Assembly: GCA_022478985.1 (NCBI GenBank)
Contig: JAKSZP010006603.1
Span: 124,001-188,000 of the forward strand
Direction of reading: 5' to 3'
Source: Massospora cicadina
Lineage: Eukaryota > Entomophthoromycota > Entomophthoromycetes > Entomophthorales > Entomophthoraceae
DNA length: 64,000 nt
The notes under the pieces were generated by a model, which worked only from the letters and a program-made list of their open reading frames with translations, was not told the origin of the DNA and did not search any database. Of this stretch, positions 1-64,000 are shown piece after piece (positions within the stretch are counted from its first letter, which is position 1; each line of letters opens with the position of its first letter). The position numbers were made by a program, and so were the translations under genes.

Positions 1-380
1 TGCAGCACCCAAATTACTTTCTGAGGGCTTCGAACTTATATCAATAGCACCCAATACTGTTCAACTGGTCTGGAGATTGAATTAAAACCGTCGGGCAATC
101 CAGCCAATATCTCATCCATCATGCTTTTACAGCTATTCGAATTTTGTGCATCATCAAGATTGGTGACCAAACTAGATCTGACCGATTTCAAATTGATAAA
201 CTTGGCACAGATTTTGCTAATTCCCTGCAACAGTTCTGCTGAGGTAAGTGTGGGTATTGGGGGTGGGATCCAAAGCAGACGAGTTGTTACCCATCACTCA
301 TCTACTATGTGAGCGAGGTCGCCCTGAGTGATGAGGGGTATCACCATCCTCTTCAGTGTCTTTTTATTTGGGAATGGGAA
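1..380 (-). pseudogene. LTR-resident conserved ORF, family A (copy 0, N-terminal part)
   Basis: The minus-strand frame reads FPFPNKK, PLITQGDLAH, WVTT, IPPPIP, TSAELLQGIS and NLKSVRSSL in the same order and spacing as in the LTRs at 12983, 18822, 56626 and 59880. The frame is open from about 288 to 39 apart from one TGA just before the WVTT block. The product is unknown. It looks like a soluble protein with a helical middle section and has no motif I can name. What matters is that the amino acids are kept while codons differ from the other LTR copies. The C-terminal Cys/His block is lost, either cut off by the window or altered at the end of the open frame. Called a pseudogene because of the in-frame stop. 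Confidence 0.6.
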
Positions 381-424
381 GATGGCCCGATTGAGAGCCA
401 AAGGACGTTCCCCAAAACTTTTAG
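1..424 (-). repeat. Family-A LTR, truncated by window edge
   Basis: On the minus strand this matches the first ~420 bp of the LTR of element A1 (12983 onward): the same order of blocks, including the run coding FPFPNKK and the AELL..IS block. The LTR begins near 424 on the minus strand (the expected TGTAAGT start is degraded here) and runs off the left edge, so I cannot tell whether it is a solo LTR or belongs to an element. Confidence 0.85.
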
Positions 425-599
425 AGTGCTTGAAATTCAAAAACAATTTTTTTAATACTAACCCTAATTTTTATTTAGATAATTTAAGATGAAACCCTCT
501 GTTCAAAATGGGACAAGTTGAGAATCAATCTCTAATCTCAACAAGCTTCAAAAATTTAAAGGAAGCCTAAAACACAATTGGTGTGATGATGCAATTTGA

Positions 600-905
600 A
601 CGCCACGCAAAATACCTGGGACTTACCTCCACACTGTTGAGAATAAGCTCGATGTTTCTTTTCCAGAAATTCTATCGCTTTTCAACTTTGATGACGCCCT
701 TTCCAAGATTGGGCCTCAGACTACTACAACTAAAAATCTAGAATGCCCAGTTCAACTCTCCATTTGGGATAGTGTCAATCCCAATGAAGATGAGAGTCAA
801 GAAAAAATGGAGCTCAATGACTCCTTTCCAGCAATGCTACCACTTTCTGATTTCAATGGCACCCCTCCCAAGATCAGGCAAATATTATTAAAACAAATAA
901 TTTAG
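600..905 (+). pseudogene. Unidentified coding remnant in element D
   Basis: An open frame of about 101 codons without a convincing start; it ends at TAG 903-905. The composition looks protein-like, with Asp/Glu/Ser-rich stretches around IWDSVNPNEDESQ. A related sentence of DNA recurs just downstream (about 925-970: GATAGTGCCAATCCCAATGA), so there is an internal duplication. I do not recognise the family. Its place upstream of a polypurine tract and 3' LTR suggests it belongs to the D polyprotein or to an extra 3' ORF. Confidence 0.35.
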
Positions 906-1239
906 ATTACCTTTTTAGACTATCTGATTGGGATAGTGCCAATCCCAATGAAGACAAGAGTCCTAAAGAAGCAAAGCCCAAGAAACAGGACAACGTTACC
1001 TCCCTACCATTGCCAACCTTCCAACCCACTCTGCATTTTCCTCTTAGACCTTGTCACATGGTTCACTTTTTGTTGCAAGGCCCCCTATTGGAACCTTCAG
1101 GGGCCACTCCCTACCGTCGCCTGGTCATCCTCCAAGCTCGTGGGGTCACTCGCCCATGCTACCCACTGTTGACGACCTTTTCCCAGAGCCTTACCTGAAT
1201 CTTCTGGTGGATAAGGTGATCGCCAGATGCCAGGTTTGA

Positions 1240-1674
1240 ATGGCAACTGAGATGAACCAAAAGCTCGAAGAGGACAAAGCCCACATGGCCAAGATGGTGC
1301 AGGTGACATACAAACAGATGGCTCAGATGGAGGTGGAGTTGACGGCCTCCAGGTTGGAAATCATGAAGAAACGAAGACTGCTGGTCAGCCTGCAGTCAGA
1401 AATCTGGGACAAGAATGACTGGATCAAAATGCTTACCATTGACAACTTGCAGCTTAGGCTGGAGTTAACTGACCTCAAAAGCAGGTGGCAGCTCAAAGGC
1501 AGCCACTACAAAAATTTAGCTTGCTCAGATAGCAGCGAATCAAGGATCAGGGAGCTTGTAGCCACCTTTCCCAAAGAGCGATCTGAATTTACTATGAGGG
1601 CCTTAACTGATTTAATTTGTCTGGCTTCAAACCCTATTCACACTCGAGCCTCCAAGTCAACTATAAGGGCCTAG
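1240..1674 (+). CDS. Coiled-coil ORF near the 3' end of element D
   Basis: A 144-codon ORF from ATG 1240. Residues 1-90 are rich in Glu, Lys, Met and Leu with heptad-like spacing (MNQKLEEDKAHMAKM, TASRLEIMKKRRLL), predicting a coiled coil. The C-terminal third is Ser/Thr-rich and ends inside an imperfect ~71-bp direct repeat (1590-1632 and 1661-1705). No catalytic motif, zinc knuckle or membrane segment is visible. It lies 155 bp before the 3' LTR, where an autonomous Ty3/gypsy element would usually have the end of pol. It could be an accessory third ORF or a multimerising Gag-like piece brought next to the LTR by deletion. The family is not recognised. Confidence 0.45.
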   Translation: MATEMNQKLEEDKAHMAKMVQVTYKQMAQMEVELTASRLEIMKKRRLLVSLQSEIWDKNDWIKMLTIDNLQLRLELTDLKSRWQLKGSHYKNLACSDSSESRIRELVATFPKERSEFTMRALTDLICLASNPIHTRASKSTIRA

Positions 1675-1829
1675 GCTGATGTTTTTGTTTGTCTTCAAAC
1701 CTTAACCACACCAGGCACTATCACTGACCTGGTCTGCATTTCGCCTGAGGCTCTGTACGCTCTCAAACTCAAGTCCTCTGACCCTCAGGCCACAACTTGC
1801 TCCCCTAGGCCAAGGCTTGGAGGGGGCTC

Positions 1830-2388
1830 TGTCAGGATTTTCCCTGGGTTAGGTGTAAGCCTTGTCTAGGGAAGTATTGACATTACCTCTAAGGGGTGTA
1901 AATCCTCGCTGGCTTATTAGATTCTATAATAAGAGTTGAATCTACCAGTATATTGAATTTGGGTCTTAATATAAGTTACCCCAAATTCAAGGAAATGGTA
2001 CATTCCCATTCCCTGGGACATGTAACCTGGGATCTCACCTGACTGGTCACGAGGGTGACTTGATCCAAGTAAGGGTCAGAATAGTGGGCCATCCAGAAGG
2101 CCAGGAGAAACCCTACTTGGACGGGACCATGACAATCCTTCAGGCACGTGTCCCAAAATCCTCTATATAAATCCCTAATTATTACTCTAATAAGGTACTT
2201 CTGTTCATAAGATCTATTTTATCTTATATTTTTATTAAGATTATTTTACTCAAATAAATGGAGTCTCATCCATTCTTGCGTCTGGAGCCGCCCCTATCCT
2301 CTTAGCTGATGCTAGCCCCTTGCAGTCAGCCTACTTGCTGGGTTCCTCAGCGTTAGCACCAGCGAGCGCATCTTGGGGAAACCCAACA
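1830..2388 (+). repeat. 3' LTR of element D
   Basis: 559 bp beginning TGTCAGGATT and ending ACCCAACA, directly after a polypurine tract. It contains a TATA-like CTCTATATAAA near 2161 and an AATAAA signal near 2254, as expected for the U3 promoter and R/U5 polyadenylation regions. No second copy is in the window. Confidence 0.75.
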
Positions 2389-2444
2389 GCACCAATTAAG
2401 TAAAGATTGACTAACAGAAGCTTAACAGCATTACAAAATAACAT

Positions 2445-2900
2445 ACCTGCTTCTATAAATTAACAATGCATTAGATTGGCTGGGCGGTGCCAAATATTTC
2501 TCCGCTATGGATTTGATATTGGGGTACTGGCAAAATCAAGTTACCAGCGGCAGAACAAGAGAACTGCGCTATAATCACCTCAAAAGGGTTGTTCCATCCT
2601 ACACGTATGCCACATGGTTTGTGCAATGCCCCGGCTACGTTCCAGAGGGCTATGGACACTATTTTGGGTGACCTGAAGCTGTCTTGCGTTCTAGTCCACC
2701 TTGACGATATTAATGTGTTCTTGTGGACGTTCATGGAACATCTGAATCACCTGGAATAAGTGTTACGCTGACTCACTGAAGCTAAAATCAAAATTAAGCC
2801 CTGAAAATGCCACTTCTTTAAGGAGCAGCTGGAAAACCTCATGTTTGTGGTAGATTCCAAAGGGTTTAGTCCTCTGTCAGAAAAGATGGGAGCTATACAC
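2445..2900 (+). pseudogene. B1 reverse transcriptase (fragment)
   Basis: RT motif A is readable as AKYFSAMDLILGYWQ near 2490. After a frame change motif B reads GLCNAPATFQRAMD (about 2615) and the catalytic box reads VLVHLDDINVF (about 2690), so both Asp residues of the xDD signature survive. Downstream comes the connection region with LxPxKCxFF-like residues. Stops and shifts separate the motifs, and the fingers region before motif A is missing. The order and spacing are those of Ty3/gypsy RT. Confidence 0.8.
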
Positions 2901-2999
2901 AAGATGACTTGACTGGGTAATAAGCATGATATTCAGGTGATATTAAGATGGTTGGTTACTACTGGCGGTTAATTCCAAACTTCATGTATATTAGGGCTC

Positions 3000-3470
3000 C
3001 ACTCTTTGATTTATTATAAAAAAATGTTATCTTTGACTGGACGGACCCGTGTTAAAATGCTTTCAATGTTCTATGAACTTCATTGGCTAGCGCGCCCGTT
3101 TTACAATATCCTAATTTTAAGAAGTAATATCGTACAAATGGATGCTTCCCTTTCCACTGTAGGGGCCATGAAACCCTAAAAGGATAATTATGGTGTGGAG
3201 AATCCTGTGGAGTATTGTAGCCAAAGCTTAACAGGTCCTGAACAAAATTACACCTAGACCGATCAGGAATGCTTAGTAGTGATATATGCTTATAAATAGT
3301 TCTGTGTATACTTTCACAGGGTGAATCTAAAGTGGTAACAGATCATGCTTTCCTTGCGTTGGCTGCAGAATCTCCATGAAACAGAAGGACAACTCTTGCA
3401 ATGGGCCTTGAAGCTCTTAGCATATGACTAGAGATTGTATACTAACCAGGGTAAGACACCAGAGCGCAGA
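3000..3470 (+). pseudogene. B1 RNase H (fragment)
   Basis: MDASLSTVGAM (about 3138) gives the first catalytic Asp. It is followed by YCSQSLTGPEQNYT, DQECLVVIYA (Glu) and VVTDHAFLALA (about 3335, Asp), the usual Ty3/gypsy RNase H landmarks. TAA and TAG stops interrupt nearly every block, several at sites where CAA, CGA or TGG is expected. Confidence 0.75.
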
Positions 3471-3689
3471 CCGTCTCTCACGATTACTGACGGTCGCCAT
3501 TATGGCATATTTGGCAGACATAATGTACAAGAAGAAGATTGTGGGAAAATATCACAAAAATCTGCCACAGGTAATCAAAGTGCTGTATGGGCTGCGATTG
3601 GATATCTTTGTGCGCAATAGGGAACTGTATAAGTGGATTGTTGTATTGATGCTGAGTTTCCCTAAAACCTTTCGCTAGAGCTGCAATTA

Positions 3690-4760
3690 TTATGGATGCT
3701 CATAGAGAGGTAGGTCATGGAGGGTTGAGGAAAACGCTGGAGTTCTTGCGACCCCATTACTATTGGAAGAGTATGCACTATGATGTTCTTTAAACATTAG
3801 CTTGTTGTCCCCAGTGCCAAGTGGAGAAACCATTTCACAGAAGACCACCTACCAGCTGGTTAAGCCTCGTTTCACATAGTATATGGTTTTTCTGGATGTG
3901 TGGGGCTCTGCTACTGGAGCAAACCGCTCCAATTATATAATAGTAGCAATTGACCATTTGACATGATGGGTGGAAGCTAAGGCGATCAATGATTTAGGGG
4001 CTGTTACTACCACTAAGTTCATCCTGGAGTGTGTCATAAAGCAACATGGCTGTCCACAATTTATCCTCACAGACAATGGAACCAATTTTATTTTGCATAT
4101 CCTGCCTAAGTTGAATGAACTAATGGCAATCCGCGGGATCTTGACTACACTTTATTACCCTAAATCTAATGGAATGATGTCTCAGGTCAACATAACCTTG
4201 GTAAATATTCATCTCAAGCTTGTAAGAAGTTGGCCTTTGGAATGGAGTACCCTCTTATCCGCTGCTGTCTTTGCATACAATATTAGCTACCACTCATCAA
4301 CCAACAAGAGTCCTTTCCAACTACTTTATGGAAGTCATCCAACGTTGCCAGCATTGATTTATTCCTGTGTGGAGGTTACCGTCAGAGTTAAGCCCCAATG
4401 CTATTTTTCTTCCTTAACAGACACGCTAATTAAACTTCAAACTCAAGCATATTCCATTAGTCTAGTGAAGAAGATTTGGGATCAGGCGGCTGACCAACAT
4501 AAATGCAGCATTCTTCCCCAGTTCAAAGTAGGAGGTCTTGTCCTGTTCCATGCCCAACAGGGTTTGTAAGAAGGAACAAGATTGCCAGAATATGGATCAG
4601 ACCATTTGAGATAATTGAGAAGACTGGTATTGACACCTACACTATTAAGGAACCCGCGGGTGGACAGTTTATCAACCAAGTACATGCAAAGTTCCTTTGG
4701 GCATACAGAAAACAGGTGCTTATCATCCCTTCAAGAGGGAATGTCAAGATTCTAATATGA
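3690..4760 (+). pseudogene. B1 integrase
   Basis: The zinc-binding HHCC region is readable near 3700-3830 (H..GHGG, CCPQC). The catalytic core follows: VAIDHLT then an in-frame TGA, ILTDNGTNF (about 4067), and PKSNGMMSQVN (about 4164). The catalytic Glu expected four residues after NG is Ser here, so the triad is broken (D, D, S). A 199-codon open stretch (3970-4569) covers most of the core. The C-terminal IIEKTGIDTYTIKEP / HAKFLWAYRK block follows in another frame. Pol ends just before the 3' LTR. Confidence 0.85.
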
Positions 4761-5242
4761 CTGGGTTGGGACCATCTAGTACTAAAAAAAAGATTGCAAT
4801 ATGAATGGATAATAAGCTATAGTTCCAGCAGATTGTAAATTAAATTTGAGGTGAGCCTCAAGATTGAGTGGAAGTTATGTGGACACAAGGTATATCGACT
4901 TAAGTATTTTTAGTTCAGCAAATCAAGGGAATTCCTCTGAAACTTTGATGATAGAATGGAACACCTAAAACTCATAGCCTATAGGAAATTACTAAGCAGA
5001 AGGATTGAGACTGATTAGTAATACCAAGAATTAATAGTTGAGCGTGAAAAGGAAGAGGGGGGTCATTTACAAAGAAAGAAGGGTAGTAGAAAAGATTAAC
5101 TGAAGTAGCTGTTAAGATTACTATTAAATAAAGTGTATTGTCAGGGAAATTGCTACTTATAAAGTCTTTATTATTATTGGTTATTGAGGGTCAGCGTTCC
5201 TCATATTGCTCATCCGTTTTTCATTGGGTTTTACCCTATGAA
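4742..5242 (+). repeat. 3' LTR of B1
   Basis: Begins TGTCAAGATTC after TCAAGAGGGAA and ends near ACCCTATGAA. It aligns along its length with the LTR at 10661-11104 (start TGTTAAG, end CCCTGTGCA) and, reversed, with 62457-62978. The shared blocks CATATTG, CCGTT and ACCCT fix the right end. Confidence 0.75.
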
Positions 5243-5351
5243 AATTGTATGGAAGAATTAATCAAATCCGCCAAAAGTTAACATGGACCATGCATTGTTG
5301 TGTTGGTTACATAACCTTTGTAAGCCCAAAGGGCGCCTTGCTAGATGTGCC

Positions 5352-6171
5352 TGTTGAATTTTGGTCCTCTTCAAATGGCTGGTTCTTCTTCTTCATTGGG
5401 ATGGAGTTTCAAACGTCTATTGTATGATGACAATAGACTAGATGGTGACTATAATCTAAGATATAAGTCCTTGGTAATAGTACTCTAAATTTATATTCCC
5501 CTGTTGCTACTTGGACAATGTCACGCTGCCCTGATCTTACTGATCCCAATTAAATCCTTGACTAATACAAAGTAATGTATTAAACACAAAAAGTTCATAA
5601 GTTAAACTATAATTTAGTGGTAGTAGTTGAGTTTTTTTATTAGCATCTACTTGTAGATAATTTATAGGGTTTGATGTTCACCACATCTTACCCATGACGT
5701 CTCATTTTCAATGGCACTTGGCCAGAGGAACATGTAAAATGTTCATTTGAGGGTCTACAAATATCTTGACTCAGGGCATCTTGCACGGACTCAGGATTGG
5801 TGTAAATAACATAATCATTCTCAAGATGGCGTTTTGGATGCATCCGCAAATAGCTGAACTGATTCTCTTTCACAAGTAATTGTCAGCACATACCAAGGCA
5901 ATTTGTATCACTAATTAGCAATTAATTTAATCAGTAAACTTGACTGACATTAAAAACCAATTTTGACATAGACAACAAAGCCCAAATGCCTGAGTCATTA
6001 AGTCAAAACTTAATGTTAAGTCTGACCTAACCAACAAAGCCCTCAAGCCCATGTCATCATAGTCAAATATTACTAAGCGAAATTGCTAAGCCATAAATTT
6101 AAGTTCAGATATACTTAGGATATTTTTTGTTTATAGTAACTGACGATTTAGATCCAGTCAACAATTCAACG
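5352..6171 (-). repeat. 3' LTR of element C
   Basis: 820 bp, + strand start TGTTGAATTTTGG. It matches 8498-9317 over the full length with scattered transitions. It is adjacent to the TSD GTGCC on the left and to the purine tract (minus-strand sense) on the right. Confidence 0.9.
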
Positions 6172-6556
6172 CTTCCCCCTCCTTGACTGGATAAAAGCGG
6201 AGGGTATTCTTTTTCTCTTGATCACAACATCCAATTTTTCTTGACCTTCAGGATAGGATGCTATGTTAAAAGCCTTTGGCCCTGGATAACAGTTAGTTCA
6301 GGCGTGCTGCCTTCATTTCCTAGGTTCTATTCCTGCTGCAGCTCCAGAAATCTTTAGCAAACTTAGATTATTATATTGGCTTTGATTTCAATCTTCTCCC
6401 CTAACAAAAACGGGATACTAGCTTTAGTGGCGATAAGGCTTTAAAATTCACCAATTGAAATTATTTTTCTCGATTGTTTTTTATTTTTATAAGTTTTATC
6501 ATTTTATCATCTTTTTGTTTTATATTTATTTTTTTTATCTTTCATTTTTTTCTTTT

Positions 6557-6823
6557 TTAATAAGGATCAATAGAGCTTACTAAGTGGATATGGGAAGAGT
6601 TCAACGATTTAAGAGTATGCTTCAGGGTATTTCCAATACTAGGACATTCATTGATGAATGTATCAATTGGCATAGCTATATTCACCCTCTTCAAGCTTAG
6701 GGTACCTGATGCATTGCTCAGCCCTTCAGCTTGAGTATTCTCAAATATCTTTTGCACATATGGTTTAGCAACTACTTCTGAGGCTTCAGGTATAACACCC
6801 TGACTCTGAGAGCAAGTTACCAC
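6557..6823 (-). CDS. Element C ORF downstream of the zinc knuckle
   Basis: An intact 88-codon frame on the minus strand, beginning MVTCSQSQGVIPEASE and ending HLVSSIDPY. It lies after the Gag zinc knuckle in the same transcription sense, in the place where protease would start in an autonomous element, but I see no D-T/S-G motif. It may be the Gag C-terminus or a spacer domain. Between it and the 3' LTR are about 380 bp of A-rich sequence (minus-strand sense) with no coding signal. Confidence 0.35.
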   Translation of the reverse strand: MVTCSQSQGVIPEASEVVAKPYVQKIFENTQAEGLSNASGTLSLKRVNIAMPIDTFINECPSIGNTLKHTLKSLNSSHIHLVSSIDPY

Positions 6824-6879
6824 ATGTACATCTTGTAAATTTTTTATTTGGTGCTAAAATAGAATTCATATTGCTAAAA

Positions 6880-7811
6880 ATCAAGGCCCCATGGCCCATG
6901 TTTTCATGTTGGTCAGGTGGAACTGGTGTTTTTAGCACAATAGATTGTCCCGCATCTATTGTGCTTGTTTTTTTCCCTCCACCTGTGCGTTAACTGGAAG
7001 GATTGAATTAACATATGCTGATGGCATTGGGAAGCATAGTGTCCTTTAAGATTGCAGTTATAGCAAGTAATTTCATTTAATGGGCGTGAGGCCCTTGTAT
7101 TTGAATTTTCTCATTTTTTACAGGCGGATTACTGTCAATATTGTTTTCAAAGGGCTTTCCAGCATAGTCAGCAGGTCCTGATCTGTACCCAGTATTAGGA
7201 GGGCTGTAATTTTTTTGAACATCTGTGCATATAATCAACCAATTCAAATGTTGCAAGGTTTTTCACAAAAGCAGGCAATAAAGTGTTTGACAAATTTGGG
7301 TAAGGTTCTACTTTATGTTCTAATGCAATCTTAGCATCAAAATCAACCATAGCCTTTGCACCTAGGAGAACTTGAGCTTTGTGATAGAATCAATCTGCAA
7401 TTTCATCAATTGTTTCATCTTTATTAAAGCTGATATTTATGAATTTGGAATTTCTGTTTAAAATTCGTTCTGGTCATCTAAATTCATGAAACACGGCCCC
7501 TTTGACTTTGGCATAGGTTGGGTTTTCATCCAAATGAGGCATAATTAACTCAATACTCCATTCATCTAAGCAGTTGATCATAATGCTGCTTTGTTACGGT
7601 CACTGGCCCCATACATGGCCATTTCAAAGCATTTGATAAAAGTGGCTATATTTCCATTCTTGTCAAAAGCAGGCAGTTTTTCTGGTTTGAAATTATCACC
7701 TTCCCATCCATGGTTATCATGATTGATTCTTTGTTGACTTGAGCCAGGTGTACTAGGGCGCTGTGGCATTATATCACAGTTAGTGGAACTTGGGTTGGCC
7801 AAAGCAACCAT
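6880..7811 (-). pseudogene. gag: Element C Gag (capsid plus zinc knuckle)
   Basis: On the minus strand the frame opens at ATG 7811. A Pro/Ser-rich start leads into FKPEKLPAFDKNGNIATFI, typical of a Ty3/gypsy capsid, and continues through a capsid-like helical region (INISFNKDETIDEIAD, AKIALEHK) with several stops. A CX2CX4HX4C zinc knuckle, CYNCNLKGHYASQC, lies at about 7015-7060. Gag packages the element RNA. In this family the zinc knuckle usually ends the nucleocapsid. The stops and the upstream SINE insertion mean this copy is dead. Confidence 0.7.
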
Positions 7812-7911
7812 TCTATGTGGCAGTTGCCAACGTGGCCCATTAATCTCATAATGTTCAGAGGCATCACTATCACTAAATTCGCTTTGGGCATGCTGGCTTT
7901 GACAAACATTA

Positions 7912-8197
7912 TTTTTTATTTATCTGAGGCAAGCCAACCGGGGGACAGGCATTACCAAAAGAAAGAAACGACATGAAACCTGAACAGGGTCAACCCTGTC
8001 AAAGAAAGTTTTTCCACCTCTGGATCGGGACTCAATTTTTCTGGTTACGTCATGGGTAAGGTTTTCGTGTTATTAGACCTACTAACCACCAATAGCTTCC
8101 TTTGGCTGGCACCCCAATTGATGTGCAAAGGGCGGGAATCAAACCTGCAACCTTCAGGTTGGTAGCCATACACCCTTACCGACTTGCCTTCCACCCC
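7912..8197 (-). mobile_element. tRNA-derived SINE (type 2) inside element C
   Basis: 286 bp flanked by a perfect 19-bp duplication CTGGCTTTGACAAACATTA (7893-7911 and 8198-8216). On the minus strand it starts with a tRNA-like head (GGTGGAAGGCAAGTCGGTAA, then box-B-like GCAGGTTTGATTCCCGCC) and ends in an A-rich tail ATAAATAAAAAA. Pol III internal boxes, a long TSD and an A tail are the hallmarks of a SINE moved by a LINE. Confidence 0.85.
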
Positions 8198-8497
8198 CTG
8201 GCTTTGACAAACATTAATTATTGCAATTACTCATTCAGATTGGTTATTTGCAATTGAAGAGCAGAAATCACTTGATCTTTTTCTATGATTTTCTTGTTGA
8301 CCCACTCACTTCTTAATGTAGGGCATTGTTTGCCTCATTAATAAAAAACTTCTTTAGTGAAATTATTAATTTGATGAATCATCATGTCCGCTGAGTTTTA
8401 GAATTTTGTAAATTCATCCTTGAAAAATTGATATAGCCAGGGGTTGCTCCCCTGCTCAGCGTGGCCACCATTTGTGTTCCCAGCCAGTAGCGCCACT

Positions 8498-9317
8498 TGT
8501 TAAATTTTGGTTCTCTTCAGATGGCTGGTTCTTCTTCTGAAGTGGGATGGAGTTTCATACATCTATTGTATGATGACAATAGACTAGATGGTGACTATAA
8601 TCCAAGTTATAAGTCCTTGGTAATAGTACTCTAAATTTATATTCCCCTGTTGCTACTTGGACAATGTCACGCTGCCCAGATCTTACTTATCCCAAGTAAA
8701 TCCTTGACTAATACAAAGTAATGTATTAAACACAAAAAGTTTATAAGTTAAACTATAATTTAGTGGTAGTAGTTGAGTTTTTTTATTAGCATCTACTTGT
8801 AGATAATTTATAGGGTTTGATGTTCACCACATCTTACCCATGATGTCTCATTTTCAATGGCACTTGGCCAGAGGGACACGTAAAATATTTGTTTGAGGGT
8901 CTACAAATACTTTGACTTAGGGCATCTTACACGGCCTCAGGATTGGTGTAAATAACATAATCATTCTCAAGATGGCGTTTTGGATGCATCTGCAAATAGC
9001 TAAACTGATTCTCTTTCACAAGTAATTGTCAGCACATACCAAGGCAATTCGTATCACTAATTAGCAATTAATTCAATCAGTAAACTTGACTGACATTAAA
9101 AACCAATTTTGACATAGACAACAAAGCCCAAATGCCTGAGTCATTAAGTCAAAACTTAATGTTAAGTCTGACCTAACCAACAAAGCCCTCGAGCCCATGT
9201 CATCATAGTCAAATATTATTAAGTGAAATTGCTAGGCCACAAATTCAAGTTTGGATATACTTAGGATATTTTTGGTTTAGAGTAACTGACGATTTAGATC
9301 CAGTCAACCATTCATCA
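8498..9317 (-). repeat. 5' LTR of element C
   Basis: 820 bp, + strand start TGTTAAATTTTGG and end CATTCATCA, followed by the TSD GTGCC. Same length as its partner. Confidence 0.9.
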
Positions 9318-9599
9318 GTGCCCTCAAGATGCAGGCTTACAGACTTGATATACTACATTGTCCTGGCGCAAAGCACCAAAATTCAGACCGCTTATCATGG
9401 CTAACAACAATTGTGGTAATGTCAGATTTGGTTGACTTGTGTATGAGAAAATGGTCAATGGTTAATAAACAGATGAACCGCCGCAAGTTATTTGGGCACT
9501 AGATGGGATGATGGCCAATATGGTCTAGAAAAACGAGGAGCTATATAAGCGGATCATTCTTAGTATGCTGAGTTTCTCAAAACCCTATGCTTAACCATA

Positions 9600-10655
9600 C
9601 ATATTTTGAGCGCGCACAAGGCGGTGGGCCATGGAGGGTTGTGAATGATGTTGGAATTCTTGCAGCCTCAATACTATTTGGAAATCATGTATTTTGATGT
9701 GCTAGAGACAATTTCCTGCTATCACCAGTGCTAGGTGGAAAAGCCGTTCCAATAGAAGACCTCATATCAGCTGATGAAACCCCATTTTGTCTGGCACATG
9801 GACCATTGACGTCGTTGGGCCTTTGCTGAGAGGATCAAACTGGTCTAAGTATATCCTGGTGGCAATTGACCACTTGACCAGGTGGGTTGAGGCATGGGTA
9901 ATATGGAAATTGGTTGCGGTTACTGTGGCTAAATTTGTAATGGAATGTATAATTCAGTGTCACAGCTGCCCTCATTTTATTCTTACGGACAATGAAACTA
10001 ATTTCACCTCCCACATCCTACCCAAGTTTAATGAAATGATGGCCATACGCGGGTTATAAGAACCCCATATAAACCCAAACAAATGGAATGGTCTAACAGG
10101 CTAATGGGGACCCTGGTGAACATACTTTTAAATTTGGTAACAGATAGACCCTATGATTGGAGTACCCTCATTTCCACCACCATTTTCGCCTACAATATTA
10201 GCTACCATCGTTGATGGGGAAGAGCACCTTCCAGTTGCTTTACAGGCAGCACCCCATTCTTCCCACACTTCTTTATGCCTGTGTAGAAGATACAGGGTTG
10301 GACCCACAACGCTATCTAACAAACCTGATGAATACCCAGATCAAGCTGCAAACGGAAGCATACTCCTTTAGTTTGGCTATGAAAGTCAAGAACCATGATT
10401 CTGATCAGGTGTGGTGTAGCGGGCTTGGGAAGTTCTAGGAAGGAGAGCTGGTCTTATTCCATGATCAGCATGGGTTCAGGAGGAAGCAAAAACTAGCTAA
10501 TATCTGGATTGGGACTTTTGATATAATAGAGAAAACTGGAGTGGATGCCTACACTATCAAGGACCCAATAAGTGGTTGGATCATCAACTGAGTGCATGTT
10601 AAGTTCCTTAGGGCATATAAACAACAATAGGGACTTATCATCCAGTCAAGGGTGA
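9600..10655 (+). pseudogene. B2 integrase
   Basis: A zinc-binding remnant (ISCYHQC near 9715) is followed by the core: TWTIDVVGPL, VAIDHLTRWVEA (first Asp), ILTDNETNF (second Asp; the usual Gly is Glu, GGA to GAA), then NGMV followed by TAA exactly where the catalytic Glu codon belongs. The later core NISYHR and the C-terminal KTGVDAYTIKDP / HVKFLRAYK blocks are frameshifted. The open pieces are 9787-10059 and 10211-10438. Comparison with B1 (38-60% by eye) shows it is the same family. Confidence 0.8.
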
Positions 10656-10660
10656 GGTAA

Positions 10661-11104
10661 TGTTAAGAAGTTGGTATGACTGGCCAATAAGTCACATTTA
10701 GTTCAGCGGATTGTATTTTAATTGCTGAAGGGAGATTTGAACTTGGATAGTCAATTTGGAAAATAGAGTGAATTCTTTCAGAGCCTCAATGATGAGGCAA
10801 AACTAGACAAGTTCTGCTAAATGATTATTAGCTAAGCAGAAGGGTTGAAATTGATCTAAGCAATGAAGATATGAGTGGGATGAGAGGACAAGAAGGAGAA
10901 TTTTTGAAGAGTGAAGTGAGGAGAGTAAGTACTGAGGGAAGGAGTAGAGTTAGCAGTAGGAGCTGCATATTATATATTATAAGTGATATAAAGTGTTGTT
11001 GTTAAAGCAATTGCTTCATGTTTTTATTATGATTGTTAAGTTTATTTTAGGACTGATGATCTTCATATTGTCCACCCGTTGCTCAGTGGTATTGACCCTG
11101 TGCA
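10661..11104 (+). repeat. 3' LTR of B2
   Basis: Starts TGTTAAGAAG after a purine-rich AGGGTGAGGTAA and ends CCCTGTGCA. It is about 444 bp, a little shorter than the B1 LTR because of internal gaps. Confidence 0.75.
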
Positions 11105-12982
11105 TCCACTTTGGCATATCTCCAATATATCGTCAAAGTTATAACAAAGGCATTACTTCATGTCCAATTAACTGACCTGGGGCATACCCCAGATGAAAGA
11201 TGGGTAGTGGCTGTCCCTCCTGTCTGGCCTCCACCCCTAAGGTACCCCCATGCCCAGAGCTGTTAATGTATATTAAACTTCTGAACATCTATTGCAGAGA
11301 ACCCAACAATTTAGCTGCATATTTATAATTTCTTGTATTAAAAGTGCTTTTATTGAGAAAACCCCTTCCAAGAAAGACGCTAAGAGCCGCTCTAGTGATT
11401 GGATTAACATTGATATTTGGGATAAGCTTAAGTGAAAATTCTTAACCATAAATTCAATAGAGGTCAAAAAGTTTGGTAGGAAAGTTTGCCAGACAAGAGG
11501 CAATAGTATCATCAAGTTCCAAGCTAATCAGAACTGTAATAATTAATTTAAACTCAAATTTAGTTTTTGATATGCAAAAGGACTTGCTTGGAATAGTGTA
11601 TTGATAATTTCAAGAGCTGTGAACGCATGTGTTAATTTGGTCTAACCAAACATTCAATAATATATCATATAGATTTATTTAGATCTTTACATTAGATGAA
11701 GTTTTCAATTCTTTGAGCTTTGACGCAGATCACAATCAGTTGAATTGGCTTATGCCAGATTACTTTGCCACCAATGTCAATCTGTTGAATAAGTTATGGC
11801 GGATTACCCTGCCTTAAAGCCCCCATTTTATATGTAGCTATCAATTGATAGGATTAAATTACTATCATTTTACCCTGGCCATGACAAGTATATATATTAA
11901 CCATCAAATAGTTCACACCCCGCTGAAAAAATACCCAAATCACAAATTATTTATTTATGATGGTTTACAGAGTTGTAAACGCAAATTCCTTTTTTATTAT
12001 TGTTGTTGTATTGTCTACTTTGCCCTCACACCAACATAAAAATAATAGCTAAGGTTTTTATCCCCTAAATTCTAGGTCAAGGTTTCAACCATTTTCAGGA
12101 ATAATTATGCACTGCCTAGTATCTCTCTAAATATGGTATATAATCATGGAATTTACAATTTTAGAGGGGGCTTTTCATAGCTTGTTTAAGCTGTTGGATA
12201 AAAACCTTGGACGATAAACTATACCATCTTATTTTAAGGCTACTGTCATTATACAGTTCCCTTTGCCTCAATTTAAAAATAACAGATCTGTGCAGTTTAA
12301 GTTGAGCCTAAGTGCCAATTATAACACCATGACCTTATGAATCCTCCTCCCCTCTTTAGTATAAAAGCTAGCAACCTCACAGTAAAGGTTACTGGGTTAT
12401 ATGTTTATTACAGTAAAATAAACCAAAATCCAAACGTATTATTCAAATATTTTTAAATTAAAAATTTCAACTCCTGAAGTTCCTCCTAACAGGACAATGA
12501 TAGGGCCTCATTCCTGTATGACAGTTCTAATGATTACAGTTACCTGTTCCTGACTATCCTTTATGCCTCAGGTGTGGGCATGCAAGTGGTGCAAGAAGCT
12601 GCTTCTGTACCATGAACTGTAAATATAGAAATACCTCTTGCTGGTACCAGCGTGGGTGCTAAAGCATCTGGAAACAATGCTGATGGTCTTGGTGATTATA
12701 GTCAGGAAGGAGAGGAGATGATGAAGATTCCAATTAAGTTTTAAATAACAAAAAAATGGCAGGTTGATTTGAGAAACAAAGCATTTCTAAACTATGAGGC
12801 ATCATAAATGCACCAAAGTTCAGTTAAAATGATCAGAAATTAAGATTCTACAAATCATCTATCACTATAAGGAAGCTAGTGGTCAATAGCTACACTTTTG
12901 GTTGCAGTGGTGCCCATACTTAGATTACCCCTTAGTGTGAGTTCCATGCTCATTGTTCAATACTTCACTCATCTCTCCCCGG
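11105..12982. other. Unassigned AT-rich interval between B2 and A1
   Basis: No gene or element is identified. It holds short frames, the longest being 80 codons on minus 11273-11515. A plus-strand stretch around 11315-11520 looks protein-like (TPSKKDAKSRSSDW) but has a stop and no recognisable family. A TATA-like GTATAAAAGC lies at 12360-12369, and CCTCCTAACA near 12483-12492 could be an LTR end, but no partner repeat or TSD was found. Confidence 0.5.
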
Positions 12983-13025
12983 TGTAAGTCTTGGGGAGTG
13001 TCCTTTGGCTCTTGATCAGGCCATC

Positions 13026-13692
13026 TTTCCATTCCCAAATAAAAAGACACCAAAGAGGATGGCGGTACCCCTCATCACCCAGAGTGATCTCACTCACGTA
13101 GTTGATAAATGATGGGTGACAGCCTGTCCGCTTTGGGTCCCACCTCCAATTCCCTCACTCACCTCAGCAGAACTGTTGCGGGGAATTAGTGAAATCTGTA
13201 CTGAGATTATCAAACTGAAATCGGTTGAATCTAATTAGGGTGGCAATCTGTTTGATGGCTGGAATTCGATTGGCTGTAAAAGCATAAAAAATGAGATATT
13301 GTCCAAATTGCCTGACAGTTCTAATTCAACTCTTAAACCAGTAGAACAAATATTGGGCGCCATCGATGAGGGTTCAAAGCTTTCTGATAGTAATTTGGGC
13401 GTTGCACCTGATGTGCTGCTTTTGACTGAACAAATGGTTAAATGACTGAGTGTGGGTGGGTTGGTTGCCCCAAACCTGTTCCCAACAAAATGGTCACATC
13501 CTTATATGAGATAGCCTTGGGGGATTCCCGTCAGTCATCAGGCCAAATGCCATTGTGCTAACCGTCAGAAATGTAGTCAAGAATTGGTCCAGACGTTTGA
13601 GGTCAAACCGAAAGAGACTCAGCCTGCCACCAAATTTTGCAATGTCAGTTTCCAGAGAATAAACCCCCCACTTCCGATCAAATTTGCTGGTT
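13026..13692 (+). pseudogene. LTR-resident conserved ORF, family A (A1 5' LTR)
   Basis: One reading frame runs from about 40 nt inside the LTR for about 220 codons, broken by a few stops (TGA 13110s, TAG 13230s and later). Blocks in order: FPFPNKKTPKRMAVPLITQ, WVTA, PPPIPSLTSAELLRGIS, EICTEIIKLKS, then after a variable middle GIPVSHQAKCHCANRQK and VQTFEV. The same blocks in the same order occur in the other A LTRs, where they differ largely by synonymous or conservative changes. The likely start is the Met of MAVPL. No known domain is recognised; the Cys/His pair near the C-terminus may bind metal. It sits entirely inside an LTR, so each element would carry two copies. Confidence 0.65.
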
Positions 13693-13863
13693 AGGTCAAA
13701 TTTGTGGATCCTGCCCATGCCTTGTCACTACCCAATTGACCACTATTTAATCAGTTGCATGGCACTGAGAAAATTGTTGGTAAATTTTCTTACTTTCTTT
13801 CCCAAATAAAAAATTTTATTAAAAACCACAAATTTTTTAGTTTTCTTTCTGACCACATCCCAG

Positions 13864-14103
13864 ATGGCATTCTCCTGGTGGTCTGCCACTCCGCACTCTG
13901 GGTGGGCCTTACCAATCCTCTTGGTTACCATAGTTCCCTCCATTGCTGATTGGTTTCAACAAGTCCGATATTTTTGGCTCTACAACCCTGTTCTCATGAC
14001 CATCTGGCAGCAATATACAGGGATCTTTATGGCCCTATATTCGCCTACTACAATAGAAAATCCGCCTCTCTACCACCCCCAAAGAAATAGCCCTAACAAC
14101 TAA
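13864..14103 (+). other. Short hydrophobic frame in the 3' half of the A1 LTR
   Basis: A 79-codon frame from ATG 13864 (MAFSWWSATPHSGWALPILLV), present again in the 3' LTR at 19701-19940. The start is also recognisable in the solo LTR A3 on the minus strand near 57120 (MAFPWWPISPYTG, ALPVLLVT). A second hydrophobic stretch (VGILLTLSF, about 14180) and the LTR-end block HSDWQ..LNFFCHFHD recur in A3 and A4. It could be a second conserved LTR frame or simply conserved LTR DNA. The evidence is weaker than for the upstream frame. Confidence 0.3.
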
Positions 14104-14355
14104 GAATCTCGTGGAGACTATCACAGTAGTTCCCCCCTGTTACTAGAAACCCTAGGTTTGGAGTATATTCAGTGTGGTTTGCTGTCGGGATACTCCTAAC
14201 CCTGTCATTTCACCACCATTATGTGGTATCATATTTCCCGGCTCCATATCAATTCATACAGTTGGCAATGCCTCTGGCATTATGGCTTGCTTTCTGGATG
14301 CTCACGCATTCTGACTGGCAGTCCAGTCTAAACTTCTTCTGCCATTTCCATGACA

Positions 14356-15420
14356 TAATCAACCAACCATTACTTCCAGTCACTTCCGCCTTGATTTTTG
14401 AATTGGGCGCCGCAGTGAACTCTCTACCAGATGAACGTGCAATCAGTTGTATGTTGTTTGTTGCTTATATGGTCATTTTCTGACTTCAGGAGAAGCATCT
14501 GCTCTATTTCAGGAGATCTTATTCAAGCCACCCAAGATGTGAAGATCGCATCTCCTCCTATTTCCTCTGGTCTGGAAAACAAATCAAGTATCTCTTCCCA
14601 AGAGATCGCCAATCAGGTTCTCGATGCACTCATCAAAGTACAAATGTGCACAACAATTGCACTCAATAATGCTTCTGCGATATTGCAGGCCCAATAAGGT
14701 CTTGCATTGCTAGATGCCGTGGATGGTGATGCCCATCGCTGGGTGAGAAGTTTTTGCGTTCTTCCACACAAAAAGGAGACCCTGCCTCCCTGATGGCTGT
14801 TGTCTCGGCCTCCTTAAGTCCCCTTATGTCCCAATCAGACTATTTATTTAAACTGCTCTTTTCCATGGCCAAAACCCCTAGTTTGGCTTCTTTGATTTCT
14901 ACCTTTTGTGAGTTGGCTCCCGCGTCAGGACTTTTTATCTACATGCTTCAGGCAGTCTTTAGAGCAAGTTTGGATTTGGTTTCTGCTCACCATGTGGTTT
15001 GGTCTACCACCCAAGGATCAATAGATCAAATAGGTGTCACTGCAACTACTATCAAAGCTTTGCCTCGCCACGTTTCCTCATATCAGAAAGGAAATTTTAT
15101 GATAGGATTCCCTAACAAAGACGTAGACGATATAACTGACACCAAAATAGTAGTGGATGTGGGCTCCAACCCTGTTGGAACCCCTGAGTCTGAGTTAGCA
15201 TTCCCAGAGTTAACTATTAATGATTCTATTCAAGCCCAGATAAAGGAAATGATTCTCCCAGCCCTAGTACTTCCAATTTTCGCCCCAGCTAAGAACCCTG
15301 ACCCTGGTCCCAACCTACCTATTATTTCATCAGTCGCCCATGAGTTGGTTGAATCTCCCAATAAACAGAATTCCACTTATTATCTTATACCTATGAGAAT
15401 TAGTATTGGTTCCCATCATG
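14356..15420 (+). pseudogene. gag: A1 Gag region (decayed)
   Basis: Between the 5' LTR and protease are open pieces at 14431-14697 (SSQEIANQVLDALIKVQ) and 14754-15545, the latter running into protease. No zinc knuckle is visible. A capsid fold cannot be assigned by eye, so the Gag call rests on position. The second piece includes SPLMSQSDYLFKLLFSMAKT and, before protease, an acidic Pro-rich linker. A2 lacks most of this region (only about 430 bp before its protease). Confidence 0.45.
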
Positions 15421-15690
15421 TCTCCTTCAAAGCTCTGGTGGATACCAGAGCAGTTGGGAATCTCATGAGTGTTGAGTTGGCACAGCAATTAAAATTGGAT
15501 ATGGATGCGGGCTCCTCAGTAATGGTGGCCTCCTCCGCTTATTAGTCTTTATATATCATTTGCATTCGATACACTTCTCAATTCACCAATATAACTTCTG
15601 TGATCGTTTTTTGGCCATGCCAAACCTGGTGTTCCTGGTGATCTTGGGTGTGGGATGGTGGTACTGACAACATGTGAATATTCATTTATA
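15361..15690 (+). pseudogene. A1 retropepsin-like protease
   Basis: Reads IPMRISIGSHHVSFKALVDT, then RAVGNLMSVELAQQL, the classic start of a Ty3/gypsy protease. The catalytic motif is D-T-R instead of D-T/S-G. The identical D-T-R occurs in A2 (35734-36018), so the change predates the split of these copies. A TAG at 15543 ends the open frame; the later part (SVIVFWPCQTW) is readable in another frame. Confidence 0.75.
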
Positions 15691-15721
15691 ATCTAATACA
15701 AGGTCACATGCCAATGACAAT

Positions 15722-16570
15722 TTGGAGGGAGAGTTCCCTCTGATCAATACCCTCAAGAAAATTCAAGGAACCAGCTCTATCACCATTCTAGTTACTTCCG
15801 CAGGCATTCCGGCCGAGTTTCCCAAAAACTTAATGCCATATCCCATAATTTTTGACATGGAAAAGGCGGATCATTTGCCAAAACATACTAGATATGATTG
15901 TGGATTTTGGACAACCATGGAGCTGGTGAACATCAATTGCCCGTTTTATCCTCATACAGCGGAGGAAGAGGTTGCATTCAATACCTGGTTGGACGATATG
16001 TTAAAAAAAGGTTGGTTGTTTAAAGAAACTTCACCCATCGCCTCCCCTATTGTCTTTGTAAGAAAAGCGGATGGATTGCTCCGCCCTTGCGTGGATTATG
16101 GTCACCTGAACAAAATAACAGTTACAGATCCCTACACATTGCCCCTGGAGCAGACAATCAGTCAGGCAATTGCCAAATCCAGTGTGTTCTCAAAACTTGA
16201 CCTGGTGAACGCTTTTAACCATATTTGAGTAATGGAAGGACAAGAATGGCTGACCACAATTTGAACAAGGCGAGGCATTTTGTAATTCAGCGTAATGCCC
16301 TTTGGGTTGAAAAATGCTCCCGCTACATTCCAACAAATGATTGACAACGCATTAGGGGATCTCTGGTCTCCTGTGCTATTGCATATATTGATGATATTCT
16401 AGTCCATTCCCCAACTCCTGAACAACACACTATCAGCTTAGAAGCAGTGGTGGTTGCCTTGCATAAAGCAGGTCAGTTCCTCAAAGCTTCCAAGTGCGAG
16501 TTTTATAAGGAAGAGGCTACATTTCTCAGAAACCTGGTACTTAAAGAAGGTGTCGCCATCCCCCCAATAA
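15722..16570 (+). pseudogene. A1 reverse transcriptase
   Basis: A 168-codon open piece (15722-16228) carries the pre-RT linker and fingers: LPKHTRYDCGF, ELVNINCPFYPHTAEEE, SPIASPIVFVRKADGLLRP, CVDYGHLNKITVTDPY and motif A SVFSKLDLVNAFNHI. After a TGA, motif B reads VMPFGLKNAPATFQQMID (about 16300). After a shift, motif C is YIDDILVHSPTP (about 16385), so both catalytic Asp codons are intact. The thumb SKCEFYKEEATFL follows. A Tf1/sushi-type chromovirus RT broken by two stops and one shift. Confidence 0.85.
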
Positions 16571-16599
16571 ATTAGATGCAATCTGATAATGGCCAACCC

Positions 16600-17250
16600 C
16601 AACTATACAGAAGCAGCTTCGAAGTTTCTTGGGTACTATCATTTTTTTAAGAAAAATTTCCCCCGCACTCTCCCATTTGGCCACCCTGCTCCATCCCCTC
16701 ACTTAGAAAAACGTACCATTTTGTTGGACCCCCAAATACCAGTAGGTGTTCAAATTGATCAAGGAGGTGTTCATGTCTCCTCCCATTTTGAAACAGGCTG
16801 ATCCCACCAAACCATATATCATCACATGCAATGCTTCATTGGTAGCTGTGGGCGCAGTGCTGCTTCGGACCATGATGGTCTTGAACATCTGGTCGCTTAT
16901 TTTTCCCAAAAATCCACTGCTACAGAGCAGTCTTGGGCCATTTATGACAAGGAACTGGCTGCTGTTTCATGGGTATTAACTCATTGGTGGTACCTGTTGC
17001 AAGGTGCTCATCATGAGTTAACAGTTTTCACGGATCACCAGGCTCTCTTGTATTTCTGAAAACCCCAAAAATTGGCACACTGGAAAGCCTGAAACTATCA
17101 GGACCTGTGCACTTTTAACTTCAAATATGAATTTGTCAAAGGGGAACTAAATGTCCTTCCCAATTTTTTAAGCCAGAGTCCCGCTCACTGCCCCATGAAA
17201 TCTGAGGAGGTGGATCTCGTTACCATGATTCCTGCCACTCAAATTCTGTT
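16600..17250 (+). pseudogene. A1 RNase H
   Basis: After the linker (FLGYYHFFKKNFP) come KPYIITCNASLVAVGAVL, EHLVAYFSQKST, EQSWAIYDKELAAVSW and FTDHQALLYF. The first catalytic Asp (TCDAS in A2) is Asn here (GAT to AAT); the Glu of DKELAAV and the Asp of TDHQ are kept. Two overlapping frames (16746 and 16826) show a one-base shift. The domain runs to FVKGELNVLPNFLS. Confidence 0.8.
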
Positions 17251-17431
17251 GATTGTTCCCTCCATCGTTTCCTCCACCACATTGTCCCCCAACAACCTGT
17301 TATTGGCCCAGGTGTTAGCTGGTCAAATGGCCTGCTTGAAGGTATGGAGTTGATTGAGCACTTGACTCACTCAAGTCCCAAACACTCCCTATATTCTTTA
17401 GAAGAAGGGATCATTTACTTTTTTCCCATGT

Positions 17432-18156
17432 TTGGGTTCCCCCTCCTTCCGCTTGAACGTATTCCACACACACCATGATCCCCCCACAGTCAGACACCCC
17501 ATTAACAAGAAATTCATTGACCTGATCAAGCGAACTTTTAATTGGGCAGGACTGACCAAAGAGGTTCCGGCCTGGATTTCCAATTGTGTTACTTTTGCTA
17601 GGGCCAAGTTGAATCACTCCAGAAAAAATGGTCTTCTGCATTCTTTACAACAGGCGGAAGGTCCATGGACCTCAGTGTCCGTAGATTTCATTGTCAATCT
17701 TTTCTGTTCTAATGGGTTCACAGCGGTGATGGTGGTGGTAGATCGCTTTACAAAATTTTCCTTGTTTATCCCTTGTACTTCTGCAATTACATCGGAAGAA
17801 ACTGCCCATCTGTTTGTTTGACATGTGTTTTTGATGTTTGGCCTTCCCCAGGAAATCGTTAGTAACTGGGGTACTCAGTTTACCACCCAGTTTTGGAGTG
17901 AACTTTTTTGATCCTTAAGATAACCCCTTGTCAATCCATGGCATATCATCCTCAGTCCGACAGTCAAACTGAGCTTAACCAAGTTCTCAAACAGTATCTG
18001 CATTGCTATGCCGCAGCAGCGCAGGATACTTGGGCCAGTGACTTGCCTCTCACTCAATTTGCATACAATAATGGGATCCACACATCTACGGGGTTTTCAC
18101 CTTATGAAGCAATGTTGGGCTATAACCCATTGTTTTCAGTCAGGGCATGCTTGTAA
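17432..18156 (+). pseudogene. A1 integrase (zinc finger and catalytic core)
   Basis: The piece 17432-17821 begins with the zinc-binding region (HTHHDPPTVRHP, then CVTFARAK) and enters the core with SVDFIVNLFCSNGFTAV and VVVDRFTKFSLFIPC (first Asp). Around 17865 the usual SDRGTQF reads SNWGTQF: the second catalytic Asp is Asn (GAC to AAC) and Arg is Trp. The Glu survives in YHPQSDSQTELNQVL (17908-18156 frame). A TGA at 17819 and a shift at ~17905 break the gene. Confidence 0.85.
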
Positions 18157-18198
18157 CCAGAAGTTCAAGCTGCCGCGGAAAATGCTGCCCATATTCGA

Positions 18199-18805
18199 TT
18201 GACTCAAGCTTTAGTGCAGGAACACCTCATTAAAGCCATCGACGACTATAAGCAATTTGCAGATTGTATGCGCCTTCTGGGTCATGACTTTATGGTGGGA
18301 TCTTACATCATGCTTGATACTTGCCATTTGCGATTCCAAACCCCTTCCCACAAATTCGCCAGTAAGCATTCAGGTCATCACTTAATGGAGGAGGTATTGG
18401 GTAACAGGGCGTTCTGTTTGAAGCTTCCCGCGCATTGGAAGCAACACCCAGTTTTCCATCTATCCCAGCTGTCACCTTTCAAGGGTGTAATTCCCATGAA
18501 CCTGGAACCAATTATCATCAATAATGAGGAAGAAGCTGAGGTGGAGGCCATCCTGGCATCTCGGAAGTTGCAATGATCAGTCTAATATCTTGTGGCCTGG
18601 AAAGGATATCCAGCGTATGAAAAAAGTTGGGTCAAGGCGCGCAAATGCGCGTATTGCATGGCTCTGGTTTATGATTTCCACACATCTCACCCCGAGGCTC
18701 CCCACCTGCTCCAGAAGATCATGATGATTATGGATATCAAGTTACCCAAAGCGCATAAGAACGTGGCTCTGGTGCAGTTTCCTGGTGGGGGTGCCATTCC
18801 CTTGT
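18199..18805 (+). pseudogene. A1 integrase C-terminus with chromodomain
   Basis: One frame throughout, broken only by TGA 18574 and TAA 18583. The GPY/F-like part has HPVFHLSQLSPFKG. The chromodomain then reads EAEVEAILASRKLQ, stop-stop, YLVAWKGYPAYEKSWVKAR, C..CMALVYDFHTSHPEAP, with the aromatic and W-K-G-Y-P..E.SW residues of the fold. Chromodomains bind modified histones and direct chromoviruses to heterochromatin. The same domain is found in A2 (27106-27456). Confidence 0.85.
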
Positions 18806-18821
18806 AAAAGGAAAGGGTAAT

Positions 18822-20191
18822 GTAAGTCTCAGGGAGTATCCTTTGGCTCTCAATTGGGCTATCTTTCTGTTCCCAAATAAAAAGACACCAAAGAAGATGG
18901 CGGTAACCCTCATCACCCAGGGCAATCTCACTCACATAGTTGATGAGCAATGGGTGACAGCCCGTCCGCTTTAAGTCCCACCTCCAATTCCCTCACTCAC
19001 CTCAGCAGAACTGTTGCAGGGAATTAGTGAAATCTGTACTGAGATTATCAAACTGAAATCAGTCAGATCTAATTTGGGTGGCAATCTGGTTGATGGCTGG
19101 AATTCGAATGGCTGTAAAGGAATGAAGAATGAGATATTGGCTGGATCACCCAACAGTTCCAATTTGACTCCTAAACCAGTAGAACAGTAATTGGGTGCCA
19201 TTGATGAGGGTTCGAAGCTTTCTGATAGTAATTTTGGCGTTGCACCCAATGTGCTACTGTTGACTGAACAAACGGTTAAATGACTTAGCGCGGGTGGGTT
19301 GGTTGCCCCAAACCTGTTCTCAACCAAATGGTCACATCCCTATATGGGATAGCCTTGGGGTATTCCCGTCAGTCATCAGGCCAAATGCCATTGTGCTAAC
19401 GTCAGAAACATAGTCAAGCCTTGGTCCAGACATTTGAGGTCGAACTGACAGAGACTTGGCCCACCACCAAATTTTGTGATGTCAGTTTCCAGAGAATAAA
19501 CCCCCCACTTCTGACCAATTTTCTGGTTAGGTCAAATTTGTGGATCCTGCCCACGCCTTGTCACTACCCAATCGACCACTATCTAATCAGTTGCATGGCA
19601 CTGAGAAAATTGTTGGTCAATTTTCTTACTTTCTTTCCCAAATAAAAAATTTTATTAAAAACCACAAATTTTTTAGTTTTTCTTTCTGACCACATCCCAG
19701 ATGGCATTCTCCTGGTGGTCTGCCACTCTGCACTCTGGGTGGGCCTTACCAATCCTCTTGGTTACCATAGTTCCCTCCATTGCTGATTGGTTTCAACAAG
19801 TCCGATATTTTTGGCTCTACAACCCTGTTCTCATGACCTTCTGGCAGCAATATACAAGGATCTTTATGGCCTTATATTCGCCAACTACAAGAGAAAAACC
19901 GCCTCTCCACCACCCCCAAAGAAATAGCCCTAACAACTAAGAATCTCGTGGAGACTATCACAGTAGTTCCCCCTGTTACTAGAAACCCTAGGTTTGGAGT
20001 ATATTCAGTGTGGTTTGCTGTCGGGATACTCCTAACCCTGTCATTTCACCACCATTATGTGGTATCATATTTCCCGGCTCCATATAAATTCATATAGTTG
20101 GCAATGCCTCTGGCATTCTGGCTTGCTTTCTGGATGCTCACGCATTCTGATTGGCAGGCCGGTCTAAACTTCTTCTGCCGTTTCCATGACA
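18822..20191 (+). repeat. 3' LTR of A1
   Basis: 1,370 bp, TGTAAGTCTCAGG...CCATGACA, paired with 12983-14355. It is preceded by the purine tract and followed by CCCAG, which is also the TSD of the adjoining TRIM. Confidence 0.95.
18863..19645 (+). pseudogene. LTR-resident conserved ORF, family A (A1 3' LTR)
   Basis: The same frame as at 13026 with fewer changes in the middle: AELLQGISEICTEIIKLKSV, WNSNGCKGMKNEILAG, GSKLSDSNFGVAPNVLLLTE, then a shift and the A.CHCAN block. The continuation VQTFEVELTETWPTTKFC (19421-19645 open) leads to HYPIDHYLISCMALRKLL. Stops at TAA (~19190), TGA (~19280) and TAG (~19350). Comparing this copy with solo LTR A3 (57350-58010) codon by codon in the ISEICTEI block shows mostly third-position differences (ATT/ATC, AGT/AGC, TGT/TGC, AAA/AAG). 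Confidence 0.65.
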
Positions 20192-20196
20192 CCCAG

Positions 20197-20775
20197 TGTA
20201 ACAATTGAGTCCATCTCAATTGTTACATTTCAACTCAGATTCAGATTTTCAAATCTGAGTCAAATTGTTTTAAAATGGATTTTAGCTTGGTAATTTTGGG
20301 CACTGGGTTGTGCCTCATCCAAATTTGTAGATTAGGCTCATATGAGCCTAATCAATGATACAGGTGAGGCCCTTGATGGGCAGCCTTTATAAGGCGCACC
20401 TGTCAATTTTGAAGCTCACTACATAATTTTACCCCTAGCATTTTCTTCCTGGGGAGCATTTTTGGTTGCTCCCCAGATGAGCTCTGGAGTCAGCGGGCAC
20501 CTTTTTGAATCCAGATTAAAAAAGCTGTTTCAGGATTAGCATACCTCACATACCTCTTGGTCTTTTCAGGTATCCGGTTTAAGGAGCTTTAATGTGGTTG
20601 GGTCAGACCAATCGCTATTCAACCCTTGCATAACCAACTCATAGTAGGCAATGTTTGGCGCTGTTGGTGCCCAAACCTCTCCCTACTCAGTTATGCTACT
20701 TTAGTTGATTGTCAGTGCACCAAAGAAACATTTTAATATGGGTGGTCAGAAACTGGCGTTTTTCCATCCATTACA
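20197..20775 (+). repeat. 5' LTR of the TRIM
   Basis: Starts TGTAACAATTGAG with a palindromic CAATTGAG...CTCAATTG head and ends CCATTACA. It contains TTTATAAGG (TATA-like, ~20391) and GCTCACTAC-type downstream sequence shared with the right LTR. Confidence 0.88.
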
Positions 20776-21363
20776 TAATTCTAGAGTCAAATGTGCGCTG
20801 CACGCCTCCAATCCCCAGTTTGGCCAACCTCAGTGGTCACTAGGTCCCAGTTGTCAAGAAACCAGCACTATTGGGAGCTGGTGACTGATGGCCAACCCTG
20901 GACTCAAAGTGATCATTGGCTGAAAATCCTGGTGGGGCCTTCTGCTCATCAGGGATATGGTTGGCACTGAGGGGACCTGTCCCAGCAGGGCTCCCTCACC
21001 AATGGATGGCCCACCCAGAAAGGGGATGGCCATCCAGCCATGCTGTACTGCGCACCACCCCTCATGCTTCAGTTGGTGAAAGCGCCTTCCTAGTTGGGAT
21101 TGTAATACCATTGCCAACAGGAGCCTGGGAGGGGTGTGCAACACAGCCAAGTCTGGGCGCGCGTCCTAGAGCTGGGTGGGCTGATTCTGGCAGCCCAGTC
21201 CCAATTTGTCCTCGTCATTTGTCTTTTCCCTCAAGGGGCCTGGAGTTTATCCAGGATAATTTTCCTTGGGCTTGAGGTAACTCACCCCAGGAAGCCCTCA
21301 GCATGGCGGCCTTCCGCTGTGGGGCCCCTCAGTGGGGAGAGGCCCTTCTCTAGTGGGGGGTAA

Positions 21364-21943
21364 TTTAATGATTGAGTTTGTCTCAATTGTTACATTTTGA
21401 CTCAGATTCATAAAATCCAAATCCAAGTGAAATCGTTTTAAAATACTTTTGGCTCAGTAATTTCAGGTGCTGGGTTGTGCATCACCCAAATTGTAGATTA
21501 GGCTTTTATGAGCCTAATCAATGATTGGGGTGAGGCCCCCAAAGGTCAGCCTTTATAAGGCATGCCTGACAATTCCAAAGCTCACTTCATAATTTTACCC
21601 CCAGCATTCCCTTCTGGGGTGCTTGTCAGTTGCTCCCCAGATGAGCTCTGGTTGGTGAGCCCTTTTTATATCCAGAATAAAAATAAAGGTTGTTTCAGGG
21701 TTAACATACCTCACATACATGTTGGTCTTTTTTGGGTATCCAGTTTTGAGGAGCTTTTGTGTGGTTGGGTTGGACCAACCACTATTCAACCCTTGCATAA
21801 CCAAATTGTAGTAGGCAATGTCTGGCGCTGTCAGTGCCCCAAACATCTCCTTACTCAGTTAGGATACATTGGTTGCTTGTCAGTGCACCAAAGAAGCATT
21901 TTAGTATAGGCAGTCAAGAACTGCGGTTTTTCTATCTGTTACA
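21364..21943 (+). repeat. 3' LTR of the TRIM
   Basis: 580 bp aligned with 20197-20775. The TG start is degraded to TT (TTTAATGATTGAG). It ends CTGTTACA and is followed by CCCAG. Confidence 0.88.
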
Positions 21944-21948
21944 CCCAG

Positions 21949-22880
21949 TAGAATCTTTATCCTACTTTATCAAGATGGTGGTGCCTTGTGGCTTTTGAAT
22001 GCTATCACGGGTTGCTGAATACTTATGATGTAAGCTGGGTATTTCCTTGGCACATTGGAGGTCTGACAGTTATAGCTCATGAATCTGTACTTTCATTAAT
22101 CACATTTAAACGCCCTAATATGATTAGTTTATACTTTGATAAGCAATTTAAATACAATGTGGGTTTAAAGTAAACTTGTACCACAATTTAATTATCTAAA
22201 CGCTAGAAACAAACTTTAAGACAACTATTTTGACCTTAGTATTGTCTTATATTGTTAAGCTATATTACAATGAAAAACTTTTTAAACAAATACTTATAAA
22301 TATGTTTTATGTACTTTTTTTAAATTTATAGTTATATGATTCTATACCAAAACACCATGTAGGTGAATATAGTAGCTTCCATGACTTATCCCATGCTGCA
22401 GTAGATGAGCCTATAATGCAGAGTTAAAAAAAGTACATGCTGCCTCTGAGAACCTTATATCAGGTACTTTCCTTTTAAATATTTTATTGATTACTCTAAT
22501 CAAGCTGCTATATCTATCTAAGAAATCATAAAATAGCAAATAAAGCATGGCTGAGGCAAAAGTTGCTGAATCTTAATTATTTGCAATACTTGACCAATTG
22601 GGTTCAATAAAAAAATAATTTCTATTAATTTTTTATTTAAAAGCATAAGTTGATTTATCAAAATTTACTGATACCTTGATTCTTTCTGATTCTATGTTTA
22701 GACATTTGTCATAAGCATCTTACTCCTTATCATGCTGATATACCCATGCCTCTTTTATCAGCTCTAAAACATGTAACGATTGAAATAATCAAAAGTACAA
22801 TAATTCATCTAATTCTTTATCACATTTAGTATAATGGTAAACGTTTACTATACACCCAAATTTATTATATGGCAATGTTT
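21949..22880. other. AT-rich interval, possible short coding fragment
   Basis: A plus-strand frame without a Met start runs 21951-22173 (about 74 codons; YHGLLNTYDVSWVFPWHIGG, ITFKRPNMISLYFD). It has a protein-like composition but no family I recognise. The rest is AT-rich with no feature. This may be the remains of host intergenic DNA. Confidence 0.25.
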
Positions 22881-22899
22881 AATAAATTATATTTTTGAA

Positions 22900-23179
22900 G
22901 GGAGGATACCCCAGTGGTAGAGTGTAGACCCTCTACCACTGCCTCCCGAGTTCGATCCCGGTAATGGACTTTGGGTAGGGGACGATTTTGACTGTGTTGG
23001 TTTTGCGCGCCAATGCCCCGAACCGAGATAGCAAATAGCAAAGGCGGTCCATGGAGTTCCTGGCCTATCATACGCCGCGCATGGAGGTTTTCCGGGTTTT
23101 ATCCTCCTTTCCCATTTTCTTCACTTCCCTAATCGGTGCGGTATCGTCCCCAGGTCGGCCCACCTCGAATAAAATTATA
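22900..23179 (+). mobile_element. tRNA-derived SINE (type 1), full length
   Basis: 280 bp flanked by 19-bp duplications AATAAATTATATTTTTGAA (22881-22899) and its one-mismatch copy (23180-23198). The head is tRNA-like: box A CAGTGGTAGAGTGTAGA and box B GAGTTCGATCCCGG. The body includes CAATGCCCCGAACCGAGATA, and the 3' end is CACCTCGAATAAAATTAT. A second copy lies at 23400. Confidence 0.9.
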
Positions 23180-23198
23180 AATAAATTGTATTTTTGAA

Positions 23199-23383
23199 TA
23201 GTATATGTAATAAAATCACTCTTTTACAAATTTATAGACAAATAGAAGTATATGCTTATCACTTGAATTTCATATAAAGGTGAGATTAGACCCATGTCTC
23301 ATACATGATTAAATACTTTAGCAACGTTGACATATTACCAAATTATAAGTACTACAATAAACAAATACTACTTTTTTATAAAC
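23199..23383. other. Spacer between the two type-1 SINEs
   Basis: AT-rich; nothing recognised. Confidence 0.6.
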
Positions 23384-23399
23384 TAAAAATGAATTTTGG

Positions 23400-23648
23400 T
23401 CTACCGCTGTTTCCCCGAGTTCGATTCCGGTACTGGAAATTTGGGTAGGGGACGACTATGACTGTGTTGGCGTTGCGCACCAATGCCCCGAACCGAGATA
23501 GCGAATAGCAAAGGCGGTCCATGGAGTTCCTGGCCTATCATACGCTGCGCATGGAGGTTTTCCGGATTTTATCCTCCTTTCCCATTCGTTCAATTTCCCC
23601 TCAATCGGTGCGGTATCATCCCCAGGTCGGCCCACCTCGAATAAAAGT
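23400..23648 (+). mobile_element. tRNA-derived SINE (type 1), 5'-truncated copy
   Basis: 249 bp with a perfect 16-bp duplication TAAAAATGAATTTTGG (23384-23399 and 23649-23664). It begins just before box B (GAGTTCGATTCCGG), so box A is lost. The body and 3' end (CACCTCGAATAAAAG) match the copy at 22900. 5' truncation is expected from incomplete target-primed reverse transcription. Confidence 0.9.
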
Positions 23649-23664
23649 TAAAAATGAATTTTGG

Positions 23665-24432
23665 AAAGTATTAGTTTTATATAGATCGATTTCCTTTATG
23701 CTGGAACTATTTTATTTCTTAAAATATGTTTTAGTTTGAGATGATTATTTAATCAAAAGGTCCAACTCAATACTTTTTATATATAATTTAACATATTTAA
23801 TAGAATAAGATATTTTTATACATAGCTTCTAAAATATAAAAATAATGATTCTTGTATTTGAAAATTATCGAGAGATTTATCTTAACTCAAAATTTTTTAT
23901 TGAAGTAACTAAGCTCAGGTTTCAGATATAACAATTCGATTACCATTTCGTGTAAAGATAGTCGAATCATACATCCAGTTGATATAACCACCATCGCCAT
24001 TCAATTCGATCCATTCTCCAATATGGGATTTCTTTTTTTAGTACTAGATGGTTCCAATATGGATTTCGGGATTGCTATAACATAAAACCAGGGCCCAAAG
24101 AAAGCACAAAAGTCCAATTTATACTCCCATCCTGTAAAGTCAGGATAATCAGGTAAGGCAGGTTGTAAAATATCGCGCACCCTTTTTTGCCCTTAGTAGA
24201 TTGCTTGCACGTTGTAAACAACTGACTAATACAACTTAACCTCGTGGCTTGACAAGACCATATACCTAAAAATTTAAGTAGCAACTGAAAGAGTTTCATC
24301 TTGATATTCAAATAATCGTTACGATGATTATTTTATATTCCATCGGAATTAATGCGTTTCTCTAAACAATAATAAAATTGTACTAGTTACATATACCGAA
24401 TATCGCACTTTAACAAAAAGAGAAAAATGTTA
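23665..24432. other. AT-rich interval
   Basis: No gene seen. The longest frame is 78 codons (minus 24075-24311), with no recognisable motif. Confidence 0.5.
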
Positions 24433-24810
24433 ATCCTATCTTGAACCACTTATTCAGATTAGTTATACTTTAACTATTGATGCTGGCACGAAACTACAGG
24501 ATTTGGTTCCTTTTAGTCCTTCCCTTTCACGTTTTATTCCATTTTAGTCTGAAAATCCCTCACATGATGTTTATTCTTCTCTTATCATATTCAAAGATAA
24601 AGCTAGTATAAATAACTTTATTCAAGTCACTAAACTTAAGGGGTTTCTCTATCCTGGTTATTCCAATGGCTTGATTTATTATAATTTTATTAGAATCCGG
24701 CCATCTAGGGAATTTGGTACGATTGCACTACGCGGTCAAGAAATATTTATTTTAGTCGAGCATGGAATTCAGGTATTTGAAGTGCTGCTTGCACTTTTAG
24801 TCGTAGTTTA
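24433..24810 (+). pseudogene. Unidentified degraded coding stretch
   Basis: A plus-strand frame of about 125 codons with a single TAG (near 24546) in AT-rich DNA, where stops should be frequent. The readable parts, FIQVTKLKGFLYPGYSNG, LIYYNFIRIRPSREFGTI and ALRGQEIFILVEHG, look like a folded protein. No start Met is evident. I cannot name a family, and nothing nearby identifies it. It could be a host exon or a relic of an unrecognised element. Confidence 0.3.
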
Positions 24811-25176
24811 ATTAAAGAATCCCAACTCCACGACAATGTACAGTAACACCTGTCTAAAAACGAGAACGGTAAGGTATTTTTATCCATATTCTCAGGGTTC
24901 AATAATTAAATTATCTGTCTTAAGGAGGTTTCCATTTAGAGGGACCGGTTTAGGTAAGTTTCAATATACTATTGTTTTTAAATGTTTCCAAGCAAGTATA
25001 TAGCTCAGTTAAGATAATGCAAAAATAACTTGTGATATAGATCTTTATTTTATCAGGTTACTAGCATCCAATACATGTGCTTCACTACAATGTTTATAAT
25101 TTGTCAGAATATTTGAACTGATTGTTTTAGATTTTATAGTTATAGATAGCCACCAACCGCTCAGTCAAAATCAGTG
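24811..25176. other. AT-rich interval left of element E
   Basis: Nothing recognised; it ends at the TSD AACCT of element E. Confidence 0.5.
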
Positions 25177-25181
25177 AACCT

Positions 25182-25935
25182 TGTTAGACATTTGCCTCCA
25201 AGGCTCCAGGATAAGAATGTTTTGAGGTAAAATTAGCTGAAAGTGGAAAAATGTCAGACATTTACAAATCCCCTATAATAATGAGATTGATTTAAATTTA
25301 CATAATGATTTTGTCAGCAAAAAGACCCTGGCCAATTCTCAGTGGAACCCCGCAAATTAGGGTAACACTATTATGACTAATAACTGGGCAAGTAGTGCCA
25401 AGTTGGGAAGTCAAATTTCCCCAACTTCATGGTTAAACCTGGGGAGTCCATCAAAGGTTTCTCCCCAATTCATGACTAATTTAAAGCCAGCACCAAAGTG
25501 GGGACCACTCCCTTTTGTAGGCTTGGCAGGATCTCTCAGGGTGCAAAAAATTTTGCTAAAGGGGATTAGCTGAAATTAGTTAAATTGTTACCCCACGGGT
25601 ACATATTGCCAAAGATTAACTCCCCTTCAGCCATTCAGCCATAGTAAAGCAAGTTTTTTGAGCTTTGATAGGCTAAAGCCCCATATTAATAATTTGGAAT
25701 TTCCAAGCCATCCAAACATCAAGCCTCAATATTTTAAATACTTTTATTAATTTATTTAGTACTTACTCTCTTTTACCCCCGCATGGCACCTAATAAAAAC
25801 TATAAATCTAAACTTTTTAGTATTTATTAGTTTTCTATTATTTTTCTATCAGTAGTGCAATAAAGCCCCTGAATTACATTGTTGGATTCAAGGAAGAAAG
25901 CACCAGAAAGCCTTTTTCCAAGCCAAAATCTAACA
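25182..25935 (+). repeat. 5' LTR of element E
   Basis: 754 bp, TGTTAGACATTTGCC...AATCTAACA. It matches 48664-50048 around the retrogene insertion. The PBS-like sequence TGGTACTCACTATAGGGG begins 2 nt downstream; the A2 TSD lies inside it. Confidence 0.9.
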
Positions 25936-25955
25936 AGTGGTACTCACTATAGGGG

Positions 25956-27105
25956 TGTCAGACAAACAGCAATTATCTTTAGATTGGTCTACTAGCCTGA
26001 GTGCTGATTCACACAAATGGCAAACCCAAATGCCAGCGGCACTATGCTGGTCTAACTTATATTACTAGGAATGAGTTTCACCATAAGCTTACATGAGCCA
26101 CAATCATGTATAAACACCTATCAACATACCAAATGAACATGGCCATAAACCCTGAGGGTTGTTGGAATACTGGTGGAAAGGGAGGTTTGGTTTTCAACAT
26201 AAAAACTGAAAATTGGGAAAAGGACTTTATGTAAAAGATAAAAGAAGTAATTTGACCATAACTTTCTCAGTGCAATACAACTGATTAGATAGTGTTCAAT
26301 TGGTAATATGTCAAAGCAGTGATTGGGTCCCTCAAATTCAACCTAACCTGGAAATTTTTTTGGGGAGGGGGTGAATAATTTCAATAGGAACTAACATTGA
26401 AGGATTTGGTGGCAGCCCGAGTTGCTAACAGTTTGACCTCAAATACCTGGACTGAAGCTAAACTGCGTTTTCATCAGTTGGCGTGATGGCATCTGGCCCA
26501 ATGAGCAATGGGAATCCCTAAGGCCACCCCACATATGGGAGGTCCCAAAATGGTTAGAAACGGGTTCAGGGTGCCCAACCTGCCCGTGCCCAGTCGCTGG
26601 GGTGTTCTTTTGGTCAAATGAGTTATGTCAGCCACAACTCCCAATTCATTGGATAGTGGTTTTGAATTGTCTACAATAGTTCCCAAAGATACCATCTGCA
26701 CATTGGGGATCATCCCCAATGATTTTGAGGGGTACTTGGCATTGACGATCATACTGATTTCTGTACCAAGATTGTCAGCTATACTGGCAAAAAATATATA
26801 CTTGTCCCTCTTTAATGATATGTTTTCTGATTGTCAGGCTTTATTTCCATCAGTTTTGGACCTTTTTACTTCAATTTGGTAATCATGGCGCAGTTTTCCT
26901 CAATTTGGCGGACAAGTTTAGCTGAGATAAGCATGTTTACTGGGAGAGGAATCTTAAGAGGGAGGGTTGTTACCCAGCGCATGTCTACCACATGAGCGAG
27001 GTTACCCTGGGTGATGAGGGGTACAGCTGCCCTCTTAGGACCTATCTTGTTTGGGAATGTAAAATCGCCCAATTTATACAAAGGGAACGTTCCCCTGGAC
27101 TTACA
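25956..27105 (-). repeat. 3' LTR of A2
   Basis: 1,150 bp; minus-strand start TGTAAGTCCAGGGGAACG at 27105. It is about 220 bp shorter than the A1 LTR because the hydrophobic part is reduced. Confidence 0.9.
26440..27081 (-). pseudogene. LTR-resident conserved ORF, family A (A2 3' LTR)
   Basis: Minus strand: KRAAVPLITQGNLAHVVD, WVTTLPLKIPLPV, SAKLVRQIEENCAMITKL (open 27081-26866); then after a broken middle an open 93-codon stretch (26752-26474) with SLGTIVDNSKPLSNELG, DITHLTKRTPQR, PPICGVALGIPIAHWA and RCHHAN followed by TGA. Compare A3, PLCGVSLGVPAARWA/KCCHAN: nearly the same protein with different codons. This copy gives the clearest view of the C-terminal block. Confidence 0.65.
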
Positions 27106-27729
27106 TTACCTTTTCCTTTTGCCAAAGGAAGGGCACCAACGCCAGAAAACTGCGTGAGGGCTATATTTTTGTGCACTTCGGTCAACTAGATCGCCATCAA
27201 GGTCACAACTTTTTTTTGGGGGGGGAGCTTCCAGATGGGACTCATGGAACGCCTCGACCAGTTCCATGCAATTTGTGCAATCATGAGCTTTGAACCAACT
27301 TTTCTCATAAGCTGGATAATCCTTCCATGCGATGAGATAATTAACTGACTGCCATGATTGGTGGGATGCTAAGATATATTCCACCTCAGCTTCTTCTGCA
27401 TCCTCAATCACTATTGGCTCCAGATTGTCGAGAACAGTCCCCTTGAATGGGGACAACTGAGATATGTGGAAGATGGGGTGCTGTTTTCAATGAGCTGGCA
27501 GTTTTAAACGGAAAGCACCATTGCCCAAGACTTCCTCCACCAGGTGGGGACCTGAACGCTTGCTTGCAAACTTCCAGGAAGGTACCTGCATCTGCAAATG
27601 GTGCGTATCTAACATAACGTATGAGCCCACCACTACATCATGGCCAGGAAGCCGTTTTTGATCTGCAAACCGCTTATAGTCATTGATAACCTTTATGAGA
27701 TGCTCCCGCGCTAGGGACTGGGTAGACAA
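27106..27729 (-). pseudogene. A2 integrase C-terminus with chromodomain
   Basis: Minus-strand open pieces 27729-27487 (KRSGPHLVEEVLGNGAFRLK) and 27456-27106 (SPFKGTVLDNLEP, then the chromodomain VEYILASHQSW, NYLIAWKDYPAYEKSWFKA, CMELVEAFHESH). The chromodomain is uninterrupted here, unlike in A1. A one-stop break separates the two pieces. It ends at the 3' LTR with a basic GKRKR tail. Confidence 0.85.
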
Positions 27730-27849
27730 ATGTGCTCAACATGATCTACGGTAGCAGGGGTTTCTGGTTGCAGATAGGGACTAACTAAAATGAGGGATTA
27801 TACCCCAACGTTGTTTCATAGGGAGAAAACCTCATTGAGGCGTGAGTTC

Positions 27850-28560
27850 CATTATTATAGGCAAAGTGGGTGAGGGGAAGTTCATTGGCGCAGATATCAT
27901 GTGCGGCCTCCACATAGCAACGCAAATATTGTTCCAAATTTGGTTAACCCTCTCATTTTGTCCGTTGGACTGGGGATGATATGCAGTGGAACGCAGGGGG
28001 TAATTTTCAAGATGGACAAAAGCTCATTCCAGAAAAGTGCTTTGAACTGGGGTCCACGGTCACTGATGATTTCCTGCAGGAGACCAAACATAGAGAACAC
28101 ATGGCTTACAAAGAGATGAGAAGCTTCTTCCAACGTAATTGTGGAAGAGCATGGAATAAATAAGGTATACTGAGTAAAACAATCAACCACCACCATCACC
28201 GCTGTAAATCTATTAGAACAGGGAAGTTTGACAATAAAATCCATAGACACCGATGTCCATGGACCTCCGCCTGTTGTAAAGGGTGGAGAAGACCCTTCCT
28301 TTCTGATTTATCTGACTTGGCTCATGTGCAAGTAATACAATCGGCGATCCATGATGGTACCTCCTTTGATAAACCCGCCAAAATAAAAGTCCATTTGATC
28401 AACTTGGTACATTTCTTATTACCCAGATGGCCAATTGTGGGAGGGTCAAGATGCGCTCAAAACACCTCATTTCTGAAGAGAGGGGGACCCAAACCCGCGA
28501 CCCAGAAATAAATGAGACCCTCCACCAGGGAATACAGGGAATGTTTGAGAGTTAGAAGGG
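27850..28560 (-). pseudogene. A2 integrase core
   Basis: Minus strand: zinc region remnants near 28300-28560, then MSMDFIVKLPCSNRFTAV, VVVDCFTQYTLFIPC (Asp), IISDRGPQFKALFW (Asp) and, after a one-base shift near 27950, YHPQSNGQNERVNQ (Glu). All three catalytic acids are present, better preserved than in A1. The open core is 28250-27897. Confidence 0.85.
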
Positions 28561-28569
28561 ACAATTGGT

Positions 28570-29214
28570 CTATAACTCCACTCCTTTGGGGAAGTTCATC
28601 TGAGCTGCCAAAACCTGTAAAATAATAAGAGCATCAGGATCCAATTCTACTGATGCGACCATGGATGGGACAATAGATAAAATTTGGGAGGTGGGGATCA
28701 TGGTAAGCAGGTCCACTTCCTCTGAGTCCATGGGGCAATAAGCCAGGTTGCAGCTAAGAAAGTAGGGGAGCACATTAAATGCACCTTTCACGAATTCATA
28801 TTTAAAATTGAAGCTGCATAAATCCCAATAGGTAAGAGCCTGCCTATGTGCAGCTTTTTGTGGTTTACGGAAATATAAAAGAGCTTGGTGGTCCATATGC
28901 ATAGTTAACTCATTCTGGGCACCCTGTAACAGGAAACACCAATGAGTCAATGCCCATGCTACCGCTGCCATTTCTTTATCATAAATGGCCCATGATTGCT
29001 CAGTAGAGGAAAATTTTTAGAAAAAGTAGGCGACATGATGTTCTAAACCATCATGCTCCTGGAGCAGAACTGCCCCAACTGCTACTGATAAAGCATCACA
29101 TGTGATGATATATGGTTTGATTGGTTTACGTGTTTTAGAATGGGGGTGATAAGACCACCACTTTAATTGACTAAAACGCCTGCTGGCACTTAAATGTGCA
29201 ACAAAAAGATACAT
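28570..29214 (-). pseudogene. A2 RNase H
   Basis: Minus strand 29214-29017 and 28971-28570: KPYIITCDALSVAVGAVLL (Asp), EHHVAYFF, a TAA, then MAAVAWALTHWCFLLQGAQ, MHMDHQALLYFRKPQ (Asp), FKYEFVKGAFNVLPYFLSC. The catalytic Glu block (DKEMAAVAW) is in frame at the start of the second piece. Confidence 0.8.
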
Positions 29215-29399
29215 TCTTATTACTGAGGTGGTGAAGCGGGGTGGCTAACTGGGAAAGGTCTGGGGAAAATTTCTTCAGGAAAATAATGGTCCCCAAGAAA
29301 ATTCTTAGTTGTTTTTGGGTTGTTGGATTCAGCCATTCACAGATGGCGTCCAGCTTGTTGGGAGGAATTGCATAACCATCTTTTAGGACCAGTTCCTGA

Positions 29400-30403
29400 G
29401 AGAGGTAACTTCCTCCTTATAAAACTCGCATTTTGATGGCTTAACAAATAGGACCGCCTTGTGCAAAGCAGCCACGCTGCTTCCAAGTCTTTAGCGTTTT
29501 ATTTTAAGAGTTGGTGAATGAATGAAGATGTCGTCAATATATGCGACCATGCATGTAAACTGAAGTTCACCCAGCATACTATTAATCATTCTTTGAATTG
29601 TGGCTGGTGCATTCTTCAACCCAAAGAGCATTATGCAGAATTGAAATTTACCCTGTTTTGTGTAAATCACAGTAAGCCATTCTTGACCTTCCATTACCCT
29701 TATTTGTTTAAAGGCATTAACGAGATCAAGCTTTGAGAACACATGAGACTTTGCAATCGCTTGATTGATAGTTTGCTTCAGGGGTAAAGGGTAGGGATTG
29801 CTCACTGTAATTTTATTTAGGTGTCCATAGTCTACACAGGGATGGAGGAAACCATTGACCTTCTTGCAAAAATGATGGGTGAGGAAATTGGTGACATCTC
29901 TTTAAACAACCGCCCTTTCTTAAGCATATCATCTAACCAGGTTTTAAGAGCAGCCTCCTCCTTTGCTGTGTGTATATAAGGGGCAGTTGATGTTCACCAA
30001 TTGTACCGTTGTTTGTAATCCTAAGTCAAATTCAGTGTGAGAGGGAAGATGGTCCACCTTCTCAGAATCAAAGATACTTTGATAGCTCATCAATTCTTTG
30101 GAAAAATCAGATGGAAGGCCTGCAGGGGAAGTGAGGGAAGTGTTGGAGCTATAACCTTGAGTTTTCTTAAAGGTATTAACTAAGATAAATTCTCCCTTCA
30201 TTTGATCATTGACAAATGACAACATATTTGACTCCTGGGGTGAATCTTACCATGTTGACAGCGCCACCATCCAACCCCCAAGTAAATGGGAAAACTAAGA
30301 TTGGCATTGCTGAGAACCAATCGCAAAAGCTAAACTGATTACTGAGAAAAATTTGGCCGGTGGACTGGATATGAGGTCTGGGAGGCTGAAGAAGAAACAA
30401 TCA
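29400..30403 (-). pseudogene. A2 reverse transcriptase
   Basis: Minus strand. The pre-RT region (30225-29944) reads KGEFILVNTFKKTQG and DHLPSHTEFDLGLQ. After a break, 29805-29491 is open with motif A VFSKLDLVNAFKQIRV, motif B LFGLKNAPATIQRMIN and motif C VAYIDDIFIHS, all intact. The protein N-terminal to this is interrupted by LINE1 at 30404-30421/35703-35720. Confidence 0.85.
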
Positions 30404-30563
30404 TTGAAGGACCTACATTTAAATTTTAAATTTTATATTTATTGTGGGGAAGGCCGACCATGGGACGGACACTTCTGAATATGACTCAGAAGAGACAAAA
30501 CTTAGTACCAGGAAGGCACCCCAGAGAAGCGATGCTATCTCTTGTTGCCAGTGGGAACGCCAC

Positions 30564-33500
30564 TTATGGGGAGGGGGAGGGAACGTGTGGAGGGGCCGTA
30601 GCCACAACTGAACACGTGTGGAGGAAGGGGTCTGATTTGATGAACCAGACTGGGAACCAGGAGGAGACCAGCTGTTGGTGATGTGGTGGGAGGTATCCAA
30701 ACATCCACGCTTGAAAGTGGTCCACCAAATGAGACCGGAATCTGTGGACAGCTTTTGGGAGGGTGGGGGTGGAACCTGCGATGGCATCTAAGACAATCGT
30801 GTGGATGGTCCACATGGCGATTGCAACCACCAAAGCATGGAGGTAGGGTGGAAGAGAGGGGGCCATTGATAGAGCAAACATATCTCTTGACAGACTGAAG
30901 TGATGCGTTTGATCCTGGCCCAGCAGACGTTGAACTTCGCGCCATATCACTTTAGAGGTAGGGCACTTCTCCAGGCGGTGGAACAGCGTTCCATACTGGC
31001 CACACATGACACAGGATGAGTGTAAAGCATTAGAGCGGTCAGCTGTATGATACACCTGACTCAGGCAGCGCCACACATGGGAGTGGACTTGAGGCTTCAA
31101 CAGAGGATGGTGTCCATATTTCCGAATAGTTTTTTGGGTCTCAATGGAGTAAGGGATGTCCATCATGTCCAGGTAGTCCACCCTGGATAGGACATGGGGC
31201 CGAATGGGGATCACGCCATCATGGATGGGTAGCCCCTGTACCTCTTGTGTGAACTGAGGAGAGGGGCGGCCTCTTTGGGTTGTATGTCCGCTGGTATGAA
31301 TTCTCCACTCAGCGCTCCGCATGGAGAGTAGGATTCGTTTGTAGTGAGTTTTAGTCCCGTGAGGGCCTGTGGCCAATGAGTGTGATGCGAGGTATTTCAT
31401 CAGGGAGTGGGGGTTCAATGGATTGTTGAGGCCCAAGGCGCGGGAGAAGTCGGAGTGGGCTGCGCGGGATCAGTATTGGGAGGGGAGTGTGGGGGCGGTG
31501 ATGGCTGAAATCCAGGTGCCCAGGATCTTGGCAGCATGGGCTTTGAATTCAAGCAGGCCCATGCCACCATGATGATGAGGGCCAAACATGACCTCTAGCC
31601 GTACTGGTGGAGGGCGGCCTGACCAAAGCCATCCTTGCAGCAAGGCATACAAGGATTTGAAGAAGCTTGGGGAGAAGGGGATGGCGTGGGCTCTGAACCA
31701 GACTTTGGAGAGGAGCATAGAGTTGGCTAAAACAACCCTGCCAATGAGGGAAGTAGGACGGGCTCTGAGGGAGGATTTTCGCTTCGTTACGTTGTCCAGA
31801 ATATGGCACTCCATTACTGCTAACGTGTATCCGCCTGCCTCCATCCACACGCCCAGATGGCGTACTGGTCCTATGGTAGGACGTGGCGCAAAGGGGAGCA
31901 CCAGTGGGGCGGTGTGTGTTGAGTTAGTAGGGCGAGGACGTGGGCGAGCAGATGGGCCAGGTTGTGAACTAATTGCTGGGGTCCAACAGTTCTGAAACTG
32001 ACCAAGGAAGATGATTTTGGTTTTGAAGCGTTAAGTGCCGTGTTGCTTACCCGGGAATACTCCTGGATGAGAGCTTCAAGCGCGCGTGCATCTTGATTAT
32101 TAGACACTCCAACCACACAATCATCTGTGAACGCCTTTATCTTGACTGGGGCTTGCCTGGCACATGGACCCGGTGAGTTGTGCATTCACATTTCGCAGTA
32201 GTAGGTCAAGGCTGTAGTTGTATAAGAGTGGGATGAGGGGGTCCCCTTGTCGCAAGCCCCTTTGAGGGCAGACTACTTCCGTTAGGAAGCCAGGGCCACG
32301 TACTGCCATTGTTGCAGATTCCGTGAGCAGCATCACCCAGTTGATGAAGCAAGGGGGTAAGTGGAATTGATGGAGGCAGGCCCTGAGGTATTCCCAGTTT
32401 ACTCTATCATAGGCCTTTTGTTGGTCCAAGAATACAAGTGCCCCAGAGGCTGTGGATTGAAATACATTAGCCACAGAGTGCACGTTGTCCCGAATCAACC
32501 TTCTGGGTATGAAACCAAATTGTTCTGGGGAGATGGTGGCAGATGCTACAGTCCCCAAACGGTTAGCCATGATTTTTGTTAAAATTTTAGTGTCTGTGTT
32601 TGTTAGAGAAATGGGGCGCCAGTTAGTTAAGTATAGATTATCCCCTTTCTTGAAGAATGTGACGGTAAAGGCCTCATGTCCTCCTGGTAGGAGGCGCGTT
32701 TCCAATAGGCTTTGGTTAAGTGAGGCGAGCAGCAATGGGGATATATATTTAAATACTTTTTGTAGAACTCATATGGAATGCTATCTGGGCCTGGGCATTT
32801 TTGGTTTGGCGCACTGTGAATGGCTGTCCATAATTTGGTTGGAGTAATCAAATTTATTATTTCCGGGTATCAGAAAATGGTGCACATGTGGGCTCAGTCG
32901 AGAAATTCTGCCACTTTGGCCGGCTGAATTGGATTGGATTGGTACAACTTGGAGTAATACTTTTATGTTTCAATTGCCACTTCAGCTGGCGTATCCGCAA
33001 TGGAATCATCTGATCTCTGCACCTGTGTGCAGGCCACACTCTGGCATGGTGTGAAAATTTTTTTAAAGAAATGTGCGGTGCACTTGTCACTTTTGTGATG
33101 CGTGTGGCCCTGTACTGAACACAAACCCGATGTTTGTGTTGCCTTTTGAGTGCGTTGAGGTGGGCGGCTGCCTCCGCCCACTTCCAGCCCCATGCAGAGC
33201 TGTATCCTGTAGCTGGGATTTTGGACTCCAGGTGTGCCAACTCTGCCAGGGCACGCAAAATGAATGCCGATGTGGCTCATGAGCATCTGGAGGAGAGATG
33301 GTAAGAGTGGCGGATGGTATCTTTTTTGTAAGTTTCTCATATGGAAATGGGGTCCGCGCAAAACAGTGCAACAAACTTTTTTGCCAAAGTTGCCGCTTCC
33401 ACCCAAGTGGAAAATCCTGGTGATGCAAGCTCAGAGGGGCAGATTTTGCACCAATGTGGGGCCTTAGCAGCTGTGACAGGTAGGTGGTAGGTTAGCGAGA

Positions 33501-34188
33501 CTAGCCGATGGTCAGAGAATTCCATTTTTGTTGTTTTGAAGTGGGAGATTTGGGGTTGGAATTTCGCCAGCGTTAGGATAAGGTTGATGCGGGTCATGGA
33601 CCTTAATTGGCTGTTGTGGACGTGGGGATGCATCATGTTTTTGAGCAGCGGGGCATGTCATGGCAGTGCATCCATTAACCCAAGGGTGGCCTTTAGAATG
33701 CGCAGTTCTATGTGACCCTGGGGGGCGTGAATTGAGGAAGGCCACCGGTCCATTGGTGTGTTTAGCAAACAGTTCATGTCGCCAACTATAAAAGAGTCTG
33801 GGGGTAGCGGGAGGGATTTGACTGACAAGAAAAATTCCTGACGCTCATGTGCACCGTTTGGGGCATAGATGTTGACAATTTTGTGTGCAACATCAGCCCA
33901 CGAGAAAGTGGCAACAAGAACTTGGCCATTTAGGAATGTTTCTAAAGATAAAAATTTGAAAAAATTATTTTTCTGAATTAGCAGCCCATAGTGCTTCAAC
34001 CAAAAGGATAGGGATGGGAGAAGCATTGTTTTCCAAGCTTCCTCGGAACCTCATGGACAGTGGGACTCCTGGATGGCCAGGATATCCACAGGTAAATTGT
34101 GTTGTAAAAAACTCAGTTTCCTAGCCTGGGATGGGGAGGCCTTGAGTCCAGCAATATTCAGCATCCCTAAAGTTAATGTTTCCCCCAT
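30564..34188 (-). pseudogene. LINE1 ORF2 (endonuclease, RT, zinc finger)
   Basis: Minus strand from ATG 34188. The APE-type endonuclease shows ILAIQESHC, VNIYAPNG, IVGDMNC and EFSDHRLVSLTY (about 33530), with all key residues present. The RT, open 32735-32121, has FKKGDNLYLTNWRPISL, FGFIPRRLI, VFLDQQKAYDRVNWEY and QRGLRQGDPLIPLL. Motif C, after a shift, is FTDDCVVGV (~32130; FADD in LINE2). The C-terminal zinc finger HSSCVMCGQYG, FHRLEKC lies at ~31000 in a 290-codon open piece (31436-30564). Several stops make it non-functional. Confidence 0.85.
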
Positions 34189-34194
34189 CACACC

Positions 34195-35403
34195 TTAGGT
34201 GTGAGGGGATGGGCACCTGGGCCCACCAGCCTCCTCTAGATCCCCATGGGCTTTCACAGCAGTGCAGGTGTTGTCAGCAACGCTATTGGGGTTTTTATTA
34301 ATTTTTGTGGAAAGAGTTGAATTGGCTTTAGCCTTTGCTTTTTGTTTTCCCAACGTCAGACGAATTTTTTGTGGTGCGGATGAGTTCAGTGCACCGTTGA
34401 GCAGGTCAAAATTTTTTCTCAATTGTGATGGGTCCCAAGTTGGTTTCAACTGGAGCTTGGGTGCAACAATTGGGTGAGATCAAATCCCCCATCAGATCCT
34501 CAGATTGAGTGGCCCACTCAGCATGGGCTTCCCAATCTGATTGGTTGATGGATTCCCAAGTTGCTTCCACTGCGAAGGTTTCCATGTCCTCCTGGCATTG
34601 TGAGTGAGGGATAGCGGTGGTGGCTTTGGCCGCTTCCTTGGCCGCGGCCCTTTGGGCCTTCTTGGCCTTCTTCCGCTCTTGCGGGGAGATAGGCTTTACC
34701 AGTAGGTAGCAGCCTTGTGCTCCCCACGGGAAAGCCTCTTTGTTGCTTGCGGTTGGTTTGTAGTGCGCCTCTCCGCTGGCCATGGCTGCCAAGGGGTGCT
34801 CTTGGAATGTAACGCCCTCCTTGGTGGGGCATGCGTGCGCCTTATGGCTGAACGCATCACAGTGGGTGCAAATGGGGGGCGCGCTGTCCACGGTCACCCA
34901 GAATGGTTGGGTGGTATGCCCTGCAATATCAATAAAAGTGGAGTGCGGGATCTGGGTTAGGTCCTTTGCGATCTCCTAGGTTGGGGTCAGGACTGCAATG
35001 GCTTTGCTGAAGCACAGGTGTGGCATCAGCGTGAAGCATTGCATTTTTAAAGTTTGAATTTGCTGTATATGGTGAGACCATCTTTCAGGTGTTGTTCCAA
35101 AATGTCACGTTTTACCGTAGTAGGCAAAAAGTCAAACGTGAGGAGAATTTGGTTTGATTTTGTCCATCTGGTGCATTTGGTTTTGATGACCCGTTGCCCT
35201 TCGGGGAGGTCAACCACTACGTGCACTGCAGCAGCCTTGTCTGCTGCCTCTTTGTTTTCAAAACCTAGGTCCAGCCAACCACATGACATGGAGTGAGGTG
35301 CGATGTACACCTCAGTTGGGAAAAAGGTGTGCACATCTTCACAAAATTTTTCCCATAAGGCCATTTGTTGGATGTCCAGAAACACGCAGACTCCGTATTC
35401 CAC
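34195..35403 (-). pseudogene. LINE1 ORF1 (RNA-binding protein with zinc knuckle)
   Basis: Minus strand from ATG 35403. The N-terminal 118 residues are open (YGVCVFLDIQQMALWEKF, CGWLDLGFENKEAADKAA, TFDFLPTTVKRDILEQHL), resembling an RRM-like ORF1 fold. After a break, 34897-34406 carries a CX2CX4HX4C knuckle (CTHCDAFSHKAHAC) and a Lys/Ala-rich KKAKKAQRAAAKEAAKA. A further piece 34449-34195 ends the ORF with a basic segment. It binds LINE RNA. The TAA stop is followed six bases later by the ORF2 ATG in the same frame. Confidence 0.75.
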
Positions 35404-35733
35404 TGATGCAAGTGGCTGGGAGTGTGGTGTGTTGATGTACTGGTTGCATCATGCTTTCCATGCGAGAATTTCTGGGGAAATAGTGACCGGCATTTTTTTA
35501 AAATTTTTGTCTACTCCGCCAGTTTCTCTGGGGCGTTTTTGAACGTTGGAGGCTGCGGGCCTTCCACCTGCTCCTCTTACCTTACTTGCCCAACTTCTCC
35601 TTGACATGGGCGCAGACTAATCTCCTCTGTGAGATTATCAAACTAGATTCAGTCTTGAATTGAATAGGTTGAAAAAGTGATTGCAACGAAAAAGAAAAGT
35701 TCTTGAAGGACTGACATTTAGGTCAAGCTCTAA

Positions 35734-36018
35734 TTAGCTGGCTAGCTCACTACTCATAAAATTACCTGCAGCTCTGGTATCCACCAAAGCCTCAAAGGAG
35801 ACGTGGTGGGACCTGATACTAATCTTCATGGCCAGTAAAATTAAGTGAGATTCTCTATTTGCAGTTGTAGTTGAATCTGACGATACAGAAGAGATGGTAG
35901 TAGGATTGGGTGAAACCACTAGGTTTATAGTAGGAGTAAACCCTTTGCAAGTCAGAATGTCTGAACATACTGACATGGGCATGATAGCCATGGCAACTAT
36001 GTGATGTAGATCGGACAA
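35734..36018 (-). pseudogene. A2 protease
   Basis: A minus-strand open piece of 94 codons: ILLAMKISIRSHHVSFEALV, DTRAAGNFMSSELAS, then a stop just before the LINE1 insertion site. As in A1 the catalytic triplet is D-T-R. Between this piece and the LTR are only about 130 bp, so the capsid region is gone. Confidence 0.75.
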
Positions 36019-36151
36019 TTTGAGTGGTAATAAGCTAACACGTCCAGAATAAAGTTTCTTACCACTTGGTTCAGCTGAGAAAAAAGGAGCATTGCTACTC
36101 CAATATCAACGAGAAAGGCGGAAATGGTTAGGAATAATGGTTGGTTGATTA

Positions 36152-37300
36152 GTCAGGAAAAAAGAAAGTTATTTTTAGAACAGCCTACAAGTCTGAGTGT
36201 AAAAGCACCCAAATGGTAAACCCAAATGCCAGTGGCACTGCTGCTGGTATGACGGTTATGGAACTAGGAAGGAGTTTCGCCAATAAGCTTACATGGGCCA
36301 TAAACTCATATAGACACCTAGCAGCATACCAGATAAACATGGCCATAAACCCCAAGGGCTGTTAGAATACCGGTGAAAAAAGGGCAGTTTGGTTTTCAAC
36401 ATAAAAACTGAACTTGAGAAAAGGGCTTTATTGGAAAGATAAAAGGAGAGAATTGACCACAATTTTATCAGTGCAATAAACTGATTACATAGTGTTGATT
36501 GGTAATGGGTCAAAGCAGGGTTTGGGTCCCTCAAATTTGACCTAATCCAGAGAATTTTTTGGGGGAGGGGGAAGATAATTTCAATTGATCTAACATCAAA
36601 GGATTTGGGGCAGGCTGAGTTGCTATTAGTTCAACCTCAAACGCCTGGACTGAGGCTCAACTGCATTTTCATTGGTTGGCGCAATGGCATCTGACCTTAT
36701 AAGCAATAGAAATTCCCCAAGGCCACCCCACATTTGGGTGGTCCCAATTGGTTGAAATGGGTTTGGGATGTCCAACCTGCCCATGCCGGTCACTGGGGCG
36801 TTTGTTCAGTCAAATGAGTTACATCAGCTGCAACTCCTGATTCATTGGATAGGGGTTTTGAATTGTCGGCGATAGTTCCTGAAGATATAATCCGAACATT
36901 GGGGATCATCCCAACGATTTCTGGGGTCTTGTCATTGATTATCGTACTTCTGGATGTGTCAAAACTGTCAGCAATTCCAGCCAATGATTCAATAATTGTC
37001 CCCCTTTGACAATATGTTTTCTGATCGTTGGGCTTTATTTCCAATAGTTTCAGACCTTTTTGACTTCAATTCGGTAATCTTGGTGCAGATTTCCTCAATT
37101 TGGCGAACAAGTTTGGCTGAGGTAAGCGCAGGTACTGGAAGACAAATCTTAAGAGGGAGGGATGTTACCCAGCGCTTGACTGCCATGTATGCTAGTCGCC
37201 CTGGGTGATGAGGAGTACAGCCGCCCTCTTAAGACCCTTATTGTTTGGGAATGGAAAAATCGCCTGATCTACGCAAAGGGGACGTTCCTCTGGACTTACA
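36152..37300 (-). repeat. 5' LTR of A2
   Basis: 1,149 bp, paired with 25956-27105. Minus-strand start TGTAAGTCCAGAGGAACG at 37300; it ends ...CTGAC at 36152, followed by the shared PBS region. Confidence 0.9.
36620..37255 (-). pseudogene. LTR-resident conserved ORF, family A (A2 5' LTR)
   Basis: Minus strand: WVTSLPLKICLPV, ALTSAKLVRQIEEICTKITE (open 37186-36989); then 37044-36790 with ESLAGIADSFDTSRS, IPNVRIISSGTIADNSKPL and DVTHLTEQTPQ; then GRLDIPNPF and PPKCGVALG before a shift spoils the CHHAN end; finally AFEVEL. The long middle stretch is the best preserved among the copies and shows what lies between the N-terminal and C-terminal blocks. Confidence 0.6.
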
Positions 37301-37305
37301 AGGGG

Positions 37306-38440
37306 CACCTGCATACCACAAAATCACAAAAAATGATGGAAAAAACCCTTGGCTAGCCTCCATTAAACTCCATCTAAATAGTGCTTTTTCTCACCTTAAA
37401 CGGCTTGAGCAGCACTTAATACAGTGCCATGCTATAAGAAAACCCCTCTTTAAGACAAGTTCATACCTGGTGAGAACAAAATTGCCTCCTTCCTTTACAT
37501 TTATTAATCTGCGTTGGAAGGAGCAACTGACCGTCAAAAAATCAAGTACATTATTCCCTGCTTAAATCAAATAGTTCAATAAAGAATGTCCCCACCATGG
37601 TCAACCTCAGTACTTGGGCAGCGGTAAAGCAAGTGCTTCTAGACGAATTTGGTTTTATACAAAGTTTGCAATGAAAAAACAGGACTTTATGTGCCTTAGT
37701 TTGCAAGAGGGTGAATTGATCACCTTTTATGTTGAGCGCTTCTATAATAAAGCTCAACTTTTGTTGCTTGCCCAAATGCTCCCTCTTGATGATAAAAATG
37801 CGGCTATCTTGGCAAGCTTGGCATCTCGTCCCTCCTTGGCGATGCATCTCTCTTCTGTAAAGTGCACTTTCAAAACTCTACAGGATATCAAGGAGGATTT
37901 ATTAGCAGTTGCAGATATCTATGAGCCTGACCCTACACAAGGTTTTTGAGACAAAGTCTACGCCAACCATTTTAGCCTCTATTATGGTTGTTTCCATCTG
38001 GAAACCTACTTCTGCGGAGTTGCCATTCCAAAATACTAACTCTTCTCAAAAAGATAGTCAGATGGTAATGGCTGTGTTGGGGCAGGGCTCTCCTTTGTCT
38101 TCATTTTTAAACACCCAGTTGGTGAAGGCAGTTGTACCTTTGCCTTGCCCATAGTCTTCTTCAGAGCGGCCATCCCATGTGGTTTCAAAGCCTTCTCTTC
38201 AGTCTAAACCCCTTTCTCAGGTCCCAATCACTCCCGCTAACATTGGGTTAGATAATAAGGCCCAAAAGGCTAAACTGCCTGTTTCTCAGAAGCACCCAGC
38301 CACTGAACAACTCAAAGCTGTTGAAGTTAAAGCATCTACCTCCACGGTGATATCAACCTCAACCTCTCATTCAGCTAACTCTAGTCTGAAACCTGTCTCA
38401 CTGAGGCTTCAAAAACCCCCTACCTTGAAGGTCGAAACTT
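37306..38440 (+). pseudogene. gag: Element E Gag
   Basis: Begins just after the A2 TSD. Readable pieces: FSHLKRLEQHLIQCHAI (37380-37440), then 37614-37949 with LQEGELITFYVERFYNKAQ, LPLDDKNAAILASLASRPSL and LQDIKEDLLAVADIYEP, a capsid C-terminal region homologous to F (42600-42870), then a Pro/Ser-rich linker 38179-38442. It has no zinc knuckle. Several frameshifts and stops. Confidence 0.7.
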
Positions 38441-38639
38441 GAGCTGTAATAATTCCAATGCTTTCCCCAAAAAGTTAATAAGGTGGTGGAGCAACCCCAG
38501 GACCTATCATCACATAAGGAAAGTCCTAAACCTACCCCACCTACTAAGGGTTCCCTAACCTGCATTGATAACCCCTCTGACGAAAAGTCTGATGGGGGTG
38601 ATGAAAATGTTAGTTACTACGTTTTAGGAGCCCTAGGTG

Positions 38640-39263
38640 AAGTGGGGGTACATTATTGATTGAACCCGGAGAGAATGAATTGGGTTAAGATACCTCGTCA
38701 AACTTACCTTTGGCAAGTGATAAGGGGTCTTGAGATTATTGACACTGTTAGTGATGCTGAACAGATCATTGCCACATTTCTCCAAACTATCCAGTGCGTT
38801 TATACCCTGCAGACTATCCAGGAGAATTACCCTGAAACGACCAAATGACTTGCATCCACTTTTCATCTAAAAGAGGTCCTAGTTCTTCTCCCCTCCTTGA
38901 GTGATACTTCAACTAAAGTGGAGGTCGTCATAAATGGAGTGCGGGTTAAAGCTATCCTTGATACTGGGTCCACGGTGAATGTTGTGTCAACCAAACTCAT
39001 TAAGAAATAAGCTGGCCCCTGACCTCAACTACACTCAAGAGTTTGGAACTGTTGGCCCAAACATCACCAGCGCCATTGGAGTCTATTCTTCTATGCCCAT
39101 TTATTTTGGGAAGCTTCTCTTGTTGGCTCCAGCAGTGGATTTGACCAATAACACCTACGATTTACTCATTGGAACCCAATTTATGATTGAATATGAAGGT
39201 GTTATAAAACTAAAGCAGGGCTATCTTTCCCTGATTAACTATGAGGTTCCTCTGATTCTGTAA
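38640..39263 (+). pseudogene. Element E pre-protease linker and protease
   Basis: The linker at 38660-38848 reads IPRQTYLWQVIRGLEIIDTV, homologous to F (43270-43330). The protease then reads VEVVINGVRVKAILDTGS at ~38920-38980, followed by TVNVVSTKLI, with an intact catalytic D-T-G. A TAA follows. The C-terminal half is open in 38979-39263 with LLIGTQFMIEYEGV, the usual end of a Ty3/gypsy protease. Confidence 0.78.
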
Positions 39264-39363
39264 AATGATGAGCTCAATAAAAATGATTACGTTTGCACCT
39301 TTTGAGTATCCCTCCTCCGCTTTGTCCTTGCATTACACCATGGCTGGCAGGCATACCAAACTG

Positions 39364-39660
39364 TTGCCTCCCTCAGTGGACGCCCTGGAGGGTATCCCTT
39401 TCTATGCTCCTGAAGAGGTGGTCATTAAGGCTGGAGAAAAAAGGGTAGTGGACATAAAGATTATCATAAAACCCACATAACTGTCTACTGCACATTATTA
39501 GCATAGAGGGAGTTAGTCCTTTAGAGCCTAGAGGTTTGCCAGTAGTGTTAGACCCCGCCTATCATTGGCCTATTAACCTTTTGCCAGGGAATCTCACCAA
39601 GAAGGATATGGTAGTAAAAAAGCATCAGAAAATCGGAAGAGGCCTGTTGATACCCATTGA
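39364..39660 (+). pseudogene. Element E dUTPase-like domain
   Basis: Between protease and RT. The first half (39265-39480 frame) reads LPPSVDALEGIPFYAPEE, VVIKAGEKRVVDIKI. After a one-base shift at ~39478 it continues NCLLHIISIEGVSPLEPRG, LPVVLDPAYHWPINLL, NLTKKDMVVKKHQKIGRGLL and IPIED. This follows the trimeric dUTPase pattern: D-G..F/L...D/EVxIxPGE..xV.T, the motif-III GVIDxxY...I, and the motif-IV K/RIAxxxL. The Ser/Arg residues of motif II (PRSS) are replaced by SPLEPRG, and a motif-V P-loop is not seen, so catalysis is doubtful. The match is by eye. F has the same domain at the same place. Confidence 0.6.
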
Positions 39661-39846
39661 AGACATCAAGCAAGTCCACTGTATTGGGTCTATGGCAGAT
39701 ATGGGATTACCTGATGACCAATCCATATGTACCCTAACTTCAGTCCATTTTTCTGATGAACTGACCCCAGCTGAGCTAAAGAAAGTTTACTCCTTACTCA
39801 AAGCCTACTGCGACTTTTTCTTAGATCTGACAACGACTATTGGAAT

Positions 39847-40757
39847 ATGAAGGGGTGGATTAATATGATTGACTTTGGTGATGCTAAACCTGTTCTCTAC
39901 AAGCCCTATCACAAATCAAAAGTTAAGGAGCTACAGATGCAGATGGAGCTCAAAAATCTTTTGGATGCTGGATTGCTGGTGCCGTCACAAAGTTTTTGTT
40001 CATCCCCGCTTTTATTAATAAAGAAGATAAATGGAGGTCATTAGGTAGAGATGGACTACCGCAAAAAAACCTCAACAAAAAAGATAATTACCCAATCCCT
40101 CGAATTGATGATGCTTTGGCCCAACTCTCTGAGTCTAAATACTTCTCATCCATGGACCATGCTAGCGGCTATTGGAAAACGGACCTTTCCCCACAAGACA
40201 TGGAGAAATGTGCTCTTATTTTGCAGTGAGGGTCTCTTCCAACCTACCCAACTACTTCAGGGGCTGTGCAACGCGCCAATACTTTCCAACGAGCAATGGA
40301 TCATATCTTATAGGATCTAAAATTAAGCTGCGTCATCGTCTATCTCAATGATATTACAGTTTTCTCCAAGACTTTCAATGAACACCTCGCACATCTAAAT
40401 GAGGTGTTTCAACGTTTTTGGGAATCTAATATCAAACCAAAGCCCTCCAAATGTATTTTTTTCTAGAGGAAGTTGGGATTCCTTAGACACGCTATCTCAC
40501 AAGATGGGATACAACTGCTTCAAGATAAAGTCAAAGCAATATCCAAGATGTTTGCGCCCAAAATCCTTTGTGACATCCAGGTATTCTTGGTCATGATGGG
40601 GCATTACCATCAATCTGTCCCAAAATTTGCCCAGCTCAGCGAGCCCCTTGTCCGCCTCCTGGCTAAGAACACCCCCTTCCATTGGGGTATTAAACAAAAT
40701 GCCGCCTTTGAGACTCTGAAGGAGTTATTGCAAAAGGCCAATACTCTGCCACCCTGA
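39847..40757 (+). pseudogene. Element E reverse transcriptase
   Basis: MELKNLLDAGLLVPSQSF and SSPLLLIKKINGGH (39847-40044), MDYRK, DNYPIPRIDDALAQLSESKY, FSSMDHASGYWKTDLSP (motif A), LFQPTQLLQGLCNAP (motif B, shifted), then VIVYLNDITVFSKTF at ~40335, where the first Asp of the xDD box is Asn. The thumb PKPSKCIFF and linker HYHQSVPKFAQLSEPLVRLL continue to 40757. Confidence 0.82.
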
Positions 40758-40759
40758 TT

Positions 40760-41153
40760 ATAGTAAACCTTTCCTGACAATCACAGATGCTTATGACTAT
40801 GCTGTTGGAGCTAATTGGCTCAAGTGGATGAGCATGGGGTTGATCATAGCTTGTCTTACTTTAGCAAAATGCTTTCAAAAGCTGAGTGCAACTACAGCAT
40901 CACAGAGTATGAGTGCTTGGCTGTCCTGCTCGCTGTCAAACACTACTGCCCATTCCTATATGGAACTCCCTTCAAAGTGATCACTGACCACGCCTCTCTA
41001 AAGTGGTTGCAGAATATGAAGGATCCTATGGGGCAGTTGCATCTCTGGGTTCTGAAGCTCCGGCATTACAATATGACTATTGAGCATCAGTCAGAAATGC
41101 GTCACATGGATGTAGATAGGTTAATGCGGCTGCCTTCTTCACTTAGACAATAG
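40760..41153 (+). pseudogene. Element E RNase H
   Basis: TDAYDYAVGA (Asp) precedes the open stretch 40815-41153: HSLSYFSKMLSKAECNYSIT, EYECLAVLLAVKHYCPFLYG (Glu kept), KVITDHASLKWLQNMKDPMG (Asp), TIEHQSEMRHMDVDRL. It is homologous to F 45300-45718. Confidence 0.82.
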
Positions 41154-41444
41154 TGAAGCAGAGAGGCTACATGATCTCCTCATGAATCCAGATGCTTGGG
41201 CTGATGAAGATGAACAAGGCCAAAAAATGCTAGCTCAACATTCCTGAAAAAACAAAGTAGAAAATGGGAAGTTATATAAGAAGGAAGGACTAAATTGGTT
41301 GCCTTACCTCCGGCCATCTGAGCGAGTTCTGTCATTTTGGAGTCTCACACTATCATGGGGAATGGCTGAGTATGCAAAACATATGAGTGGCTAAAAGAGC
41401 GATACTACTGGGAGGGCATCTTGGAAACCATAAACAAAGTCTTG

Positions 41445-42205
41445 TGTCAGATATTCTCCTTATCAACTTCTGAGAAAGAATGTTGGAGTCCGATCTTTGA
41501 CTAAAATTGTGGCTATCAATGATATGAATACCAACAGCGAAAAGACCTTGGTGAATTCTTAGTGAATCCTATTCATTGGAACAATATAATCTATACCAAA
41601 AATTGACATAATATGGTAAGTACTGAAAATAGGATTACTCTGACTTTTCAGCCAAATTTGAGGTGTTTAATATTGCGCGGATAAGAACCCTTTTGAAGTG
41701 AGAAGATTTTATCCGTTGATGATTGGGTGCAAATTAACCAATCATTGCCACTCGGATCTGAACCCTCCCAAAGTGAGAAGATTTTACCCGTCAATGCTTT
41801 AGCGTGAATTAACCAATCATTACCACTCAGATCTGAACCCTCCCGAAGTGAGAAAATTTACCCACTGGTGATTGGATACAATTTATCAAATCCTTACCAC
41901 ACAGGTCAGTTTTGCCACAAAAATATTTATCCTCAATCTGATAGGCCAAAAGCCTATATTTTCTAATTTAGATGACTCAGCTTAATATTTTAGCCTCAAA
42001 TGCCCATGATCTCGAAATTTGAACTAGTTTAAATAGGAACTAGTATTGAGAAAAGGGCCTTTCTCTAGTTTGCCTTAGAAAAAAACAAAACTATAAAGTA
42101 AAATCTTAGTTTTATTAAGAGTTTGTTATTTAATTTAAATATTCCATTGTGGAAATCCAGCAGCACATAGCACCAGCGAGCATAGTTTCTTGTTGAATTT
42201 TGACA
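41445..42205 (+). repeat. 5' LTR of element F
   Basis: 761 bp, TGTCAGATATTCTCC...GAATTTTGACA. It contains three ~75-bp tandem repeats (about 41682-41907). Confidence 0.93.
41682..41907 (+). repeat. Three 75-bp tandem repeats in the F 5' LTR
   Basis: The unit begins CTGAACCCTCCCAAAGTGAG and includes GATGATTGG and AACCAATCATTACCACTC. Copies start near 41683 (degraded), 41758 and 41833. Confidence 0.85.
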
Positions 42206-42257
42206 ATTTGGTGCTCACTACAGGGGCATGCCTGTGCACTAACCCGTAGTTATTAAC

Positions 42258-43530
42258 ATGGAGGATGTAAACGTGAGCAGCTCTTCTGGTTCTTCTTCCT
42301 ATGAATAACAATTAGTTGCTCTTGAGAAGCAACTAGCCAGCTCTTTCTCCCGTCTCAAAAAGATAGAGCAACGGCCGTTCAAATTACCCATAAAGGACAG
42401 ATACATCCCGGGTGAAGGGATCTTTGCTTCTTTTTTGTACGTTTATTAAGCTGCGATGGATGGCGCCACTGATAAACATAAAGTTCAGTATATTCTTCCT
42501 TATTTAAGCCGCAAAGCCCAAGAGTTGATCGTCCCTCACCTGGATCCTCAGCACACCTGGCCAGATGTTAAAAAGGCCCACTTGGCTGAATTTGGATCCA
42601 AGCAGAGCTTACACAGGGAAAAACAGGCTTTTATGCACCTTACCATGTATGAGGGTGAAACCCTCTTTAGTTTTACTGAGCGGTTCTATCTCACTGCTCA
42701 AAGGTTGGCTACATCTAACCTGCTTACCCTAGATGACGCTATCGCCACCATAGAAACAGGGTTAGCTTCACACCCCTCTCTCACCAGGCATATCATATTA
42801 GTGAAACGCCATTTCACAACTTTCAGTGATATAAAAAGAGGCTTTGTTAGACGTCGCCCATATTCCTTTAAGTGAGCTGCAGCCTATTGAACCGTTGGAG
42901 GTGAGGCCACCTGTGCCTATTCTCCCTGAAAAACCTGCTGTTTTGGTGCAACTTAAACTGGACATCCCTTATTCATGCAAAGCGGAAATCCCTACTGTGG
43001 TTTCCCCTTCAGCTCAGCCAATAGATGCGCGCTCTAAGGGTATATCCTCCAGAACTACTGGGGTTGTGAAAATGCCGGTTAAAGCGAAGCTAATTACCCC
43101 ACCTCTCGTGGCTGTCTCCCCCACTTCAATTGCAACCTTGCCTATGGTTGAGAATACCCCTGAGGCTGACTCTGAGGGGGGTTACAATGTCGTTGGGTAC
43201 TACTTGTGGGGAGCTCCCATGGAAGTGGAGGTCCCTGATTGCCTAAACGCCAAAGGAGTAGATGAAACCACCATACCTGAGGATACTTACCTCCGCCAAG
43301 TTATAGGTTGTATGGAAACTATTGACACAGCCAGCGATGCTGATCAGCTCCTATCGAGTTTAATTAACCCTTTACAGCGAGGGCATACCATGAAGTCTAT
43401 TCTGGAGACTCACCCTGAGACCGCACGCAAATTAACCTCCACTTTTCATCTCAAGGAGGTCTTAGCGCTGTCGGCCAACTTTGGAAGCACACTTACCAAG
43501 GTTGAAGTAGTTGTTCACAAATTCCAGGTA
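42258..43530 (+). pseudogene. gag: Element F Gag and linker
   Basis: ATG 42258 (MEDVNVSSSSGSSSYE) opens a frame to 42875 broken only by TAA near 42306 and 42447, both where CAA is likely. The capsid region reads MDGATDKHKVQYILPYLSR, LDPQHTWPDVKKAHLAEFG, LTMYEGETLFSFTERFY and LTLDDAIATIETGLA. An extra A in the run at 42830-42836 shifts the frame; it continues at 42844-43560 with ALLDVAHIPLSELQPIEP, a Pro-rich linker and TYLRQVIGCMETIDTASDAD. It has no zinc knuckle, as in E. Confidence 0.8.
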
Positions 43531-43813
43531 TGGCTATCTTGGATACAGATTCCCCAGTGAATATAGTCTTATCACGGCTGATGAAAATGATTAAACTGAT
43601 GCCTGACCTGGATTATGCCAAGGAGTTTGGAACTGCAGGCCTAAACAATACCCACGCCCTAGGCGCTTACTCCTCTCTTCCCATTCGCGTTTAGAAGCTT
43701 ATCCTATCAGCCCCCACTGTGGCCTTAGATAATAACTCCTATGATATGCGCATAGGTACCCAGTTTATGATCGAGTATGAAGGCATCATCAAAAGAAGCA
43801 AGGGTTCCTATCT
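43528..43813 (+). pseudogene. Element F protease
   Basis: After a one-base shift at ~43525 the frame reads MAILDTDSPVNIVLSRLM: the catalytic triplet is D-T-D (GGT to GAT), intact D-T-G in E. It continues DLDYAKEFGTAGLNN, a TAG, then IGTQFMIEYEGIIK. The loss of Gly should kill the enzyme. Confidence 0.78.
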
Positions 43814-43945
43814 TTGATGAACTACAAAGTTCAGTCAGTCTTATCCAACCAAGAACTCATTAAGAATGACTACACCTGTCTGGTTGAATACCCCTTTTCC
43901 GCTTTGCCTTTACATTATGTCACCTCTGGGCGCAAAACTAAGAAG

Positions 43946-44246
43946 TTGCCTGATTCAGTGGAGGCTAGAGATGGTATTTCGTTTTGTGTGGCAGACGAGG
44001 TGGTGATTAAGCCGGGTGAACAACGAGTGGTTGAAACGAAAATCACGCTCCAAATCCCACACCACTGTTTGTTGCACCTTGTAAGTGTTGAGGGCTTTAG
44101 TCCTTTGGAGCCTCGTGTATTACCTGGGCTACTAGACCCCGCCTATCAGCAACCTATTGCTCTACTGGTGAAACCTCACCTCAAAGGACATGATCATATG
44201 GAAACACCAATAGGTTGTCCAAGGATTTTTAGTCCCTGTGGAGGAT
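43946..44246 (+). pseudogene. Element F dUTPase-like domain
   Basis: Open frame 43814-44251, residues 45-119: LPDSVEARDGISFCVADE, VVIKPGEQRVVETKITLQI, HHCLLHLVSVEGFSPLEPRV, LPGLLDPAYQQPIALLV. A one-base shift then leads to NLTSKDMIIWKHQ and QGFLVPVED. The Asp and Tyr of dUTPase motif III (D-x-x-Y) and the PGE...V.T strand pair are kept. Motif II is degenerate and motif V is not seen. It lies between protease and RT exactly as in E. Betaretroviral dUTPases are next to protease and lentiviral ones lie between RT/RNase H and integrase. The function is unproven; it could be structural. Confidence 0.62.
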
Positions 44247-45157
44247 GTTGAACAGATCCACTCCATCAGCTCAATGGCAGATTTGGGCCTGCCAACGGAC
44301 AACCTGGTGTGTACCTTACCAAACGTCCATATCTCAAATGAGTTAGCCCAAATTGAGCTAGAGAAAGTTCATAATCTTATTGATGACTATAGCGACATAT
44401 TCTCCAAGTCAGCTCACGACTATGGCCATATGAAGGACTGGTGCCACTACATGGATGTAGGTGATGCCCATCCCATTCGGTCAAAACCATATTGCAAGTC
44501 AAAGGTGGAGGAACAGCATATGAGGATGGAACTCACACAGTTATGGATGCGGGGTTACTAGTTCCCTCTCAAAGCCCTTGGTCTTCCCCACTGTTGTTAA
44601 TTAAGAAGAAAGATGGAGGTCACCGGGTAGTCATGGACTACCGCAAGCTAAATAACCTCACGAAGAAGGATAGCTATCCTATCCCTTGCATCAATAATGC
44701 CCTAGCCCAACTATGCGGCTCAAATTTCTTTTCAGTCATGGACTTGGCCAGTGGCTATTGGCAAATGGACCTTTCTCCACAGGACCAGGAGAAATGCGCT
44801 TTGATATGCAGTGAAAGCCTTTTCCAACCCACGCGATTACCCCAAGGGTTGTGCAACGCACCTGCCTCTTTCCAGAGTGCAATGGATCACATCTTGCAAG
44901 ACTTAAAGCTATTCTGCATTATCTTTTATCTTGACAATATTACTGTGTTCTCAAAAACCTTCAAAGACCACCAGGATCACTTAAAGGAGGTGTTTGGAGG
45001 GCTACGTAAGTCAAATATCAAGTTGAAACCATCAAAGTGCACATTCTTTCAGCTAAAATTGGATTTCCTTGGCCACACCATTTCGCAAAATGGAATCCAA
45101 CCACTACAGAACAAGGTCGAAGCCATTGCAAATATGCCTCCCCCTAAGAATTTGTGA
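44238..45157 (+). pseudogene. Element F reverse transcriptase
   Basis: The linker 44238-44561 (ISSMADLGLPTDNLVCTLP, YSDIFSKSAHDYGHM) leads to SPLLLIKKKDGGHRVVMDY (open 44492-45157), RKLNNLTKKDSYPIP, motif A FFSVMDLASGYWQMDLSP, motif B RLPQGLCNAPASFQSAMD and motif C IIFYLDNITVFSKTF, where the second catalytic Asp is Asn (GAC AAT). The thumb PSKCTFFQLKLDFLGHTIS follows. It ends in TGA 45156, expected CGA or TGG. Confidence 0.87.
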
Positions 45158-45166
45158 GATATACAG

Positions 45167-45718
45167 GTGTTTCTGGGGATGATGGGGTATTATCATCAGT
45201 TCATCCCTAAGTTCTTACAACTCAGTGAGCCCCTTGTTCGCTTACTGAAGAAGAATATCCCTTTCCAATGGGGCGCTGAACAAAAAGCCACTTTTGAGAC
45301 CCTGAAGCAGCTACTAAAACGACGCCCTATCCTACGGCACCCATATTACAAGAAGCTCTTTATCCTGTTTAGGGATGCCTCAGACTACGCCGCTGGGGCC
45401 ATCTTAGGCCAATTAGATAAAAATGGTATTGATCATCCGGTATCATATTTCAGTAAGATGCTTTCAAAGCCTGAATGCAACTACAGTGTAACCAAAAAGG
45501 TGTGCCTGGCTGTGCTGTTGGCTGTAAAGCACTACCGACCTTTCCTCTATGGAACCACCTTTACTGTAGTTACTGACCACGCTTCATTGAAGTGGCTACA
45601 AAATATGAAGGACCCTACTGGGCGGTTAGCTCTCTGGGCTCTAAAGATCCAGCCTTATGATATGCAAATTGAACATCGTGCCAGAACTCGTCATATGAAT
45701 GTGGATGGGTTGTCTTGA
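45167..45718 (+). pseudogene. Element F connection and RNase H
   Basis: Open for 183 codons: MMGYYHQFIPKFLQLSEPLV, FRDASDYAAGAILGQLDK (Asp), HPVSYFSKMLSKPECNYSVT, then KKVCLAVLLAVKHY (the catalytic Glu of EKECLAV is lost), TVVTDHASLKWLQNMKDPTG (Asp), EHRARTRHMNVDGLS. Nearly intact, but mutated at the active site. Confidence 0.87.
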
Positions 45719-45816
45719 CTGCCAATCCTCCACTTGGATAATAGCGAGGCAGAAAGGTTGCATGATCTATTAATGCTTCTAATGAATGGGAGGATGAAGA
45801 TGATCCAGTTCAGAAG

Positions 45817-46931
45817 ATGTTAGCCCGCCACTCGTGCAACACCAAAATGGAAAATGGGAAGTTGTATAAGCAGGTGGGGGCGAAGTGGTTGCCTTACCTC
45901 CAGCCCTCAGAATGCGTACCTGCCATCCTTGAAGCTCACTCTATTTTAGGCCATGGAGGGGCAAAGAAAACTTATGAGTGGCTTAAGGATCGATACTATT
46001 GGGATGGAATGATGGACGCTATAGTTGATGTCTTGAAAGCCTGCCTTACGTGCAAGAAACAATCCGGTTTCAAAACTAGATACCATTATCAACCAACTAC
46101 CCCGCAACAACCTTTTCACACTATTATTTTGGATGTTGTAGGTCCCCTTCCACAGTCTACCAGTGGCAACCGTTTTATCCTAGTAGCCATCGACCACTTC
46201 ACTAAGTGGGTTGAAGCTGTGGCGCTTCCTGGATAAACAGTTAAGGCAACTGCCACTTCCATACACCAACACATTTTTTCTCGGCATGGCTGTCCCCAAG
46301 TACTACTCTGTGATAATGGCAAGAATTTTACCTCCAGAGTAGTCAAACTCCTGGCTACCTTCATGGGAGCCCAATAACTCTTTTCAGCTCTGTACAATCC
46401 ATCTACCAATGGGGCAGTGGAAAGAGGCAATGGAACCTTAGTTTCTATCCTCCGCAAAATGGCCTCTTCTGATCCACTTCACTGGGATCAATTCTTACCC
46501 AGTGCCCTTATGGCCTACTGGATTAGCTATCACTGGATTCTGAAATGTCCCCTTTCCGAGTTTTGTATGGCAGGGAACCAGGCATACCTGCCCTTCTGGC
46601 TAAAGGTGTCTTCTCTAAAGGAGAGGAGCCTAAGAAAGCCATGCAAAGGCTAGCTAACCAAATTATTTAACTCCAAGCTGAAGCTATGACCAACCTAGCA
46701 AAAGCAGTGACTAAAGAAGGGCAGGCTGCCAATGAGCTCCGCATCCCCCTTCCTACATTTCAAGTGGCTGATAAGGTGTTATACTACCATAACCGCATCA
46801 CCCCAAGAAGCGGTAAGCTTGGTTCAATTTGGGAGGGACCTTTCTCCATCAACTACAAAAGAGGCAATGAATACTCCATCAAATCATTAGCCACGGGAGT
46901 TACTATAAACTGGGACATGGCCATTTCCTAA
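45817..46931 (+). pseudogene. Element F integrase
   Basis: 45817-46236 open: zinc region LEAHSILGHGGAKKTYEWL, CLTCKKQ (HHCC complete), LDVVGPLPQSTSGNRFILVA, IDHFTKWVEAVALPG (Asp), TAA. Then VLLCDNGKNFTSRVVKLL (Asp), a TAA, and NGAVERGNGTLVSILRKM (Glu): all three catalytic acids are present. The C-terminal region 46686-46931 (FQVADKVLYYHNRITPRSGK, GSIWEGPFSINYKRG) resembles an SH3-like tail. No chromodomain. Confidence 0.86.
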
Positions 46932-46968
46932 GATCCTACACTTCTCCCAACATTCTTGAGAGGGGCAA

Positions 46969-47732
46969 TGTCAGATATTCTCCTTCTTGACTTCTGAGAA
47001 AGAATGTTGGAGTCCGATCTTTGACTAAAATTGTGACTATCAATGATATGAATACCAACGGCAAAAAGACCTTGGTGGATTCTTGGTGAATCCTATCCAT
47101 CAGAACAATACAATCTATACCCAAAATTAGCATAATATGGTAAGTACTGAAAATAGGATTGCTCCAACCTTTTGGCCAAATTTGAGGTGTTCAATATTGT
47201 GCGGGTCTGAACCCTCCCAAAGTGAGAAGATTTTGCCCATCAATGATTGGGTGCAAATTAGCCAATCATTACCACTCAGATCTGAACCCTCCCAAAGTGA
47301 GAAGATTTTACCCATCGATGATTTGTCATAAATTAACCAATCATTACCACTCAGATCTGAACCCTCCCAAAGTGAGAAGATTTTACCCACTGGTGATTGG
47401 ATACAATTTATCAAATCCTTACCACAAAGGTCAGTTTTGCTACAAAAATATTTATCCTCGATCTGATAGGCCAAAAGCCTATATTTCCTAATTTAGATGA
47501 CTCAGCTTTATATATTTTAGCCTCAAATGCCCATGATCTCAAAATTCAAACTAGTTTAAATAGGAACTACTAGTATCAAGAAAAGGGCCTTTCTCTAGTT
47601 TGCCTTAAAAATTAAAACTATAAAATAAAATCTTAGTTTTATTAAGAGTTTGTTATTTATTTTAAATATTCCATTGTGGAAATCCAGCAGCACATAGCAC
47701 CAGCGAGCATAGTTTCTTGCTGAATTTTGACA
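46969..47732 (+). repeat. 3' LTR of element F
   Basis: 764 bp, paired with 41445-42205; preceded by a purine tract and followed by the TSD TCTTG. Confidence 0.93.
47207..47431 (+). repeat. Three 75-bp tandem repeats in the F 3' LTR
   Basis: Copies begin CTGAACCCTCCCAAAGTGAG at 47207, 47282 and 47357, a period of exactly 75 bp. The same array is in the 5' LTR, so it was present in the inserted element. It lies in probable U3 and could be a promoter or enhancer array. Confidence 0.9.
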
Positions 47733-49217
47733 TCTTGGATGAATGCCTGACTTGTAAAAAACAATCCTGCTTCAAGGCTAAGTATCATTATCAACCTATG
47801 ACGCCGCAACGACCCTTCCAAACCATAAATTTGGATGTGGTAGGTCCTCTTCCTCATACCACAGGTGGAAATCGCTATATCTTAGTTGGTATTAATTATT
47901 TCACCAAATGGGTGAAGCTGTAACTCTCCCCACTCAGACTACTAAAGCCACGCCTACCTTCTTACACCAATACATTTTTACCTGGCATGGATATCCTCGG
48001 GTCCTCCTATATGATAATGGGAAAAATTCTACTTCCCAAGTGGTGAAGCTCCTTGCCACCTTTATGGGAGCGCAACAACTCTTCTTGGCCCTTATAACCC
48101 ATCCACAAATGGTGCTGTAGAAAGAGTTAATAGAACCCTGGTCTCCATACTCTGCAAAATGGCTAATTCAGACCCTCTCCACTAGGATCTTTATTTATCC
48201 AGTGCCCTCATGGCCTATCAAATGAGATATTATTGCATCCTAAAGATGTCCCCTTTCCATGTATTGTATGGCTGAGAACCTGGGTTACCAGATCTATTAG
48301 CAAAAAATATCTTCACTGACAGAATTGACCCAGAGAAATTATGAAAAGTTGGCTCAGCAAATCATCTAACTACAAGTGAAAGCTATGAATAACTTAGTCA
48401 AGATGGTCTCAAAGGAAGCTGAAGCAGTTAATGAGTTCCATATCCCTCCCCTTCCTTCCAAGTATCTGAAATGGCATTGTATTATCACAAATCACTCCTA
48501 GAAGTAAGAATCTCGGTTCTATTTGGGTTGGGCCATATTTTAGTAATGTACAAGCGAGGGGATGAGTCTCTATCAAATCCCTATCTTCTGGTTTTACCAA
48601 AATTGGATACATGGCCGCTTCCTACGGCCTTATTCTCCACCACAACATTCTTGAAGGGGGTGATGTCAGACATTTGCCCTCCAGGATCCAGTATAAGAAT
48701 GTTTTGGGGTAAAATTGGCTAAAAAGGGGAAATGTTGGACATACAAAAATCCCCAATAATAATGAGATTGATTTAACTTTAAATAATGATTTTGTTGGCC
48801 AAAAGGCCCTGGCTTATTCTCGGAGTAACCCTGTGAATCAGGGCAACACTATTATGACTACTAACTGGGCAAATAGTGCCAAGTTGGGAAGTCAAATTTC
48901 CCTGACTTCACAGTAAACCTGGGGAGTCCATCAGAGGTTTCTCCCTCAGTCACGACTAGTTCAAAGACAGCACCAAAGTGGAGACTGACCCCTCATTTAT
49001 AGACTTGGTGGGGGTCCCCCAGGGTGCAATAAATTTTTCTAAAGGGGATTAGCTGAAATTAGTTAAATTGTTACCCCACGGGTACATAGTGCCAAAGTCA
49101 ACTCCCCTTCAGTCATTCAGCCATGGTAAAGCAAGTTTTCTGAGCTTTAATAGCTAAAGCCCATATTACTCAATTTTGAAATACACAAGCCTTCAAAATG
49201 TTGAGCCTCAACATTTT

Positions 49218-49832
49218 GATTTATTCAAGGTACGCGACCAGGGGATGGACAGTACCAATCACAACACTCAAAATGGCAAAACAAACTACTAACCAGGTGG
49301 GAAGCAGAAACTGCTTAACCCACCATGGCAGAGGGTGAGGAGGGGTCAGGGGGTTGGTTTTCAGAAAGATCCACCTCGATCAAGGGGTGTTGGTTACAGT
49401 ACCGGATCAGAGCAGAGAGCCAGGGCGTTGGGGCATCTGCATAGTGGGGGCTGAGGTCAGCGTAGTAGGAGTTTTCCACTTCTGCATCAAGATAATGACG
49501 GGAAAGTGTCTCAACAAAAGCTGCGAGGAGAACTTCAGCTTCTTTGCGGGCTTCAGGAAGTTGGGTGAAAAGGGAGATACTGTGGCGGGTGATTTTGGCT
49601 GAGGGGTTGAATGAAGCAAGTGTTGCGACATTCATAACAGCAATTTCAGCATCATCAAATAATTTTGAGATGTCACTGCAGGGAGATTCAGGGAAGTCAG
49701 GGGGGAAGAAGATGGTGGGCAGGCCATGCTGGAGCTGAGCCACTGACTGGGCCACCGCGGTGCGTAGTTTTGGGCAATGAGGAGAGGCCACCGCAGCTAA
49801 GGCGAGCTGGTGGTCACTTTGGAAGGGGGTTG
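49218..49832 (-). mobile_element. Retroposed gene fragment (retrogene candidate) in the E 3' LTR
   Basis: 615 bp flanked by a 16-bp duplication TGAGCCTCAACATTTT (49202-49217 and 49833-49848), typical of LINE-mediated insertion. On the minus strand it begins directly in open coding sequence, has a stop at 49317-49315 and a ~95-nt untranslated tail ending TTGAATAAATC with an AATAAA signal at the very end. It is clearly more GC-rich than its surroundings. It matches no repeat elsewhere in the window. Confidence 0.75.
49315..49832 (-). CDS. Open frame of the retrogene candidate (5'-truncated, unknown protein)
   Basis: About 172 sense codons without a stop, from the insertion edge to TAA 49315. 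In-frame translation can be joined to a chance upstream Met at 49902 in the LTR. Readable parts: SDHQLALAAVASPHCPKLRT, AQLQHGLPTIFFPPDFPE, DISKLFDDAEIAVMNVATL, LPEARKEAEVLLAAFVETLS, YADAPTPWLSALIRYCNQ. It is Ala/Leu-rich and helical with an acidic Pro-rich end (SENQPPDPSSPSAMVG), and has no membrane segment. I do not recognise the family. The parent would be an intact host gene elsewhere. The preserved frame suggests recent insertion or selection. Confidence 0.55.
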
Positions 49833-50053
49833 TGAGCCTCAACATTTTAAACACTTTTATCAAATTATTTAAGTATATACTCTCTTTTATCCTGAAAAGC
49901 ACCTAATAAAAACTATATGACTTAAACTTTTTAGTAATTACTAGTTATATATTATTTTACTATCAGAAGTGCAATAAAGTCCCTAAATTACATTGTTGGA
50001 TTCAAGGCAGAAAGCACCAGCGAGCCTTATTTAAGCCAAAATCTATAAAACCT

Positions 50054-50285
50054 ATCAATTCGATAAAACAACCATGATTTCTTAGAAAAACCATTTTTTA
50101 AGTAAATATATAGTATTATGAACCACCCCAGTAGTAAATAATCTTATTTTCCTTTAATTTAATAACCATGTCTTTATTCAATCCTTTTAAAATGATTTAT
50201 TAAGAGGTGATGCCAACCTTTGATCAGTCTCTGTGCTGGTATCTGAGTTGCCAAAAACAAGATTCCCTCCTGAATTTACCCACAA
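50054..50285. other. Short interval between element E and LINE2
   Basis: AT-rich; nothing recognised. Confidence 0.6.
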
Positions 50286-50599
50286 TATAAAATCTGAAAT
50301 CCAGGAACTTTTCTTTCTCGTTGCAATAACTTTTGCAACCTATTTAATTCAAGACTGAATCTAGTTTAATAATCTCACAGAGGAGATTAGTCTGCGCCTA
50401 TGTCAGGGAGCAGTTGGACAAGTAAGGTAAGAGGAGCAGGTGGAAGGCCCGCGGCCTCCAACGTTCAAAAACGCCCCAGGGAAACCGGTGGAATAGACAA
50501 AATTTTTAAAAAACCAGCGGTCACTATTTCCCCATAAATATACACATGGCAAGCTCAATGCAACCACTAAATCAACACGCCACACTCCCAGCAATTTTC

Positions 50600-51613
50600 A
50601 TTGGTGGAATTCGGAGTCTGCATGTTTCTGGACATCCAACAAATGGCCTTATGGGAAAAATTTTGTGAAGATGTGCACACAATTTTCCCAACCGCAGTGT
50701 ACGTCGCACCTCACTCCATGCCATGTGGTTGGCTGGACCTAGGTTCCGAAAGCAAAGAGGCAGCAGATGAGGCTGCTGTGGTGCATGTAGTGGTTGGCCT
50801 CCCTGAAGGGCAACAGGTTGTCAAAACCAAACGCACCAGATGGACAAAATCAAACCAAATTTTCCTCACATTTGACTTTTTGCTACTACGGAAAAACGTG
50901 ACATTTTGGAACAACACCTGAAAGATGGTCTCGCCATAAATGGCAAAATACAATCTTTTGAAATGCAATGCTTCACGCTGATGCCACACCTGTGCACCGG
51001 CAAAGCCATTGCAGTCTTGACCCCAACCAAGGAGATTGCAAAGGACCTAACCCAGATCCCGCACTCCACTTTTATTGATATTGCAGGGCATACCACCCAC
51101 CCATTCTGGGTGACCGTGGACAGCGCGCCCCCCATTTGCACCCACTGTGATGCGTTCAGCCATAAGGCGCACGCATGCCCCACCAAGGAGAACGTCACAT
51201 TCCAAGAGCACCCCTCAGCAGCCATAGCCAGTGGAGAGGCGCACTACGAACCAACCACAAGCACCAAAGAGGCTTTCCCATAGGGAGCACAAGGCTGCTA
51301 CCTACTGGTAAAGCTTATCTCCCCACAAGAGTGGAAGAAGGCCAAGCAGGCCCACAGGGCCGCTCCCAAGGAAGCGGCCAAAGCCACCACCGCTATCCCA
51401 CACTCACAATGCCAGAAGGACATTGAAACCTTTGCAGTGGAAGAAACTCAGGAATCCATTAACCAATCAGATTTGGAAGCCCATGCTGAGTGGGCCACTT
51501 AATCCAAGGATCCAATGGGGATTCAATATCACCCAATCGTTGCACCCAAGCTCTGGTTAAAACTGAGATCTAGAGGAGGCTGGTGGGCCTGGGTGCCCAC
51601 CCCTCGCACCTAA
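50600..51613 (+). pseudogene. LINE2 ORF1
   Basis: The open piece 50601-50921 (EFGVCMFLDIQQMALWEKF, MPCGWLDLGSESKEAADEAA) is followed by a one-base shift and 50906-51283 (LTPTKEIAKDLTQIPHSTF, zinc knuckle CTHCDAFSHKAHACP, TKEAFP then TAG for an expected TGG). The basic Lys/Ala segment and the C-terminus follow. Homologous along its length to LINE1 ORF1. The final TAA 51611-51613 is followed by GGTGTG and the ORF2 ATG. Confidence 0.75.
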
Positions 51614-51619
51614 GGTGTG

Positions 51620-54600
51620 ATGGGGGAAACCTTCACTTTAGGGATGTTGAATATCGCCGGACTCAAGGCCTCCCTGTCCCAGGCTAGGAAACTGAGTTTT
51701 TACAACACAATCTACCCATGGATATCCTGGCTGTCCAGGAGTCCCAATGTCCACGAGGGTCCAAGGAAGCTTGGAAAAAAATGCTACTCCCATCCCTATC
51801 CTTTTGGTCAAAGCACTGTGGGGTGCTAATTCAGAAAAATAATCTTTTCAAGTTTTTATCTTCAGAAACATTCCTAAATGGCCAAGTTCTCATTGTCACT
51901 TTCTTGTGGCCCGTCGTGGTACACGCTATCATCAACATTTATGCCCCAAACAGTGCACGCAAGCATTGGGAATTTTTCTTATTGGTCAAATCCCTCCCAC
52001 TACCCCCAGGCCCTTTCGTAGTTGGCGACATAAACTGTTGGCAAAACACACCAACAGACCTGTGGCCTTCCTCACCCCGCGCCCCCAGGGTCACGTAGAA
52101 CTGCGCGTTCTAAAGGCCACCCTTGGGTTAATGGATGCACTGCTATGACATGCCCCGCTGCTCAAAACATGATGCATCCCCACGTCCACAACAGCCAATT
52201 AAGGTCCATGACCCGCATCAACCTTATCCTAACGCTGGCGAAATTCCAACCCCAAATCTCCCACTTCAAAACAACAAAAATGGAATTCTCCAACCATCAA
52301 CTAGTCTCATTAACCTACCACCTACCTGTCACAGCTGGTAAGGCCCCACATTGGTGAAAAATCCGCCCCCCCGAGATACCATCACCAGGATTTTCCACTT
52401 GGGTGGAATCAGCAACTTTTGGCAAAAAAGTTTACTGCACTGTTTTGCGCGGACCCCATTTCCATATGAAAAACTTTCAAAAAGATACCATCCGCCACTC
52501 TCACCATCTCTCCTCCAGATGCTCATGAGCCGCATCGGTGGTCATTTCAAGCGCTCTGGCAGAGTTGGCACACCTGGAGTCCAATATCCCAGCTACAGGA
52601 TACAGCTCTGCATGGGGCCATAAGTGGGCAGAGGCAGCCGCCCACCTCAATGCATTTTAAAGGCAACACAAACATCAGGTTTGTGTTCAGTACAGGGCCA
52701 AATGCATCACAAAAGGTGACAAGTGCACCGCACAATCTTTAAAAATTTTGCACCATGCCAGAGCGTGGCCTGCACACAGGTGTGAAGATCAGATAATTCC
52801 ATTGTGGATACACCAGCTGAAGTGGCAATTGAAACACAAAAGTATTACTCTAAGTTGTACCAATCCAATCCAATTCAGCTGGCCGAAGTGGTGGAATTTC
52901 TCAACTGAGCCCACATCTGCAACATTTTCTGATACCCAGAAATAATGAATTTGATTACTCGAATGAATTATGGACAGCCATTCGCGGTGCATTAAACCAA
53001 AAATGCCCAGGCCCAGATGGTATTCCATATGAATTCTACAAAAAGTATCTCAAATATATATCCCTATTGATGCTCGCCTCACTTAACCAAAGCCTGTTGG
53101 AAACGCGCCTCCTACCAGGAGGACATGAGGCCTTTACCATCACAGTCTTCAAGAAAGGGGATAAGCTAGACTTAGCCAACTGGTTCCCCATTTCTTTAAC
53201 AAACACAGACACTAAAATTTTAACAAAAATCATGGCTAACCGTTTAGGGACTGTAGCATCTGCAACCATCTCACCAGAACAATTCGGTTTCATACCCAGA
53301 AGGTCAATTTGGGATAACGTGCACTCTGTGGCTAATGCATGTCAGTCCACAGCCTCTGGGGCACTTGTATTCTTGGACCAACAGAAGGCCTATGATAGAG
53401 TAAGCTGGGAATACCTCAGGGCCTGCCTCCATCAATTCCACTTACCCCCTCGCTTCATCAACTGGGTGATGCTGCTCACTGAATCTGCAACAATGGCAGT
53501 GCGTGGCCCTGGCTTCCTAACGGAAGTAGTCTGCCCTCAAAGGGGCTTGCGACAAGGGGACCCCCTCATCCCACTCTTATAAAACTTCAGCCTTGACCCA
53601 CTACTGCGAAATGTGAATGCACAACTCACCGGGGTCCATGTGCCAGGCTAAGCTCCAGTCAAGATAATGGCATTTGCAGATGATTGTGTGGTTGGGGTGT
53701 CTAATAATCAAGATGAACGCACGCTTAAAGCTCTCATCCAGGAGTATTCCCGGGTAAGTAAAGCGGCACTGAACGCTTACAAAACTGAAATTATCCTCCT
53801 TGGTTGGTTTCAGAACTGCTGGGCCCCAGCAATTAGTTCCCAACCCGGCCCATCTGCTCGCCCATGTCCTCGCCCTACCAGCTCAACACACATCGCCCCA
53901 TTGATGCTCCCCTTCATGCCACGCCCTACCATAGGACTGGTATGCCATCTGGGCGTGTGGATGGAGGCAGGAGGATATGCATTAGCAGTAATGGAGTGCC
54001 GTATTCTGGACAACGTGACGAAGAGAATTGCCTCTCTCAGAGCCCACCCTACTTCCCTTACTGGCAGGGTTTTTTTAGCCAACTCTATGCTCCTCTCCAA
54101 AGTCTGGTTCGGAGCCCACGCCATCCCCTTCTCCCCAAGCTTCTTCAAATCCTTTTATGCCTTGCTGCAAGGATTGCTTTGGTCAGGCCGCCCTCCACCA
54201 GTATGGCTAGAGGTCATGTTTGGCCCTCATTATCATGGTGGCATGGGCATGCTAGACTTCAAAGCCCATGCTGCCAAGATCCTGGGCACCTGGATTGCAG
54301 CCATCACCGCCCCTACACTCCCCTCCCAACACTGGTCCCACGCAGCCCGCTCCAACTTCTCCCGCGCCTTGGGCCTCAACAAACCATCGAACCCCCACTC
54401 CCTGATGAAATACCTCACATCACACACATCGGCCATAGGTCCTCATGGGACAAAAACCCACTACAAACGAATCCTACTCTCCATGCAGAGCGCTGAGTGG
54501 AGAATTTGTATTAGTGGACATACAACCTGAAGAGGCCGCCCCTCTCCTCAGTTCACACAAGAGTTACAGGGGCTACCCATCCATGATGGCGTGATACCCA

Positions 54601-55240
54601 TTCGGCCCCATGTCCTATCCAGAGTGGACTACCTGGACATGATGGACATCCGTTACTCCATTGAGACCCAAAAAACTATCTGGAAATACGCACACCATCC
54701 TCTATTGCAGCCTCAAGTCCGATCCCATGTGTGGCGCTGCCTGAGGTGGGTGTATCATACAGCTGAGCGCTCTAATGCTTTACACTCATCCTGTGTCGTG
54801 TGTGGCCAGTATGGAACGCTGTTCCACCGCCTGGATAAGTGCCCAACCTCTAGAGTGATATGGCGCGAAGTTCAACGTCTGCTGGGCCAGGATCAAACGC
54901 ATCCCTTCAGTCTGTCAAGAGATATGTTTGCTCTATCAATGGCCTCCCCCTTCCACCCTCCCTCCGTGCTTTGGTGGTTGCAATCGCCATGTGGACCATC
55001 CACACGATTGCCTTATATGCCATCGCAGGCTCCACCCCCATCCTCCCAGAAGTAATCCACAGATTCCGGTCTCATTTGATGGACCACTTTCAAGTGTGGA
55101 TGTTTGGATACCTCCCACCACGTCACCAACAGCTGGTCTCCTCCTGGTTCCCAGTATGGTTCATCAAATCAGACCCCTTCCTCCACATGTGTTCAATTGT
55201 GGCTATGGCCCCTCCACACGTTCCCTCCCCCTCCCCATAA
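51620..55240 (+). pseudogene. LINE2 ORF2 (endonuclease, RT, zinc finger)
   Basis: ATG 51620, MGETFTLGMLNIAGLKASL. The endonuclease has DILAVQESQCPRGS, INIYAPNSAR, VVGDINCWQN and FSNHQLVSLTY; the SDH motif is SNH, so the endonuclease is probably dead. RT open 53067-53582: FKKGDKLDLANW, PISLTNTDTKILTKIMANRL, FGFIPRRSIWDN, DQQKAYDRVSWEY, QRGLRQGDPLIPLL then TAA. Motif C FADDCVVGVSNNQDE begins the next open stretch (53667-54530). The C-terminal zinc finger SSCVVCGQYG, FHRLDKC lies at ~54790-54845. Breaks are few: it is younger or better preserved than LINE1. Confidence 0.87.
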
Positions 55241-55388
55241 GTGGCGTTCGCGCTGGCAACAAGAGATAGCGTCGCTTCTCTGGGTTGCCTTCCCTGATAC
55301 TAATTTTTGTCTCTTCTGAGTCATATTCAGAAGTGTCCGTCCCATGGTCAGCCTTCCCCGCAATAAATTATAAAATCTGAAATCCCAA

Positions 55389-55521
55389 AGATGGTTAGCT
55401 GAGCGGGTAAAACTGCTATCACCCTTAGTGCAGGTTTTGAGTTCAAAACCTGTACTGGATAGAAAACATTCTCGGTGTGGTATATTGCTTCCAAGATGAC
55501 CCACCTTGAATATTTTAATTT
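55389..55521 (+). mobile_element. tRNA-derived SINE (type 3) or tRNA pseudogene
   Basis: 133 bp with box A TAGCTGAGCGGG, a CTGCTATCACCCTTAG loop region and a box-B-like GAGTTCAAAACC, then a short tail with ATTTTAATTTT. Imperfect flanks TAAAATCTGAAATCCCAA (55371-55388) and TAAAATCTTAAACCCAA (55522-55538) look like an old duplication. LINE2 landed exactly at its left edge. Confidence 0.6.
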
Positions 55522-55538
55522 TAAAATCTTAAACCCAA

Positions 55539-56620
55539 GTTATACCAAGCTACCCATGCTGCAGTAGTGCAAGTTTATATATGATCTTGGTCCAGGCATC
55601 ATAAATATATTACCGCTTATTAGATAAACAATTGACTTGCTTATTTGATTTAAGATTTGGGAATAAAAACGTGTTCTTAACTCTGTTATTATATTTCATA
55701 ACTTAGATTGCATTGGCATTAACCCTGTGATATCCTGTTCAAACCTTTTCCTCACCTATCATCCCCTTTGCATAATTGCATTATGATAATAGTTGTTAAT
55801 ACTTATCACAAGAGCACTACTGCTTCTTTAATAAAATGATGCAACTAAAATTTGTCTTTGCCTATTCTAAATTTAGGATCTCCTTATTTATCAAATCTTG
55901 CCATTTATTAGTGTAGATCTTTAGCATAGTATAAATATACTAAACGATTGTGACCTACTCAATAAAGTTTTTCTATATGGAAGAAGATATAGTTAACTGG
56001 TCAACCTTAACCTGTAAAGTAGTGAGTAAAGTGACCTCATGCTATACTTGTGAAGATCACTACAAGTGGATAATAGTAGCAAAGAAGAATAAATTTTCAT
56101 TATTACAATAGACTAATTTTAAGAAGAAAAATTAGTGAAGACTGCCAATCTATTAAACTTTATATTACTCCTCCAACACCTAATTGATTGGTATTGGAGG
56201 AAGTCAGCTTTTGTATATTTACCTCAAGTTTAGTTCTTTCAAGACTTATACCTTTTATGTGGAGAAGCTGAGAGTTATTAGTGACTTGTTACGTTGGGGA
56301 TTCCAGCTCAATGGCCGTGAGAAATATGATCAAGTGTATGCTTACCTAACTATCAGCAGAATCAAGTTTAGCTGTTCAACAATATGTAATCTTCCAGGCT
56401 TTATAACATAGTCAAGTACTACAATAAGCCAGTGGTCTATCTCAGATAGGGCAATACTTGGCTGGGTATCTCTAGCCCACTATGTGAATTTCTCAACTGA
56501 CCCTCTTTCGTCACTATGACCTAATTGTGGAAGTGTTTAACTAAAACTAACATAATGTTGAAGAGCTACAGGACCCAAATAAGCAGTTTGAGTTAACTTT
56601 CAAGGGGTGTGCAAGGATGG
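55539..56620. other. AT-rich interval with one coding-like frame
   Basis: A 75-codon plus-strand frame 56184-56411 (FSSFKTYTFYVEKLRVISD, RWGFQLNGREKYDQVYAYL) ends in TAG. Some weakly Gag-like text follows in another frame (about 56430-56520). Family not recognised. The rest is without feature. Confidence 0.3.
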
Positions 56621-56625
56621 TAATG

Positions 56626-58052
56626 TGTCATGGAAATGGCAGATGAAGTTTAGACCGGCCTGCCAGTCAGGATGCATGAGCACCCAAAAGCAAGCCATTA
56701 TTCCAGAGGCATTGCTGACTGAACGACTTTGTATGAAGCTGGGCATTGCAAAATGACAAATTGTTGGAGTAGGGCAACAGTGATTATGATCCCAATGACA
56801 AACCACAATGAGCCCATCCCAGAACCAGGGGGTCTTACTTCAGGGGGTGGAATCACAGAAATAGTTTCAATGAGTTCATTGGCAAACAGGGTTATTTTGA
56901 CTGGGGAGACAAGGAGACGGATTCTCACCAGCAATTGGTGGATATAAGGCCACAAGATTCCCTATTGATGTTGTCCGAGGTTCAAAAATAGCAGGGTTAA
57001 AGTGCCAGAAGTATCTGACTCGCTGAATTCAATCAATGACGGAGGGCCATAGTGACCAAGAGTACTGGTAGAGCGCATCCAGTATATGGACTGATGGGCC
57101 ACCAGGGAAATGCCATTGGGGATGTGGCCAGAAGAAATTAACACAATAAAGAAATTGATTGGGTTTTTGGCAAATTTTTATTGGAAAGGAAAGGAAGAAA
57201 ATCGACCAACAATTTTCTTAGTGCAAAGCAACTGATTAAATAGTGGTCAATTGGGATAGTGACAAGCCAGGATCAAGACCTAAATTTTGACCTAACTGGC
57301 GAATTATTCAGGAATGGGCGGATTAGTTACCCTGGAAATGACATTGCAAAATTTAGTGGTGGGCCGAGTTTCTGTCAGTTTGACCTCGTTTATCTGGACT
57401 GAGGCTCAGCTATGTTTCCAACAGTTGGCGTGACAGCATTTAGCCCAACGAGCGGCGGGAACCCCCAAAGACACCCCACATAGGGGCAGACCCATTTGAT
57501 TGGGAATGGGTTTGGGATGCTCAACCCCCATGCTCAGACACTGGGCCATTTGTTTGGTCAGTGGCATTGCAGCAGGCGCAACGCCCAAATTTTCAGCAGG
57601 GGACTTCAAACCCTTGTCAATGGTGTCCGATGCTGTTGCCTGCCCATTGAGGATGATCCCCAACGATTTCTGGGAGGGAGGTAATTTTTCCAATTGTCAT
57701 GTTAACCGAATTGAAACTGTTTGGAATTCTGGCCAATAAATCAGCCTTCATACCTTTTCAACCATTTGAGATCCAAACTTTGGGCTGATTGCCACTCAAA
57801 TTAGTTCTGATTGATTTCATCTTGACGATCTCAGTGCAGATTTCGCTGATTTTTCATAACAGTTCTGCCAAGGTGAGCATGGGTACTGGGGGTGGGATCC
57901 GCAGTGGAAGAGCTGTTACCCAGCACTTGTCTACCATGTGAGCGAGATCGCCCTGAGTAACAAGGGATACCGCCATCCTCTTTTGTGCCTTCTTGCTTGG
58001 GAATGGGAAAATGGCCCGATCAACACCCAGAGGATGTTCCCCAGGACTTGCA
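56626..58052 (-). repeat. Family-A solo LTR (A3)
   Basis: 1,427 bp with a perfect TSD TAATG (56621-56625 and 58053-58057). Minus-strand start TGCAAGTCCTGGGG and end CCATGACA. No interior, so it arose by LTR-LTR recombination. It is diverged from the A1 and A2 LTRs. Confidence 0.93.
57350..58010 (-). pseudogene. LTR-resident conserved ORF, family A (solo LTR A3)
   Basis: Minus strand: FPFPSKKAQKRMAVSLVTQG, DLAHMVDKCWVTALPLRIPP, MLTLAELL, a TGA, KISEICTEIVKMKSIRTNLS, another TGA, KGMKADLLARIPNSF. In a shifted frame, the 96-codon open stretch 57693-57406 follows with GLKSPAENLGVAPAAMPLTK, LPLCGVSLGVPAARWA and KCCHANCWK. Then VQINEVKLTETRPTTKFCN. It shares all blocks with A1 and A2 despite low DNA identity. 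Codon differences in these blocks are mostly silent or conservative. Confidence 0.68.
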
Positions 58053-58057
58053 TAATG

Positions 58058-59874
58058 ACAACCTTAACCTTAGTGTCCAAATCTTTCAGCATTTAGATGA
58101 ACTTACTAATCAATTAAATTGGAACGTGTTGGCCATATGATATCAAGCCATGGAAAATTAAAGAGTCACCAATGTATGGACTTAAAGGTTGACTCACCTC
58201 AGGTAGGAGGCATATGTAGCTGTGTCACTCCAGGATCATAACTTTTTAGTCTGAGGCAGTTGAAGCCTTCGATCAATACACCCAACACAAAATGAGGGCA
58301 GATGCACAGCACTTAGGAAGCAACACTAAGGACAACAACCACTCCCTTCCAAGTTGCAACAAATTAAAATCAACATGCGGCCATGCAACAGATATTGAAG
58401 GATTGAGAGGCTTAGTCAAGATTCTGCAACTTGTCAAGAAAAACCTTCTCCAGTCAAATAACAACCTATGGTGTTATATCTGAAAGCTTTTACCCCAGAA
58501 ACTACACATAAAAGTTAATTGGAGGAACTGCACAATAGTGTGTGCAACATGTATAGACAATTTTACAGTTTTGAAACAGTTCAATCTGCAATGTCATCAT
58601 GAAAAAGGCGATTGTACAACTTGGAACGGAAAAATGAAGGTGAGATACAGGATGGAAGATGTTGGTGCCCTCCTTTAACTCTGTGTCATGGCTCCATGAC
58701 ATAATTGAGGGCACATACTGTAATGATAAAGCTGGTCAGGAGGCCAAAAGCTTAAGTTGGCAGGCCTCCCTGACCTGAAACATACCCTGGACCAACGCTG
58801 GATACAGGTGAGATATGACCAGATTGGTTCTGGGAAATGCGTGATGCTCAGTCTGGCATTACAGACAGGGTGTTAAAACGCACAAACAACATTCTTAACT
58901 CTGACAGTTTGCTATGGTTGCTCAAGGAAAGGGGTTCAAAACCAGTTCCATTTTTAATATTACCAAATTGGGTCAAACACAATTACAATCTATATCTTAA
59001 CTTCGGTCAATTTTGAGCTATAGGACCCTGGCCAATGGTAGTGTGCACCTATTAGTGCACTTGGCTTAGCACCACTTCTGCCAATTGACAACTCACCTCC
59101 CATTGTTTAAGTATGTTTCCATGAGACTGACTTTTCTCATTGGTCAATTTCTAAATAATAAATTCCCTGTTAGTTTATGTTTTTAATACAGTTCTTGGGT
59201 AAACCTGTGCACTGACCTCCTTGAAAAGATCTTTAACATCGTTAATCTTTTTTATTTTAACAAAAATGTCTACCATATCTGGTGCATGTCTGGGCCGCCC
59301 TGGTATTCTCCAAATTTCAGTACCCAAGCAATCAAGCACAGATCTCCAGTTGATTATGGACTCCCCTTTGTGTTCCAACCAAGTTTGTTGTTTATTTGAT
59401 ATCAACTAATATAATCCGCATTGTACACCCATGCTCTGGGTCCATTTGGCTCTGGAACCCTCCGAGGTGATCTGTTTACAACCTTGCTAATGACTAGTTC
59501 CCTGGAGTGTGGCTGTGCATCCTTCACCACCTATTGGGATTGAGAGAGTTACAGACTCTCTCCTGACTTTAATTGACCAACCTCTTTATTTTACATGACT
59601 AGAATTATCTGTGTGGGACCTTTAATCAGTGTAAATTGGGTTCACAGCTCTTTGTCATGGCGTTGTGGGGCTCACCACCGTTTTCTCATCTGGCTGGTGG
59701 TTGGTGCATCTTGGCTTTATTCTTGCTACCTCCAAGTGGGAAGTGCCCGCCCTTCTTGCTTGTACCTGGTGGATTCAGAAGCTTTTCAATCTAGGTGCTA
59801 TAATTCCCCAACTTCCCCCAAAATTAATAAAAACAATTTAACTAAGTGATTTTTATTGTAACCACGTTTGAATG
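58058..59874. other. Unassigned interval between the solo LTRs
   Basis: No gene or repeat recognised. Small frames only (longest 84 codons, 59595-59849). It was joined to 61213 onward before LTR A4 was inserted, so it may be upstream sequence of element G. Confidence 0.45.
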
Positions 59875-59879
59875 GTCCA

Positions 59880-61207
59880 TGTCATGATTGTGGCAAAGTA
59901 AGTTTAGTATGACCTGCCAGTATGGATGACGAAGCATCAAAATGGCAAGCCCAAATTCAAGAGGCACTTCTGCTTGAACGTCATTATTTTGAGCGGAAAA
60001 AAGTTCTCCATTAAGCGCCAATAGATCCTAAATGTGAATATAAGATCTGAAATGAACCAGGCTATCATGGCCTCAGGGCCTATGGGTTTGGGTGTTGGGA
60101 TAAGTGAGATCAGGTGGGTAGTTTGAATTTTGGCATAATGAAAATAATGAAATAGGAAACATGAATTAACTTAATTTAAATTTAGAAAAACAATCATCAA
60201 TTTTCTCAGTGTTTTACGACAGTTTAAATAGACAAATTTCTTTTAAGGTATAGCTTAGTAAAGCTTATTATTGGGGCCTTTGAGAATTCTCCTAACCCAG
60301 AGAACTTCAAGTGGGGAGAAAACGAATTTATTTTGAACCAACTTTGGAGTCGTTGGGGGTGGGCTGAGGTGCTGTCAGTTCAACCTCAGACACCCAAATA
60401 GTGGTTACACTGATTTCTGACAGTTAGCATGACAGCACATTGCCTGATGGGTAATGGGAACCTCCAAGGCCACCTCACATAGGGGTGGTTCAAAGAGGTC
60501 AGGAATGGGAGCAGGATATTCAACCCACCCACACACAGTCACTTTTATATCCATTCAGCCAAGCGAGATGCAATAAACAAAAATCATAATTTTTGAGGGG
60601 AGGATTCTGGGCTAGCGACAACATTTGAATAAGGAGGAACATCTCCTTTGGGCTTTGTTCCCAATGTTAATAAGGGAGTTTTAAATCAGCAACAACATTT
60701 CCCGATGATCCAATACCATTGGTGAGTTTAAATGAGGATTCGTCACTGGACACATCCTTATTAAGAGGTTTACACCCATCATGTTTTGTCCCCAATGTTT
60801 TTGAAGTAGGTTTCAGACTGACAGCAACATTTCCCAATGGCATGATGCCATTGGCGAGTTTTGCCAAAAATATGACACTTGATTACTTATTTATTGAGTT
60901 CATGAGCCCGACAGGCTTTGTTGTCAAGATTTTATGGCTTCTAGATATTATTTTCAAGGGCTTAAGGTCATCAACTTTATAAGATCCTTTTGGCCCATGG
61001 GGGTGGCGGCTTCCAATTATTTATGCGTAAATTCCCTTTAATTTTACAGACTAATTTGGTGGTAATTGTGAGAACAGGTGGTGGGATTTTCAAGGGGAGG
61101 GTTGTTACCAATTGCTCATCTATCACATGGGTTAGTACGCCCTGTGAGACAAGAGGGACAGCTGCCTTTTTAGGTCCATTTTTTGTTGGGAACAGGAACA
61201 CCACCCA
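59880..61207 (-). repeat. Family-A solo LTR (A4)
   Basis: 1,328 bp with a perfect TSD GTCCA (59875-59879 and 61208-61212). The minus-strand start is TGGGTGGTGTTCC, corresponding to a point about 25 nt inside the other A LTRs; the end is ATGACA. The most diverged A LTR in the window. Confidence 0.88.
60380..61205 (-). pseudogene. LTR-resident conserved ORF, family A (solo LTR A4)
   Basis: Minus strand: FLFPTKNGPKKAAVPLVSQG, LTHVIDEQLVTTLPLKIPPP (open from outside the LTR to 60977). A diverged middle follows (60867-60667: ANGIMPLGNVAVSLKP, KHDGCKPLNKD). At about 60420-60530 comes PAPIPDLFEPPLCEVALEV, then PITHQAMCCHANCQK and a stop, then VSEVELT. The PLC.VAL.VP....A.CCHANC block matches A3 closely, with CAT/CAC and GCT/GCC silent differences. 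Confidence 0.65.
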
Positions 61208-61699
61208 GTCCAGGCAGAAATGACGCTCCTCCAGACCAAAAGTGCAGGCGGGATCATTGATGAAGGGCCTGGTGGTGATGGCCTTGGATAAAGATGCACA
61301 ACTCCCAGCCAAATTGGGTATGGGGTCGTTCATGCCACAAAACGCATTTAATAATGCTAATTTACTAAATAAAAACGAGCTAAATAACATCTCTTGCAGC
61401 TCTACTTTGGAACCCATTTCAGTATACCAGATCACCCCAGAGAACCCGCGCTTGACCCCTATCATGATCTGCATAACACAGGCGGCGGAAATGAGTTACT
61501 TTTATAATATAAAATATTTATGCAACTGCTAAAGATATGTGGGGTATGCGGCCTCAGTAGTAATAGTGGCCAACTATCCCTCTTCATTCTATTATGTGAA
61601 AAATACACTGGAGGCATGCTTATGCCTGATGAAGAGTTTTCTGGTGAGGAGTTGGCGTTTTCTGATTTAAATAAAGACCATTTGGGGTAATCTTTGTTG

Positions 61700-62060
61700 A
61701 ATACTACCCTTATATCCCCTTTTATGGAAAATCAGCACAACTATCTTGATAGATACAGGAGCCTCTGAGAATTTTATGGACAAAGACCTAGCTAACTACC
61801 TAGAGTTGAATTACTTGCCAGGTGGTATGGTTAGGGAGGTGCTTCACAAGTTATTCCTATGCTGGATTCTGTGGTCTGGTTGATTATAAAGTTGCAAATA
61901 TCATTTGGCGGACCGCTTCCAAGCTTTCAAAAGCCTTATTTAACCCATTATTTAGGGAGTAGTGTGGTAGTAAAATTCGAGGTCATAACCAACTTAAAAG
62001 ATGATACCTTGTCCTTAATTTTAAAGAATGGTCATATATATATTAGTTGTCCCATTGTAT
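61700..62060 (+). pseudogene. Element G protease
   Basis: At about 61737 the frame reads TTILIDTGASENFMDKDLAN, then YLELNYLPGG, the canonical Ty3/gypsy retropepsin start with an intact D-T-G-A and the hydrophobic residues before it. It then shifts; later pieces (61859-62062) are broken. It lies about 115 bp before the RT region, so there is no dUTPase-like insert as in E and F. Confidence 0.7.
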
Positions 62061-62149
62061 GAAGCGAGCTCTGGGAGATCTGCCCCACTGGCTCAAGAAT
62101 CACACTCTCAGCCTTACTCTGTTTTGAAGCCCTCTCTGGAGGTACCCTT

Positions 62150-62440
62150 GCCTTCTTGTTTAGAGAGATGGAATTTTCGTTTGATGCGGCTTCAGCTAAT
62201 GTACTACCAGCTCATTCAGAGTTTGCTTGTAATTTCAAACTCACTGTTGATCTGGTGCGTATATCTTATCCCATTTACCCCTTGACTGTACTGGAGGAAG
62301 CGGCCTTAGATGTGTGGGTTAAGTATCAGTTAGCTAAAGGCGCAATATCAGCATAACTCCATAGTATGCTCCCCACTTCTCTTTGTGGAGATGGCTGATG
62401 GTACCTTACGCCTTTTATAAATTAAGTGATTTTGTTGAGA
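62150..62440 (+). pseudogene. Element G reverse transcriptase, N-terminal part
   Basis: 62156-62356 reads NVLPAHSEFACNFKLTVDLV, ISYPIYPLTVLEEAALDVW, YQLAKGAIS, the LPxH...D...P....YPLSxxEL..L...L.KG.I entry into Ty3/gypsy RT. PLLFVEMADGTLRLL and a TAA follow in another frame (SPxLFVKKKDGTLR is usual). Truncated by the LTR of B3. Confidence 0.7.
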
Positions 62441-62456
62441 TAAGCTGTAAGGTTTT

Positions 62457-62978
62457 TGCGCAGGGTTAATCCCACTGAGCAATGGACAGATGATATGGAG
62501 ATTGTTGGCCCAGAAGACAAACATAAATATTATAATAAAATATGAAGCAATCGCTTCAGGCAAACCACTTTATTAATTTAATATATATAACAGCAGATCC
62601 CTTCTTCTCCACTTGATTCTTCCTACTAACAATCCTCCTCCTTCAATCATCCCAACTCACTTATATATCAGTGACTTCAGTTGATACCACTCCTAGACTT
62701 AACTATTTGGTTTCACCATATTCTTATTGGCTCTGACAGAGTATGATATTCTTAAATTATCTATCGCCTTTGTTTGAGGCAATCTACTCAATAATTGTTA
62801 AATGTTGACATCTCCTTATCACCTTATTTGGAGGTTTCAAAAAATTTCTCTTCCAGTCCCAATATTGCCTGATTCAAGGCACTCGAATAATCATAAATAG
62901 TCATCATGGTCAGCGGATTCTAACCAATTAGCCGTTGCTATTTAGGGCTTATTGTCCAGTCTTATCAGAACCTTAACA
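62457..62978 (-). repeat. 3' LTR of B3
   Basis: 522 bp. Minus-strand start TGTTAAGGTTCTG at 62978, preceded by CAGTCAAGGGTAGTAA as in B2. It ends CCCTGCGCA at 62457. Confidence 0.85.
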
Positions 62979-62984
62979 TTACTA

Positions 62985-64000
62985 CCCTTGACTGGATGAA
63001 AAGTCTCCTATTGTTATACGCCTGAAGGAACTTTGCATGCACTCAGTTGATAATCTGACCACTTTCAGGGTCTAGATAGTATAGGTTTTGACACCTGTAT
63101 TCTCTATTATTTCAAATGGGACTAATCCAAATACTGGCCAATTTGTGCTTCTGACCAAACCCATGCTGACCATGGAATAGAACTAGATTTCCATCTTTGA
63201 ACTGAGCCAGCATGCTACTCCGTTACCAATCAGAGGCCTGATTCTTTATCTTTTTAGCCAAATTGAAGGAGTACACTTCAGTTTGCAATTTAATTAATTT
63301 GTCAGCTAGTTTAGTCAAGTAACTTTGGGGATTTAACTCACGAGTGTTTTCAACGCAGGCATAGAGCAGTGCTGGAAGAGCAGGGTGTCATTCATATAGT
63401 AATTATAAAGAACTCTTCCCTGTGGCGGAATGATAGCTAATGTTATAAACAAAAATGGCGGTGGAAAGGAAAGAACTCCAATTTGAAGGTCGGTCTGCTA
63501 CCAATTTATGGATTAGGTTCACTAAGATCCCATTAACTCACTCGACTATCCCATTAGAATCAAAGTGATATGAGGTTAACACCCCATGGATGTCATTGAT
63601 CTCGTTCAGTTTCAGAAGGAAGTGGGAGGTGAAGTTACTTCCATTATTGGTGTTGGCCAAAGGGGAGCAACTCCAACCCATGCCCATAATTAATCAGGGA
63701 CTCAAAGCCCCCAGAGAGTTAATAGGCCTTAAAAAGCCTTAAGTAAGCTAAAAAGGAAAAGAGATTGCAAAAGATGGTATTTTATATAAATAATCCTCAT
63801 GCTACTTATAGGACTCAATGAATTGGGAATGGAAAATTTCATAATAGGAAAATCTTGGCATTGATTGCCAATAACAATTTAAATAAATATTACAAGGGAA
63901 CGGGAGCATCCTCAGCATAATTTGCCAGTGTGTCCAAAAGGGTAACTTGACTGGGGTGTGAGCACTGAAAGGGATATCTCTGTGACCTGATTAGTTTTGA
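62985..64000 (-). pseudogene. B3 integrase, C-terminal two thirds
   Basis: Minus strand from the edge: NNGSNFTSHFLLKLNEINDI (after the second Asp), YHFDSNGIVE then TGA then VNG (the catalytic Glu is kept, followed by a stop), RPSNWSSFLSTAIFVYNISY, LPALLYACVEN, QFKDGNLVLFHGQHGF, HKLASIWISP and HAKFLQAYN. Same order as B1 and B2; many breaks. Confidence 0.8.

What the first reader, a model, noticed from the sequence alone, without database searches (positions are those of the whole stretch)
12983..61207. A conserved protein gene lives inside the LTRs of the A family
Seven A-type LTR copies (1-424, 12983, 18822, 25956, 36152, 56626, 59880) carry the same sense-strand frame. Shared blocks: K(K/R)..K(R/K).AV.L..QG.L.H..D...VT..PL.IP.P; AELL..ISEICTEI.K.KS.R.NL; LT..T; P.CGV.LG.P....A.C.(H/C)AN; (F/N)EV.LT.T.P. 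In A1 versus A3 the ISEICTEI block differs mainly at third bases (ATT/ATC, AGT/AGC, TGT/TGC, AAA/AAG), and substitutions elsewhere are conservative (I/V, L/M, S/T, K/R). Two copies are solo LTRs with perfect TSDs, so these really are LTRs and not interior gag. Known LTR-resident genes (such as sag in the MMTV LTR) are rare. I know of none in a chromovirus, though I cannot search. It may explain why these LTRs are 1.15-1.4 kb.
Basis: partly seen in the sequence, partly recalled or inferred. Interest (0 to 1): 0.88.

Follow-up and report, generated by a model that had tools for sequence, protein, structure and literature searches.

The report
Polyprotein tail encoded inside the LTR
The conserved reading frame inside these retrotransposon end repeats is real for about its first 78 codons, but it looks like the tail of the element's own polyprotein running into the end repeat rather than a separate gene, a layout already known in plant relatives.

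Summary
About the first 235 nt of the A LTR (78 codons) evolve as protein: between four subfamilies (27, 30, 18, 17 copies) fixed differences peak at third codon positions in all six pairs (e.g. 7/5/28), and dN/dS is 0.19-0.25 in the four pairs where it can be computed. Beyond nt 235 this signal is lost. At 3' LTRs the integrase frame runs through the polypurine tract into the LTR frame in 23 of 31 junctions of three subfamilies, but 1 of 4 in the fourth. Three copies keep one unbroken ORF across the junction; one such ORF has Pfam SH3_Tf2-1 and Chromo matches. So it is most likely the C-terminal tail of Pol, in U3. The gag-pro-RT ORF is also open from inside U5 of the 5' LTR, its start codon unproven. 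Chromovirus polyproteins entering the 3' LTR are published: a new variant of a known kind. No homologue of the tail was found.

The parts
12983..14355 (+). A1: 5' LTR of the A1-A2 element (TGTAAG...CATGACA); subfamily g1
   Evidence: 92% identical to 18821-20191; flanks CCCGG/CCCAG, 4 of 5
18821..20191 (+). A2: 3' LTR of the same element, the kind of copy in which the Pol tail would be read; in this one pol is out of frame with the LTR
12984..13217 (+). LTR nt 2-235 of A1: the codon-constrained Pol-tail frame (stop at codon 43 in this copy)
18822..19055 (+). Same segment in the 3' LTR A2 (stop at codon 51 in this copy)
18577..18730 (+). Chromodomain region of pol (YLVAWKGYPAYEKSWVK...), upstream of the 3' LTR; coordinates approximate
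   Evidence: Pfam Chromo in the equivalent ORF of another copy
18806..18820 (+). Polypurine tract AAAAGGAAAGGGTAA, which also encodes residues of the Pol tail; a 1-nt length difference here breaks the frame in this copy
13443..13788 (+). LTR ~nt 460-805: conserved as DNA without a clear codon pattern; TATTTAA at LTR nt 762
13774..13784 (+). Inferred start of R (LTR ~nt 792): in two other copies the complement of the sequence just inside the LTR lies at this place, 28-32 nt after the TATA start
14170..14355 (+). LTR end (U5): part of the gag-pro-RT open frame, probably its N-terminal part; start codon not fixed
14356..14371 (+). Primer-binding region TAATCAACCAACCATT, not of the usual TGG... 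type (recalled); possible self-primer
36152..37300 (-). A4: 5' LTR of the minus-strand A3-A4 element (subfamily g4), frame shifted in this copy
25956..27105 (-). A3: 3' LTR of the same element (element TSD AGGGG); the last pol residues are in frame with the LTR across the junction, then the frame is shifted
56626..58052 (-). A5: solo LTR, TSD TAATG (subfamily g5); stop at codon 66
59880..61241 (-). A6: solo LTR (subfamily g6); corrected end 61241; frame stop-free over the first 77 codons
1..424 (-). A0: LTR fragment cut by the window edge

Best explanation
The LTR frame is the C-terminal tail of the element's Pol (integrase) protein. The coding frame passes the integrase SH3 domain and chromodomain, reads through the polypurine tract and enters U3 of the 3' LTR, where about 78 further codons are held by purifying selection; the frame often stays open longer without clear constraint. 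The 5' LTR carries the same letters only because reverse transcription rebuilds both LTRs from one template; there they lie upstream of the predicted transcription start (TATTTAA at LTR nt 762, R from ~nt 792) and would not be translated. The other end of the LTR (U5, last ~180-200 nt) is open in frame with gag-pro-RT and probably encodes the start of Gag. Shown: the frame, the selection, the in-frame junctions in three subfamilies, the gag-pro-RT frame being open from inside U5. Inferred: translation, transcription start, where Gag starts, and that the tail helps the integrase choose or bind its target, as proposed for other chromovirus C termini.
For: LTR nt 0-235: fixed differences at codon positions 1/2/3 in six subfamily pairs: 8/4/21, 12/10/32, 22/9/31, 8/7/25, 13/6/31, 7/5/28; with CpG-type columns masked 4/4/14, 9/8/19, 14/6/19, 4/6/13, 9/4/21, 5/3/20 (p 0.022 to 2.5e-6; pairs not independent). 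dN/dS 0.22, 0.19, 0.25, 0.20 in four pairs, undefined in two because dS saturates; wrong frames 0.59-1.38. Junctions (copies whose upstream flank passed a polypurine filter): pol tail and LTR in one frame in 10 of 13 (g1), 9 of 11 (g5) and 4 of 7 (g4); 20 of these 31 also without a stop near the junction (23 of 31 against 1/3, p 3.9e-6, copies related). Unbroken ORFs across the junction: 338 aa (L004), 312 aa (L005, the same copy as in L009) and 277 aa (L015), each with 149 codons in the LTR; the 312-aa one has SH3_Tf2-1 at 4-49 and Chromo at 69-117. A 700-aa ORF of L009 is open from inside the 5' LTR and holds a protease match and the start of RT. In the unrelated B family of the window pol stops before its 3' LTR.
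Against: In subfamily g6 only 1 of 4 junctions is in frame (L085, with a stop); in the other 3 pol would end at the LTR edge. The window's own 3' LTR A2 is out of frame with pol. 63 of 92 copies have a stop within the first 77 codons. The first 60 nt alone show no significant masked third-position excess in any pair, and the pol linker 180-60 nt before the LTR shows none between g1 and g5 (5/3/7, p 0.37). No RNA or protein evidence. For Gag: over the last 100 nt of the LTR third-position counts are highest in all six pairs but p<0.05 in one only, unmasked, with 9 of 17 g6 copies used; no periodicity at nt 1090-1230; no start codon is established, and Gag could instead begin at a Met after the LTR. 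The primer complement is significant at the expected place in 2 of 11 5' LTRs.
Confidence: 0.83

Rival explanations
1. A separate U3 gene, like sag of MMTV or nef of lentiviruses (recalled), with its own start or a spliced message.
For: It lies in U3; the constraint is on codons; in g6 three of four junctions are out of frame with pol while g6 still takes part in the third-position pattern.
Against: No conserved ATG before or in the constrained block; in-frame junction in 23 of 31 g1, g5 and g4 cases; unbroken pol-to-LTR ORFs in three copies.
Confidence: 0.1
2. Chance open frame plus DNA-level conservation of promoter and integrase-binding sites.
For: Probably true for the later part: LTR nt 460-805 is conserved without a clear codon pattern. 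CpG-type change is heavy (290 of 1373 columns masked). An antisense frame is also nearly stop-free at nt 180-480 in g1.
Against: For nt 0-235 the third-position excess survives CpG masking in all six pairs, and wrong frames give dN/dS 0.59-1.38.
Confidence: 0.03
3. Captured host gene fragment carried as a passenger in the LTR.
For: The searches found no related tail in other elements.
Against: They found none in any other protein either, nor in Pfam (apart from weak matches) or the PDB; a passenger would not be expected to stay under selection across four subfamilies. The host genome itself was not searched for a gene homologue.
Confidence: 0.03

Closest known systems
CRM group A plant centromeric chromoviruses (PMC3059260: passages and section 7 seen)
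   Different: CRM group A has a CR motif in place of a chromodomain, LTR ends TGATG/CATCA and a tRNA-Met primer site; here a Pfam chromodomain lies upstream of the polypurine tract, LTR ends differ, and the gag frame is open from inside the LTR.
Bingo chromoviruses of Beta vulgaris (PMC3605345: passages seen)
   Same: In Bingo1-4 and 7 the gag-pol ORF extends into the 3' LTR; the paper says that outside the CRM clade the chromodomain is upstream of the PPT, as here.
   Different: Length and conservation of the Bingo extension were not compared here.
Ty1 of yeast (PMC3522557: passages seen)
   Different: Copia-type element (recalled); [quoted passage not shown]
Tf1/sushi and Tcn1-like chromoviruses (PMC6317226: passages seen)
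   Same: Predicted self-priming of reverse transcription; the integrase C terminus here matches Pfam SH3_Tf2-1.
   Different: No tree was built here, so membership is open.
sag (MMTV) and nef (lentiviruses), recalled only
   Same: Protein coding in U3, read in the 3' LTR.
   Different: Those are separate accessory genes; here the frame is fused to pol.

Membership tests
Chromovirus (Ty3/gypsy with chromodomain) | Chromodomain at the integrase C terminus | tested here: met
   PF00385 E 2e-10 in the L009 ORF; 5 of 28 rows of alignment A3, most of which hold only the LTR part
Chromovirus (Ty3/gypsy with chromodomain) | Order protease-RT-RNase H-integrase in one element | tested here: met
   Pfam matches in this order along L009; the integrase H2C2 match is below its cut-off
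CRM group A | Polyprotein extends into the 3' LTR | tested here: met
   In g1, g5 and g4; g6 1 of 4
CRM group A | LTR ends TGATG/CATCA | tested here: not met
   TGTAAG...CATGACA in most g1 and g5 copies; g4 ends mostly GCCTGACA
CRM group A | CR motif in place of a chromodomain | tested here: not met
   A Pfam chromodomain is present upstream of the PPT; the CR motif itself was not searched for
CRM group A | Primer site complementary to tRNA-Met | tested here: not met
   TAATCGACCAACC-type sequence follows the LTR; judged by eye against a recalled tRNA-Met primer sequence
Tf1/sushi-type self-priming elements | Primer site complementary to the 5' end of the element's own RNA | tested here: inconclusive
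   11- and 15-nt complements 28-32 nt after the TATA start in 2 of 11 5' LTRs; 7-nt matches near the equivalent place in 2 more; A1 has a 9-nt match elsewhere (nt 476, 8 of 200 shuffles)
sag/nef-like U3 accessory gene | Own start codon or own spliced message | tested here: inconclusive
   No conserved ATG; messages cannot be tested with these tools
Ty1-like gag start in the 5' LTR | Gag frame begins inside the LTR | tested here: inconclusive
   The 700-aa ORF of L009 is open from inside the LTR, and L010 and L011 show the same frame with lesions, but the start codon is not established and the codon test is weak

The most novel reading that the evidence does not exclude
One LTR encodes both ends of a single polyprotein, a previously undescribed ~78-residue integrase tail in U3 and the hydrophobic start of Gag in U5, with the promoter packed between them. 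The tail would be a second targeting or partner-binding module beyond the chromodomain, and because both LTRs are rebuilt from one template each cycle, exchanging an LTR between families would exchange the tail, the promoter and the Gag start together.
Probability: 0.28. Interest if true: 0.55.

Novelty: new variant of a known kind. Interest (0 to 1): 0.36.

Why it matters
Coding DNA in LTRs is easily masked as non-coding repeat. Here a simple test (frame of pol across the polypurine tract plus third-position change between subfamilies) turned a puzzling 'LTR gene' into a likely Pol tail and suggested that the interior understates the coding length at both ends. The tail is a candidate integration-targeting module without a detected relative. 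Against surprise: extension of a chromovirus polyprotein into the 3' LTR has been in print since at least 2011 (PMC3059260).

Tried and rejected
Homologues of the tail: none at E<=10 among 2321 candidates for alignment A1; the 312-aa ORF found one protein among 745 candidates, E 1.2e-4, 35% of the query covered, whose precomputed Pfam domains include Chromo. Pfam and PDB for the LTR part: nothing or E 0.79 and worse; of 28 rows two matched DUF4568 (best E 0.00094) and one Vg_Tdu (0.15), taken as chance. Structure: two AlphaFold runs, mean pLDDT 39.5 and 46.0, too poor for a fold search; both suggest a beta hairpin (AIF.F..KK..KR..VPL) and a later helix (ELL..ISEIC..I), that helix at about pLDDT 70-85 in its middle. 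Test within subfamily g1 only: weak. Separate gene with its own ATG: judged unlikely. The A6 end at 61207: rejected. Host: a 1.47-Gb assembly; a ribosomal-protein search meant to place it did not complete, so the host group is unknown. No tree of RT was built.
Full report
What was checked. The window is G000:C5696:124001-188000 of an unnamed 1.47-Gb assembly. In the window it is broken in A1, A2, A5 (stops at codons 43, 51, 66), A3 and A4 (shifts); A6 is stop-free over 77 codons. The A6 end was corrected from 61207 to 61241 from its relatives.

Collecting copies. Four answered searches of the host genome with window LTRs gave four subfamilies: g1 (A1/A2 type, 27 copies used: 25 distinct fetched copies plus A1 and A2), g5 (A5 type, 30 of the 40 listed matches, A5 itself included), g4 (A3/A4 type, 18: 16 fetched of 40 listed, plus A3 and A4) and g6 (A6 type, 17: 16 fetched of 41 listed, plus A6). 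The searches score only the best ~40 of 8039 to 18849 first-look candidates, so these are samples of the copies closest to the query.

Is the frame protein? In g1 and g5 the frame runs a median of 62 and 70.5 codons from the LTR start to the first stop, against 19 and 0, and 10 and 0, in the other two sense frames. Between subfamilies the first 235 nt show the signature of protein: fixed differences at positions 1/2/3 are 8/4/21 (g1-g5), 12/10/32 (g1-g4), 22/9/31 (g1-g6), 8/7/25 (g5-g4), 13/6/31 (g5-g6) and 7/5/28 (g4-g6). Masking columns that look like CpG decay leaves 4/4/14, 9/8/19, 14/6/19, 4/6/13, 9/4/21 and 5/3/20, p 0.0031, 0.012, 0.0051, 0.022, 5.6e-5 and 2.5e-6. The pairs share copies and are not independent. 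Nt 60-150 is strongest (masked p 0.0026-0.075); nt 0-60 alone is not significant when masked. dN/dS between copies of different subfamilies is 0.19-0.25 in four pairs and cannot be computed in two; the same DNA in wrong frames gives 0.59-1.38. Within subfamilies it rises to 0.42-0.59, nearer to the wrong frames (0.46-0.86), as expected for decay after insertion.

Where it ends. From nt 235 to 340 all six pairs lose the pattern (masked p 0.21-0.88). At nt 345-460 the pairs with g4 lean to third positions again (15/12/22 and 8/11/18, not tested), while g1-g5 does not (12/11/10). At 460-805 the LTR is conserved (10-24% fixed differences among g1, g5 and g4, against 26-51% at 230-460) without a clear codon pattern (g1-g5 tests).

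What is it part of? At 3' LTRs the residues before the LTR typically read AIKLPKAHKNVALVQFPGGGA.PLEKGKGN, the last ones from the polypurine tract, followed by VSLRECPLALDWAIFPFPNKK or similar from the LTR. The pol motif and the LTR frame are in one frame in 10 of 13 g1 junctions, 9 of 11 g5 and 4 of 7 g4, counting only copies whose upstream flank passed a polypurine filter; 20 of the 31 are also free of stops there. The window's A2 is not in frame and A3 is. In g6 it is 1 of 4, with a stop; the other three would end pol at the LTR edge. This speaks against a uniform rule and is unexplained. Three copies keep one ORF from the integrase across the junction, 338, 312 and 277 aa, each with 149 codons in the LTR; the 312-aa ORF has Pfam SH3_Tf2-1 and Chromo. 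As a control, pol DNA 480-330 nt before the LTR has 16 of 18 g1-g5 fixed differences at one codon position (numbered 1 in the frame counted back from the LTR of L034, a copy with a shift upstream; I take it as the third), the linker at 180-60 nt has none of this (5/3/7, p 0.37), and the last 60 nt have 0/0/3. The constrained codons are therefore most simply the C-terminal tail of Pol.

The other end. In L009 a 700-aa ORF is open from inside the 5' LTR (about 225 nt before its end), crosses the LTR end and primer region and contains a protease match (431-509) and the start of RT (646-700). L010 and L011 show the same frame with lesions, and g5 copies L044 and L052 give matching protein with lesions. 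Fixed differences near the LTR end favour third positions, 7/4/14 for g1-g5 over nt 1216-1372 (p 0.046; 7/3/12, p 0.05 masked), but not at 1090-1230 (p 0.26); over the last 100 nt third-position counts are highest in all six pairs, with p<0.05 in one. The start codon is not established. So one LTR probably encodes the tail of Pol in U3 and the head of Gag in U5, with the promoter between. In two of 11 5' LTRs the sequence just inside the LTR is complementary (11 and 15 nt; reached by 1 and 0 of 200 shuffles) to a site 28-32 nt after the start of the TATA, as expected if the element primes on its own RNA end; two others have a 7-nt match near that place, A1 a 9-nt match elsewhere, the rest nothing of note.

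What is known. [quoted passage not shown] PMC3605345 (passages) reports an ORF extension into the LTR in Bingo1-4 and 7. PMC3522557 (passages) says that the gag ORF of Ty1 begins in the 5' LTR. PMC6317226 (passages) describes self-priming in Tf1/sushi and, as a prediction, Tcn1 elements. In the listings of six text searches of the held library and in the passages seen of five papers I saw no element described with both overlaps; most subscription literature is not in that library.

Verdict. The function of the tail is open; by position, after the chromodomain, help in target choice is the likeliest guess, untested.

Noticed in passing
25956-37300 (-): The A3-A4 element is 11.3 kb, while two g4 pairs elsewhere have their LTR starts 4905 bp apart. 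The stretch 30423-35705, which matches 55383-50302 at 90-91% in opposite orientation and encodes an RT that I take for LINE-type, would account for the extra length as a nested insertion.
   Followed up: partly
41445-47738 (+): A second gypsy-like family (B) with LTRs 41445-42211 and 46969-47738 has a conventional layout: the pol frame stops before its 3' LTR and a gag-like frame follows its 5' LTR; it served as an in-window contrast.
   Followed up: partly
A LTR copies of g1 and g5: Heavy CG to TG/CA variation; 290 of 1373 LTR columns met the CpG-type mask. It explains stop codons such as a TGA at LTR codon 154 in most g1 copies.
   Followed up: partly
14170-14355 and equivalent U5 of g1 and g5 copies: The predicted start of Gag is strongly hydrophobic (SVWFAVGILLTLSF..., MPLAFWLAFWML), unusual for a Gag N terminus to my knowledge; its role is unknown.
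   Followed up: no
60977-61495 (-): A 172-aa open frame joins the A6 LTR frame to ~85 codons of flanking DNA; taken as coincidence because A6 is a solo LTR.
   Followed up: partly
LTR nt 240-420 of g1: The frame is nearly stop-free (0.2-0.9% of codons, against 2.8-19.9% in the other sense frames), but so is one antisense frame (0.2-0.9%). g1 and g5 differ here by a block of 17 residues that keeps the frame, yet codon-position constraint is absent at 235-340. Unexplained.
   Followed up: partly
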